Assembly (NCBI GenBank): GCA_902794155.1
Contig: CADBGN010000027.1
Coordinates: forward strand, 1-40,600
Length of the DNA stretch: 40,600 nucleotides
Origin: an uncultured Bacteroidia bacterium
GTDB taxonomy: Bacteria > Bacteroidota > Bacteroidia > Bacteroidales > F082
Direction: 5' to 3'
The notes under the pieces were generated by a model. It was not told the DNA's origin and did no database searches. It was given only the letters and a program-made list of their open reading frames with translations. The translations under genes were made by a program, and so were the position numbers. This document shows positions 1 to 40,600 of the stretch, piece after piece; positions within the stretch are counted from its first letter, which is position 1; each line of letters opens with the position of its first letter.

Positions 1-432
1 ATCCAAGACATCGGCACGCACCATACTGATCTCATCGATGATGAGCAGGTCGAGGCTGCGCATCAGGTTGATTTTCTTCTTGTTGAGTTTTTGGTATTGC
101 GCAGCCATTGTTTTTGCATTGTAGCCTTTGCCCAATGCGTTTTCAGGCAGTTGCGGTCCAAAAGGCAGCTGGAAGAACGAGTGAATGGTTTGTCCGCCCG
201 CATTGATGGCAGCTACGCCCGTGGGTGCCACCACGACCATGCGTTTGTATGTCTTCAGTGGAAGGTGCTTCAAAAAAGTGGTCTTTCCCGTGCCAGCTCT
301 TCCTGTGAGGAAGATGTGGGCGTCGGTGTAGAGCACCAGTTCTTCGACGAACTCAAGTTTCTGGTTAGTAAAGGTTTTCTGCGCCATGCTTTGGATTGCG
401 TTCATTTGGCTAAAGTAGTGATTATTTTTCAT
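1..432 (-). CDS. PIF1-like DNA helicase / AAA ATPase, N-terminal part (cut by window edge)
   Basis: Reading the minus strand from an ATG at 432 gives 144 codons open to base 1, so the C-terminal part of the gene lies outside the window. A Walker A motif TGRAGTGKTTFLK at about residues 43-55 is followed by APTGVAAINAGGQTIHSFF, typical of motif Ia of PIF1/RecD-like superfamily 1 helicases, and a Walker B motif LLIIDEISMVRADVLD ends the visible part. PIF1-family enzymes unwind DNA 5' to 3' in the cytoplasm and act in replication and recombination. Bacteroidetes commonly carry large PIF1-like proteins with extra C-terminal domains, but whether that holds here cannot be seen. Two later in-frame ATGs (405 and 387) are possible starts because the first nine residues look unconserved. 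No clear TAnnTTTG box lies upstream. Confidence 0.85.
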   Translation of the reverse strand, partial: MKNNHYFSQMNAIQSMAQKTFTNQKLEFVEELVLYTDAHIFLTGRAGTGKTTFLKHLPLKTYKRMVVVAPTGVAAINAGGQTIHSFFQLPFGPQLPENALGKGYNAKTMAAQYQKLNKKKINLMRSLDLLIIDEISMVRADVLD

Positions 433-555
433 TTTTATGGTGGGGTATTAGTTTTTGTTGTAATTTTGCAGGCAGAAATCAATAGGGGAACAGTCCGTAG
501 ACGTCCACAATCTGGTGATGACCTTTCGAGTGAGCCAGCCTGTCGATTTCTTTTT
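433..555. other. Intergenic stretch, no gene seen
   Basis: This is the gap between the helicase start and the end of the hypothetical gene. The only signal noticed is a forward-strand TAATTTTG box at 461-468 with no plausible forward gene after it. The 179-codon forward ORF over this region (91-630) is antisense to the helicase and is not supported. Confidence 0.5.
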
Positions 556-987
556 TTATGCCTTTATCGCAGTGATGCAATACTGCACTTTCTCTCCTGT
601 TCGCTTCACTCCTACCATCATTTTCACTAGGCTAATGCCTATCAACTCGTAGTGCATTTCCAGCATATAAGCAAATACCTTTTGATTGGCGACTCCTTTT
701 TTCGGAGGTTTAGGCTTGCCGTAAACCACAGAATACCGCAGTATGGTGTCCAGTTGCAGAACCGCCAAAGTTGATAAATAAGAAATGGAAGCGTGGTGAA
801 TAGTTTCATTGATTGACAGAAATCGAACATTAATAAAGTCTTTCAAATGTGTGTTATACACTGCTTTTGAAGGGTTTGCTTCGTACCAACATCTATATAC
901 ATCTGAAATAATGGTTTCTCTTGCTTTGATGTCTTCTTTGCCGTTCCCCATCGGAACCTCAATAATCTTGCTGTTTTGTGCATCCAT
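556..987 (-). CDS. Conserved hypothetical protein, 143 aa
   Basis: I do not recognise a named domain. The protein is soluble with no signal peptide or membrane segment. It has an ordered mix of charged and hydrophobic residues with a central stretch, FLSINETIHHASISYLSTLA at about residues 54-73, that reads like a real fold rather than a shadow ORF, and a C-terminal VKMMVGVKRTGEKVQYCITA. A promoter-like CATCTTTG (one base off TAnnTTTG) lies 31 bases upstream at 1018-1025 and a 10-bp repeat array lies just behind it. From memory, similar small proteins occur in Bacteroidales accessory regions, but I cannot verify this. The gene is more AT-rich than the peptidase genes beside it, which may indicate transfer. 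Function unknown. Confidence 0.6.
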   Translation of the reverse strand: MDAQNSKIIEVPMGNGKEDIKARETIISDVYRCWYEANPSKAVYNTHLKDFINVRFLSINETIHHASISYLSTLAVLQLDTILRYSVVYGKPKPPKKGVANQKVFAYMLEMHYELIGISLVKMMVGVKRTGEKVQYCITAIKA

Positions 988-1017
988 AGTAAATAGTAAT
1001 TAGTTTTATTTCCACTG

Positions 1018-1025
1018 CAAAGATG
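1018..1025 (-). promoter_or_regulatory. Probable -7 box for the 143-aa hypothetical gene
   Basis: On the minus strand this reads CATCTTTG, seven of eight positions of the Bacteroidetes consensus TAnnTTTG, 30 bases before the ATG at 987. No convincing -33 TTTG is seen. Confidence 0.4.
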
Positions 1026-1052
1026 CAACCCCTGTCAAGACCAAGCCGTTGA

Positions 1053-1101
1053 ACAAACGTTTGTAGTCGACTGTAGTCGTTTGTTGTCGTTTGCTGTCGA
1101 G
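1053..1101. repeat. 12-bp palindrome followed by four 10-bp tandem repeats
   Basis: A perfect palindrome ACAAACGTTTGT (1053-1064) runs into four head-to-tail 10-bp units: TGTAGTCGAC (1062-1071), TGTAGTCGTT (1072-1081), TGTTGTCGTT (1082-1091) and TGCTGTCGAG (1092-1101). The core TGTxGTCG repeats roughly every helical turn, which suits cooperative protein binding on one DNA face. The array sits between two divergent promoters (1018-1025 minus, 1170-1177 plus). An operator role is inference. Confidence 0.6.
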
Positions 1102-1169
1102 TATAATATTGAAAAACAATTGAATGCAAACAATTGAAGAACAGAGCGCTATTCAATTGAACATTTTAC

Positions 1170-1177
1170 TATCTTTG
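1170..1177 (+). promoter_or_regulatory. -7 promoter box for the C69 dipeptidase
   Basis: TATCTTTG matches TAnnTTTG exactly, 38 bases before the ATG at 1216. No good -33 box is visible at the usual spacing. Confidence 0.5.
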
Positions 1178-1215
1178 TAGCCCCATTTTGTAATCATCGA
1201 TTAATCTAATATCCT

Positions 1216-2958
1216 ATGAAAAAAGTATTCACTGCAATCCTGGCTTTGGCTCTCGTTTTTACTTTTGGGAAGGCCAATGCCTGCACTAACTTCTTGATTA
1301 CCAAAGGTGCATCGACCGATGGCTCCTGCATGATCAGCTATGCCGCCGACAGCCATGTGCTCTACGGCGAACTCTATCATTATCCTGCCACCGATTGGCC
1401 CGAAGGCGCCATGCTCGATGTGTACGATTGGGACGGCGGTATGTTCCGTGGACAAATTCCACAAGTGGCTCACACTTACAATGTGGTCGGCAATATGAAC
1501 GAATGGCAGCTCGCCATCGGTGAAACGACCTACGGTGGCATCGAAAGCCTTTGGGAGGGCCTTGGCATCATCGACTACGGCAGCCTGATTTACATCACCT
1601 TGCAGCGTGCCAAGACCGCCCGCGAAGCCATCAAATGCATGGGCGAACTGGTGGCCAACTACGGTTATGTCAGCGAGGGTGAGTCGTTCAGCATCAGCGA
1701 CACCGAAGAGTGCTGGATCCTTGAAATGATTGGCAAAGGCAAGCATAATAAAGGTGCCGTATGGGTGGCTCGTCGTATCCCTGACGGCTATGTGAGCGGT
1801 CACGCCAACCAAGCTCGTATCACCACCTTCCCCCTGGCCTCACGCAAGTGCAAGACTAGCATCACCTTCAAAAACATCGACAAGCTGCTGAAAGACCCGA
1901 ACATTGACTGCGTCTATGCCGACGATGTCATCAGCTTCGCCAAGCAAGCCAAGCTTTATGATGGTCCCGACGACAAATTCTCGTTCTCCGATGTCTACAA
2001 CCCCGTCACTTTTGACGGTGCCCGTTTCTGCGACCTGCGCGTGTGGGCCATGTTTAATAAGGTGACCGACAACATGAAGGACTATTGGGGTTATGCCACG
2101 GGTCGCGACATCAAGCGCGCTCAGCCTTATACGGCCAATATGTGCCAGACCCCCGACAACTTCCCGACCAACCGCATGCCTCTTTGGGTGAAGCCCAACA
2201 AGAAAGTCAGTGTGCTCGACATGATGGACTTCATGCGCGACCACCTCGAAGGCACCGACCTTGACATGTCGCAAGATGTGGGCGCTGGTCCGTTCCATTG
2301 TCCCTACCGCTGGCGTCCTATGGATTGGGAAGTTGACGGCGTTCACTATGTGCATGAGCGCACCACCGCCACCCAGCAGACGGGCTTTTCTTTCGTGGCC
2401 CAAAGCCGTGGCAATTGGGAATGGCCCATCGGCGGCATCATTTGGTTTGGTGTTGACGACACCGACAATTGCATCTATTGCCCGATGTACACCTGCATGA
2501 CTGAGATTCCCGAGTGTTTCCGCGAAGGCAATGGATCGATGAGCGAGTGGTCGGAAACCTCCGCCTTCTGGACCTTCAATCAGATGAGCAACTGGGCTTA
2601 TACCAAGTATGATTACATCCACCCCGAGATTCGTAAACGCCAACATGAACTTGAGACTAAGTGGGCTGAATCTGTGATTCCCGCATTGGACGAACGTGTG
2701 AATACCATTAAGGGTAGAGAAGCCCAGATCAGAGAGCTTACCAAGTTTTCATGCGATGCAGCCAACGACATGACGGCGATGTGGAAGCGTTTCTACCATG
2801 AACTATTCATGAAGTATGTGGACGGCAATCTCAACACGGCCCAGCCCGACAAACCAGGTCAGAAATACACGCCCATCAAGAGCGAGCATCCGAAATACAG
2901 CGACGAGTACTATCGTATCCTCATCGAGAAGACGGGTGACAAATACAAAGCTTACTAA
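1216..2958 (+). CDS. Secreted dipeptidase, peptidase family C69 (PepD-like)
   Basis: The 580-aa product begins with a signal peptide (MKKVFTAILALALVFTFG) ending KANA, directly followed by CTNFLITKGASTDGS. In family C69 the mature N-terminal cysteine is the nucleophile, and here that is Cys23, exposed after signal cleavage at Ala22. Other family blocks include NVVGNMNEWQLAIGETTYGG near residues 90-110 and FSISDTEECWILEMIGKGKH near 158-178. C69 enzymes hydrolyse dipeptides of broad specificity. With the adjacent S46 dipeptidyl-peptidase this gives a plausible two-step periplasmic route: dipeptides are released from oligopeptides and then split into amino acids. Length and start fit Bacteroidetes homologues. 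The promoter box is at 1170-1177. A long minus-strand ORF over this gene is a shadow. Confidence 0.9.
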   Translation: MKKVFTAILALALVFTFGKANACTNFLITKGASTDGSCMISYAADSHVLYGELYHYPATDWPEGAMLDVYDWDGGMFRGQIPQVAHTYNVVGNMNEWQLAIGETTYGGIESLWEGLGIIDYGSLIYITLQRAKTAREAIKCMGELVANYGYVSEGESFSISDTEECWILEMIGKGKHNKGAVWVARRIPDGYVSGHANQARITTFPLASRKCKTSITFKNIDKLLKDPNIDCVYADDVISFAKQAKLYDGPDDKFSFSDVYNPVTFDGARFCDLRVWAMFNKVTDNMKDYWGYATGRDIKRAQPYTANMCQTPDNFPTNRMPLWVKPNKKVSVLDMMDFMRDHLEGTDLDMSQDVGAGPFHCPYRWRPMDWEVDGVHYVHERTTATQQTGFSFVAQSRGNWEWPIGGIIWFGVDDTDNCIYCPMYTCMTEIPECFREGNGSMSEWSETSAFWTFNQMSNWAYTKYDYIHPEIRKRQHELETKWAESVIPALDERVNTIKGREAQIRELTKFSCDAANDMTAMWKRFYHELFMKYVDGNLNTAQPDKPGQKYTPIKSEHPKYSDEYYRILIEKTGDKYKAY

Positions 2959-2972
2959 ATTGGACTTCGGGA

Positions 2973-3010
2973 CACGAGACTTCCGGACAAGGGACAAACA
3001 AAGTCTCGTG
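2973..3010. repeat. Inverted repeat between the two peptidase genes
   Basis: CACGAGACTT (2973-2982) pairs perfectly with AAGTCTCGTG (3001-3010) across an 18-base loop, with more GTCTCG/CTTGCGTC-type repetition following to about 3035. It could be a weak terminator or attenuator, or a relic of a REP-like element. There is no T-run directly after the stem, so an intrinsic terminator is not convincing. Confidence 0.45.
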
Positions 3011-3079
3011 GTCTCGCGTCCTGCAGTCTTGCGTCAAAAATATGCATCTATAATTACACATTAAATAATCAATCAATCA

Positions 3080-5293
3080 ATGAAAAAAGTATTAGGAATC
3101 ATTGCAATGGCCATCCTCGTTTCGGTTGGCCGCGTGTATGCCGATGAAGGCATGTGGCTCCCGATGTTTGTCGAGCGCCTGAACTATGTTGACATGCAGA
3201 AAATGGGTCTGCAACTGACCCCAGAAGAGCTTTACAGCATCAATAACAGCAGTCTGAAAGACGCCATTGTGGGTCTCGGCAGCGAAGCCCAACCTCGTGG
3301 CTTCTTCTGCACAGGTGAAATCGTGAGCGAACACGGTTTGCTCTTCACCAACCACCACTGTGGTTATGGTGCCATCCAAAAACTCAGCTCCGACCAACAC
3401 GACTATCTCCGCGACGGCTTCTGGGCCAAGAACTACGGCGAGGAACTGCCCGCCCCTGAAATGACCGCCAGCTTCCTCATCCGCATGGAAGATGTCACCA
3501 AGGATATCCTCGGTGTGGTGACCGACGATATGGACTATCAGGATCAGCAGGCTGCCATCCGTAAGAAAATCAAGGAGTTGGAAACCGCTGCTTCGGAAGA
3601 TGGCAAGTACAACCCCGTCATCAAGGGTTTCTTTGAAGGTAACGAGTACTACATGTTCGTTTATCAAGTGTTCCCGGATGTACGTCTCGTGGGCGTGGCC
3701 AACTCTTCGATTGGTAAGTTTGGTGGCGACACCGACAACTGGATGTGGCCGCGCCACACTGGCGACTTCTCGATTTTCCGCGTCTATGCCGACAAGAACG
3801 GCAACCCTGCCGCCTATAGCAAGGACAACGTGCCGCTGACGCCCAAACACCACCTTCCCATCAGCCTCGATGGCGTTCAGAAGGACGACTTCACCATGAT
3901 TTGGGGCTTCCCGGGCAGCACCCAACGCTACATGTCGAGCTATGGCATCGACTATAATGTGGATACCTTCTATCCCCTCATCATCGACATCTTCGGCAAG
4001 CAGCTCGAAGTGATGGAAGAGTACATGAAAGAAGATGAACACATCAACCTGATGTATGCCGACAACCACGCTGGCCTCGCCAACACTTGGAAGAACTTCA
4101 TCGGCCAGTGCAAGATGCTCCGCAAGAACAAGGTCAGCGAGAGCAAGGTCGCTTTGGAGAAAGACTTCACCAACTGGGTGAACAAGAACAATAAGACCGA
4201 ATACAAGGATGCCCTTCCGAATTTGAAGAATGCCTATAAGAACTTGGGCGATGTGGCCAAGTATGTCTATTATCCTAATTTCGTCGCCAATGTCGGTGCT
4301 GCAGGTATTGCTGCCCAGTTTGGTTCTTACTATCAGGCTTACATGGACAAGGACAAGGATGCCGAAGCCATGGCACTGATGATGCTCCAACAGATGAATG
4401 TCGACGAGCTTTTTGCCGAGACCGATCCGCAAGTGGAGAAGAAGACCTTCGCCGAAATGCTGAAGATCTACAAGAACGCCTTCAAGGCCGATGAACTGCC
4501 TGAAATCTTCAGCATCATCGACAAGAAGTTCAAGGGCGACATTGACGCTTTTACCGAGGAGGTCTACACCAAGTCCATTTTCGCCACGCCCGAGAGCATC
4601 AAGGCTTTCTTGGCCAAGCCTAGCCCCAAGAAAATCGGTAAGGACTATGCCTACATCATGAACACCTCGATGATGGAAGCCATCATGGGTGCCGTTCCAG
4701 CTTATCGTCAGGCTATGCAAACCGTGAGCGAGAATGACCACGTGTTTGTGAAGGGTCTGCGCGAGTACTATGCTGCCACACAACCCGGCAAGAGCCTCTA
4801 TCCTGATGCCAACTCAACGATGCGTATGAGCTATGGTTCAGTGCAGGATTATATGCCCGCCGATGCTGTTCACTATGATTACATCTGCACTGCCAATGGT
4901 ATCCTTGAGAAGTACGTTCCTGGCGACTATGAGTTTGATGCCCCCAAGCGTCTCATCGACCTCATTGAGAAGAAGGACTTTGGTGCCTACGCCGACGACA
5001 ATGGCGAACTCGTTGTTTGCTTCCTGTCGACCAACGACATCACGGGTGGTAACTCAGGTAGCCCCATCATGAACGGCAAGGGCGAACTCATCGGCCTCGC
5101 CTTCGACGGAAACTGGGAAGCCATGAGCGGTGACGTCAACTTTGAGCCTAAACTGCAACGTACCATCAACGTGGACGTGCGTTATGTGCTCTTCATCATC
5201 GACAAGTACGCCGGTGCCACCAACCTCATCAACGAGCTCGATATCCGCAAGGGCGAACCCAAGCCGCTGCGCGTGGAAGAAGAGAAAATCTAA
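3080..5293 (+). CDS. dpp7: Dipeptidyl-peptidase, family S46, DPP7 type
   Basis: The 737-aa protein has a signal peptide (MKKVLGIIAMAILVSVGRVYA) and the S46 layout: a catalytic histidine in LLFTNHHCGYGAIQ (His93), a probable catalytic aspartate in WPRHTGDFSIFRVYAD (Asp229) and the nucleophile in TGGNSGSPIMNGKGELIG (Ser659). S46 enzymes are periplasmic exopeptidases that remove dipeptides from the N-terminus of oligopeptides in asaccharolytic and peptide-using Bacteroidetes. Specificity is set by one S1 residue, glycine in DPP7 (hydrophobic P1) and arginine in DPP11 (acidic P1). Here AFDGNWEAMSGD has glycine (Gly677), so I call DPP7. It follows the C69 dipeptidase by 121 bases on the same strand and has no clear promoter of its own. 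A terminator follows at 5429-5464. Confidence 0.93.
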   Translation: MKKVLGIIAMAILVSVGRVYADEGMWLPMFVERLNYVDMQKMGLQLTPEELYSINNSSLKDAIVGLGSEAQPRGFFCTGEIVSEHGLLFTNHHCGYGAIQKLSSDQHDYLRDGFWAKNYGEELPAPEMTASFLIRMEDVTKDILGVVTDDMDYQDQQAAIRKKIKELETAASEDGKYNPVIKGFFEGNEYYMFVYQVFPDVRLVGVANSSIGKFGGDTDNWMWPRHTGDFSIFRVYADKNGNPAAYSKDNVPLTPKHHLPISLDGVQKDDFTMIWGFPGSTQRYMSSYGIDYNVDTFYPLIIDIFGKQLEVMEEYMKEDEHINLMYADNHAGLANTWKNFIGQCKMLRKNKVSESKVALEKDFTNWVNKNNKTEYKDALPNLKNAYKNLGDVAKYVYYPNFVANVGAAGIAAQFGSYYQAYMDKDKDAEAMALMMLQQMNVDELFAETDPQVEKKTFAEMLKIYKNAFKADELPEIFSIIDKKFKGDIDAFTEEVYTKSIFATPESIKAFLAKPSPKKIGKDYAYIMNTSMMEAIMGAVPAYRQAMQTVSENDHVFVKGLREYYAATQPGKSLYPDANSTMRMSYGSVQDYMPADAVHYDYICTANGILEKYVPGDYEFDAPKRLIDLIEKKDFGAYADDNGELVVCFLSTNDITGGNSGSPIMNGKGELIGLAFDGNWEAMSGDVNFEPKLQRTINVDVRYVLFIIDKYAGATNLINELDIRKGEPKPLRVEEEKI

Positions 5294-5303
5294 ATGATGG
5301 TTC

Positions 5304-5416
5304 TTGTAGGGCTGTCACATTGTGGCAGCCGCGCGTCACATTGTGGCAGCCGCGTCACATTGTGGCAGCCGCAATCAAAACGGTAATGCGGCTGCCGTGG
5401 TACGACAGCCCTACAA
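5304..5416. repeat. Composite palindromic element with three 19-bp direct repeats
   Basis: The outer arms TTGTAGGGCTGTC (5304-5316) and GACAGCCCTACAA (5404-5416) are perfect 13-bp inverted repeats. Inside, GTCACATTGTGGCAGCCGC occurs three times (5314-5332, 5335-5353, 5354-5372), and TGCGGCTGCC at 5387-5396 is the reverse of the repeat's end. The whole unit looks like a non-coding REP/MITE-like element. Its TTGTAGG...CCTACAA ends match the element inside the U32 gene at 26012-26076. Confidence 0.75.
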
Positions 5417-5428
5417 ATCCAAACTACA

Positions 5429-5464
5429 AAAAATCGGTCGATTGATTCCAATCGGCCGATTTTT
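5429..5464 (+). terminator. Intrinsic terminator after the S46 peptidase gene
   Basis: Arms AAAAATCGGTCGATT (5429-5443) and AATCGGCCGATTTTT (5450-5464) form a 15-bp stem with one mismatch and a 6-base loop, ending in Ts. It lies 135 bases after the S46 stop and overlaps the promoter zone of the next gene. Confidence 0.7.
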
Positions 5465-5466
5465 GT

Positions 5467-5474
5467 TATTTTTG
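5467..5474 (+). promoter_or_regulatory. -7 promoter box for the first CotH gene
   Basis: TATTTTTG matches TAnnTTTG and is followed 18 bases later by the ATG at 5493. It begins three bases after the preceding terminator stem. A TTG at 5442-5444, in the stem, is at a slightly long -33 spacing. The box lies inside the longest open frame (which extends back to 5322) and argues for the 5493 start. Confidence 0.6.
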
Positions 5475-5492
5475 CAAAAAAATAACCGAACT

Positions 5493-7322
5493 ATGCGGAT
5501 TATTAGGTCTTTAGTGTTGATTTGGTGTTTGTTGGCCACCCTTTCGGGCATGGCCCAAACTGACACAGTAGTCTTTTCGACCCAAGGCGGGTTTTATGAC
5601 GATGTGTTTGATTTGCAACTCTGCAATAACAATCCACAAAACCACATCCGCTATACGGTCAATGGCAACCGTCCGACGGCACAGTCGTCCATCTTTGCGG
5701 AGCCTTTGGTGATGGATGAAAGAAACTATTCACGATCGGATATCTACACCATTGTTAATTGTCCCGAACAGGACTTTTTTTTGCCTGATTCCGTGCGGCA
5801 TTGCATCGTCATTCGAGCTGCAGTGTTTGACAATAACGATAGTTGTGTGAGCAAGGTGGTTACGCATAGCTATTTCATCAAGGCCTTAGGATGCGACACG
5901 CATGGCCTGCCTGCCATATCACTTTGTGCCGATTCATTGGATTTGTTTGATTATGAGAGAGGTATCTTTGTCCCAGGCGCTCATTTCGATCCTTCGAACC
6001 CTTATTTTACTGGGAATTACTTTATGAAAGGTATCGAATGGGAGCGTCTTTGTAATCTTGAGTTTTATGAACCTGGCGACAACGCGGGAGTCAATCAGCA
6101 AGTGGGACTACGCACGCATGGAAAGCAGTCGAGGTGGCGCAGCCATAAGGGCTACACTCTCTATGCTCGCGAAGAATATGGGAAAAAGCGCATTAAATAC
6201 AAGTTTTTCGACACTACACCCTTGAATTCATTCAAACGGCTTACGCTGCGTCCTTTTTCGAGTGGTTGGAACGGAGCAGGATGTCAGGATTATCTCTGCA
6301 ACCGTATCGTCCAACCTCTGAATGTGGAGATGCTTTCGTCGCGCCCAAGTGAATTGTTTATCAACGGAGAGTATTGGGGTGTGTACTACATTCAGGAGAA
6401 GCCCGACGAGCATTATTTGGCCGACCATTTGGGCGTTGACAAGGACCGTGTCAACATGATCAAAGATTGGATTGAAGTCGATTGCGGCACAGCCGACAAC
6501 TACTATGCACTATACGCCTGGATGGAACAAGCCGACCTTTCCGACGAGGATCAATATAATTATGTGGAGGCACATATCGACATTGGGAATTTCATTGATT
6601 ATTTCATTTTCGAGTTGTTTTCGGCGAATCTAGATTGGCCTGCCACCAATTTACGGATGTGGCAGGTGGGTGATGGTAAGTGGCGCTGGTTTTTCTTTGA
6701 TGGCGATGGTTGCCTTGTGCAACAGGATTTCGATGCCTTTGCCAATGCCACTTATGTCGGCGATGGCGGTTGGCCCACAAGTACCCGAGCTACCTTGTTT
6801 TTCAGAAGATTGTTGGAAAACCAAAGGTTTAAGGAACAATTTGCGAGCCGGTTTAACCAGTTGGCATTCTCGACTTTTTCTTATCAGAACACAAAACCTT
6901 ATTTCGACTACATCTATCAAGCCCTTCAGCCCGCAATCCCTAATCAGGTTGAGCGTTTCAATTGGCCTTCTTCTTATTCTTCATGGGAGGAATATTCCAT
7001 GCCCGTGACCCACTATTTCTTGATGTTGAGACCTGTTCAGGTCATTGAAAAACTGAACGAGTTTTTGTCGGTGGAAGGACCGGCGATTGTCAATGCCCAG
7101 TGTTATCCTAATCCTTTCTCGGATAAGATTCACATTGGAATTGAGTCAGAGGAATTTGCCGCCAGCGAAGTCGTCATTTATGACTTGATGGGCAGGAAAG
7201 TTTTTGCACAACCGTGTTGTTTGAACACTGGATATAATGAGATTGAGCTATGTCCTCATTTGAATTCTGGTGTTTATTTCGTGAAACTTGGTGGCTTGAA
7301 ATTGAAAATTGTAAGACAATGA
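5493..7322 (+). CDS. Secreted CotH-domain protein with T9SS sorting tail (copy 1)
   Basis: I chose the ATG at 5493 because the 57 codons before it run through a repeat element and terminator, while 5493 begins a clean signal peptide (MRIIRSLVLIWCLLATLSGMAQ) behind a promoter box. The 609-aa product has a chitobiase C-terminal-like segment (about residues 25-125, with HIRYTVNGNRPT), a CotH-like domain (about 175-450, with WERLCNLEFYEP, GLRTHGKQSRW and FFDGDGCL with Asp403 and Asp405), and a type A T9SS C-terminal domain (about 533-609: YPNPF, VVIYDLMGRKV, SGVYFVKLG). CotH proteins are atypical protein kinases in spore-formers and are found in bacterial surface proteins, so kinase activity here is inference. 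The stop overlaps the next ATG as ATGA. Confidence 0.82.
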   Translation: MRIIRSLVLIWCLLATLSGMAQTDTVVFSTQGGFYDDVFDLQLCNNNPQNHIRYTVNGNRPTAQSSIFAEPLVMDERNYSRSDIYTIVNCPEQDFFLPDSVRHCIVIRAAVFDNNDSCVSKVVTHSYFIKALGCDTHGLPAISLCADSLDLFDYERGIFVPGAHFDPSNPYFTGNYFMKGIEWERLCNLEFYEPGDNAGVNQQVGLRTHGKQSRWRSHKGYTLYAREEYGKKRIKYKFFDTTPLNSFKRLTLRPFSSGWNGAGCQDYLCNRIVQPLNVEMLSSRPSELFINGEYWGVYYIQEKPDEHYLADHLGVDKDRVNMIKDWIEVDCGTADNYYALYAWMEQADLSDEDQYNYVEAHIDIGNFIDYFIFELFSANLDWPATNLRMWQVGDGKWRWFFFDGDGCLVQQDFDAFANATYVGDGGWPTSTRATLFFRRLLENQRFKEQFASRFNQLAFSTFSYQNTKPYFDYIYQALQPAIPNQVERFNWPSSYSSWEEYSMPVTHYFLMLRPVQVIEKLNEFLSVEGPAIVNAQCYPNPFSDKIHIGIESEEFAASEVVIYDLMGRKVFAQPCCLNTGYNEIELCPHLNSGVYFVKLGGLKLKIVRQ

Positions 7323-9121
7323 GAATCAAGATAATCGCATTGATATTGGGCTGCGTGATTTGTGTTGCAACCAAGGCTCAAAACGACACTATCATCTTTT
7401 CGGCCAAAGGCGGTTTTTATAATGATGTGTTTGCATTGCAACTCTCCAACGCTAATCCGCAGAACCATATCCGTTACACCATCAACGGCAATTGCCCGAC
7501 GGCTCAGTCTCCGCTTTACACGGCTCCTTTACAGCTTGATGCCCACCAATACTCCAAGTCGGATATCTATACGATTGTCAACACCATACCATCACAATTC
7601 TACCTTCCGAATGATGTCAAGCGGGCCATCGTTATCCGTGCCGCGGTGTTCGACCAAAGTGAGAGATGCGTGAGTCAGGTGGTCAGCAATTCCTATTTCA
7701 TCCGTTCGTTGGGCTGCGACTTTCATGGTCTGCCAGTATTGTCAATCATGGCCGATTCCTTGGCTTTGTTTGACTACGAGACGGGCATCTTCGTCCCTGG
7801 TGTCAACTATGACCCCGCAGATTCGATTGCCACGGGTAACTACAAGATGCGAGGCGATGAATGGGAGCGGCAAATCAACATGGAGTTTTACGACCCCGAC
7901 AACACGGGTATCAACCAGATTTGCGGCTTGCGTACGCATGGTGGTGCTTCGCGCTGGTTCCAACAGAAAGGCATGAAACTGTATGCCCGTGAAGAATATG
8001 GAAAAAAGCATTTTTTGTTCCGCTTTTTCAATGACTCGCCAATTGTCAAGTTCAAGCGACTCAATTTGCACCCATTCCGATGCAGCAACTGGCTACAGAT
8101 GGGCGGTACGGACTATATGTCTCAAAAAGTGGCTCGAAACCTAAGTTTTGATGCCATGGCAGTAAGGGAAACAGTTGTGTTTATCAATGGTGAATATTGG
8201 GGTATCTATACCTTGGAGGAGTGCCCCGACGAGCACTATATCAAAGAGCATTACAATGCCGACCTCGATAGCGTGACCATCATCAAATATTGGGGTATAA
8301 CCAACTACGGCGACCCAACAGAATGGCGCTCTTTTTATACATGGATTCGTGATGCTGATCTGTCTCAGCCTGAAGACTCTGCTTATGCCTATTCGCACAT
8401 GGATGTGCCAGGCTTTATCGACTATTTCCTATTCGAGACTTTTTCAGCTAACTTGGATTGGCCTGGCAACAATGTCAAAATCAGTCAAATGGCTCCTGGT
8501 AGGCCTTTTCGGATGATGTTTTACGATGGCGATGGGTGCTTCTCCTGGGCCGATTATCAAGCCATTGACAATGCACTTCATGCAGGAGGCAACAGCAGAG
8601 TGTTGAGCCATTTCATGGAAAACAAGGATTTCAGATTCCAATTCTGCAAGCGTTATTTTGAACTCAGAAACACTTGTTTTAGTTACAGTTACATGAAATC
8701 GATTTTAGATGAATACTGGAATCAAGTTCAAGGTGAAGTTGAGGACCAATACCATAGGTTCCATTTTCCGTGGAGTTTGGACAGGTGTTATGCTGATGTT
8801 CAGAAGGCCGATGATTTCCTACGCCTTCGCGACCAGTTTTTCATGGAAGAACTTAGCCCGTATCTTAGTGTCAATGAGAATATTCCAGCCGTGGTTTCGT
8901 GCCACCCCAATCCTTTCGAAGACGAAGTCCAAATCATGTTGGAATCCGAACAATCTGGGAAGGTGGAACTCGGCATCTACGATGTTTTGGGAAGGAAGGT
9001 TTTTGTTGAATCATGCCATCTAGTGAAAGGAGCAAACGTTTTCACCATTCATCCCAAACTTTCATCTGGCATGTATGTACTGAAAGTGGGTGGCTATACT
9101 CAGCGACTCGTGCGACTATAG
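7319..9121 (+). CDS. Secreted CotH-domain protein with T9SS sorting tail (copy 2)
   Basis: The ATG at 7319 overlaps the stop of copy 1 (ATGA), so the two are probably translationally coupled. It starts a signal peptide (MRIKIIALILGCVICVATKAQ), whereas the longer open frame upstream overlaps copy 1. The 600-aa product is a full-length paralogue of copy 1 with the same blocks: HIRYTINGNCPTAQS, DEWERQINMEFYDP, GLRTHGGASRW, VFINGEYWGIYTLE and MFYDGDGCF (Asp403, Asp405), then a T9SS tail with CHPNPFEDEV, GIYDVLGRKVF and SSGMYVLKVGG. Export to the outer-membrane surface by T9SS follows from known CTD function. The substrate of the CotH domain is unknown. The gene converges on the DHHW array and the two stop codons share the palindrome CTATAG (9116-9121). 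Confidence 0.82.
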   Translation: MRIKIIALILGCVICVATKAQNDTIIFSAKGGFYNDVFALQLSNANPQNHIRYTINGNCPTAQSPLYTAPLQLDAHQYSKSDIYTIVNTIPSQFYLPNDVKRAIVIRAAVFDQSERCVSQVVSNSYFIRSLGCDFHGLPVLSIMADSLALFDYETGIFVPGVNYDPADSIATGNYKMRGDEWERQINMEFYDPDNTGINQICGLRTHGGASRWFQQKGMKLYAREEYGKKHFLFRFFNDSPIVKFKRLNLHPFRCSNWLQMGGTDYMSQKVARNLSFDAMAVRETVVFINGEYWGIYTLEECPDEHYIKEHYNADLDSVTIIKYWGITNYGDPTEWRSFYTWIRDADLSQPEDSAYAYSHMDVPGFIDYFLFETFSANLDWPGNNVKISQMAPGRPFRMMFYDGDGCFSWADYQAIDNALHAGGNSRVLSHFMENKDFRFQFCKRYFELRNTCFSYSYMKSILDEYWNQVQGEVEDQYHRFHFPWSLDRCYADVQKADDFLRLRDQFFMEELSPYLSVNENIPAVVSCHPNPFEDEVQIMLESEQSGKVELGIYDVLGRKVFVESCHLVKGANVFTIHPKLSSGMYVLKVGGYTQRLVRL

Positions 9122-10846
9122 TTGAATCTTCCCGACTTTGATTAGGTGGTTGACAATCCAGCGGGCATCGAGAAGGAGTTGTTGCTCCTCGCTTATTCCG
9201 TTCTTTTGTGCTTTCTCTTGGTTCTGTTGCATGGTGATGGGATTGCTGCGCATTTGTTGCAACATGTCTGTAACTAAGCTTTCCACACGGTCGCGCTTGG
9301 CTTCTGGGTCATTCATGTCGCGCATCAAAGGCTTGCCTTCGATGATGTTGTAGGCTTCCATAAGCAATACTTGTTCAAATGACGCATTTTGGATGACGGT
9401 TTGACATGCCGACAAGTTCCACATCCATGTAGAGTCTTTCTTTATCTCGTTGATGGCCATGATTTCTTTGATTCTCGGATTGCGTATCTTTGGGAGGGTG
9501 TCGGAACACAAAGCTGGGAAATAGCGTTCGGAATGGCTGTACATGATTTGGTCGGCTTTGGGCCAGAGCATTTGCTTGTAGTTGCTATCGGTGAAGGGTG
9601 CTTCAAAAGAGGCCAGTGTGGCGGAATCATACCTAAGGCTATCGATAAGGTGGATACGGATAGGGGCTATATCTTTCTCATTAAAACATAGGTTTACAAG
9701 AGTGCGTTCGGCGAATCCTTCGGTGCCTTTGTTAATTTGGTTGCCAGTTGTGAACCAAACAATGTAATCGAAGTCCAAGAGCTTTTCTAAAAGATTCAGC
9801 TTGGTGACGCTGATGGTTTGGTCTAGGTTTTCACCATAGTAGGCAGTGGAGCCATAAAACCAGAACTCTGTGTTTTCAAACAATTCCTTGAATGGAGTAA
9901 ACAGTTGCATGGCCCAGAAATAGGAATTGCCAATGAAGAGTACCCTAGGCTTCACGCTAGTCGAGTCGTGTTCGATGCGGACCTTGTGTCTCGGATAGTA
10001 GCCGTATTGGTGTTTCATGGGGAATGTCAAGTTGAGGAGGAGTTCAAGGTCGTTGTCGTAGTCGTGATCTCGGTCGCGAGTGTGATAGGCTTCTCCTATC
10101 TTGATTTTAGGCAGATGAATGCCTTTCAATTCGCCCATGAGGCGCGACAACGAATCGACGGCATAGACGGATGGAAAGATCCAATGCGCTCCCGCTTGGG
10201 GAATCAACGGATAGTCGACCGTGTCCTTTATCTTTTGGAACCAACGCGTCATCTCTATGTGTGGGAATCCCGTTTCTTCGAAACGTCGTGCAAAATAGTC
10301 GCTGGCATTGAAGGTGGTCGTGTCTTTTTCGCCATCGGGGAGGAATTCGGGATAGAGGAAACTCTTTTCGGGGGCCATGAAGACAAGAAGCTCAACACCG
10401 TTTTCTCTCAAAATGTTGCGGGCCCAATTGAGGTATTTCACTTCTTGGTCGAATTTTTCCTTAGCCTCGTCTGTGGAGGGATGCCAACGCAACAGCTCTT
10501 GTCCGTAATAGTCCCTCACGCTTTGGGGATAATAAAGCCATCCTTGTTTCCCGCCAACAACATCCTTTGCGTAGGTTTTATGGTACAAATCCCATAGATA
10601 TTGGTTGTAAAACCTTATGATGGGCTCCCTGAAACCTATTTGCTGGCTCGTGTATGCCTCAGCTTGCTTGGCGTAGGCTCCTGAACGGTACCCGTCAAGG
10701 TCGAATTTGGGTTTTTCCGTTGCTAATGTAACGCCATTGAGTGGCTTTGTAGGGAATATATGAAGCCAACCTTGCAGCATGGGCATGAATCCCAACACCA
10801 TGAGCAGGATGAACAATACAAGGTCGTATTTCGGCTTCTTTCCCAT
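9116..10846 (-). CDS. DHHW/AlgJ-like acyltransferase partner (last gene of the array)
   Basis: The 576-aa product is a membrane-anchored SGNH-like protein: an N-terminal transmembrane segment (about residues 8-27), a periplasmic domain with VFMAPEKSFLYPEFLP, a histidine motif QAGAHWIFP (His221) and a serine block RVLFIGNSYFWAM (Ser308). In the AlgJ/AlgX/DHHW family, Ser and His with an Asp two residues before His perform O-acetyl transfer. Here the Asp position is Gly219, and the serine block is GNS rather than GDS. A C-terminal tail carries the array's repeat module (NPITMQQNQEKAQKNGISEE then LLLDARWIVNHLI). It starts immediately after the previous DHHW stop, so this MBOAT is followed by two DHHW genes. 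The acceptor substrate is unknown. Confidence 0.8.
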   Translation of the reverse strand: MGKKPKYDLVLFILLMVLGFMPMLQGWLHIFPTKPLNGVTLATEKPKFDLDGYRSGAYAKQAEAYTSQQIGFREPIIRFYNQYLWDLYHKTYAKDVVGGKQGWLYYPQSVRDYYGQELLRWHPSTDEAKEKFDQEVKYLNWARNILRENGVELLVFMAPEKSFLYPEFLPDGEKDTTTFNASDYFARRFEETGFPHIEMTRWFQKIKDTVDYPLIPQAGAHWIFPSVYAVDSLSRLMGELKGIHLPKIKIGEAYHTRDRDHDYDNDLELLLNLTFPMKHQYGYYPRHKVRIEHDSTSVKPRVLFIGNSYFWAMQLFTPFKELFENTEFWFYGSTAYYGENLDQTISVTKLNLLEKLLDFDYIVWFTTGNQINKGTEGFAERTLVNLCFNEKDIAPIRIHLIDSLRYDSATLASFEAPFTDSNYKQMLWPKADQIMYSHSERYFPALCSDTLPKIRNPRIKEIMAINEIKKDSTWMWNLSACQTVIQNASFEQVLLMEAYNIIEGKPLMRDMNDPEAKRDRVESLVTDMLQQMRSNPITMQQNQEKAQKNGISEEQQLLLDARWIVNHLIKVGKIQL

Positions 10847-12178
10847 TTAGTTCTGCTGTTTTTGCTTGTCCATTTCGATGGCATAAATGGCGTTGAGGCG
10901 GAGCATCTCGTCGAGGTCGACACCACGCTCAATGGCCTGTTGCTTGACGCTTTCGAGCCATTCGGGCACACTCTTGATGCGCTCTATGGTCTCTTCGATC
11001 AGTTTCTGCCTGCGTTTGCCATCGCGGTCGATGAAGGCTTCATTGGCGGTCTCGCAGAAGCCGAACATGTAGTCGTAGGCATACACGGAAGTGGTGATAA
11101 TCATGACGAGATCGACCTGGTCGATGACATTGTAGGCTTCAAGGTAATCGCTCACCTTGCCTAAAAATTCGATGTCTTTTGTGATGACTTCGTCGTCATA
11201 TTTCCAATATTCGCAGCGGTCGAAGGCATCGGCAAAAGTTGACTCGTGCAGCTGTATGAAATAACTATCAGCGATAACGAGGATGTTAGGTTTGCGGAGT
11301 GTGGTGTCGCTCAATGCCATGATGGGCTGAGGCATGGCTGGCTTACGGATAGGCAGCAGCAGGTTCATCAGGTCTTCAATCTCGCCGTCTTGTTTCGAGT
11401 ATTGGGTGGTGAGGTTCTCGTCGACGCAAACGATGTGCGGCATCTCCTGCCCAATGAGGCTACCGATTTTTGATAGGATAGAGTCGGCCACAAAAGGTAT
11501 GGTATGCTCAGCCCAGTGAGTGCCGTAACGAGTGTATAAGGGATATTTCGTCTGCCCTTTCAACGACTTGAAATAACTCAGGAAATCAATGTGCGGGATG
11601 CCATTTTCCTTGAAGAGTTGGGTGTAGTAGTCCTGCACGCAGAACGGCATGATGGAATCTTGATACTCTTGTGGCATGTATTCGGGATAGACCCAGGTCT
11701 TGGAAGGGGCTTCCACGAAGAGGAAAGCCGTGTTGTGTTGCTTCAGGCTGTCGATGAGTACCAAAGTCTTTTCGATGTCTTTTTGTGCCTTCGTTTTGAA
11801 GTATTCCTCCGAGCCATAGCAGTCTTTCAGTGTTTTGCCCTTGATTTCGTCAAGATAGATTTGGAGATACATCTCTTTGTTGAGCCCAGGGACGAGGGTG
11901 TTGTTGGTCGGTTTGCTGAAAAGCGAGAACAGGCATTGGTTGTAGATTCTTATGCAAGGCTCGCGGAAGCCGCTGTTGCGTTTGGCGTGGTCGGTCAGGT
12001 AGTTTTGGAAGGTGCCATCGTAGTAGGTCTTGAACGATAATTTCACGGGTTGCTCATTGGGGACATAACCCGCCAATGGTTTCATCTTGATGACATGGGT
12101 GAAGCCTTGAAGCAAGATGGCAGTAAATGCCACAAAGATGATAACGAACTGTATGAGGAAGTGTGGTTTCTTGTTCAT
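10847..12178 (-). CDS. DHHW/AlgJ-like protein paired with MBOAT copy 1
   Basis: The 443-aa product has one N-terminal membrane segment (about residues 8-28) and a periplasmic SGNH-like domain. Family blocks are NSGFREPCIRIYNQ (about 68-81), VEAPSKTWVYPEYMP (about 155-169), YTRYGTHWAEHTIPF (His221) and NILVIADSYFIQL (Ser305). Ser and His are retained; the Asp expected before His is Gly219. It ends with one copy of the C-terminal module (PEWLESVKQQAIERGVDLDE, then LRLNAIYAIEMD). It begins three bases after the MBOAT stop, so the pair is translationally linked. It most resembles the 450-aa DHHW protein at 13626-14978, which also follows an MBOAT. It presumably takes the acyl group delivered by the MBOAT and passes it to a glycan. 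Confidence 0.8.
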   Translation of the reverse strand: MNKKPHFLIQFVIIFVAFTAILLQGFTHVIKMKPLAGYVPNEQPVKLSFKTYYDGTFQNYLTDHAKRNSGFREPCIRIYNQCLFSLFSKPTNNTLVPGLNKEMYLQIYLDEIKGKTLKDCYGSEEYFKTKAQKDIEKTLVLIDSLKQHNTAFLFVEAPSKTWVYPEYMPQEYQDSIMPFCVQDYYTQLFKENGIPHIDFLSYFKSLKGQTKYPLYTRYGTHWAEHTIPFVADSILSKIGSLIGQEMPHIVCVDENLTTQYSKQDGEIEDLMNLLLPIRKPAMPQPIMALSDTTLRKPNILVIADSYFIQLHESTFADAFDRCEYWKYDDEVITKDIEFLGKVSDYLEAYNVIDQVDLVMIITTSVYAYDYMFGFCETANEAFIDRDGKRRQKLIEETIERIKSVPEWLESVKQQAIERGVDLDEMLRLNAIYAIEMDKQKQQN

Positions 12179-12181
12179 GGC

Positions 12182-13612
12182 TCAGAATCTAAAGTAAATG
12201 AAGGGGTTGAAATCGGAAACGCACAACGAACCAGCTGAGAGGATGAACAAGACCAAGGTGATGGCGAACATGGTCCACGAGAGTGGTTTGGAGTAGCTGT
12301 CGGCGAAGATGCGGTCTTGAAGTTTTTGTCCAAAGGGGACAAGAGTGAGGAAAGAGAACGCGATGGCAAGGACAAAGACGCACCAGAATTGTGCGTCGCC
12401 TGCCACCGTCAAGCCACCTTTGAAAGCGAACAGCGCTTGATAGAACGCGCCTGCATCGGCTGCCGTGTCGACGCGGAAGAGCACCCAACCCATGGCCACA
12501 AGGAAGAAGGTGATGACGACGGAGGGTAGCGTGCCTATCTTTTTTAATGCGTTTTTAAGGAAGAGTTTGTCGGCGCAGATGAACAAGCCGTGGAAAGCGC
12601 CCCAAAGGACGAAATTCCACGAGGCTCCATGCCAGAGTCCTGACAGAAGGAAACAGAGCCACAGGTTAAAATACATGCGTCCCTTGCCTTTCCGGTTGCC
12701 GCCAAGCGGGATGTAGAGGTAGTTCATGATGAAGTTGCCCAAGGTCATGTGCCAACGTTTCCAAAACTCGGTGACGCTGCGGCTGGTATAAGGGTCGTTG
12801 AAGTTTTCCGGGAACCGGAAGCCCATCATCTTGCCCAAGCCGATGGCCATGTCGCTGTAGCCAGAGAAGTCGAAGTAGATTTGGAAAGTATAGGCGAGGA
12901 TGCCAATCCAAGCCGTGCCTGTAGCCAAGTCGCCGTATGCCATGCCAAACACTTGGTCGGCGTAGGCGGCCATGGTATTGGCGATGAGCACTTTCTTTGC
13001 CAAACCGATCACGAAGCGGTAGAAACCTACCACGCGGTCTTCCATGGTGCTGGTGCGCGAGACTAATTGTGCAGCCACGCTGTTGTAGTTGACGATAGGA
13101 CCTGCGATGAGTTGCGGGAACATCATGATATATAGCACATAATCGGTCAGCTTCTGGCTAGGCGGTGTCGTTCCACGATACACATCAATGGTGTAGGTGA
13201 TGGATTGGAAGGTGAAGAACGAGATGCCGATAGGCAAAGCCACCTTCATCCAATCTACGGGTTCGTGATGTGCCCAACCCAAGATGGTGTTGAGGTTCTC
13301 CATGAAGAAGTTGGCATATTTGAAATAGAGCAGCAGCCCCAATGCCATAATCACAGAAATGGCACATAGGATTTTTTTCTTCGTTGTAGAGACGGTGTGC
13401 ACACCGTCTGTACGCCCCATCGCCCTGACGATGAAATAGTTGATAACGCATTCGCCGACAAGCAGAAACACAAAGTCGGGGGCACCGTAGGCGTAAAACA
13501 CGATGGAGAAGAGCAGGAGCGTATAGTTTCTGAATTTCTGCGGTGTGATGAAATAGGCTATCAAGAAGATAGGCAGAAAAAAGAAAAGGAAAATGTTGCT
13601 GCTGAATACCAT
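12182..13612 (-). CDS. MBOAT family O-acyltransferase, AlgI/PatA/DltB-like (copy 1)
   Basis: The 476-aa polytopic inner-membrane protein opens with MVFSSNIFLFFFLPIFLIAY, like the other two copies. MBOAT hallmarks are PIGISFFTFQSITYTIDVYR (about 127-146), YFDFSGYSDMAIGLGKMMGF (about 246-265), the RWH motif (His288) and the catalytic-site motif LSGLWHGASWNF (His328). MBOAT proteins of this type move acyl groups from cytoplasmic acyl donors to a periplasmic partner. A 28-bp DNA palindrome at 13386-13413 lies in the cytoplasmic loop near residues 67-76 and encodes TDGVHTVST. The two paralogues are five residues shorter there, which marks it as an in-frame insertion or replacement. The gene precedes two DHHW genes. 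Confidence 0.9.
   Translation of the reverse strand: MVFSSNIFLFFFLPIFLIAYFITPQKFRNYTLLLFSIVFYAYGAPDFVFLLVGECVINYFIVRAMGRTDGVHTVSTTKKKILCAISVIMALGLLLYFKYANFFMENLNTILGWAHHEPVDWMKVALPIGISFFTFQSITYTIDVYRGTTPPSQKLTDYVLYIMMFPQLIAGPIVNYNSVAAQLVSRTSTMEDRVVGFYRFVIGLAKKVLIANTMAAYADQVFGMAYGDLATGTAWIGILAYTFQIYFDFSGYSDMAIGLGKMMGFRFPENFNDPYTSRSVTEFWKRWHMTLGNFIMNYLYIPLGGNRKGKGRMYFNLWLCFLLSGLWHGASWNFVLWGAFHGLFICADKLFLKNALKKIGTLPSVVITFFLVAMGWVLFRVDTAADAGAFYQALFAFKGGLTVAGDAQFWCVFVLAIAFSFLTLVPFGQKLQDRIFADSYSKPLSWTMFAITLVLFILSAGSLCVSDFNPFIYFRF
13386..13413. repeat. 28-bp palindromic element inside MBOAT copy 1
   Basis: GTAGAGACGGTGTG (13386-13399) and CACACCGTCTGTAC (13400-13413) are inverted halves with one mismatch. 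The element is in frame, and both other MBOAT copies lack it. It shares size, the GTAGAG start and a similar end with elements at 25759-25786 and 27761-27788. Confidence 0.8.
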
Positions 13613-13625
13613 AAGTTGTTCTTAT

Positions 13626-14978
13626 TTAGGGTTGGTTATTGTTATCTTGTTCGTTCTTTTGCATTTGAAAGACATACGCGGCGTTCAACCTTAGGTTTTC
13701 TTCTACGCTGATGCCGCGTTCTCGGGCTTGTTGCTGTATGACTCCAAACCATTCCGGGTCTTTTTTGATCGACTCCATGATGGAACGGATGGCTTCTTGT
13801 TCTTGGGTGCCGCCATTGGCATAAAGCTCCAAGGCAGATTGGGTAAAGCCGCTCATGTAGTTGAGCAGGTAGTTGGAGGTGTAAAGTGCAATCACGATGT
13901 CGGCCTGTTTCAAAGTCTCTGCCGTGCCAAAGAGCTGGTTGAGGTATTTCCAGTTCAACTCGGGCCTTGAGGATATGGAGGTTTGGTTATAGAGCCAGAA
14001 GTCCCATTGTTTGAAGGCATTGACGAAGCAGGAACCTTGCAAGGGTGTAAAATAACCGTCGCCTACGACAAGTAGGTTGGGTCGGTCTTTGCCGATGGTG
14101 TCTTGCAAGGTGAATACTGGTCGTGAAACCTTGGGCTTGCACAAGGGCAAGAGCAGGTCGATGTGGGTCTCAAGTTCGCCATCTTGGTCGGAATAGTCGC
14201 GGCTGAGGTTGGGGTCAATGACCTCAACGGAGGGAAGTCGGTAGTCTGTTAAAGTCTCAATTTTTCTGAGTATCGAGTCGGCCACAAAAGGAATAGTGGC
14301 TTCTGACCAGTGAGATCCCGTTCGCGTATAGAGTCGATAGGGGAAGGTGTCTTTGATTGTTTTGAAATAGTTGTAGAAATCGATGTGTGGAATGTCGTTT
14401 TCCTTGAAAAGTTCGATGTAATATTCTGCTAGAGAGAAGTCTAAGATGCTGTCTTTGAAGGCTTCGGGCATGGTTTCGGGATAAACGGCTGTCTTGGTTG
14501 GGCAGAAGACAAACAGAAACTGGGTGCCGTGTTGGCGAAGGCTGTCGATTAGGATCAACGTCTCTTCAACATTTTTGCGGGCATCGGCCTTGGCGTTTTC
14601 GACGTTACCATATTTGTTTACGAGCAGTTTGCCTGTGATGTCGTCGAGGGCTCCTTTCAAATAGAGTTCGTGCCGACTACCTTTGTACACGTTTTCATTG
14701 GCGATTTTGCCGAAGCAGCTATAGGCAACCTGGTTGTAGCATCGGCTGAAAAACTCTCTGAAGCCTGTGCTTTTTCTGGCTTGTTGGGCAAGATATTCCT
14801 GATAGGAACCATCCAGATAAGTCTTGAAGCTTAGGTCCTGTTTCTCCACCACGATATTACTCGTGTAGGGGCTTAAAGGCTTCATTTTCACAATGCCAGT
14901 GAAGCCTTGCAGCACGATGGCTGCGAGCAATGCCGTGATGCAGACGAATTGGATGATATGGTGCCGTTGTTTATTCAT
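13626..14978 (-). CDS. DHHW/AlgJ-like protein paired with MBOAT copy 2, catalytic serine replaced
   Basis: The 450-aa product has an N-terminal membrane segment and the same periplasmic architecture as its neighbours: STGFREFFSRCYNQ, FVFCPTKTAVYPETMP, YTRTGSHWSEATIPF (His223) and NLLVVGDGYFTPL. The last block should read GDS. Residue 308 is glycine, codon GGT at 14055-14057, one transition from AGT. If real, the protein cannot act as a serine-nucleophile transferase and may be a binding or regulatory pseudoenzyme, as AlgX/AlgJ-type systems can use several partners. A nearby serine (GSCF, residue 316) is too far along to substitute obviously. The tail has one C-terminal module (PEWFGVIQQQARERGISVEE, LRLNAAYVFQMQ). 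It starts two bases after the MBOAT stop. Confidence 0.8.
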   Translation of the reverse strand: MNKQRHHIIQFVCITALLAAIVLQGFTGIVKMKPLSPYTSNIVVEKQDLSFKTYLDGSYQEYLAQQARKSTGFREFFSRCYNQVAYSCFGKIANENVYKGSRHELYLKGALDDITGKLLVNKYGNVENAKADARKNVEETLILIDSLRQHGTQFLFVFCPTKTAVYPETMPEAFKDSILDFSLAEYYIELFKENDIPHIDFYNYFKTIKDTFPYRLYTRTGSHWSEATIPFVADSILRKIETLTDYRLPSVEVIDPNLSRDYSDQDGELETHIDLLLPLCKPKVSRPVFTLQDTIGKDRPNLLVVGDGYFTPLQGSCFVNAFKQWDFWLYNQTSISSRPELNWKYLNQLFGTAETLKQADIVIALYTSNYLLNYMSGFTQSALELYANGGTQEQEAIRSIMESIKKDPEWFGVIQQQARERGISVEENLRLNAAYVFQMQKNEQDNNNQP

Positions 14979-14980
14979 GC

Positions 14981-16450
14981 TTAGAACCTGAAATAGATGA
15001 ACGGACTGAAGCCGCTAGCGTTCAATGCGCCAAGGCAAAAGATAAAGGCCAGTATGCTGACAATGAAAGCCACGATATGTTGCCAGCGGTTGTATTCAGT
15101 GAAGTAGACTTTGTCCTGTACTTTGAGGCCAAATTTCGAGAGGGTGAAGAAAGAGAAGAAGGCGGCCACGATCATGGTCACATAAAGATGCGGGTTGTCG
15201 CCGAAGTGGAAGGGAGCAAAGTCGAATGCGAAGAGGCGCTTGAGGAACATCCATGACAGGTCGATGCGCTCGATGCGGAAGAAGCAACGGGTCAGCACGA
15301 TGATGAGGAAAGTGAAAAATACGGAAGGGATGCGCCCCAGCCGCTCGTTGAACTTCTTGAGGAAGAGTTTGTCGGCACAGATGAAGATGCCTTGCAGGGC
15401 ACCGTAGATCACGAAGTTCCATGCCGCGCCATGCCACAAGCCGCTGATGAGGAAGCAGAACCACAGGTTGAAGTATTTGCGGGCTTCGGTCTTCACGCGG
15501 CTACCGCCCAAGGGGAAGTAGAGATAGTTCTTGATGAATACGCTGAAGGTCTGGTGCCAACGACGCCAAAACTCCGAAATGGTTGTGGAAACGTACGGGT
15601 TGTCAAAGTTCTCGGGGAACTTGAAACCCATCATGCGACCCAAGCCGATGGCCATGTCAGAATAACCAGCAAAGTCGAAATAGATTTGGAAGGTAAAGGC
15701 AAAGATGGCGATCCAGGCGCTGGTTGAGTCGATGGTCGCGATTTTGTTGGCGATGTCGGCCAATTGGGCGGAGGTCAGCACGTCGTAGTTGGAAGGCCCC
15801 AAGATCTGGTCGACTTGGAATCCGATGACGTCAGCGATAAGAATCTTTTTGCATAAACCGATGACGAAACGGTAGAAACCATGCAATCTGTCTGTATAGA
15901 GCGACTCGCGGTTGCGAATCTGGTCGGCAATGTCGCAGTAGCGTACGATGGGACCGGCAATCAGTTGCGGGAACATGACGATGTAGAGCATGTAGTCGCT
16001 CAGCCGTTGCATCGGCTCGTTCACTTTGCGGTAAGTGTCCAAGGTGTAGGTGACGCTCTGGAATGAGAAGAATGAGATGCCTATAGGCAACAGAATCTTA
16101 GTCCATTGCAGCGGCTCGGCATGGAACCAACCCAACACTGAGTTGATGTTCTGCATGGTGAAGTTGCCATACTTGAAGTAGAACAGCAGCCCGATGCTAA
16201 TGGCGATGGAGATGCCGCAAAGCAACTTTTTTAGCCCTGGTTTTTCGGTTTTGTTCATCCAGCGCACCAAATAGAAGTTGGCGATGACCGAAACGATGAG
16301 ATGGATGATGAACTCGGGTGCGCCCCAGGCGTAAAACACCAGCGAAGCGAGCAGCAGGAAATAGTTACGCACTTTCTTCGGCAGGATGAAATACACCAGG
16401 AAGAAGATGGGCATGAAGTAGAGTAGGAATATGTTGCTGCTAAATACCAT
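14981..16450 (-). CDS. MBOAT family O-acyltransferase (copy 2)
   Basis: The 489-aa polytopic protein has the MBOAT core: PIGISFFSFQSVTYTLDTYR (about 122-141), PQLIAGPIVRYCDIADQIR (about 161-179), YFDFAGYSDMAIGLGRMMGF, the RWH motif (His299) and LISGLWHGAAWNF (His340). His340 corresponds to the invariant MBOAT active-site histidine. The N-terminal half is very close to copy 3, including the insert FQVDQILGPSNYDVLTSAQL before the FQIYFDF block, which copy 1 lacks. Around residues 316-324 it has GSRVKTEARKY where copies 1 and 3 have GNRKGKGRMY. The gene follows the 562-aa DHHW gene by 18 bases and is coupled to the serine-less DHHW gene downstream. Acyl donor and acceptor cannot be read from sequence; acetyl is the usual group. 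Confidence 0.9.
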   Translation of the reverse strand: MVFSSNIFLLYFMPIFFLVYFILPKKVRNYFLLLASLVFYAWGAPEFIIHLIVSVIANFYLVRWMNKTEKPGLKKLLCGISIAISIGLLFYFKYGNFTMQNINSVLGWFHAEPLQWTKILLPIGISFFSFQSVTYTLDTYRKVNEPMQRLSDYMLYIVMFPQLIAGPIVRYCDIADQIRNRESLYTDRLHGFYRFVIGLCKKILIADVIGFQVDQILGPSNYDVLTSAQLADIANKIATIDSTSAWIAIFAFTFQIYFDFAGYSDMAIGLGRMMGFKFPENFDNPYVSTTISEFWRRWHQTFSVFIKNYLYFPLGGSRVKTEARKYFNLWFCFLISGLWHGAAWNFVIYGALQGIFICADKLFLKKFNERLGRIPSVFFTFLIIVLTRCFFRIERIDLSWMFLKRLFAFDFAPFHFGDNPHLYVTMIVAAFFSFFTLSKFGLKVQDKVYFTEYNRWQHIVAFIVSILAFIFCLGALNASGFSPFIYFRF

Positions 16451-16468
16451 AGTCTGGGTGTTTTCTTG

Positions 16469-18157
16469 TTATTGGAATAGGCTGCCTTCTTCGATTTGTT
16501 TGTTGATGACCCATTGGGCGTCTTGTTCCAACACCACGTCAATAGGTAATTTTCTTTCCTTGGCTTTCTGTTGGATCATCTGCATGATTTTTGGGTTGGG
16601 TCTCCAGCTCTTTATGATTTCTTGCTTTTTCATCTGGATGAATACTGCCGTGTCGAAGACGTATTCATCGCGTATGAGGGATTCGTTTTTGAGCAAACGG
16701 TTGGCTTCTTCATGCAAGGCCTCGTCGAAGCTGATGGCTTGCTTGGAGGCATACATCTGGATAGTGGTGAGCCAGTCTTTGTCGGCTTTGATGCGGTTGG
16801 TGAACTTGGCTTGTTCGATGCGTTCGGTGTTGCGGATGGTAGGCATGTCTTCCCCTTCGAGGCCAGGAATGAGTTCGGGGTTGTTTCTCAGCATCCATTC
16901 CATTTGGTCACGTAGTTGCTTTTCGGTGAGGTTGTCATAACCCTCAAGGTGACGGAACTTGTCGGCCTGTTCATTTACCGAGGCTTCAAAGAGGCTGTCG
17001 CTCACGCAAAGTTGAAGAAGCGCATCTTTGGCAAAACCGTATGTGGCTTCCCACCATTGGTGGCCTGCCGAATAGAACACCACATAATCTGCATTGAGGA
17101 TGTGGCTCAGACGGTCGATGTCTTTCACGCTCTCTGTCTTGTTGTCAAAGCCTTCGTATGCAGTGTTGTTGTAGAACCAGATTTCCCTATCTTCCATGAT
17201 TTCGCGGATCGGCATGAAGTCATTCATGCTATAGATGAACGAGTCGCCTACAAATAGCACTTTGGGCTTGCGGTGGGTGTTGTCGGGCTCTACGGTGATG
17301 TTTGACTTGTATTGCGTCTTGTCACCATGGATGCGGAAGATCAGATTGAGTGTCTCTTCGTCACCTTCCAACTTGTCTGACTCGTAGACGATAGGTGGTC
17401 CGATATGCAAAGTGGGGAACTTGGCTTCGCCGTCCAAAGTGTTGATAAAACGGAACAGTGAGTCAAAACCATAGATGGACGCGTAACGCCAATGGGAGTC
17501 GGTTCTAGGGAAGAGTGGGAATGAGGCAGTGTCTCGCATCTGGACAAACCAATCCGTCATATTGATGAAGGGGAAGCCCGTCTCTGTCATACGATGAGAG
17601 AAATACTCATCTATGTGGACTGTGGTGGTGTCGGCATCGCAGCGCGGGAGGTATTCAGGATAGACTTCGGGTTTGTCAGGTGCGATAAAAGCCAGAAACT
17701 CAATGCCGTAGTCTTTTAGTACATGCCTCACTTTGTTCATCATTCGCAGCTCGGTGTCGACATCTTTCATGGCTGCCTCATTCGATTTGTAATGATGCAG
17801 CAACTCGGTTCCAAAATGCTCTTTGACAGCTAAGGCATAATACAAGTAGCCATGTTTTCCAGGCACGATGAAATGGCAATAGGTTTTGTTATAAGCCGAC
17901 CACACATACTGGTTATAGATCCTGATGACGGGTTCTCTCAGCCCAAAATGCTCGCTAGCGTATTTCTCGATTTGTGTTTGATAGATGTTTGACTTGTAGT
18001 TGTCGAATGTCAGCTCGGGCTTGGGCGTCTCCATAATGACGCCTTTCAATGGTCTCACTGGTATGAAGTCAGTCCATTCCTGAATGATGGGCACAAAAAG
18101 GAACACCATCAACAGGGCGAACAGTATCATGCCGTATGTTATCTTGAATTTTCCCAC
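16469..18157 (-). CDS. DHHW/AlgJ-like protein paired with MBOAT copy 3, canonical DxH motif
   Basis: The 562-aa product starts at a GTG (18157) placed three bases after the MBOAT stop and aligns with the start of the 576-aa paralogue (MGKxKxxY). It has one N-terminal membrane segment, IAPDKPEVYPEYLP (about 158-171), FPRTDSHWRYAS with Asp220-Ser-His222, and KVLFVGDSFIYSM with Ser306. It is the only one of the seven with the full Asp-x-His plus Ser set that AlgX/AlgJ enzymes use, so it is the best candidate for an active transferase. The long C-terminal tail holds several versions of the repeat module, ending NPKIMQMIQQKAKERKLPID then LEQDAQWVINKQIEEGSLF. Its overall sequence is closest to the 576-aa protein. 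Confidence 0.83.
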   Translation of the reverse strand: MGKFKITYGMILFALLMVFLFVPIIQEWTDFIPVRPLKGVIMETPKPELTFDNYKSNIYQTQIEKYASEHFGLREPVIRIYNQYVWSAYNKTYCHFIVPGKHGYLYYALAVKEHFGTELLHHYKSNEAAMKDVDTELRMMNKVRHVLKDYGIEFLAFIAPDKPEVYPEYLPRCDADTTTVHIDEYFSHRMTETGFPFINMTDWFVQMRDTASFPLFPRTDSHWRYASIYGFDSLFRFINTLDGEAKFPTLHIGPPIVYESDKLEGDEETLNLIFRIHGDKTQYKSNITVEPDNTHRKPKVLFVGDSFIYSMNDFMPIREIMEDREIWFYNNTAYEGFDNKTESVKDIDRLSHILNADYVVFYSAGHQWWEATYGFAKDALLQLCVSDSLFEASVNEQADKFRHLEGYDNLTEKQLRDQMEWMLRNNPELIPGLEGEDMPTIRNTERIEQAKFTNRIKADKDWLTTIQMYASKQAISFDEALHEEANRLLKNESLIRDEYVFDTAVFIQMKKQEIIKSWRPNPKIMQMIQQKAKERKLPIDVVLEQDAQWVINKQIEEGSLFQ

Positions 18158-18160
18158 GGT

Positions 18161-19627
18161 TTAGAATCTGAAATAAATAAATGGACTGAAGCTGGAGGCG
18201 TTCAACGCGGCCACGCAGAACACAAAGGCGAAGGCGGCCACAATCCACACGGCAATGTGTTGGCCATTAGTGAAATCGTTGAAATAAACCTTCTCCTCTA
18301 CTTTTTGTCCGAACTTCGTTAGGGTGATGAAGGAGAAGAAGTCGGCCACAATCATTGTAACGTAGAGTTGCGCGTTGGCACTGAAGGGTAGTAAAGCAAA
18401 ATCGAAGGCAAACATTCGCTTGATGAGCAGCCAAGCCAAGCCGAAGTCTTCGACGCGGAAGAACACCCAAATAAGGTTCACCGTGAGGAAGGTAAGGATG
18501 ACGCTCGGCACCTTCCCGATTTTCTTCATCACGTTGCCGAGGAAGAGCTTGTCGGCACAAATGAAAAAGCCATGCAATGCGCCCCAAACGACGAAGTTCC
18601 AGGAGGCACCATGCCACAAGCCCGAGAGCAGGAAACAGACCCACAAGTTAAAGTACATTCGGCCTTTGCCCTTGCGGTTGCCGCCGAGCGGGATGTAGAG
18701 GTAGTTCATGATGAAAGCCCCCAAGGTCTTATGCCAACGACGCCAAAACTCGGTGATGGAGCGTGAAGTATAAGGGTTGTCGAAGTTTTCCGGGAACTTG
18801 AAGCCCATGATGCGACCGAGACCGATGGCCATGTCGCTGTAACCCGCAAAGTCGAAATAAATCTGGAAGGTGTAGGCCAACGACACAATCCAAGCCGTTG
18901 TGCTGTCGAGGTTGGCCACCTTGGTGAAGATGTTGGAGATTTGGTCGGCATCCAAAAGCGAGAAGTTGGCCGGACCCAAGATGGCATCCACTTGGGCGCC
19001 AATCACATCGGCGATGAGGATTTTCTTGCACAAGCCGATGACGAAGCGGTAGAAGCCCTGCAAGCGGTCGTCCATGGTTGATTCACGGCTGCGGATTTGG
19101 TCGGCCACATCGCAATAGCGGATGATGGGACCTGCAATCAGCTGTGGAAACATGGTGATATACAACACGAAATCTGTGAGTTTCTCCATGGGCTTGTTGA
19201 CGCCACGGTAGGTGTCCAAGGTGTAGGTTACGCTTTGGAACGAGAAGAATGAAATACCTATGGGCAGCATGATGCGTTTCCAAGTGAGCGGAGCGTGTCC
19301 CGTGAGCCCAAGGATGGCGTTCAAGTTTTCCATCGTGAAGTTGCCGTATTTGTAGAAAAGCAGCAAACCTATGGGGATAATGATAGACAGGCCGCAGAGG
19401 AGCTTCTTCAGGCCGGCTTTTTCGGTCTTGCACATCCATTTGACCAAGAAGAAGTTGGCCACGGTGGAGGCGATAAGTTGTATGATGAATTCAGGCGCTC
19501 CCCATGCATAGAAGATGAGCGATGCCAGCAACAGCACATAGTTCCGGATTTTCCTCGGCATAAGGAAATAGACCAGGAAGAAGGCTGGCATGAAATAGAG
19601 GAGGAAAACATTACTGCTGAATACCAT
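18161..19627 (-). CDS. MBOAT family O-acyltransferase (copy 3)
   Basis: The 488-aa polytopic protein has PIGISFFSFQSVTYTLDTYR, YFDFAGYSDMAIGLGRIMGF, the RWH motif (His299) and LLSGLWHGASWNF (His339). It appears mosaic: the first roughly 280 residues follow copy 2, while the segment from TSRSITEFW through NYLYIPLGGNRKGKGRMYFNLW to LLSGLWHGASWNFVVWG follows copy 1, including near-identity at DNA level around 18648-18715 and 12650-12720. Gene conversion between copies is a likely reason. The ATG lies inside the last 17 bases of the preceding DHHW gene, so the two overlap and are probably coupled. It is followed by the DHHW gene with the canonical DxH motif. Confidence 0.9.
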   Translation of the reverse strand: MVFSSNVFLLYFMPAFFLVYFLMPRKIRNYVLLLASLIFYAWGAPEFIIQLIASTVANFFLVKWMCKTEKAGLKKLLCGLSIIIPIGLLLFYKYGNFTMENLNAILGLTGHAPLTWKRIMLPIGISFFSFQSVTYTLDTYRGVNKPMEKLTDFVLYITMFPQLIAGPIIRYCDVADQIRSRESTMDDRLQGFYRFVIGLCKKILIADVIGAQVDAILGPANFSLLDADQISNIFTKVANLDSTTAWIVSLAYTFQIYFDFAGYSDMAIGLGRIMGFKFPENFDNPYTSRSITEFWRRWHKTLGAFIMNYLYIPLGGNRKGKGRMYFNLWVCFLLSGLWHGASWNFVVWGALHGFFICADKLFLGNVMKKIGKVPSVILTFLTVNLIWVFFRVEDFGLAWLLIKRMFAFDFALLPFSANAQLYVTMIVADFFSFITLTKFGQKVEEKVYFNDFTNGQHIAVWIVAAFAFVFCVAALNASSFSPFIYFRF

Positions 19628-21236
19628 GGTTTTCTGATTTTGTGTTTGAATGATTTGTTGTTCCAGGCCATCTCAGGGTGCCCTGATCGATGTTGTAGTT
19701 GACCACCCAATGGGCATCATCGCGAAGGGCTTGTTCGAAGGTCTTGTTGTATTTGGCCGCTTTTTCGCGTATCGATTCCATTGTTTCAGGGTTAGCCGAT
19801 AGCGCTTTCATGATGCGCTGAATTTCTCGCTCGATGAAGGTGATTGAGTCGAGTGGGACGTTGTCGTTGTTGGGCACTTTCAAGGTGCCTTGCTGGATTT
19901 GGTAGGCGACAATCCATTTTGCATCGTCGCGAACGGCTTGCTCAACGGTCTTGTGGTTTAGGCTTGCCTTCTCGCGTATTCTCTCCATCGTACTGGGCGT
20001 GGCCAATATCTTGCCTATGTTACGTTGTATTTCTCGCTCGACAAAGTCGGTCGAGTCCATGATGGCATAGCTATCTTCAACGCCCAAAGCCTCCAGCGCC
20101 TTTTGGGTGAAGCCGTCGTTCATTCTGTATTGTTGTGCTGCACAGTAGAATAATACGACAAAATCGGAAGAGAGGAGCTCTTCGGCAAGATTCAGCTCGT
20201 CAACGGAGTGGTATCGGTCGTCATAGTAAACGGTGCTGTTATAGTACCAATAGGGTGCTTTGGAGAAAAACTCATCCAAAGGAATCTGTGCGGCAATGGT
20301 CCACCAGAAGGAGTCGCCGATGACAATCATTTTCGGTTTGATGGCGGTGGTGTCGTCATCGGCCATGACATCTGCATAATAATACTTGGGTTTTTGGATG
20401 GGCCGCATCAGGTTGAGTAGGCTCTCTAGGTCATCGTCGGGGTTGCGGGCATCGTCAAGTTCCCGAGGACCGATGACCAAGTTTTTCATGTTGATGCCGC
20501 TAAGGTGCTCCATATAGCGGATGAGCGTGTCAGCTCCATGGAGTGCGGCATATTTCGTCCAATGGGTGCCTGTTTTCGGAAACAGGGCAAAGTCGACCGT
20601 GTCTTTGATTTGCAGGAACCATTGTTCTAGATTCAGATGGTTTACGCCGAGACGTGTGAGTTCCTTTTCGTTGAAGAATCGTGCTGATATTTTTGGTTCG
20701 CCTAGGTATGTTGTATCTTGGATTTCAGGAAGATGCTCGGGACAAATAAGGTCTTTGGCAGGCACCAGACAAACTATTAAGTGGACGCCGTGTGATTCAA
20801 GGACTTGTTGAAGCCGAAGCAATCGGTGTGCCTCTTTTGAAAGCATTGATGCCATCTCCGTCGAGTCGGCAGCGTAAAAACGAAATTGTCTCTGATAATA
20901 GTCGGACACCGGCCCTGGCTCATAAAACCAATTGTCTTTTCCAAAAGCGATTTGCTCTTTGCTGACATGCGTCTTTCGGTAGAAATCCCAAAGATATTGA
21001 TTGTAAAACCGAATAAGCGGCTGGCGGTAACCGAAGTGTTGTTTCAGGTGCTCTTCTGTTTGTTTTTGGAAGAGGCCGTCACGATAGCTTTCAAGGGTAA
21101 GCTCGGGCATGGGTTGATCCACAATCACTCCCCTCAAGTCTTTGAACTGATGAAAGTCAAATTGCTTTTGTAGCGACGAGGCGAAAAGCAGTATGGCTGT
21201 CAGTGCGAACAATATGGTTTTTGTTAGGGCTTTCAT
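19611..21236 (-). CDS. DHHW/AlgJ-like protein with two tandem 62-aa C-terminal repeats
   Basis: The 541-aa product has an N-terminal membrane segment (MKALTKTILFALTAILLFAS), a periplasmic SGNH-like domain with LVPAKDLICPEHLPE, FPKTGTHWTKYAAL (His225, Gly at the Asp position) and MIVIGDSFWWTIA (Ser309). After the domain come two near-copies of a 62-residue unit, residues 394-455 and 463-524, each running from FVEREIQR or FIEREIQR through MERIREKA/MESIREKA to DDAKWIVAYQI/DDAHWVVNYNI and QGTL. The ATG overlaps the previous stop as ATGA. It is one of three DHHW genes at the promoter-proximal end that have no MBOAT directly upstream, so it would have to share a downstream MBOAT or act with something else. 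Confidence 0.82.
   Translation of the reverse strand: MKALTKTILFALTAILLFASSLQKQFDFHQFKDLRGVIVDQPMPELTLESYRDGLFQKQTEEHLKQHFGYRQPLIRFYNQYLWDFYRKTHVSKEQIAFGKDNWFYEPGPVSDYYQRQFRFYAADSTEMASMLSKEAHRLLRLQQVLESHGVHLIVCLVPAKDLICPEHLPEIQDTTYLGEPKISARFFNEKELTRLGVNHLNLEQWFLQIKDTVDFALFPKTGTHWTKYAALHGADTLIRYMEHLSGINMKNLVIGPRELDDARNPDDDLESLLNLMRPIQKPKYYYADVMADDDTTAIKPKMIVIGDSFWWTIAAQIPLDEFFSKAPYWYYNSTVYYDDRYHSVDELNLAEELLSSDFVVLFYCAAQQYRMNDGFTQKALEALGVEDSYAIMDSTDFVEREIQRNIGKILATPSTMERIREKASLNHKTVEQAVRDDAKWIVAYQIQQGTLKVPNNDNVPLDSITFIEREIQRIMKALSANPETMESIREKAAKYNKTFEQALRDDAHWVVNYNIDQGTLRWPGTTNHSNTKSENHGIQQ
19665..20057 (-). repeat. Tandem duplication encoding two 62-aa repeats
   Basis: Bases 20057-19872 and 19850-19665 encode two 62-residue units spaced by 69 residues at the C-terminus of the 541-aa DHHW protein. 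Both keep the order EREIQR, IREKA, DDAxW, QGTLxxP. Paralogues end with one or two more diverged copies. Confidence 0.8.
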
Positions 21237-22822
21237 TTGTGAGGCGGAATTTGCAAAGTGCCATGCTCGATTTGGTAGTTCACAATCCAGCGGGCATCGT
21301 CGTGGATGGTTTGTTCTAAGGTTTTTCCTTGTTGTTGGGCTTTCTCACGCATGGCCTCCATCTGGGCCTCGTTAGACCTGATGTTGGCTATGATTTTCTC
21401 CGTTTCTTGCTCGATGATGTACAAAGAATCTTTGGTAAGGCATGATTCCACCCATTTCGAACGTTTCGTCGGGATGCTGTCGTTTAATGCGGGGAAAAAT
21501 CGCTCAGGGTGGCTGTCGATAAGCCATTGCGCTTCGTTGTGGATGAGCTCTTCCAAAGGTTTGCCTTGCGCTTGGCTCGCTTTTTGCAGCCTCCCTATCC
21601 AATCTGAATCGGAACGGATGTTTTGTTCCAGCTTTGCATGGGCAGACTCTATCTCCTCGGGGTCGTAGCAGAGGGCAAGCAAGGCTTTTTTCGTGAAGTT
21701 GTTGTTCAGTTTATAGAGTTGTGCTGAGCTGTAGAACAGGACGATGAAGTCGGCTGAGAGGAGCTCTTTTGTAAGGTTAATGTCTTTTACCGAGTGGTGG
21801 ATAGGATCGTAGTAGATGGAGCTGTTGTAGTACCAATAGGGAAATTCGGCGAAGAATTCCTGAATGGGCACTTGATAGACGATGTTCCACCAGAACGAAT
21901 CGCCGATGATAATCATTTTAGGCTTTACAGCCGTAGAGTCCTTATCGGAGGTCGCTGTTGCGTAATAATACTGGGGTCTTGGCAGCGGCCTGATTAGGTT
22001 GAGCAGATTTTCAAGGTCGGTGTCGGCTTCTTGGGCGTCTTGGAGGGTCCGTGGCCCGATGACCATGTTGGGGATGTTGATGTTGCCCAAGTGTTCCATG
22101 TACCGGAAAAGCGTGTCGGCGGCAAAGAGAGAGCTGTATTTCGACCAATGCGTTCCTGTTTTCGGGAATATGGTGAAGTCGGCGGTGTCTTTCATCTGTT
22201 GGAAAAACTCGCCCATGTCGAGAACGTTGACATCAAGTCGTTTGTATTCATCCTTGAGGACCGACCTTGCCGACATCTTTGGCTCGTCGTCATATCTGGT
22301 GTCTTGTTTTTCAGGAAGATGTTCGGGATAAAGCATGTCTTTCGAAGGCACTAGGCAAACGAAAAGATGTGTGCCGTATGGCTCAAGGATGTGCTGCAAC
22401 TGATACACACGTTTGGCCTCACTGAGTAATTGCTCTGTCATCTCTTTTGCAGAGGAAGCGTGTTGGTGATATTGGATTTGGTAATAGTCGTCAACCGACC
22501 AGGGCTCATACAGCCAGCCGTCTTTGCCTAATGTGAGTATGCCTCGGTTACCGTTCGAGGTTTTGTAAAAGTCCCAAAGATACTGGTTGTAAAAACGGAT
22601 AAGTGGCTCGCGGAATCCAAAATGCTGCTTCAGAAAGGCTTCTGTGCTATCTTGAAAGCCACCGTCGCGATAGTTTTGGAAAGTCAAGGCGGGTTTAGGG
22701 CTGGGTATTTCAACGCCATTCAGCTTCTTGAAATCCCACAAATGTGTGATTTTCTGAAACATGGATGCGAAAAGGAGCAGTCCAGTTAGGGTGAATAATA
22801 TGACCTTGACGAGGTTTTTCAC
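21233..22822 (-). CDS. DHHW/AlgJ-like protein with two C-terminal modules
   Basis: I place the start at a GTG at 22822 rather than the upstream ATG at 22870. A -7 box (22844-22851) lies inside the longer frame, and the GTG product begins (M)KNLVKVILFTLTGLLLFASM, matching MKALTKTILFALTAILLFAS of the next gene. The 529-aa product has the membrane anchor, LVPSKDMLYPEHLPE, FPKTGTHWSKYSSL (His225), and MIIIGDSFWWNIV (Ser309). The tail has a diverged module (DWIGRLQKASQAQGKPLEEL then NEAQWLIDSHPERFFPALND) and a typical one (MEAMREKAQQQGKTLEQT, DDARWIVNYQIEHGTL). The FPALNDSxPxKR linker recurs in the next gene upstream. Its own promoter suggests it can be expressed separately from the first gene of the array. 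Confidence 0.82.
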   Translation of the reverse strand: MKNLVKVILFTLTGLLLFASMFQKITHLWDFKKLNGVEIPSPKPALTFQNYRDGGFQDSTEAFLKQHFGFREPLIRFYNQYLWDFYKTSNGNRGILTLGKDGWLYEPWSVDDYYQIQYHQHASSAKEMTEQLLSEAKRVYQLQHILEPYGTHLFVCLVPSKDMLYPEHLPEKQDTRYDDEPKMSARSVLKDEYKRLDVNVLDMGEFFQQMKDTADFTIFPKTGTHWSKYSSLFAADTLFRYMEHLGNINIPNMVIGPRTLQDAQEADTDLENLLNLIRPLPRPQYYYATATSDKDSTAVKPKMIIIGDSFWWNIVYQVPIQEFFAEFPYWYYNSSIYYDPIHHSVKDINLTKELLSADFIVLFYSSAQLYKLNNNFTKKALLALCYDPEEIESAHAKLEQNIRSDSDWIGRLQKASQAQGKPLEELIHNEAQWLIDSHPERFFPALNDSIPTKRSKWVESCLTKDSLYIIEQETEKIIANIRSNEAQMEAMREKAQQQGKTLEQTIHDDARWIVNYQIEHGTLQIPPHK

Positions 22823-22843
22823 TTTGAAAAATACATTAATCTG

Positions 22844-22851
22844 CAAAAATA
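22844..22851 (-). promoter_or_regulatory. -7 box of an internal promoter, duplicated from 24375-24382
   Basis: TATTTTTG on the minus strand, 22 bases before the GTG at 22822. The surrounding 41 bases (22839-22879) align without gaps to 24370-24410 at 33 of 41 positions, including a shared TTTCGGGAYGATGARGAT block upstream. Confidence 0.6.
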
Positions 22852-22942
22852 CGAAAAATATCCTCATCATCCCGAAAAACCTTTGTTTTAAGACCTGAAA
22901 ACGAATAAGAAACCGTATAAGGCAAGGAGAAAAGGGCTACTT

Positions 22943-24355
22943 TTAATTCTGGATGATGGTATTAGTTTGCTTGACGAGGCGCTCAGCCTTGCTCGAACGC
23001 TTGAGGGGAAGGCTGTCGTTTAGGGCGGGAAAACATGCTTCGGGGTGTTTTTCAATGAAATAAGCCGATTCCATGTTCAGTACGGAGTCTACTGGGATGT
23101 TGAGGTTTTCTGCCCTTTGTGTGATGGAGGCTATCCAAGTAGGGTTGAGTTGGATTCGTTCTTTCATCTCGTTTTTCAATTGGTCGATTTCGTCGTCATC
23201 ATAGCACCATTCCAACAGGAAGCGTTCAGCGAAACCGTTGCCAAGCTCATATTGTTGTGGTGTGCTGTAGGCCAGCATGATGAAATCGGACGACAGCACC
23301 TCTTCAAACGGGTCAACTTCTGCAATGGGGCGCTCATAGGAACCTGTGTAATAGGCGGTGCTGAAATAATACCAATAGGGATAGGTACCGAATATTTTCT
23401 TGAATGGGCTGTGGTTGAGCAAGTTCCAATAGAAAGAATCGCCTATGGTAATGAGTTTGGGCTTCACGGCTGTCGGGTCTTTGTCGAGACGGGTTTTGGC
23501 GTAATAGTTTGGCGCTCTTTTCAAGGGTCGTATCAGGTTCAACCATTGCTCCAAGTCATCGTCGGGCTCTTTGGTTCTGACATATTTTTCCCCAATGCTG
23601 AAGTTCTGGATGTTGATATGTCCCAAATCCTCCATATAGCGGATCAGGCTGTCGGCCACATACATCGAAGCCAGGTTGCTCCAATGGGTGCCCGTTTGTG
23701 GAAAGAGTAGAAAATCGGCGGTGTCTTTCATCTGTTGAAACCATTCCCCTGCATCTATATAGTTGATACCCAAAGCTTCAAAACGTTGATGCAGGAAGTC
23801 GTGGGCAGAGAAGACTTTCTCTCGGTGGTATTTGGTGTTTTCAGGAATGTGTTCGGGGTAAATCTGTTCTTTTCCAGGTTCCAATAAGACGAACAGATGG
23901 ATGTTTCTCTCTTCAAGGATTTGTTGAACTTGAGAAATCATAAGTGACTTTTTTCCAAGAATTTGCGCCATTTGAAGGCTATCTTCTGCATATTCCCAGG
24001 AATTCCCTTCGTAATATTCCTTCACATAGCCGGATTCATAATACCATCCATCGTCGCTGACAAAAACCCAACTCCTGTCTTTGGCGAAGGTTTTTCCGTA
24101 GAAGTCCCAAATGTATTGGTTGTAAAGGCGCGTCAAAGGTTCACGAAATCCATAATGCTGCTGTAGGTAAGCCTCAACACCCTCTTGGAACTGATAGTCC
24201 TTCCATCGTTCGATAGTCAACTTGGGTTTGGGTTGCTCTTCCATGACGCCAGCCAGTTTCTTGAATTTGAACAGGCCAGTTGTTTGTTGTATCGGAAAGA
24301 GAAACAACAATGTGGCTGTCAAGGCAAATAGTATGACCTTTGTTCGGCTGGACAT
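22943..24355 (-). CDS. DHHW/AlgJ-like protein, first gene of the array
   Basis: The 470-aa product starts MSSRTKVILFALTATLLFLF (membrane anchor) and carries LLEPGKEQIYPEHIPE, FPQTGTHWSNLASM (His224) and LITIGDSFYWNLL (Ser307), so Ser and His are kept and the Asp position is glycine. The tail has one module (PTWIASITQRAENLNIPVD, MESAYFIEKHPEACFPALND) followed by SLPLKRSSKAERLVKQ, which looks like the start of a second module cut short by the stop. The promoter box is at 24375-24382. It is divergent from the U32 gene with only 70 bases between starts. Together with the next two genes it forms a DHHW-only triplet before the first MBOAT. Confidence 0.82.
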   Translation of the reverse strand: MSSRTKVILFALTATLLFLFPIQQTTGLFKFKKLAGVMEEQPKPKLTIERWKDYQFQEGVEAYLQQHYGFREPLTRLYNQYIWDFYGKTFAKDRSWVFVSDDGWYYESGYVKEYYEGNSWEYAEDSLQMAQILGKKSLMISQVQQILEERNIHLFVLLEPGKEQIYPEHIPENTKYHREKVFSAHDFLHQRFEALGINYIDAGEWFQQMKDTADFLLFPQTGTHWSNLASMYVADSLIRYMEDLGHINIQNFSIGEKYVRTKEPDDDLEQWLNLIRPLKRAPNYYAKTRLDKDPTAVKPKLITIGDSFYWNLLNHSPFKKIFGTYPYWYYFSTAYYTGSYERPIAEVDPFEEVLSSDFIMLAYSTPQQYELGNGFAERFLLEWCYDDDEIDQLKNEMKERIQLNPTWIASITQRAENLNIPVDSVLNMESAYFIEKHPEACFPALNDSLPLKRSSKAERLVKQTNTIIQN

Positions 24356-24374
24356 TTCGAGATGGGATTATCTG

Positions 24375-24382
24375 CAAAAATA
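24375..24382 (-). promoter_or_regulatory. -7 box of the main promoter of the MBOAT/DHHW array
   Basis: TATTTTTG on the minus strand, 19 bases before the ATG at 24355. It lies within a 41-base block repeated at 22839-22879 and shares the 70-base divergent region with the U32 promoter. Confidence 0.6.
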
Positions 24383-24413
24383 GGAAATTAATCTTCATCG
24401 TCCCGAAATTCCT

Positions 24414-24421
24414 TAATTTTG
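24414..24421 (+). promoter_or_regulatory. -7 box for the U32 gene, only four bases before its ATG
   Basis: TAATTTTG matches TAnnTTTG exactly and ends at 24421, with the ATG at 24426. A start site at the usual distance would fall at or just inside the ATG, giving a leaderless mRNA. Confidence 0.5.
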
Positions 24422-24425
24422 CAGC

Positions 24426-26261
24426 ATGAAAACGAAGAAGATAGAACTACTCTCGCCAGCCAAGGATGTCGAGGTGGGCATGGCTGCCATCAACCATGGC
24501 GCCGATGCCGTCTACATCGGTGGTCCCGACTTTGGTGCTCGTGAAAAGGCCTCCAATAGCATTCAAGACATCGAACGCCTTTGCCGCCACGCGGCCTTGT
24601 TTGATGCCAAGGTTTATGTGACGCTGAACACATTGTTGTATGAACGCGAATTGGAACGTGCCAGTAAGATTGCCTATGACTGTTGGAATGCGGGTGTCGA
24701 TGCCCTCATTGTACAGGACATGCAACTGCTACAACTCGACCTGCCGCCCATTCCGCTTCATGCCAGCACGCAGTGCGACAACCTGACGGTGGAGAAAGTA
24801 CAGCAGTTGGAGCAGTTGGGCTTCAGTCAAGTCGTTTTGGGGCGTGAGCTGAACTTGAAGCAGATACGAGAGATTCGTGAGAAGACCACAGTGCCGTTAG
24901 AGTTTTTCGTGCATGGTGCGCTTTGTGTCAGCCATAGCGGGCGGTGCTATCTCAGCCAGTATATCGGCAACCGCAGTGCCAATCGTGGTGCCTGTGCCCA
25001 GCCTTGCCGCTTGCCTTGGGACTTGCTCGATGAGAACGGGAAGGTGTTGATCAAGAACCGGCATCTGCTTTGCTTGAAAGACCTCAACAACAGCGCCCAT
25101 TTGGAAGAACTCATCGATGCTGGCATCACGAGCTTCAAGATCGAAGGACGATTGAAAGATGCTGACTATGTGAAAAATGTGACCGCCTATTACCGCCAAA
25201 AACTGGATGAAATCATCAGCCGTCGCAGTGATTTGGAACCAGCTTCATATGGACATTGCAATTATACATTTGATATCAACCCTGAGAAATCCTTCAACCG
25301 TGGTTTCACCGATTATTTCATCAATGGTCGGCAGAAAGGCATTGGATCTCCTTTCACGCCGAAGTCGATGGGCGAATATATTGGCGAGGTGATTTGGTGC
25401 AATCCACTTCGCATGGAGATTGAGACCGACAAGATTCTGCACAATGGCGATGGACTGTGTTTCCTAAACCAAGACAACGAATTGGTGGGTTTGCGGGCGG
25501 ATGTGGTTCGCACTGTCGCCGGCTGCGTTCCCGCTGTCGGTAAAAAAACTAGCAACTGCGAGGACGCAGTTGTTGACAATGGCGTTGTCACCGTCTCTAC
25601 AAACCGTCCCCATGGCGCCTTCCGTAGCGCAATAATCTACCGTAACCTTGACCTAGAATGGCAAAAACAGGTGGAGGTCTCCACAGGCAACCGCAAGATG
25701 GACATCGATTTGATGATGTCCGAAACGGAAACGGGTTATGAATTGTCCGCATTTCTGCGTAGAGACGCACGGCCGTGCGTCTCTACCAGCATACAATGCG
25801 ACAAAATCATCGCCAACAACCCCGAAAAGGCCACGGAAAACATCCGAAAAAAGGCCCTGCAATGGGGCGACACGGTTTTCAATCCCGTCAATTTGGAATT
25901 GAAATTCAACGAACCGCGTCTCATCCCTGCCTCAGTTATCGGCGAGATGAAACGCGATTTGGTGATGAAATTGACGGATGAATTGGTTGAAAATCACAGA
26001 AATAATCATCCTTGTAGGGACACACCGCGTGTGTCCGCTGTTGAATCAGACGGACGCATGCGATGCGTCCCTACAAATCCCGATGAAATTCCTGCCGCAT
26101 TAATGACCTGCCACCATTGCATCCGTTACGCCAATGGTATGTGCAGCAAGGAAACGGGACAGAAGGCCACACCATTGTTTATCCGCAACGGCGCGAACAC
26201 CTTCCGCCTCGAATTTGATTGCCGAAATTGCCTGATGCGTGTTTTGGCAGTCGCGGATTGA
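24426..26261 (+). CDS. Peptidase U32 family protein, RlhA-like
   Basis: The 611-aa product has the U32 core: IELLSPAKDVEVGMAAINHG, ADAVYIGGPDFGAR, and a conserved cysteine cluster in FFVHGALCVSHSGRCYLSQY and NRGACAQPCRLPWDL (Cys167, Cys174, Cys190, Cys194), then FKIEGRLKDADYVKNVTAYY. Its length and C-terminal domain fit the RlhA/YdcP branch, whose E. coli member makes 5-hydroxycytidine at position 2501 of 23S rRNA; smaller U32 proteins modify tRNA. It ends with another cysteine set (CHHCIRYANGMC, CRNC). The C-terminal half contains palindromic DNA elements read in frame: 25759-25786 (RRDARPCVST), 26012-26076 (CRDTPRVSAV...MRCVPT) and a partial one near 25553-25602. These segments are unlikely to be part of the ancestral fold. 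Convergent with the next gene, two bases apart. Confidence 0.85.
   Translation: MKTKKIELLSPAKDVEVGMAAINHGADAVYIGGPDFGAREKASNSIQDIERLCRHAALFDAKVYVTLNTLLYERELERASKIAYDCWNAGVDALIVQDMQLLQLDLPPIPLHASTQCDNLTVEKVQQLEQLGFSQVVLGRELNLKQIREIREKTTVPLEFFVHGALCVSHSGRCYLSQYIGNRSANRGACAQPCRLPWDLLDENGKVLIKNRHLLCLKDLNNSAHLEELIDAGITSFKIEGRLKDADYVKNVTAYYRQKLDEIISRRSDLEPASYGHCNYTFDINPEKSFNRGFTDYFINGRQKGIGSPFTPKSMGEYIGEVIWCNPLRMEIETDKILHNGDGLCFLNQDNELVGLRADVVRTVAGCVPAVGKKTSNCEDAVVDNGVVTVSTNRPHGAFRSAIIYRNLDLEWQKQVEVSTGNRKMDIDLMMSETETGYELSAFLRRDARPCVSTSIQCDKIIANNPEKATENIRKKALQWGDTVFNPVNLELKFNEPRLIPASVIGEMKRDLVMKLTDELVENHRNNHPCRDTPRVSAVESDGRMRCVPTNPDEIPAALMTCHHCIRYANGMCSKETGQKATPLFIRNGANTFRLEFDCRNCLMRVLAVAD
25553..25602. 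repeat. Partial palindromic element inside the U32 gene
   Basis: CAACTGCG (25553-25560) and CGCAGTTG (25565-25572) form an 8-bp hairpin; CCGTCTCTACAA at 25591-25602 equals the right end of the 28-bp GTAGAGACGG element, but no matching left end was found. Probably a decayed or composite copy. Confidence 0.45.
25759..25786. repeat. Perfect 28-bp palindrome inside the U32 gene
   Basis: GTAGAGACGCACGG (25759-25772) and CCGTGCGTCTCTAC (25773-25786) are exact inverted halves. It is in frame and encodes RRDARPCVST. Confidence 0.85.
26012..26076. repeat. 65-bp two-hairpin element inside the U32 gene
   Basis: TTGTAGGGAC (26012-26021) and GTCCCTACAA (26067-26076) bound two hairpins: GGACACAC-CGC-GTGTGTCC (26018-26036) and GGACGCAT-GCG-ATGCGTCC (26052-26070). 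No stop codon is introduced. The ends match those of the intergenic element at 5304-5416. Confidence 0.82.
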
Positions 26262-26263
26262 GT

Positions 26264-26720
26264 TCATTGTTCGCGGATGAACATCAAATTCGTGTCAGGC
26301 CCAAAAGTGACCTCGAACTGGAAATAGTCGCGCTCGTCCTTCTTGATGCTGACGGAGTAGGTTTGTCCCAACTTCAGGTTTTCGATGATGATGTCCAAAT
26401 GGCGACCGCACAAGCAATCGGCCCACGAATCATCATAGAGCAGTTCGATGGAGATGTTTTGTTCCTGCGTTTGGATTTCAGGTCGGATGGTGTCAACGTC
26501 GCAATAGAATGGCGTGTTTGTGGTGCTGATTTTCAACTTCGTCGTAAATCGTGTCATTCTGTTCATTGTCGCGGTGGAGAACGACATCGTTGCATCCCGA
26601 AACGAAGAAGCCGGAAACCTTAGGCTGCTTGGCCTCTTTCTTGTTGCATCCCTCTAAGGCGAGGAATCCGATGACGAAAAGCGCCGTCAGGGCGATGATG
26701 GTTTTGATTGACTTGTTCAT
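26264..26720 (-). pseudogene. Small lipoprotein gene split by a frameshift
   Basis: An ATG at 26720 starts a lipoprotein signal (MNKSIKTIIALTALFVIGFLALEGC, lipobox cysteine at 25) followed by KPKV-like linker and VSGFFVSGCNDVVLHRDNEQN; this frame stops at 26493. A second minus frame, open from 26587 to 26264, continues with sensible protein sequence (KISTTNTPFYCDVDTIRPE, ISIELLYDDSWADCLCGRHL, and a C-terminal FQFEVTFGPDTNLMFI). Joining them near 26540-26555, at a GTTGAAAATC tract, gives one lipoprotein of about 151 residues. Either a one-base indel has broken the gene or the assembly has an error there. It has a -7 box at 26780-26787. I do not recognise the family. It converges on the U32 gene. 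Confidence 0.7.
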
Positions 26721-26957
26721 AACAATTGAATTTTAGAGGTTACCTGAAACTTGGTTTTAAGTCTTCGAAAACTTTCTGGCAAAAGTATATAAAAAATCCG
26801 CCATTTTTTCAAGTCCAATGGGCATTACAAACTTATGAAAACTTATCTAATTGATTCTTAATATATTATGGTTTTTTATTACAACATTTTGTTGGCCATT
26901 CAAAAGTGAATGACACCATAAAAAGACCAAATTTTGTGGTGGCAAGATTAAAGATTC
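26721..26957. other. AT-rich intergenic stretch, promoter only
   Basis: Between the GYDIA kinase stop and the lipoprotein start. Apart from the promoter box at 26780-26787, I see no gene, RNA or clear hairpin; it is markedly AT-rich. Confidence 0.5.
26780..26787 (-). promoter_or_regulatory. -7 box for the frameshifted lipoprotein gene
   Basis: TACTTTTG on the minus strand matches TAnnTTTG, 59 bases before the ATG at 26720. Confidence 0.45.
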
Positions 26958-27899
26958 TTAGTTGAGAACAATTTCTTTATACCCGAAAACCACCTCCAAG
27001 CCTTTCCCTTTGAAGTATTCCCTCACTTGGTTTTCAGTCCATTCCGTAGCAGCCAAAATAAAATCGCCACCCCAAGCGCCCAACGATTTCAAGACACCTT
27101 CAAAGTCGGGGAAACGCTTTTGCACTGGTTCTTGCCCAATGCATCGGCTGATGATGCGTTCGTGGCATTGCATAAGCATAGCGAATTCATCCAAACTTTC
27201 ACATTTCGGCACGGCACGGCTGATTTCCGAAACTGATTCTATATCTTTATGTAAATCAATGGGATTTGCTTGGGCTAAAAACGCCTTGATTTCCTTTGAG
27301 GAACTTTGCTTTTGGCCTTGATAGATGAAAAAAACATGGTCGGCAAACGATGGGTTGAAATCTATGGGTTCAACCGTTGGTGTCGGCCCTTCGACGGGCT
27401 CAGGGACCTCGGTTTTTACTTGATAATAAATCGGTCCTTCCGCTGTGGCGCAAGCAATGTCGTAGCCTGAGCCACCGAAGGTCAGTTGGAGCAATTTGTA
27501 TGGATTGACATCCGCCCATCGCGCCAAATTGGCAATCAAGGTGGAACTGCTGCCGAAGCCCCAATTTGGGTCAAAATCCAAACGGGTGATGAATTTCATG
27601 CCCTCGCCTTCAAAAACATTGGGATTCAATTGCTTGACGGCTTGCAGGATTTGTCTTAGTTTTTCGGCTTTGGATTGGTCATCGCTGTCGATAATTTCAA
27701 GGTTTTCGGAGTTCAAGGCTACCGAAAACCAAGGGCCATCAGGTTTGTAGGCATTCCATTGTAGAGTCGGTGTGCAAACCGTCTCTACCGCCAATGTCTG
27801 TCCCAATTTCAACGGTATTGCCAATGCCAATGCCCCTTTCAAGACAAGGTATTCGCTTGTCAATAAGAATTTTCCGTGAGAATGGTATATTTGGTTCAT
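26958..27899 (-). CDS. GYDIA family GHMP kinase (mevalonate pathway)
   Basis: The 313-aa cytoplasmic protein starts HSHGKFLLTSEYLVLKGALA, typical of GHMP kinases, has the ATP loop WGFGSSSTLIANLARW (about residues 129-144), and contains the family's name motif in GGSGYDIACATAEGPIYYQV. The GYDIA family occurs in Bacteroidetes beside HMG-CoA reductase and is thought to supply a mevalonate-pathway kinase. That fits the HMG-CoA reductase gene 660 bases upstream. Two palindromic DNA elements are read in frame: 27761-27788 near the N-terminus (VETVCTPTLQ) and 27385-27408 (VPEPVEGP), the latter in a loop after the ATP loop. It is separated from HMG-CoA reductase by the GxxExxY cassette. Confidence 0.82.
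   Translation of the reverse strand: MNQIYHSHGKFLLTSEYLVLKGALALAIPLKLGQTLAVETVCTPTLQWNAYKPDGPWFSVALNSENLEIIDSDDQSKAEKLRQILQAVKQLNPNVFEGEGMKFITRLDFDPNWGFGSSSTLIANLARWADVNPYKLLQLTFGGSGYDIACATAEGPIYYQVKTEVPEPVEGPTPTVEPIDFNPSFADHVFFIYQGQKQSSSKEIKAFLAQANPIDLHKDIESVSEISRAVPKCESLDEFAMLMQCHERIISRCIGQEPVQKRFPDFEGVLKSLGAWGGDFILAATEWTENQVREYFKGKGLEVVFGYKEIVLN
27385..27408. repeat. REP-like CCTGAGCCCGTCGAAGGG element inside the GYDIA kinase
   Basis: The minus strand reads GGTCCCTGAGCCCGTCG then AAGGGCC, the widespread palindromic repeat whose in-frame translation is PEPVEGP, exactly as seen here in the kinase. Confidence 0.75.
27761..27788. repeat. 28-bp palindromic element inside the GYDIA kinase
   Basis: GTAGAGTCGGTGTG (27761-27774) and CAAACCGTCTCTAC (27775-27788) are inverted halves with two mismatches. 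Same length and ends as the elements in MBOAT copy 1 and U32. Confidence 0.72.
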
Positions 27900-27920
27900 T
27901 TGTGAATTGTTTTATTATGG

Positions 27921-28556
27921 CACGCAGAATCCGCAGAATTGTGTGAAGCCTACCGGATCCTTATTTTGAATGGAAACGCAAGCGTTTCTTGAAATCGCTG
28001 AACGCAACAAATTTTGCAAAAAGCATGTTCTGCGTATTCTGCGCATTCTGCTTGAAATAATACATATAATAATCTGCGTGAAACAATTAGTAATTATTTA
28101 CAACTCTATGTATCCCATCCATCAAATCATCCACATTAAAGTTTATCAAAAGTCCGACCTTTTTTCCTGTAAGTTTTAGATATGAAGTAAGTTGTTTATA
28201 GTGAACAGCATTTAGTTCTTCAACTGATTTCAGCTCGATGATGAGTTGTTCTTCAACTAAAATATCTAATCTCAATCCTTCTCCAATTTCATCTCCTTTA
28301 TACACAACACTAATTGGCACTTCCATTTCTGCCTTTAAACCTTTGAGTTCAAGTTCTTTCATAAGTGCTTTTTGATACACTTTTTCCAATAATCCTGGTC
28401 CCAAGGTCTTATAAACCTCTAAAGCGCAATCAATTACTTTATAGCTCAAAGGATCATTCTTGAAAGTAGCCATATATTTGAACTTATTATTTCGTCGCTT
28501 TGCGCTTCTGCGATTTAACTTCGTTGAATGCTTTGCATTTCAGCGGATTCTGCGTG
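27921..28556. mobile_element. 636-bp segment with 14-bp inverted ends carrying the GxxExxY gene
   Basis: CACGCAGAATCCGC (27921-27934) is the exact reverse complement of GCGGATTCTGCGTG (28543-28556). Between them lies the AT-rich GxxExxY gene and an internal cluster TTCTGCG/TTCTGCGC at 28028-28051. A further TTCTGCGTGA direct copy lies 20 bases beyond the right end (28568-28577) in the HMG-CoA reductase tail. No transposase and no target duplication was seen, so mobility is inference. Confidence 0.55.
28087..28473 (-). CDS. GxxExxY protein (PDDEXK-like)
   Basis: The 128-aa protein contains the family signature GLLEKVYQKAL at about residues 27-37 (G-x-x-E-x-x-Y), preceded by VIDCALEVYKTLGPG, and a later block LRLDILVEEQLIIELKSVE (about 67-85) in which the Asp, Glu and Lys are placed as in PDDEXK nuclease folds. 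It ends with YLKLTGKKVGLLINFNVDDL. GxxExxY proteins are common in Bacteroidetes, often as isolated genes between unrelated ones; their function is not established to my knowledge. The gene is visibly more AT-rich than the HMG-CoA reductase and sits within a 14-bp inverted-repeat frame, which suggests acquisition as a unit. Confidence 0.85.
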   Translation of the reverse strand: MATFKNDPLSYKVIDCALEVYKTLGPGLLEKVYQKALMKELELKGLKAEMEVPISVVYKGDEIGEGLRLDILVEEQLIIELKSVEELNAVHYKQLTSYLKLTGKKVGLLINFNVDDLMDGIHRVVNNY

Positions 28557-28562
28557 AAAAAA

Positions 28563-29888
28563 TCATTTTCTGCGTGAGTCTAAGAATTGTTCCACCCCAG
28601 CATACGACACGGTCTTGTCCTTGAAATACTCGCGCGCCTGTTTTTTCTCCTCTTCCGTGGCGTTCAGTTGGTTCAAGATATTGTTCAGATGCATCTTCAT
28701 GTGGCCGGCCTGGATGCCTTTAGTGGTCAGCGAGCGCACGGCGGAGAAGTTGTTGGCCAGGCCCATCGTGGCGGCAATCATCATCAGTTCAGGAGCGGTG
28801 GGATTGCCCAAAAGTTCCAAAGTTTTCTTGGCGAGCGGATGCAGACTGGTCAAGCCTCCCACGGTGCCCAAGGCCATCGGCACCTCCAGTTCGAAGTGGA
28901 AGATGCCGTTTTCAATCGAGGCCGAAGAAAGGCTTTCATAATGCCCGTTGCGCGAGGCAAAAGTGTGTCCTGCCGCTTCCACCGCACGAAAGTCATTGCC
29001 CGTGGCGATGACCACTGCGTCGATGCCGTTGTAGATGCCTTTGTTGTGCGTAGTGGCGCGGTCGGTGTCGATGTGGGCGATGTCGACGGCTTTCTTGAAT
29101 TTCTTGGCGTATTCGGCACCCGAGAGGTGTTCGTCGATGCCGTCAAGTTGCTCCACAGGGCATTCCACCCAGACTTTCACGCGACAGTCGGGCGTGTTGT
29201 TCGACAGGATGGTCATGATGATTTCCACCTTGCGGAGGTCCTCAGGCAGGTCTTGTTGTTCGGCAAAGAAGTCCTGCAAGCTGTGCCCGAACTGCTCCAA
29301 AGCGGAGTTGATGAAGTTGGCTCCCATGGCATCGCCCGTGCCAAACTCCACACGAATCTGGTAATAGTCAGGGATTTGAGCACTGTAATCGATGAGTTTC
29401 ATGCCGAGGATGCCGCCGCCACGCTTGCGCATCTTCTCAGTCATGGTATCCGTGTCGGCCAAGAGGCGTTTCTCGATTTCGGGAAACATCGCAAAAAGTT
29501 TTTCCTTGTCGCCGCTCCATCCGAAGTGTACTTGTCCGACCTTGCGCACGTCGATGACCTCGGCATGGAAGCCACCGCGTTCGCCCCAAAACTTGGCTGC
29601 TGCAGAGGCTGCCGCAACCACAGAGCTCTCCTCGATGACCATGGGCACGACATAGTCCTTGCCGTTGATGGTCACGTTGGGGGAGATGCCGTAGGGGATG
29701 AAAAAATTGGTGATGGTGTTCTCGCTGAACTCGTCGAAGAGCTGCTGCTGCTTCGAGTCGGGATGCCAATAGCTTTTCAACAGGTTGACAACCTCGCCAG
29801 GGTTCTCAAAATAGTTGGCAATAAGTTTCAGCTTCTCTTCTTTGAGAAGTTTCGAAAAGCCTTTCTTTATGCGTTCGCGAGTGGCCAT
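28563..29888 (-). CDS. mvaA: Hydroxymethylglutaryl-CoA reductase, class II-like
   Basis: The 441-aa cytoplasmic enzyme has SENTITNFFIPYGISPNVTI (about 53-72), VVPMVIEESSVVAAASAAAK with the conserved glutamate, DRATTHNKGIYNGIDAVVIA, the GTGDAMGANFINS dinucleotide/CoA region, and GIQAGHMKMHLNNI near the C-terminus carrying the catalytic histidine. It interconverts HMG-CoA and mevalonate; with the GYDIA kinase this points to a mevalonate route to isoprenoids. Lack of membrane segments and the sequence style fit class II bacterial enzymes. The gene starts eight bases after the DUF4468-like gene. The last codons (SRRK, then stop) are formed by a TCACGCAGAA repeat belonging to the inserted cassette's edge. 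A 468-codon antisense ORF is a shadow. Confidence 0.92.
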   Translation of the reverse strand: MATRERIKKGFSKLLKEEKLKLIANYFENPGEVVNLLKSYWHPDSKQQQLFDEFSENTITNFFIPYGISPNVTINGKDYVVPMVIEESSVVAAASAAAKFWGERGGFHAEVIDVRKVGQVHFGWSGDKEKLFAMFPEIEKRLLADTDTMTEKMRKRGGGILGMKLIDYSAQIPDYYQIRVEFGTGDAMGANFINSALEQFGHSLQDFFAEQQDLPEDLRKVEIIMTILSNNTPDCRVKVWVECPVEQLDGIDEHLSGAEYAKKFKKAVDIAHIDTDRATTHNKGIYNGIDAVVIATGNDFRAVEAAGHTFASRNGHYESLSSASIENGIFHFELEVPMALGTVGGLTSLHPLAKKTLELLGNPTAPELMMIAATMGLANNFSAVRSLTTKGIQAGHMKMHLNNILNQLNATEEEKKQAREYFKDKTVSYAGVEQFLDSRRK

Positions 29889-29896
29889 AGCCTAGT

Positions 29897-30421
29897 TTAC
29901 CATTCCTCTTCTTCAATCACTTTTTCGGGGACAAGGCTCTCTTCAAACTTTTGTCCCCAATCTTCAGCAAAGGTGACTATTTGTTGCAGGTAATTGTCCC
30001 AAATAGGCTGATACAAAGGATCTTCCTTGTTCATCCATTCTTCGCAAGGATGGTTCGATTGGGTCTTTTGCATGAAGTCGGTGAGGGTGTAGCGCACACG
30101 ACCTTCGCGCACCTCAATGGTGAAATAATAGGTGATCCAGGGCCATTTCGACTTGACGATTTCGCCATTGTCGAGTTGGAACTGGTGCTTGCCTTTCATG
30201 GTGCGTCCGTCGTTCTGCTGAAGAATGGTCGCCGGACTCTTGTAATAGGTATTCATAAATTGGCTGTAGATGCGGTTGAATACATCATCTTCCGAACCGA
30301 CAGTGTTAATAACCTTGCGGAAGCAAATCTTCTCTGTCTTGGCATCAATGGGCAAATTGGATTGGGCAAAGGTAACGGTCGCAAACAGGATGGCGACGAA
30401 TAGCAATTCTGCTTTTTTCAT
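29897..30421 (-). CDS. Exported DUF4468-like protein
   Basis: The 174-aa product has a signal peptide (MKKAELLFVAILFATVTFAQ) and a globular domain with WITYYFTIEVREGRVRYTLT (about residues 95-114), the pattern of the DUF4468/TBP-like fold found in Bacteroidetes exported proteins. No catalytic motif is visible and the role is unknown. It precedes HMG-CoA reductase by seven bases and has a promoter box at 30444-30451, so it probably leads that transcript. The tail is acidic (EKVIEEEEW). Confidence 0.62.
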   Translation of the reverse strand: MKKAELLFVAILFATVTFAQSNLPIDAKTEKICFRKVINTVGSEDDVFNRIYSQFMNTYYKSPATILQQNDGRTMKGKHQFQLDNGEIVKSKWPWITYYFTIEVREGRVRYTLTDFMQKTQSNHPCEEWMNKEDPLYQPIWDNYLQQIVTFAEDWGQKFEESLVPEKVIEEEEW

Positions 30422-30443
30422 TTCGATTATTTTAATTTGGTTA

Positions 30444-30451
30444 CAAAATTA
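30444..30451 (-). promoter_or_regulatory. -7 box for the DUF4468-like/HMG-CoA reductase transcript
   Basis: TAATTTTG on the minus strand matches TAnnTTTG, 22 bases before the ATG at 30421. Confidence 0.5.
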
Positions 30452-30510
30452 GTAAAAATTCATGTTGCTTCGGCGCAACGGGGCATAAATTAGCAAATTT
30501 CAGGCCAAAA

Positions 30511-31344
30511 TTAAATCGGACGGAGTTGAGAATCTTCCGAGCAGTTGACCTGCAGTTGAGGATGGCCCTTATAATACACGGTAGAGGCGTCTTGGATCAG
30601 TCCTTCCATCAGCTCGGTCACTTGAATTGTGGCTTCCGAAGCATTCTTGATGTCGATATGCATCTCGTCGACTTTTGTTTCCACCATGTTTAGCAGGCTG
30701 GCATCATTGACTTTTATTTGGGCCATAACGGTCTCACCGCCTTTGTTGACAAATCGAGAGGCTTCCTCTAGTTCGACTTCAAAACGGTCGCTGGCTTCAA
30801 TCTGTCCATTGAATTGTGAGGCACTTTTCAGCTCAGCGTTGCAACGGCTGCCAACAAAGTGGAAGCCCGTCAGCAAGGAAGCGTCTTCCATGTTGATGTG
30901 GCAACTTTCGCCCGAAAAGACGAGGCCGTTGCAGTTGGATGCCTCGCTCAACTCCACTTCCAGAGTCTGGCCTGTAAAGTCGCCGCTGCATTGCACTTTT
31001 GAGGCGTCGCCGGCTTCCAGTTTTTCGAGTTGCATCGTGTGGACGGTGGCGCGAAAAACGGAGTTGATGACGGGATAGACATTGCTCGTGAAGCCGATTT
31101 CAAGTTGGGTGCCTTCCATGATGGCCCTGACGCCTTCTTCAAGGTAGGCGGAGTATTCCAATTCAACGAAGGTGTGGCTGTCGGCGACAACGGTCACTTC
31201 CCAAGCATCGTTGACTTCAATCTGTCGGATGTCGGCGTTCTCGAGAACGGTCTTTTGCACGAGGGCCATGTCGACCTCTTTTTTGCAGGAGGTGGCGAAG
31301 CACAGCACCACGCAAAGGATGAGTATGGTTTTGATGGTTTTCAT
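30511..31344 (-). CDS. GIN-domain (DUF2807-like) lipoprotein
   Basis: The 277-aa product has a lipoprotein signal ending FATSCKKE (Cys20) and then a repetitive beta-rich body with recurring AS/DAS-centred turns: LEAGDASKVQC, ELSEASNCNG, NMEDASLLTG, ELKSASQFNG, ELEEASRFVN, KVNDASLLNM and DIKNASEATI. This is the pattern of the putative auto-transporter adhesin head GIN domain, a right-handed beta-helix-like fold in Bacteroidetes. Role unknown, perhaps surface or periplasmic binding. It lies 30 bases after rlmH on the same strand without a clear promoter, so it is likely cotranscribed. Confidence 0.78.
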   Translation of the reverse strand: MKTIKTILILCVVLCFATSCKKEVDMALVQKTVLENADIRQIEVNDAWEVTVVADSHTFVELEYSAYLEEGVRAIMEGTQLEIGFTSNVYPVINSVFRATVHTMQLEKLEAGDASKVQCSGDFTGQTLEVELSEASNCNGLVFSGESCHINMEDASLLTGFHFVGSRCNAELKSASQFNGQIEASDRFEVELEEASRFVNKGGETVMAQIKVNDASLLNMVETKVDEMHIDIKNASEATIQVTELMEGLIQDASTVYYKGHPQLQVNCSEDSQLRPI

Positions 31345-31374
31345 ATTGATTAAACGATGTTGTTGCTGTTTTTA

Positions 31375-31848
31375 TTATTGATGATGATAAGGTTCGCCTT
31401 TCAAAATTGTGAAAGCCCGATAAAGCTGCTCGACGAAAATAAGGCGCACCATCTGGTGGCTGAAAGTCATGGGCGAGAGCGACATCTTGGCGTTGGCGCG
31501 GTCGTAGACTTCCTGCGCAAATCCGTAAGGCCCGCCTATGATGAAGACCAACCGTTTGGCGCCCGAAGCCATTTGTTTTTCAAGATTTTCTGAAAATACT
31601 ACCGAGGTGAATTGCTTGCCGTTTTCGTCCAAGAGGATGACCTGATCGCCAAGTTGTAGTTGTTGTAGCAGGAGGAAACTTTCTGCTTTCTTTTGTTGGT
31701 CTTCGCTGAGGGTCTTGCGGTTGCGCGGGTCGGGGATCTCCTTCATCTCAAACGAGACATAATGCCCGATGCGGCCCACGTATTTCTTGATGCCGGTGAT
31801 GAGGTAGTCCTCGTCTGTTTTTCCTATGACCAAAAGTAGAATTTTCAT
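31375..31848 (-). CDS. rlmH: 23S rRNA (pseudouridine1915-N3)-methyltransferase RlmH
   Basis: I choose the ATG at 31848 (157 aa), the usual family length, over a GTG at 31860. The start is MKILLLVIGKTDEDYLITGI. SPOUT-family blocks are clear: DQVILLDENGKQFTSVVFSE, LVFIIGGPYGFAQEVYDRAN with the SAM-binding knot, and the strongly conserved tail MSLSPMTFSHQMVRLIFVEQ followed by LYRAFTILKGEPYHHQ. RlmH methylates pseudouridine 1915 in helix 69 of 23S rRNA on the assembled ribosome. It follows ribF after a hairpin-containing gap. Confidence 0.95.
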   Translation of the reverse strand: MKILLLVIGKTDEDYLITGIKKYVGRIGHYVSFEMKEIPDPRNRKTLSEDQQKKAESFLLLQQLQLGDQVILLDENGKQFTSVVFSENLEKQMASGAKRLVFIIGGPYGFAQEVYDRANAKMSLSPMTFSHQMVRLIFVEQLYRAFTILKGEPYHHQ

Positions 31849-31900
31849 TTTTTCTGTCACAAAACCGACAAAACTGTCAAAACCATAAAGTTTAGTTGCG

Positions 31901-31950
31901 AAAAGCCCGCCAACCGGCGGCTTTTCGGCGGCAAGCGGTTGCGTGCCGCC
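31901..31950 (-). terminator. Two adjacent GC-rich hairpins after ribF
   Basis: The first, 31901-31925, pairs AAAAGCC(C)GCC with GGCGGCTTTT (one bulge, AACC loop), and on the minus strand is followed by Ts, so it looks like an intrinsic terminator. The second pairs GGCGGC (31927-31932) with GCCGCC (31945-31950), with GCAA/TTGC inside. Confidence 0.6.
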
Positions 31951-31997
31951 ACTACTAAAATGAGGTTTTTGTGGGTTTTGTATGTTTTGTGATATTA

Positions 31998-32945
31998 TTA
32001 TAACTTTATGTTTTCTAATAGTTTATAAGCTTTGTTTCGATCTTGTTCCAATTGCGCTTTCAACTCGTCCAGCCCGTCAAATTTCTCCTCGTCACGGATG
32101 CGGTCGATAAAGCGCACATGGATCTGTTTGCCGTAGAGATCACCATCGAAATCGAACAGGTTGACCTCGATGATGGGGTTGTCCTCGCTGCGGTCACCGA
32201 TGGTGGGACGGTGCCCGATGTTGGCCATGGCCTTGTAGGTCTTGCCTTCGTAGTCAACGAGGCAGGCATACACGCCTCGGTTGCTGATGAGCATATATTC
32301 CCTCGGCAACTCGAGGTTGGCGGTGGGGAAGCCTAAGGTACGCCCTATCTTGTTGCCCACCACGACCTCGGCAGTGACGGAGTAGGTGTAGCCCAACAGT
32401 TGGTTGGCTCGCTTCACATTTCCCGTGGCAAGGGCGTTTCGGATTTTCGTGGAGCTGATGGCGATGTTCTCAACATCCTGTGCGGCGATGCGTTCCACCT
32501 TGAAACCATATTTCAGTTTCATGTCGTTGAGCAGACCGAAGTCGCCCATGCGGTTTTTACCGAAGTGATGGTCGTAGCCCACAACGATATAATCGGGATG
32601 GATGTTATCGATGATGTAGTCCTTGATGAACACCTCTGAGGGCGTGCGCGAAAACTCTTTGGTGAAGTTGATGATGACCACGTTGTCGATGCCATACTCC
32701 TCGAATTTCTTGAGTTTTTCTTCGGGCGTGCAGAGGAAACGCAGGTTGGAGCTATCAATATTGAGCACCTGCCGCGGATGGGGGCTAAAAGTAACGACAA
32801 CCGTCTCACCACCAATGCTTTGTGCCAAGGTCTTCATCTTGTTGAAGATGGCCTGATGGCCAAGGTGAACGCCATCGAAGGTGCCGATGGTGACCACGGC
32901 GTGAGGGATGTTTCTAGCTTCTATGATGTTTCTGAAAACTTTCAT
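31998..32945 (-). CDS. ribF: Bifunctional riboflavin kinase / FMN adenylyltransferase
   Basis: The 315-aa product has the N-terminal nucleotidyltransferase domain with AVVTIGTFDGVHLGHQAIF (about residues 15-33), VVTFSPHPRQVL and ISSTKIRNALATGNVKRANQ (about 168-187), then the C-terminal flavokinase domain with GNKIGRTLGFPTANLELP and ANIGHRPTIGDR. It converts riboflavin to FMN and FMN to FAD in the cytoplasm. The gene follows asd after an 82-base gap holding a repeat element, and a terminator-like hairpin follows it. Confidence 0.95.
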   Translation of the reverse strand: MKVFRNIIEARNIPHAVVTIGTFDGVHLGHQAIFNKMKTLAQSIGGETVVVTFSPHPRQVLNIDSSNLRFLCTPEEKLKKFEEYGIDNVVIINFTKEFSRTPSEVFIKDYIIDNIHPDYIVVGYDHHFGKNRMGDFGLLNDMKLKYGFKVERIAAQDVENIAISSTKIRNALATGNVKRANQLLGYTYSVTAEVVVGNKIGRTLGFPTANLELPREYMLISNRGVYACLVDYEGKTYKAMANIGHRPTIGDRSEDNPIIEVNLFDFDGDLYGKQIHVRFIDRIRDEEKFDGLDELKAQLEQDRNKAYKLLENIKL

Positions 32946-32949
32946 CTTT

Positions 32950-33024
32950 GAATGATGAATGCGGAATGATGAATGCGGAATGATGGGTCCGGTAGGTCAT
33001 TCAGCATTCAGCATTCCGAATTCC
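32950..33024. repeat. GAATGATGAATGCG repeats with inverted CATTC arm
   Basis: The 14-bp unit GAATGATGAATGCG occurs at 32950-32963 and 32964-32977, with a partial third copy to 32985. The right part, 32998-33018 (CATTCAGCATTCAGCATTCCG), is an imperfect reverse complement, so the unit can fold. It occupies nearly the whole asd-ribF gap. Confidence 0.65.
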
Positions 33025-33027
33025 TAA

Positions 33028-34017
33028 TTAAACAAGTTTCGTTTCTATTAAGTATTTGGCGATTTGCACCGCATTCGTTGCAGCGCCTTTGCGGAGATTG
33101 TCGGCCACGCACCAAAAATTGAGGCCATTCTCCACCGAGAAGTCACGGCGGATGCGACCCACGAAGACCTCGTCTTTGCCTTCGGCATAGAGGGGCATCG
33201 GATAAATGTTGTTGGCTGGGTTGTCTTGCACCACCACACCAGGCATGGTTGCCATCAATCTGCGGACATCGTCGATTTCAAATGGCTTTTCGGTCTCCAC
33301 ATTGACGGCTTCACTATGGCCGCCCCACACGGGCACACGCACCGTGGTGGATGAGACGGCGATGTGCTCGTCGCGGAGGATCTTGCGCGTTTCGTTGACC
33401 ATCTTCATCTCCTCTTTGGTATAGCCGTTGTCGAGAAAGGTATCGATGTGGGGTAGGATGTTGAGGTCAATCGGATGGGGATAGCAAGTCGTGCCGCTCG
33501 CGCCAGCGCGTTCGGCCTTCAGTTGGTTGACACCTTTTTGGCCGCTGCCCGAGACGCTTTGGTAGGTGCTGACGACGATGCGTTTGATGCCGTAGGCCTT
33601 ATGGATGGGCGCCAAGGCCATCACCATCTGTATGGTGGAGCAGTTGGGGTTGGCGATGATATGCGTTTCCTTGCTGATAGTGTCGGCATTGATTTCGGGA
33701 ACGACCAAAGGAACATCTTTTTCCATGCGCCAGGCAGAGCTGTTGTCGACGACGAAGGTGCCCTGAGCAGCAAAACGCGGCGCATATTGTTTTGATGCCG
33801 ATGCTCCTGCCGAGAAGATGGCAATGTCAGGGCGGGCGGCGATGGCCTCGTCCACGCTGACCACTTTATGGGTCTTGCCTTGGAAAACGATTTCCTTGCC
33901 CACGGAGCGTTCCGAGGCTGCCACAATCAATTCATCAATCTGAACTTTTTGTTCATCAAGCACTTGAAGCATCTTAGAGCCGACCAGTCCGGTAGCCCCA
34001 ACCACTGCGATTTTCAT
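33028..34017 (-). CDS. asd: Aspartate-semialdehyde dehydrogenase
   Basis: The 329-aa product opens with MKIAVVGATGLVGSKMLQVL, the NADP-binding loop, and contains the catalytic cysteine in IANPNCSTIQMVMALAPIH (about residues 125-143) and the family block VSTYQSVSGSGQKGVNQLKA. A later RVPVWGGHSEAVNVET carries the conserved histidine. It reduces aspartyl phosphate to aspartate semialdehyde for lysine/diaminopimelate, threonine and methionine synthesis. It has an unusually strong Shine-Dalgarno GGAGG at 34023-34027 and a -7 box at 34044-34051. Confidence 0.96.
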   Translation of the reverse strand: MKIAVVGATGLVGSKMLQVLDEQKVQIDELIVAASERSVGKEIVFQGKTHKVVSVDEAIAARPDIAIFSAGASASKQYAPRFAAQGTFVVDNSSAWRMEKDVPLVVPEINADTISKETHIIANPNCSTIQMVMALAPIHKAYGIKRIVVSTYQSVSGSGQKGVNQLKAERAGASGTTCYPHPIDLNILPHIDTFLDNGYTKEEMKMVNETRKILRDEHIAVSSTTVRVPVWGGHSEAVNVETEKPFEIDDVRRLMATMPGVVVQDNPANNIYPMPLYAEGKDEVFVGRIRRDFSVENGLNFWCVADNLRKGAATNAVQIAKYLIETKLV

Positions 34018-34022
34018 TTTTT

Positions 34023-34051
34023 CCTCCTTTTGCTATTTGGGCGCAAAAATA
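34023..34051 (-). promoter_or_regulatory. asd promoter -7 box and Shine-Dalgarno sequence
   Basis: On the minus strand TATTTTTG (34044-34051) matches TAnnTTTG and GGAGG (34027-34023) sits five bases before the ATG. A perfect Shine-Dalgarno is uncommon in this window. Confidence 0.6.
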
Positions 34052-34172
34052 GGAAAAAAGAAGTATTATTCTTCAGAGCCATGATTATTTGACAGCATCT
34101 TCTTCAAATGGTTAATAACATGTCGGTTTAGCCTAACAGCAATATCCTGCCCCCCTCGCACAACAATAAAAC

Positions 34173-36248
34173 CTATTCCCCCAACAACCTCCTCTTAACC
34201 TCCTCATACAAATCATTATAATCAAAAAGGTGATAATTGCCCACGGCAACCTGTCCATACAGCCATTCAAAGAAGGCTTCATAGTCGTCTTCTGTCAAGG
34301 TCTTTGCTTTTTCTGCAATCAGATCCTTGATATGTCCATTCCATGCATCGATGGTGTAGCGCGGATAGAAGCCGTTGTCAAGCACCTTCACCAATGTGTC
34401 AAATGAAGTGATGGCATTAAGCATCTGGTCGTCATCCTTGGTTATCATCCTTTCGTAATCAGCCCGTAATTCATCATAGCAGGCAACCACAGAATCCATC
34501 AATGCTTGTGGCAGATGCCACTCTTCATCGAGTCGCTTCCCGAAAAGCACCATACTTTTCGCTTTATTAACAGCCAATGCCGTATCAAAATCGTTCAGAT
34601 AACAGGCAAGTACTTCCAAATCCTGTGGGAAATAATACATTTTGACATCATCAAACGAAACCCCAATTTCGTTTCTCGATTCTTGTTTTTGACGGCAAGT
34701 GTCGATTCCAGGATACATGTATGTGACACATGGGTAATAATTGTCTAAATAATTCAGGTCATCTGTACTGATTATTGTCGAATCCGTTCCCAAATATGTT
34801 CGCGATATAAATTCAATTGGGCACAAACCTTTAGGAAGCCTGCGCTCATTGACATGCTTGACATCGGCGATAGGATAAAAACCCTTAATGGTATCACCCG
34901 CAACAATTCTCCATGAGATTTGGGAACCATAAATTTGAGGCTGCCCTTGATGCATCAAAAAACGGTCTTCCATATAAGCAAGATCATGACTATCCGCATC
35001 GTTTTCCTGCACAGCATGTCTGAGCTGTTTCAGATACCAAGGAAGAAGTGTAGGGGAATGTTGGGCAATCAGCCAGGCATTGTGCGAGCCTTCGCGTCCT
35101 ACTAATTGCCATGTGGGGAAACCGTATTGTGTAATTAATACTTCAAGCTTGGCGGTATTTATTGAATCGATGGCAATCATCTTTTGTCTATTCTCTTCAG
35201 ACCAAGGCTCTTTTCTAATGGCTTGGTCAATCTCTGCCATTGCCGCCAGCGAATCAATGAAAGGCTGACATCTTTTATGCTCTGCAATACCAATTAGTGA
35301 ATCCAATTCATGCCAATAAGCGCGTTCAAACAAGCCAATATCATGAAGGAACAATTGATCTGATCCACCTCTATCCAAGCCTTTTGCCACCAATCGAAAC
35401 AACAGCTCCTTGCTTTTTGATGGGTGTTCCTCAATTTCAGCAGTGACATAATAATACCACAAATCATAAAAACCACCAATAGGCTCAATCGAATCCAGTT
35501 TCGAATAAAGAGAATACGCTGTTTGGAAATTGTCAGACCAATAGGCTTCGGTAGCTTTATATTGCAAATCTTCGCATGAATACTGTGGAGCACGCTCTTC
35601 AGCCAGATGGATTTCGTTTTGGCCATTTAACGGCAAATGCACATAAATCACACGGAATCTGTAGTCATCCCCGAAGCGCTTCACATACTGCCGCACCTGG
35701 CGCAGGTGCCGTTTCGTGTAGTAGCGTGAACTGCTGGGCCAAATCACCATGAGGGTATAATCATATCCCGAAGTCTCTTCCAGTAGCAACTGTTTTTCCT
35801 GGTCACTGGCAACGAGAAATTGAACATCGTTTTGGAAACATACTTTTCGATTGACATTCTCGTTCACTTGCCCATATTTACTCGCAATGGGTACATTTTC
35901 AAAGATTTCAAGGAATTTTGCGTTGCCCATGCAAATCTCATAGCCTCCAACAATACCGCCTGTTGAGTCATACATTCGTGTCTGTATAAGCGAATAGAAT
36001 CCTTTTTGTGCACTCTGCGAGTTGAGGAAATATCGCTCATTCTGCTTCAAACTGTCATCGTATTGCGCGTCAAACTCAAACTGGCCGTGTGGGCAGTCCG
36101 GCATGAATTTGTCGATGTTGTGCACCTGTTCCTTGTCCATCCCCGAAAACGGCATCACCACCATGTCCCAAACCATCTCGCGCGGCATTCGGCAGGAACT
36201 CATCAACACAATGCTGATTGATAGAATTATAAGAACAACTTTTCTCAT
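34173..36248 (-). CDS. Large lipoprotein with DUF6624-like domain
   Basis: The 691-aa product has a lipoprotein signal (VLIILSISIVLMSSC, Cys19). The section around residues 340-460 (DQAIRKEP, ITQYGFPTWQLVGREGSHNA, DRFLMHQGQPQIYGSQISW) matches my memory of DUF6624, a Bacteroidetes domain of unknown function. An earlier block LMVIWPSSSRYYTKRHLRQV suggests a thioredoxin-like fold in which the usual CxxC has become PSSS; this is a guess. The C-terminal 200 residues are unrecognised. It starts 43 bases after the TonB-dependent receptor and may belong to that transcript. The gene is more AT-rich than the receptor. Confidence 0.68.
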   Translation of the reverse strand: MRKVVLIILSISIVLMSSCRMPREMVWDMVVMPFSGMDKEQVHNIDKFMPDCPHGQFEFDAQYDDSLKQNERYFLNSQSAQKGFYSLIQTRMYDSTGGIVGGYEICMGNAKFLEIFENVPIASKYGQVNENVNRKVCFQNDVQFLVASDQEKQLLLEETSGYDYTLMVIWPSSSRYYTKRHLRQVRQYVKRFGDDYRFRVIYVHLPLNGQNEIHLAEERAPQYSCEDLQYKATEAYWSDNFQTAYSLYSKLDSIEPIGGFYDLWYYYVTAEIEEHPSKSKELLFRLVAKGLDRGGSDQLFLHDIGLFERAYWHELDSLIGIAEHKRCQPFIDSLAAMAEIDQAIRKEPWSEENRQKMIAIDSINTAKLEVLITQYGFPTWQLVGREGSHNAWLIAQHSPTLLPWYLKQLRHAVQENDADSHDLAYMEDRFLMHQGQPQIYGSQISWRIVAGDTIKGFYPIADVKHVNERRLPKGLCPIEFISRTYLGTDSTIISTDDLNYLDNYYPCVTYMYPGIDTCRQKQESRNEIGVSFDDVKMYYFPQDLEVLACYLNDFDTALAVNKAKSMVLFGKRLDEEWHLPQALMDSVVACYDELRADYERMITKDDDQMLNAITSFDTLVKVLDNGFYPRYTIDAWNGHIKDLIAEKAKTLTEDDYEAFFEWLYGQVAVGNYHLFDYNDLYEEVKRRLLGE

Positions 36249-36291
36249 TCAAATATGCTTTTAAGCCCGCTATTCCTCATAACGCCCTCAA

Positions 36292-38634
36292 CTAAAACCA
36301 CACCTTATACGAAAACGACGGAATAATCGGGAAGAAAGTCCGCTGCCATAGCGTTTGTGGCTCTTCGGGGAACTGATTCCAATACAACGGGTCGCCTTTC
36401 TTGTCACCGTAGTAGTAATAGTACGGATTCTGTCGGCAATACACATTGTAAATCGAGAAGGTCCACTCGGCTTTGCGGCCTTTCTCGTTCCTGGTCTTGA
36501 ACTTGGCGGCCAAATCGAGGCGGTGGTAGTCGCGCATCCTGGCACTGTTGCGCTCGCCGTAGATGTTGGTTTGCTCAAAATGCACATCGCCTTCGGGAGA
36601 GATGACAGGCGTGTTCTGCACCCCGATGACGGGTGTGTAAGGCAATCCCGTCTGATAGGTCCACAAGGCACTCAACGACCAACGCTCCGTCAGCTGATAA
36701 TTCACATTGATGTTGATGGAGTGTGGGCGGTCGTATTCAAACACATATTCCTTACCGTTGTTGATGTGGTCGAATTGCCGCGTGGTGTGTGACCAAGTGT
36801 AGCCTACATAGCCATCCAAGCGGTTGAAGTTGAAGCGCGTCATCATTTCCACGCCATACGACTTGCCCTTGCCGCCCGCTTCCACCTTGTTGCGCCAGTC
36901 GGAGTCGCCGAGGAGGGTGCTGTAGCCTTCGCGGTAGGTGGCCAAGTCGCGGAGCAGCTTGTAATAGGCATCCACTTCCACGCTGATATGGTCTTGCCAA
37001 AAACCGCGCTGCCAACCGACAGAGGCTTGGTCGGAGATGGCGGGCTTGATGCGGGCGTCGGCAGGAATCCACACCTCGTTGTTCATGATGGAGCCTGGCG
37101 TCATCATCAGGTGTGCGTTCTGCGTGACGCGCATGGCGGTCAGGTTGATGGTGCTTCCTCCTAGGATGAAGCTGAGATTCAGCCTCGGCTCCCAAGCGAA
37201 ATGATGATAACCCTTATTCAGGAAGCTATTCGCCCTCAAACCGATGGAGCCATTGAACCAAGTACCAAACTTCAGTTTGTTGTCCAGATAAAGTGAGTTG
37301 TCGAACACGCTCGAAATGTCGGGCAGGTTGGTTTCTGAGAAGCTGCTGGTGAAGTGGTTGGGGCGGTAGTTGAGATAGGAAGTTTGCAGGCCGTATTCCA
37401 AGGTGTAGGCATTGCTGACAAAGAGTTTCCAATCAGAGCGGAGCGAGACATCGCTGACACGCGAAGAGGTCTTGACAAAGAAATCGGTCGTGTCAACGGC
37501 GTTTCTAAGGTAGGCCTTCATGTTGTTCTTCAATCGGTATTGCGTGAACGACAGTGTGTTGGCCATAAACAACCTTGAACTGACCGCGCTGTTCCATTGT
37601 CCCGACACGAGCAGATTGCCCCAGATGTTGCCGATGCTGTTGCGCTCGATGTCGCCGTTCTCCCTCTTGTTCTTCCAGATGCGCATGTAGTCGTCGCCCT
37701 CATAGATGTTGAACGCAAAACTGTTTTTGGCATCGGGTGCCCAAGTGTACTTGGCGTTGATGTCGTGGAAGCCGTAGGCAATGTTATAGTCTTGTCCGCC
37801 TTGCTCTTTGCTGATTTGGCTGGCAATGTAAAGCAACGCTTCAGTGAGGGTCTTGCGGCCCGTGATGATAAAACTGGAGTTCTTCAGCCCGCCTGGGCCT
37901 TCCACGGCAAAGGCCAAGTCGGTGAGGCCTGCGCTGAGCGAGCCTTTCAACTTGGTGGGGTCGCCTTTCTTGGCGGTCAAGTCAACGATAGAGGACAGTT
38001 TGCCGCCATAGCGTGCTGGAAAACCGCCCTTGTAGATGTCCATGGTGTTGATCATCTCGGAGTTGAACACCGACATGAAACCGCCCAAGTGGTTGACATA
38101 GATAAGCGGCACATTGTCGAGCATGTAAAGATTCTCTCCAGGATTGCCGCCACGCACAATCATCAGGCTGGAGGCTTCGGTGGCCGCTTCGATGCCGGGC
38201 AGTTGTTGTGCCGCCTTGATGATGTCGGGCCGACTGCCGATGGTGGGTAACTGGTCAATGCTCTTGGCATTGAGGGTTAGCGTGTTGAAGCTTGTTCTTC
38301 GCTCAATGCGAGAGGCACTGACTTCAACGGATTGAAGGGTTTCAGTCAAAGGTTTCAAATGGATTTGCAGTGGCTCATCGGTACGGTCCACCTTGATGCA
38401 CTTTTCTTCGTAGCCTATGCATGAAATGCAAAGTGTGGCAGGCAGTTCTACGGCAAGGTTGAAATAACCCTTTTGGTCGGTGGCCACGCCTTTGGTGCGG
38501 TCTTGCAGAAAGACATTGGCCCCGATGATGCGTTCGCCGTCATTGGCATCATTGACAAAACCGGAAATATGTGTTTGTTGGGCTTGGGCAAAAAGAGAAA
38601 CCAAAAGACCTATCAAGAGAAACATTCTTTTCAT
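36292..38634 (-). CDS. TonB-dependent receptor with carboxypeptidase-regulatory-like domain
   Basis: The 780-aa product has a signal peptide (MKRMFLLIGLLVSLFAQAQ), a CarboxypepD_reg-like domain (about 20-95: ISGFVNDANDGERIIGANVF, DQKGYFNLAV), a plug (about 120-230: PDIIKAAQQLPGIEAATEAS, LMIVRGGNPGENLYMLDNVP, MDIYKGGFPARYGGKLSSIV) and a beta-barrel ending in an aromatic residue (SFSYKVWF). Such receptors import substrates across the outer membrane with TonB energy. Its partner is a DUF4249 lipoprotein encoded six bases upstream instead of a SusD. Receptors of this kind with DUF4249 have no firmly known substrate, and no glycoside hydrolase or metal-handling gene is nearby to suggest one. Confidence 0.93.
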   Translation of the reverse strand: MKRMFLLIGLLVSLFAQAQQTHISGFVNDANDGERIIGANVFLQDRTKGVATDQKGYFNLAVELPATLCISCIGYEEKCIKVDRTDEPLQIHLKPLTETLQSVEVSASRIERRTSFNTLTLNAKSIDQLPTIGSRPDIIKAAQQLPGIEAATEASSLMIVRGGNPGENLYMLDNVPLIYVNHLGGFMSVFNSEMINTMDIYKGGFPARYGGKLSSIVDLTAKKGDPTKLKGSLSAGLTDLAFAVEGPGGLKNSSFIITGRKTLTEALLYIASQISKEQGGQDYNIAYGFHDINAKYTWAPDAKNSFAFNIYEGDDYMRIWKNKRENGDIERNSIGNIWGNLLVSGQWNSAVSSRLFMANTLSFTQYRLKNNMKAYLRNAVDTTDFFVKTSSRVSDVSLRSDWKLFVSNAYTLEYGLQTSYLNYRPNHFTSSFSETNLPDISSVFDNSLYLDNKLKFGTWFNGSIGLRANSFLNKGYHHFAWEPRLNLSFILGGSTINLTAMRVTQNAHLMMTPGSIMNNEVWIPADARIKPAISDQASVGWQRGFWQDHISVEVDAYYKLLRDLATYREGYSTLLGDSDWRNKVEAGGKGKSYGVEMMTRFNFNRLDGYVGYTWSHTTRQFDHINNGKEYVFEYDRPHSININVNYQLTERWSLSALWTYQTGLPYTPVIGVQNTPVISPEGDVHFEQTNIYGERNSARMRDYHRLDLAAKFKTRNEKGRKAEWTFSIYNVYCRQNPYYYYYGDKKGDPLYWNQFPEEPQTLWQRTFFPIIPSFSYKVWF

Positions 38635-38640
38635 GGCGCA

Positions 38641-39594
38641 TCAGTTTTTAGGATTGATGAATACCGTGTCGCAGGTCATGGGAGCGATGGCGGCAAACAC
38701 GCCACGGCCATTCTCCACATTGCTGTAGAGGTTAATGGGGCTTATGACGCCGAGGAAGAGGTTGGAATAGGCATCGGGTTCCTCGAAGGCGTTTTGGCTT
38801 TTCATGTAATGGTAAGCCGATTCCGAAAGGCCGTGCATCCTGACCACCACTTCGCCCGTGCGTTCTATGACCCCGCCAGAATGTTGTCCGCCCCATCCGT
38901 AGTTGCTGAACAAGGCGTTCACCTTCATGGTATAGGTCGTGCCTGTGATGATTTCATTGCTGAACAGCAGACGGTCGGAGCCTTCGTTAAGCAGCACGGG
39001 GTCATCGGTGTTGATGGACGCGTTCATCGTTCCTGATTCCGTGGAATGGCCCAAGTAAGCGTGCGTCTCAGCATCATAGTAGTCATTGAGGAACGCGGCG
39101 TAGATGTTGGAGCAGTAATACAATTTCTGATTCGGGTCAGTCTTGAAGGTAATTATGAAGGCAGGGCAGGGACGGCCTTCGTCATTAACGGTGGCATTCT
39201 CCATAATTTCCACATGAGTCACCACGGGTTTCTCCGGCATTTCGGTTTGTGCAAAAAGCGTGTCGTAGCCAGGGATGACGACCTTGCAGGCATATTCGTG
39301 CAAGGCCTCGGCGGTGGTTTCACCTACATAACGGCCTTTGCCATCATGTTGTAGTTTTTCCGTGAAGTGTCCGTCAACATAAAGCAGCACCTCGGCATTG
39401 GTGCAAGGAGCAGGGTGTACCGAGTCAAGGCATTGTGCAAAAGAGACCTGAGCCCACACGGGCTGGTCTTCCTGAAGTACGGCGTTCAAAGAGGGTTGAG
39501 GGTCAAAATCGGGTCGGTCGTAGTCGCTGACCTGTTTGCGGCAGCCGCTGAAGGCGAGTGCAGCAAAAAGGAAAAGGATGAATGTGTCTTTCAT
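38641..39594 (-). CDS. DUF4249 lipoprotein, partner of the TonB-dependent receptor
   Basis: The 317-aa product has a lipoprotein signal (LFAALAFSGCRK, Cys17) and DUF4249 features: LNAVLQEDQPVWAQVSFAQC near residues 36-55, ADEVLLYVDGHF-like NAEVLLYVDG, YACKVVIPGYDTLFAQTEMP, and a C-terminal block with FLGVISPINLYSNVENGRGV then FAAIAP (about 279-304). DUF4249 proteins accompany one class of TonB-dependent receptors in Bacteroidetes, probably as surface-exposed partners. The receptor gene begins six bases after its stop, so they form an operon. A cruciform-like repeat lies 36 bases upstream. Confidence 0.85.
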   Translation of the reverse strand: MKDTFILFLFAALAFSGCRKQVSDYDRPDFDPQPSLNAVLQEDQPVWAQVSFAQCLDSVHPAPCTNAEVLLYVDGHFTEKLQHDGKGRYVGETTAEALHEYACKVVIPGYDTLFAQTEMPEKPVVTHVEIMENATVNDEGRPCPAFIITFKTDPNQKLYYCSNIYAAFLNDYYDAETHAYLGHSTESGTMNASINTDDPVLLNEGSDRLLFSNEIITGTTYTMKVNALFSNYGWGGQHSGGVIERTGEVVVRMHGLSESAYHYMKSQNAFEEPDAYSNLFLGVISPINLYSNVENGRGVFAAIAPMTCDTVFINPKN

Positions 39595-39630
39595 AGTTTG
39601 ATTTTTATACTATGACTTGGGACTATGACA

Positions 39631-39681
39631 ATGACCACTTTATGAGAAGTTGAAACTTCATATCTTAGTTAAAGTGGTCAT
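39631..39681. repeat. 12-bp inverted repeat with nested hairpin
   Basis: ATGACCACTTTA (39631-39642) pairs with TAAAGTGGTCAT (39670-39681), and inside it GAAGTT (39646-39651) pairs with AACTTC (39654-39659). It lies between the barrel protein stop and the DUF4249 start, so it may terminate the former. Additional GGTCATTGTCA copies follow on the right. Confidence 0.6.
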
Positions 39682-39696
39682 GGTCATTGTCACTGG

Positions 39697-40335
39697 TCAT
39701 TGTTTTGGATTTTGCCATTTCTTCGGCCCGCCAAAGCGGATGTTGATGCCGAAACGGTTGTATGGGCGTAGTTTGTTGTTGGCATTTTCATGAAAAGAAT
39801 TCGGTTTTAGGCTTGAATATGTTCTTTCGTAAAAGAATCCGAAATACTTCGAAGGGTTGATGGCCAAGCCAATTCCTCCTGCAATGTAAGGCTTGTTGAT
39901 GCTAGGTGTATTATAGTCAGGGCTTAAGTTGTCTTCTTCGTATATGCATATCTGGTGATGCATCCCAGCGCGTAGAATACTGTAGACATCAATGAAATAG
40001 AACCCAGGCAGCACTAATGGGATAGGGTGCAACTCATTGTGTAATCCGTAATAAACAAAATGGTTTCGGTAAGGGTGGAGGTCATCACCTCCAATACCAA
40101 TCATGGAAGTATTGGTGCTGTATTCGGCGTATATCCCGGCTACGCACCAATCTGTGAAGCCATATCCTGCACTAAGGCAGAACTTCGAGACATCGTTATA
40201 TGTATCTCTTTCATAGCCTGGATTAAGAATAATATTGCCTTTGTTTAGTGGCTTCAAGGAAGTGAAGGGCAGATTGCTTTGTGCAAAGGCCAAGCAGGGC
40301 AAGAGCATGATAGCCAGTAGGATGCGTCTTTTCAT
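39697..40335 (-). CDS. Small outer-membrane beta-barrel protein
   Basis: The 212-aa product has a signal peptide (MKRRILLAIMLLPCLAFAQ) and alternating hydrophobic/polar strands with glycines and aromatics (CLSAGYGFTDWCVAGIYAEY, YIAGGIGLAINPSKYFGFFY), ending in FGINIRFGGPKK. This is typical of small outer-membrane barrels in Bacteroidetes. No specific family recognised; role unknown. It is separated from the DUF4249 gene by an inverted repeat, so it is probably a separate unit. Confidence 0.65.
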   Translation of the reverse strand: MKRRILLAIMLLPCLAFAQSNLPFTSLKPLNKGNIILNPGYERDTYNDVSKFCLSAGYGFTDWCVAGIYAEYSTNTSMIGIGGDDLHPYRNHFVYYGLHNELHPIPLVLPGFYFIDVYSILRAGMHHQICIYEEDNLSPDYNTPSINKPYIAGGIGLAINPSKYFGFFYERTYSSLKPNSFHENANNKLRPYNRFGINIRFGGPKKWQNPKQ

Positions 40336-40416
40336 AGTGATGTTTTGATTGTTTGCTATGAACGCGACTTTAAAAGGAATTATTGTGTGTTATTTTTTCG
40401 AATAATACTCCCAATT

Positions 40417-40447
40417 TTTGTTGCAATTCACATTTTTTCTACTTTTG
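40417..40447 (+). promoter_or_regulatory. Full Bacteroidetes promoter before the last gene
   Basis: TTTG at 40417-40420 and TACTTTTG at 40440-40447 are separated by 19 bases, matching the -33/-7 consensus exactly. The ATG is 54 bases after the -7 box. Confidence 0.72.
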
Positions 40448-40501
40448 CGTTTGAAAACGACATAAAACCTCAACAAATTAATTCACTAAATTCAATTCAC
40501 T

Positions 40502-40600
40502 ATGAAAAAGACTGTATTAATGTTGGCCGCCCTCGTTTTGGGTTCAATGGCCTTCGCACAGAACGCCGACAAGAAACAAGCTGTCGACCAGTATGGCAAC
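40502..40600 (+). CDS. Exported protein, first 33 codons (cut by window edge)
   Basis: The ATG at 40502 opens a signal peptide MKKTVLMLAALVLGSMAFAQ followed by NADKKQAVDQYGN, open to the window end. Cleavage is expected after the AFA-Q region. Too little is visible to name the family. A textbook promoter precedes it. Confidence 0.75.
   Translation, partial: MKKTVLMLAALVLGSMAFAQNADKKQAVDQYGN

Follow-up and report, generated by a model that had tools for sequence, protein, structure and literature searches.

An array of three MBOAT and seven AlgJ-like SGNH genes in an uncultured Bacteroidales bacterium

Introduction

Relays between an MBOAT acyltransferase and an SGNH protein act in the decoration of alginate, cellulose, peptidoglycan and secondary wall polymers, and to our knowledge it is still unsettled how a given donor finds its proper acceptor enzyme in these relays. 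In the alginate system of Pseudomonas (AlgI, AlgJ and AlgX, with AlgF) an MBOAT is joined by circularly permuted SGNH partners, in which the His motif precedes the Ser. In the Gram-negative PatA/PatB system, as described in the excerpts of PMC12148441, the acyl group is handed by a C-terminal FXYXXF shuttle motif of the MBOAT to the serine of a periplasmic SGNH protein: the Tyr of this motif is auto-acetylated in PatA of C. jejuni, and PatB of N. gonorrhoeae accepts an acetyl-Tyr peptide. An acyl-Tyr shuttle is also found in the Gram-positive DltB/DltX/DltD system of D-alanylation, and the PatA1/PatB1 system for the SCWP of Bacillus cereus combines an MBOAT with an HW-motif SGNH protein of the DHHW family.

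Here we analyse a window of 40,600 nt (contig CADBGN010000027.1 of assembly GCA_902794155.1) that contains three MBOATs with seven partners in place of the alginate arrangement. No description of such a multi-MBOAT array was found in the open-licence papers that we searched. The host is an uncultured, rumen-type gut bacterium of the F082-type Bacteroidales.

Results

The sequence-only reading of this window had proposed ten consecutive minus-strand genes encoding only two protein types, and the open reading frames and Pfam bear this out: positions 9116-24355 hold three MBOAT genes (PF03062) and seven SGNH genes (PF16822), whose ten products all score above the curated Pfam cut-offs (112, 89 and 109 bits for the MBOATs with a cut-off of 27; 32-60 bits for the SGNH proteins with a cut-off of 26.5). 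Read from its 5' side, the array follows the proposed order S,S,S,M,S,M,S,M,S,S (S, SGNH; M, MBOAT), and the overlapping or nearly abutting junctions were likewise recovered, the nine junctions ranging from -17 to +72 nt and eight of them lying within -17 to +18 nt. The array is divided from the divergent U32 gene by 70 nt (24356..24425) with TATTTTTG on the minus strand and TAATTTTG on the plus strand; both fit the -7 box consensus TAnnTTTG and are candidate promoter elements.

Table 1. Coordinates of the array genes and of neighbouring genes in the window.
Feature	Position	Strand	Evidence and remarks
Second CotH-kinase-domain protein with type IX secretion tail	5322..7322	+	PF08757 120 bits, PF18962 35.9 bits
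CotH-kinase-domain protein with type IX secretion tail, convergent with the array	7250..9121	+	PF08757 93 bits, PF18962 32.8 bits
SGNH (ALGX family), class D4, final array gene	9116..10846	-	PF16822 32.0 bits; 2 modules (one weak, E 0.004)
SGNH (ALGX family), class D1, Ser retained (ADS)	10847..12178	-	PF16822 33.4 bits; 1 module
MBOAT, class M3, C-terminus FIYFRF	12182..13612	-	PF03062 112.3 bits; tree
SGNH (ALGX family) paralogue, class D1, Gly (GDG) at the position of the nucleophile Ser	13626..14978	-	PF16822 37.3 bits; 1 module; before M3
MBOAT, M1 by clustering, C-terminus FIYFRF	14981..16450	-	PF03062 89.0 bits; tree: lineage apart from 18161
SGNH (ALGX family), class D2, DSHW motif with Asp retained	16469..18157	-	PF16822 33.1 bits; 2 modules
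MBOAT, class M1, C-terminus FIYFRF	18161..19627	-	PF03062 108.7 bits; SGLWHG; tree
SGNH (ALGX family), class D5	19611..21236	-	PF16822 46.2 bits; 2 modules
SGNH (ALGX family), class D5	21233..22870	-	PF16822 60.2 bits; 2 modules; AF2 pLDDT 91.7; closest fold AlgJ 4o8v
SGNH (ALGX family), class D3, array gene 1	22943..24355	-	PF16822 55.9 bits; 1 C-terminal module
U32 peptidase bordering the array	24426..26261	+	PF01136 244 bits

All three MBOATs contain SGLWHG, whose His we read as the catalytic MBOAT His (for the role of this residue see the excerpts of PMC12148441), and end in FIYFRF, which fits the FXYXXF acyl-shuttle motif; in contrast to DltB/DltX/DltD, the shuttle peptide is part of the MBOAT itself. 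Across 73 loci fetched with an MBOAT, FIYFRF is present in 141 of 147 MBOAT ORFs, the remaining six consisting of one FIYFKF and five other ends, at least two of which are contig-clipped. The four other MBOATs of the same genome, encoded outside the array, all carry FIYFQF instead. Among solved structures, the profile relatives of the MBOATs are those of DltB (E 8e-25); the scores for TIGR04091 (144-152 bits) are under its cut-off of 375, and DltA, DltC and DltD have no match among the ten array proteins. In the MBOAT tree the three genes fall into three old, separately inherited lineages, and every one of these includes orthologues from other MAGs.

The partners had been described as DHHW/AlgJ-AlgX-like, a label of which the latter part stands, since all seven match PF16822, the sole family at E<=0.001. 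The Pfam DHHW family (the type of PatB1 of B. cereus) was rejected, because none of the seven matches its profile and the His motif is GTHW, GAHW, GSHW or DSHW, not TDHHW. A profile search yields AlgJ (4o8v, E 9e-8) as solved relative, and the proteins have the PxK and xHW motifs of AlgJ. The fold search, carried out with the AF2 model of one of the seven proteins (21233-22870), matched AlgJ, AlgX and PatB1 with E from 4e-10 to 4e-4, AlgJ being the best (4e-10) and PatB1 giving 4e-5; the Gram-negative PatB is absent from the eight fold matches at E<=0.001. Neither AlgF nor any alginate gene was detected among the 29 Pfam-scanned proteins of the window.

In this model the order is circularly permuted, H241 preceding S325, and the column order is the same throughout an alignment of 299 SGNH proteins (362 collected, 300 distinct, one lacking the motif columns). 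All 299 carry HW, and 288 have the Ser; within the window six of the seven proteins keep the Ser, while the product of 13626 has Gly. According to the excerpts of PMC9487903, the AlgJ signature (R/K)TDTHW carries the catalytic Asp, whereas the triad Asp column of the aligned proteins is mostly Gly (Gly 222, Asp 40 of 299; Gly in six and Asp in one of the seven window proteins). An invariant Asp located 11 residues past the His might replace the triad acid. The Gly in place of the triad Asp in six window proteins and the serine-less paralogue, conserved beside the M3 MBOAT lineage, are new observations.

While AlgX has a carbohydrate-binding module, all seven window SGNH proteins have at the C-terminus one or two copies of an unnamed helical module of approximately 42 residues. 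In its own genome (88.55% complete) the module profile gives 11 matches at E<0.01, all within the seven SGNH genes and none detected outside them, the next score being E 0.43. In relatives the module was recognized in 210 of 226 SGNH proteins of at least 400 aa from array-type loci (it was not seen in the other 16) and in 12 of 12 from more distant loci, but not in any G009 hit; in relatives a neighbouring GH16-like lipoprotein and some membrane proteins carry it as well. Sixteen of 20 loci fetched with the module across the order have an SGNH gene of the array kind, and 15 of these also have an MBOAT; the exception is the G028 locus. Against the PDB the profile matched only designed repeat proteins, with no stretch passing alone, and against Pfam and NCBIfam it gave isolated weak matches (best E 0.012 and 0.032). 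The module is a new observation, as is its distribution: common to all seven partners, undetected elsewhere in the own genome, and present in relatives on the GH16-like lipoprotein and some membrane proteins.

The 73 loci were sorted by identity and class content, not by taxonomy, into 62 array-type and 11 more distant loci, with two placed by hand (L148 into the array type, L144 out of it). They are not all separate genomes (L117 and L137 belong to one assembly) and are clipped by the 10-kb flanks and by contig ends; gene counts are profile matches over all ORFs, and the thresholds for the SGNH and MBOAT classes were our choice. Antisense ORFs in the arrays (cluster c57 and some others) were considered as novel genes and judged spurious from their sequence. 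At least two MBOAT and at least three SGNH genes are present in 44 of the 62 array-type loci, in agreement with the claim of a conserved multi-gene array, and the excess of partners over MBOATs claimed for the window recurs in 52 of the 62. Composition ranges from 1 to 4 MBOATs and from 1 to 8 SGNH genes, the largest arrays of the genus having either 4 MBOATs with 7 SGNH genes or 3 with 8. The finding named beforehand as contrary to the claim, a single pair in relatives, was made in part: a pair or less is seen in 8 of the 62 array-type loci (some contig-clipped) and in 8 of the 11 more distant ones. On account of these loci we regard the single pair as the simpler form and the array as its expansion. 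SGNH genes are missing in five of 23 same-genus relatives, one of the five being 100% complete, and the function is therefore accessory.

Arrays of the genus often adjoin a U32 gene and CotH genes. The co-occurrence of CotH with arrays in relatives has a Fisher p of 0.003 with relatedness ignored. The U32 gene is present in 42 of the 62 array-type loci, and three genomes of the genus have U32 homologues with no adjoining array; the peptidase probably lies outside the function of the array. No empty array slot could be recognized at U32 in G011, G271 and G456, where the genes flanking the U32 homologue match none of those beside four arrays of the genus. The statement that no glycan synthesis gene is present holds for the window, as no glycosyltransferase or polymerase was found among the 19 Pfam-scanned flanking proteins (4 of them without a family). 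Similarly, no linked glycan synthase or acceptor pathway was identified in flanks of up to 20 kb around 13 same-genus arrays, a survey in which clusters common to at least three genomes were tabulated, eight representatives were read and few were Pfam-scanned.

Some arrays in relatives are joined by a GH16-like lipoprotein, a sulfatase-type (PF00884) membrane protein and an AT3 acyltransferase. The GH16 label is tentative. All 20 aligned proteins of the genus share EIDIEI, in line with the GH16 signature ExDxE; four proteins of the genus reach 17.9-19.8 bits for PF00722, below the cut-off of 22, three order-level proteins have no Pfam match, and the AF2 model (pLDDT 55.4) is poor, also at this motif. 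Since this protein has no match in the window's own genome, 88.55% complete, it seems dispensable here.

Discussion

The array probably represents an AlgI/AlgJ-like O-acylation island in expanded form, acting on an envelope polymer. At the membrane, the MBOAT would use the His of SGLWHG to accept an acyl group, most probably an acetyl donated by acetyl-CoA, and load it on the Tyr of its own FIYFRF peptide, which would pass it to the Ser of a membrane-anchored periplasmic SGNH partner, and the partner would esterify the polymer. Three MBOAT lineages would in this way serve seven partners; because the partner sequences differ, the acceptor site or the polymer probably differs among them as well. 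The serine-less partner adjoining the M3 MBOAT may serve as a binding or positioning subunit, and the three-helix modules, one or two on each SGNH protein, probably dock all seven to a common partner, a role suggested by relatives, in which the GH16-like lipoprotein encoded close to arrays has this module too.

Two rival readings are very improbable. Duplicated or collapsed repeats are a concern in a MAG-type assembly of 205 contigs with 88.55% completeness and 3.66% contamination, but the array paralogues are just 65-77% identical at the DNA level (best non-self matches, 77% over 449 nt and 70% over 1480 nt), orthologous arrays occur in other MAGs and related arrays in many further genomes, and every MBOAT of the window has a counterpart of 98-99% identity in an array of another record. 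In one such MAG record (L086) the first seven gene classes are identical and in the same order up to the contig end. On these grounds an artefact, which the sequence-only reading had itself raised, was rejected as scarcely credible. It is also very improbable that the SGNH proteins are mainly esterases, with the array balancing acylation against deacylation of one polymer: the superfamily is shared with carbohydrate esterases, and the excerpts of PMC9487903 report weak esterase activity of AlgJ and AlgX in vitro, but both profile and fold group our proteins with the acetyltransferases AlgJ, AlgX and PatB1, and an MBOAT accompanies the SGNH gene in all but one of the module-fetched loci that have one, a count that leaves the 73 MBOAT-fetched loci aside.

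A more serious competitor, although an unlikely one, is that independent MBOAT-SGNH pairs, each with its own partner and acceptor and forming no common complex, are clustered by chance as a reserve of varied surface decorations, useful for instance against phages or host immunity. The variable composition of the loci, the lone pairs in more distant loci and the joint travel of certain classes (M4 is followed by D7 in 11 of 11 cases) are what such pairs would produce. Strict one-to-one pairing is nevertheless impossible, because the window and most array-type loci have more SGNH genes than MBOATs; moreover, all seven partners share a module seen nowhere else in the genome, and a serine-less paralogue should not transfer by itself. 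The choice left by the sequence-only reading was between several acceptors and a multi-partner machine, and we lean no more than slightly towards a shared machine, which is favoured by the module in seven of seven partners and by the conserved serine-less partner. Returning to the acylation island, a bolder version of it, which we put forward tentatively and with some doubt, is that the module marks a periplasmic glycan-finishing assembly, new to description, of uncultured Bacteroidales, in which MBOATs loaded at the acyl-Tyr would feed several module-bearing SGNH acyltransferases (one of them catalytically dead), and these would be docked through the module with a GH16-like lipoprotein and, in other lineages, GT-C-like glycosyltransferases, so that one machine places several decorations on one polymer.

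The genus offers a natural series whose smallest form is one pair and whose largest forms join 7 partners to 4 MBOATs or 8 partners to 3. With its almost invariant shuttle peptide, a serine-less partner and a module carried by the acceptor enzymes and by a glycan-related neighbour, this series makes partner choice and assembly in MBOAT-SGNH relays testable.

Organization of the array and its surroundings

The window is one whole contig (C27) of an assembly of 3.28 Mb in 205 contigs. The ten genes of the array (9116-24355, minus strand) are separated by gaps of -17 to +72 nt, and all three MBOATs and all seven ALGX-family SGNH proteins pass the Pfam cut-offs. The array is convergent with a CotH-domain gene, which it overlaps by 6 nt, and is separated by 70 nt from a divergently oriented U32 peptidase gene. 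This short divergent region (24356-24425) contains TAnnTTTG-like boxes, one facing each way; TAnnTTTG is the consensus that we take them to follow. The further flanking genes include those for S46 and C69 peptidases, HMG-CoA reductase, riboflavin kinase, a semialdehyde dehydrogenase and a TonB-receptor-type protein; no glycan synthesis gene was found among the flanking window proteins scanned with Pfam.

Flanking features of the array in the window
Feature	Position	Strand	Remarks
Two adjacent CotH-kinase-domain genes	5322-9121	+	Type IX secretion tails on both proteins
PD-(D/E)XK nuclease-superfamily gene	28087-28473	-	PF13366, 146 bits; adjoins the HMG-CoA reductase gene

Conservation of the array among relatives

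One array MBOAT, used as query against genome contigs, retrieved 73 loci. Their titles name MAGs of uncultured Bacteroidales, Bacteroidia or Bacteroidetes, and many come from rumen or herbivore gut. Since the loci are clipped, their gene counts are lower bounds. At least two MBOATs and at least three SGNH genes occur in 44 of the 62 array-type loci, ten or more genes in 6 (maxima 4+7 and 3+8, MBOAT+SGNH), and one pair or less in 8; the corresponding figures for the 11 more distant loci are 0/11 for at least 2+3 and 8/11 for one pair or less. Among the 23 same-genus relatives, 18 have SGNH genes of the array type; elsewhere in the order 3 of 16 genomes do, and with the window's own genome the total is 22/40.

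The MBOAT tree has 75 rows (73 different), and the tree tool flagged long branches in it. It places the three window MBOATs in three distinct groups, all with starred support, and each of these MBOATs has 98-99% identity to an array gene in another record; moreover, SGNH class D7 comes after MBOAT class M4 in 11/11 M4 genes. These observations indicate that the array paralogues are old and have been kept apart. Within the array, the DNA identity between paralogues is 65-77% (stretches >100 nt).

The neighbours across the 62 array-type loci include U32 (42/62), a GH16-like lipoprotein (28/62), CotH (26/62) and S46 (16/62). The small arrays of four relatives (G005, G009, G015, G017) lie at other places, without adjoining U32, CotH or S46. 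CotH homologues (E≤1e-10) were found in 15 of the 19 genus genomes having SGNH genes versus none of the 5 lacking them (p = 0.003, with the kinship of the genomes ignored), and in 0/6 of another genome set, four of whose members are among the five without SGNH genes. Within or beside some arrays of relatives there are membrane proteins of the sulfatase type (PF00884) and an AT3 acyltransferase (L031:4781-7204, +; L193:3409-7450, +). No SGNH gene of the array type was found in G011, and no copy of the C-terminal SGNH module in G271 and G456; each of these three relatives has a U32 homologue without an adjoining array. An empty array slot at this position is not supported, because the genes around the U32 homologue differ there.

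Catalytic motifs and the serine-less partner

PMC12148441 describes auto-acetylation of PatA at the Tyr of a C-terminal FXYXXF motif, and acceptance by PatB of acetyl from an FXYXXF-type peptide. All three array MBOATs contain SGLWHG and a terminal FIYFRF, whereas the 4/4 other MBOATs of the same genome end in FIYFQF. The latter are single MBOATs on contigs C16, C37, C51 and C146 of G000 (L081-L084); after the one on C16 comes a gene of another kind, 490 aa long, that resembles a partner.

PxK and HW are signatures named for AlgJ in PMC9487903. Both are present in the array SGNH proteins, with P175, K177, H241 and W242 invariant (57 rows), and the AF2 model of the 21233-22870 protein (pLDDT 91.7) matches AlgJ, AlgX and PatB1 in a PDB fold search. 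All 299 aligned SGNH proteins retain HW and 288 of them retain Ser, and the position of the AlgJ triad Asp is Gly in 222 and Asp in 40. An invariant Asp (D252) is found eleven residues past the His in the aligned proteins, and might stand in for the missing triad Asp.

Gly replaces Ser in 11/299 SGNH proteins. Ten of these serine-less genes, the window's among them, could be mapped by class: eight (L085, L088, L093, L098, L128, L142, L148 in own-strand reading, and the window) lie directly before MBOAT class M3, with another D1-class SGNH gene directly after it; in L086 the contig ends after the serine-less gene, and in L094 the next MBOAT is cut. The eleventh, in L019, likewise has an MBOAT directly behind it, and that MBOAT has a further SGNH gene after it. 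The conservation of a dead paralogue beside an MBOAT suggests that it has a non-catalytic role.

A shared C-terminal module

The C-terminal part of all seven window SGNH proteins contains one or two copies of a module of ~42 residues, whose profile was seeded with seven copies. The AF2 model of the 21233 protein has two three-helix units (404-453, 482-535), and the GH16-like protein likewise has three helices at the module (149-197, AF2). No natural family for the module emerged from Pfam, NCBIfam or PDB searches. In the window's own genome the 11 matches at E<0.01 are all within array SGNH genes (next E 0.43). The module occurs in 23/40 relatives, and the same-genus matches listed are all in SGNH array genes or the GH16-like gene (coordinates compared); G009 and the five same-genus genomes that lack SGNH genes gave none. 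In an order draw it was present at E≤1e-4 in 88/295 genomes, own included, and in a phylum draw in 0/147 other genomes.

In the 29 best loci the module is carried by 19 SGNH proteins and by 10 proteins assigned as GH16-like from shared sequence, as well as by 2 membrane proteins and a fragment of 78 residues. The GH16-like gene has no match in the window's own genome; it is present in 10 same-genus genomes, where it lies on the array contig within ~8 kb or, in G004 and G019, is split over contig ends. The lipoprotein, for example L023:17726-19699 (-), carries EIDIEI and one module copy. Four genus GH16-like proteins score 17.9-19.8 against PF00722, under the cut-off of 22, and three order-level ones have no Pfam match.

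Each of the 20 loci that the module retrieved from the order has at most two MBOATs and two SGNH genes. In L199 a 464-aa protein with two modules (8139-9533, +), missed by the SGNH profile, comes directly after an MBOAT; its only match is a weak one to Pallilysin (E 0.008). Among these wider loci the module is also found on large membrane proteins, and GT2 genes or MBOAT-SGNH pairs adjoin several of them. Membrane proteins of this kind occur in L189, L191, L192, L196, L200, L204 and L156. A Pfam scan of eight such proteins gave PMT_2 in two (L189:8096-9727, L156:7613-9385) and nothing in six, a pattern suggestive of a tie between the module and GT-C glycosyltransferases.

The array is a real O-acylation island of AlgI/AlgJ type, both conserved and accessory. 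Its size is unusual; it has an unnamed shared module and a conserved serine-less partner, and the triad Asp is mostly missing.
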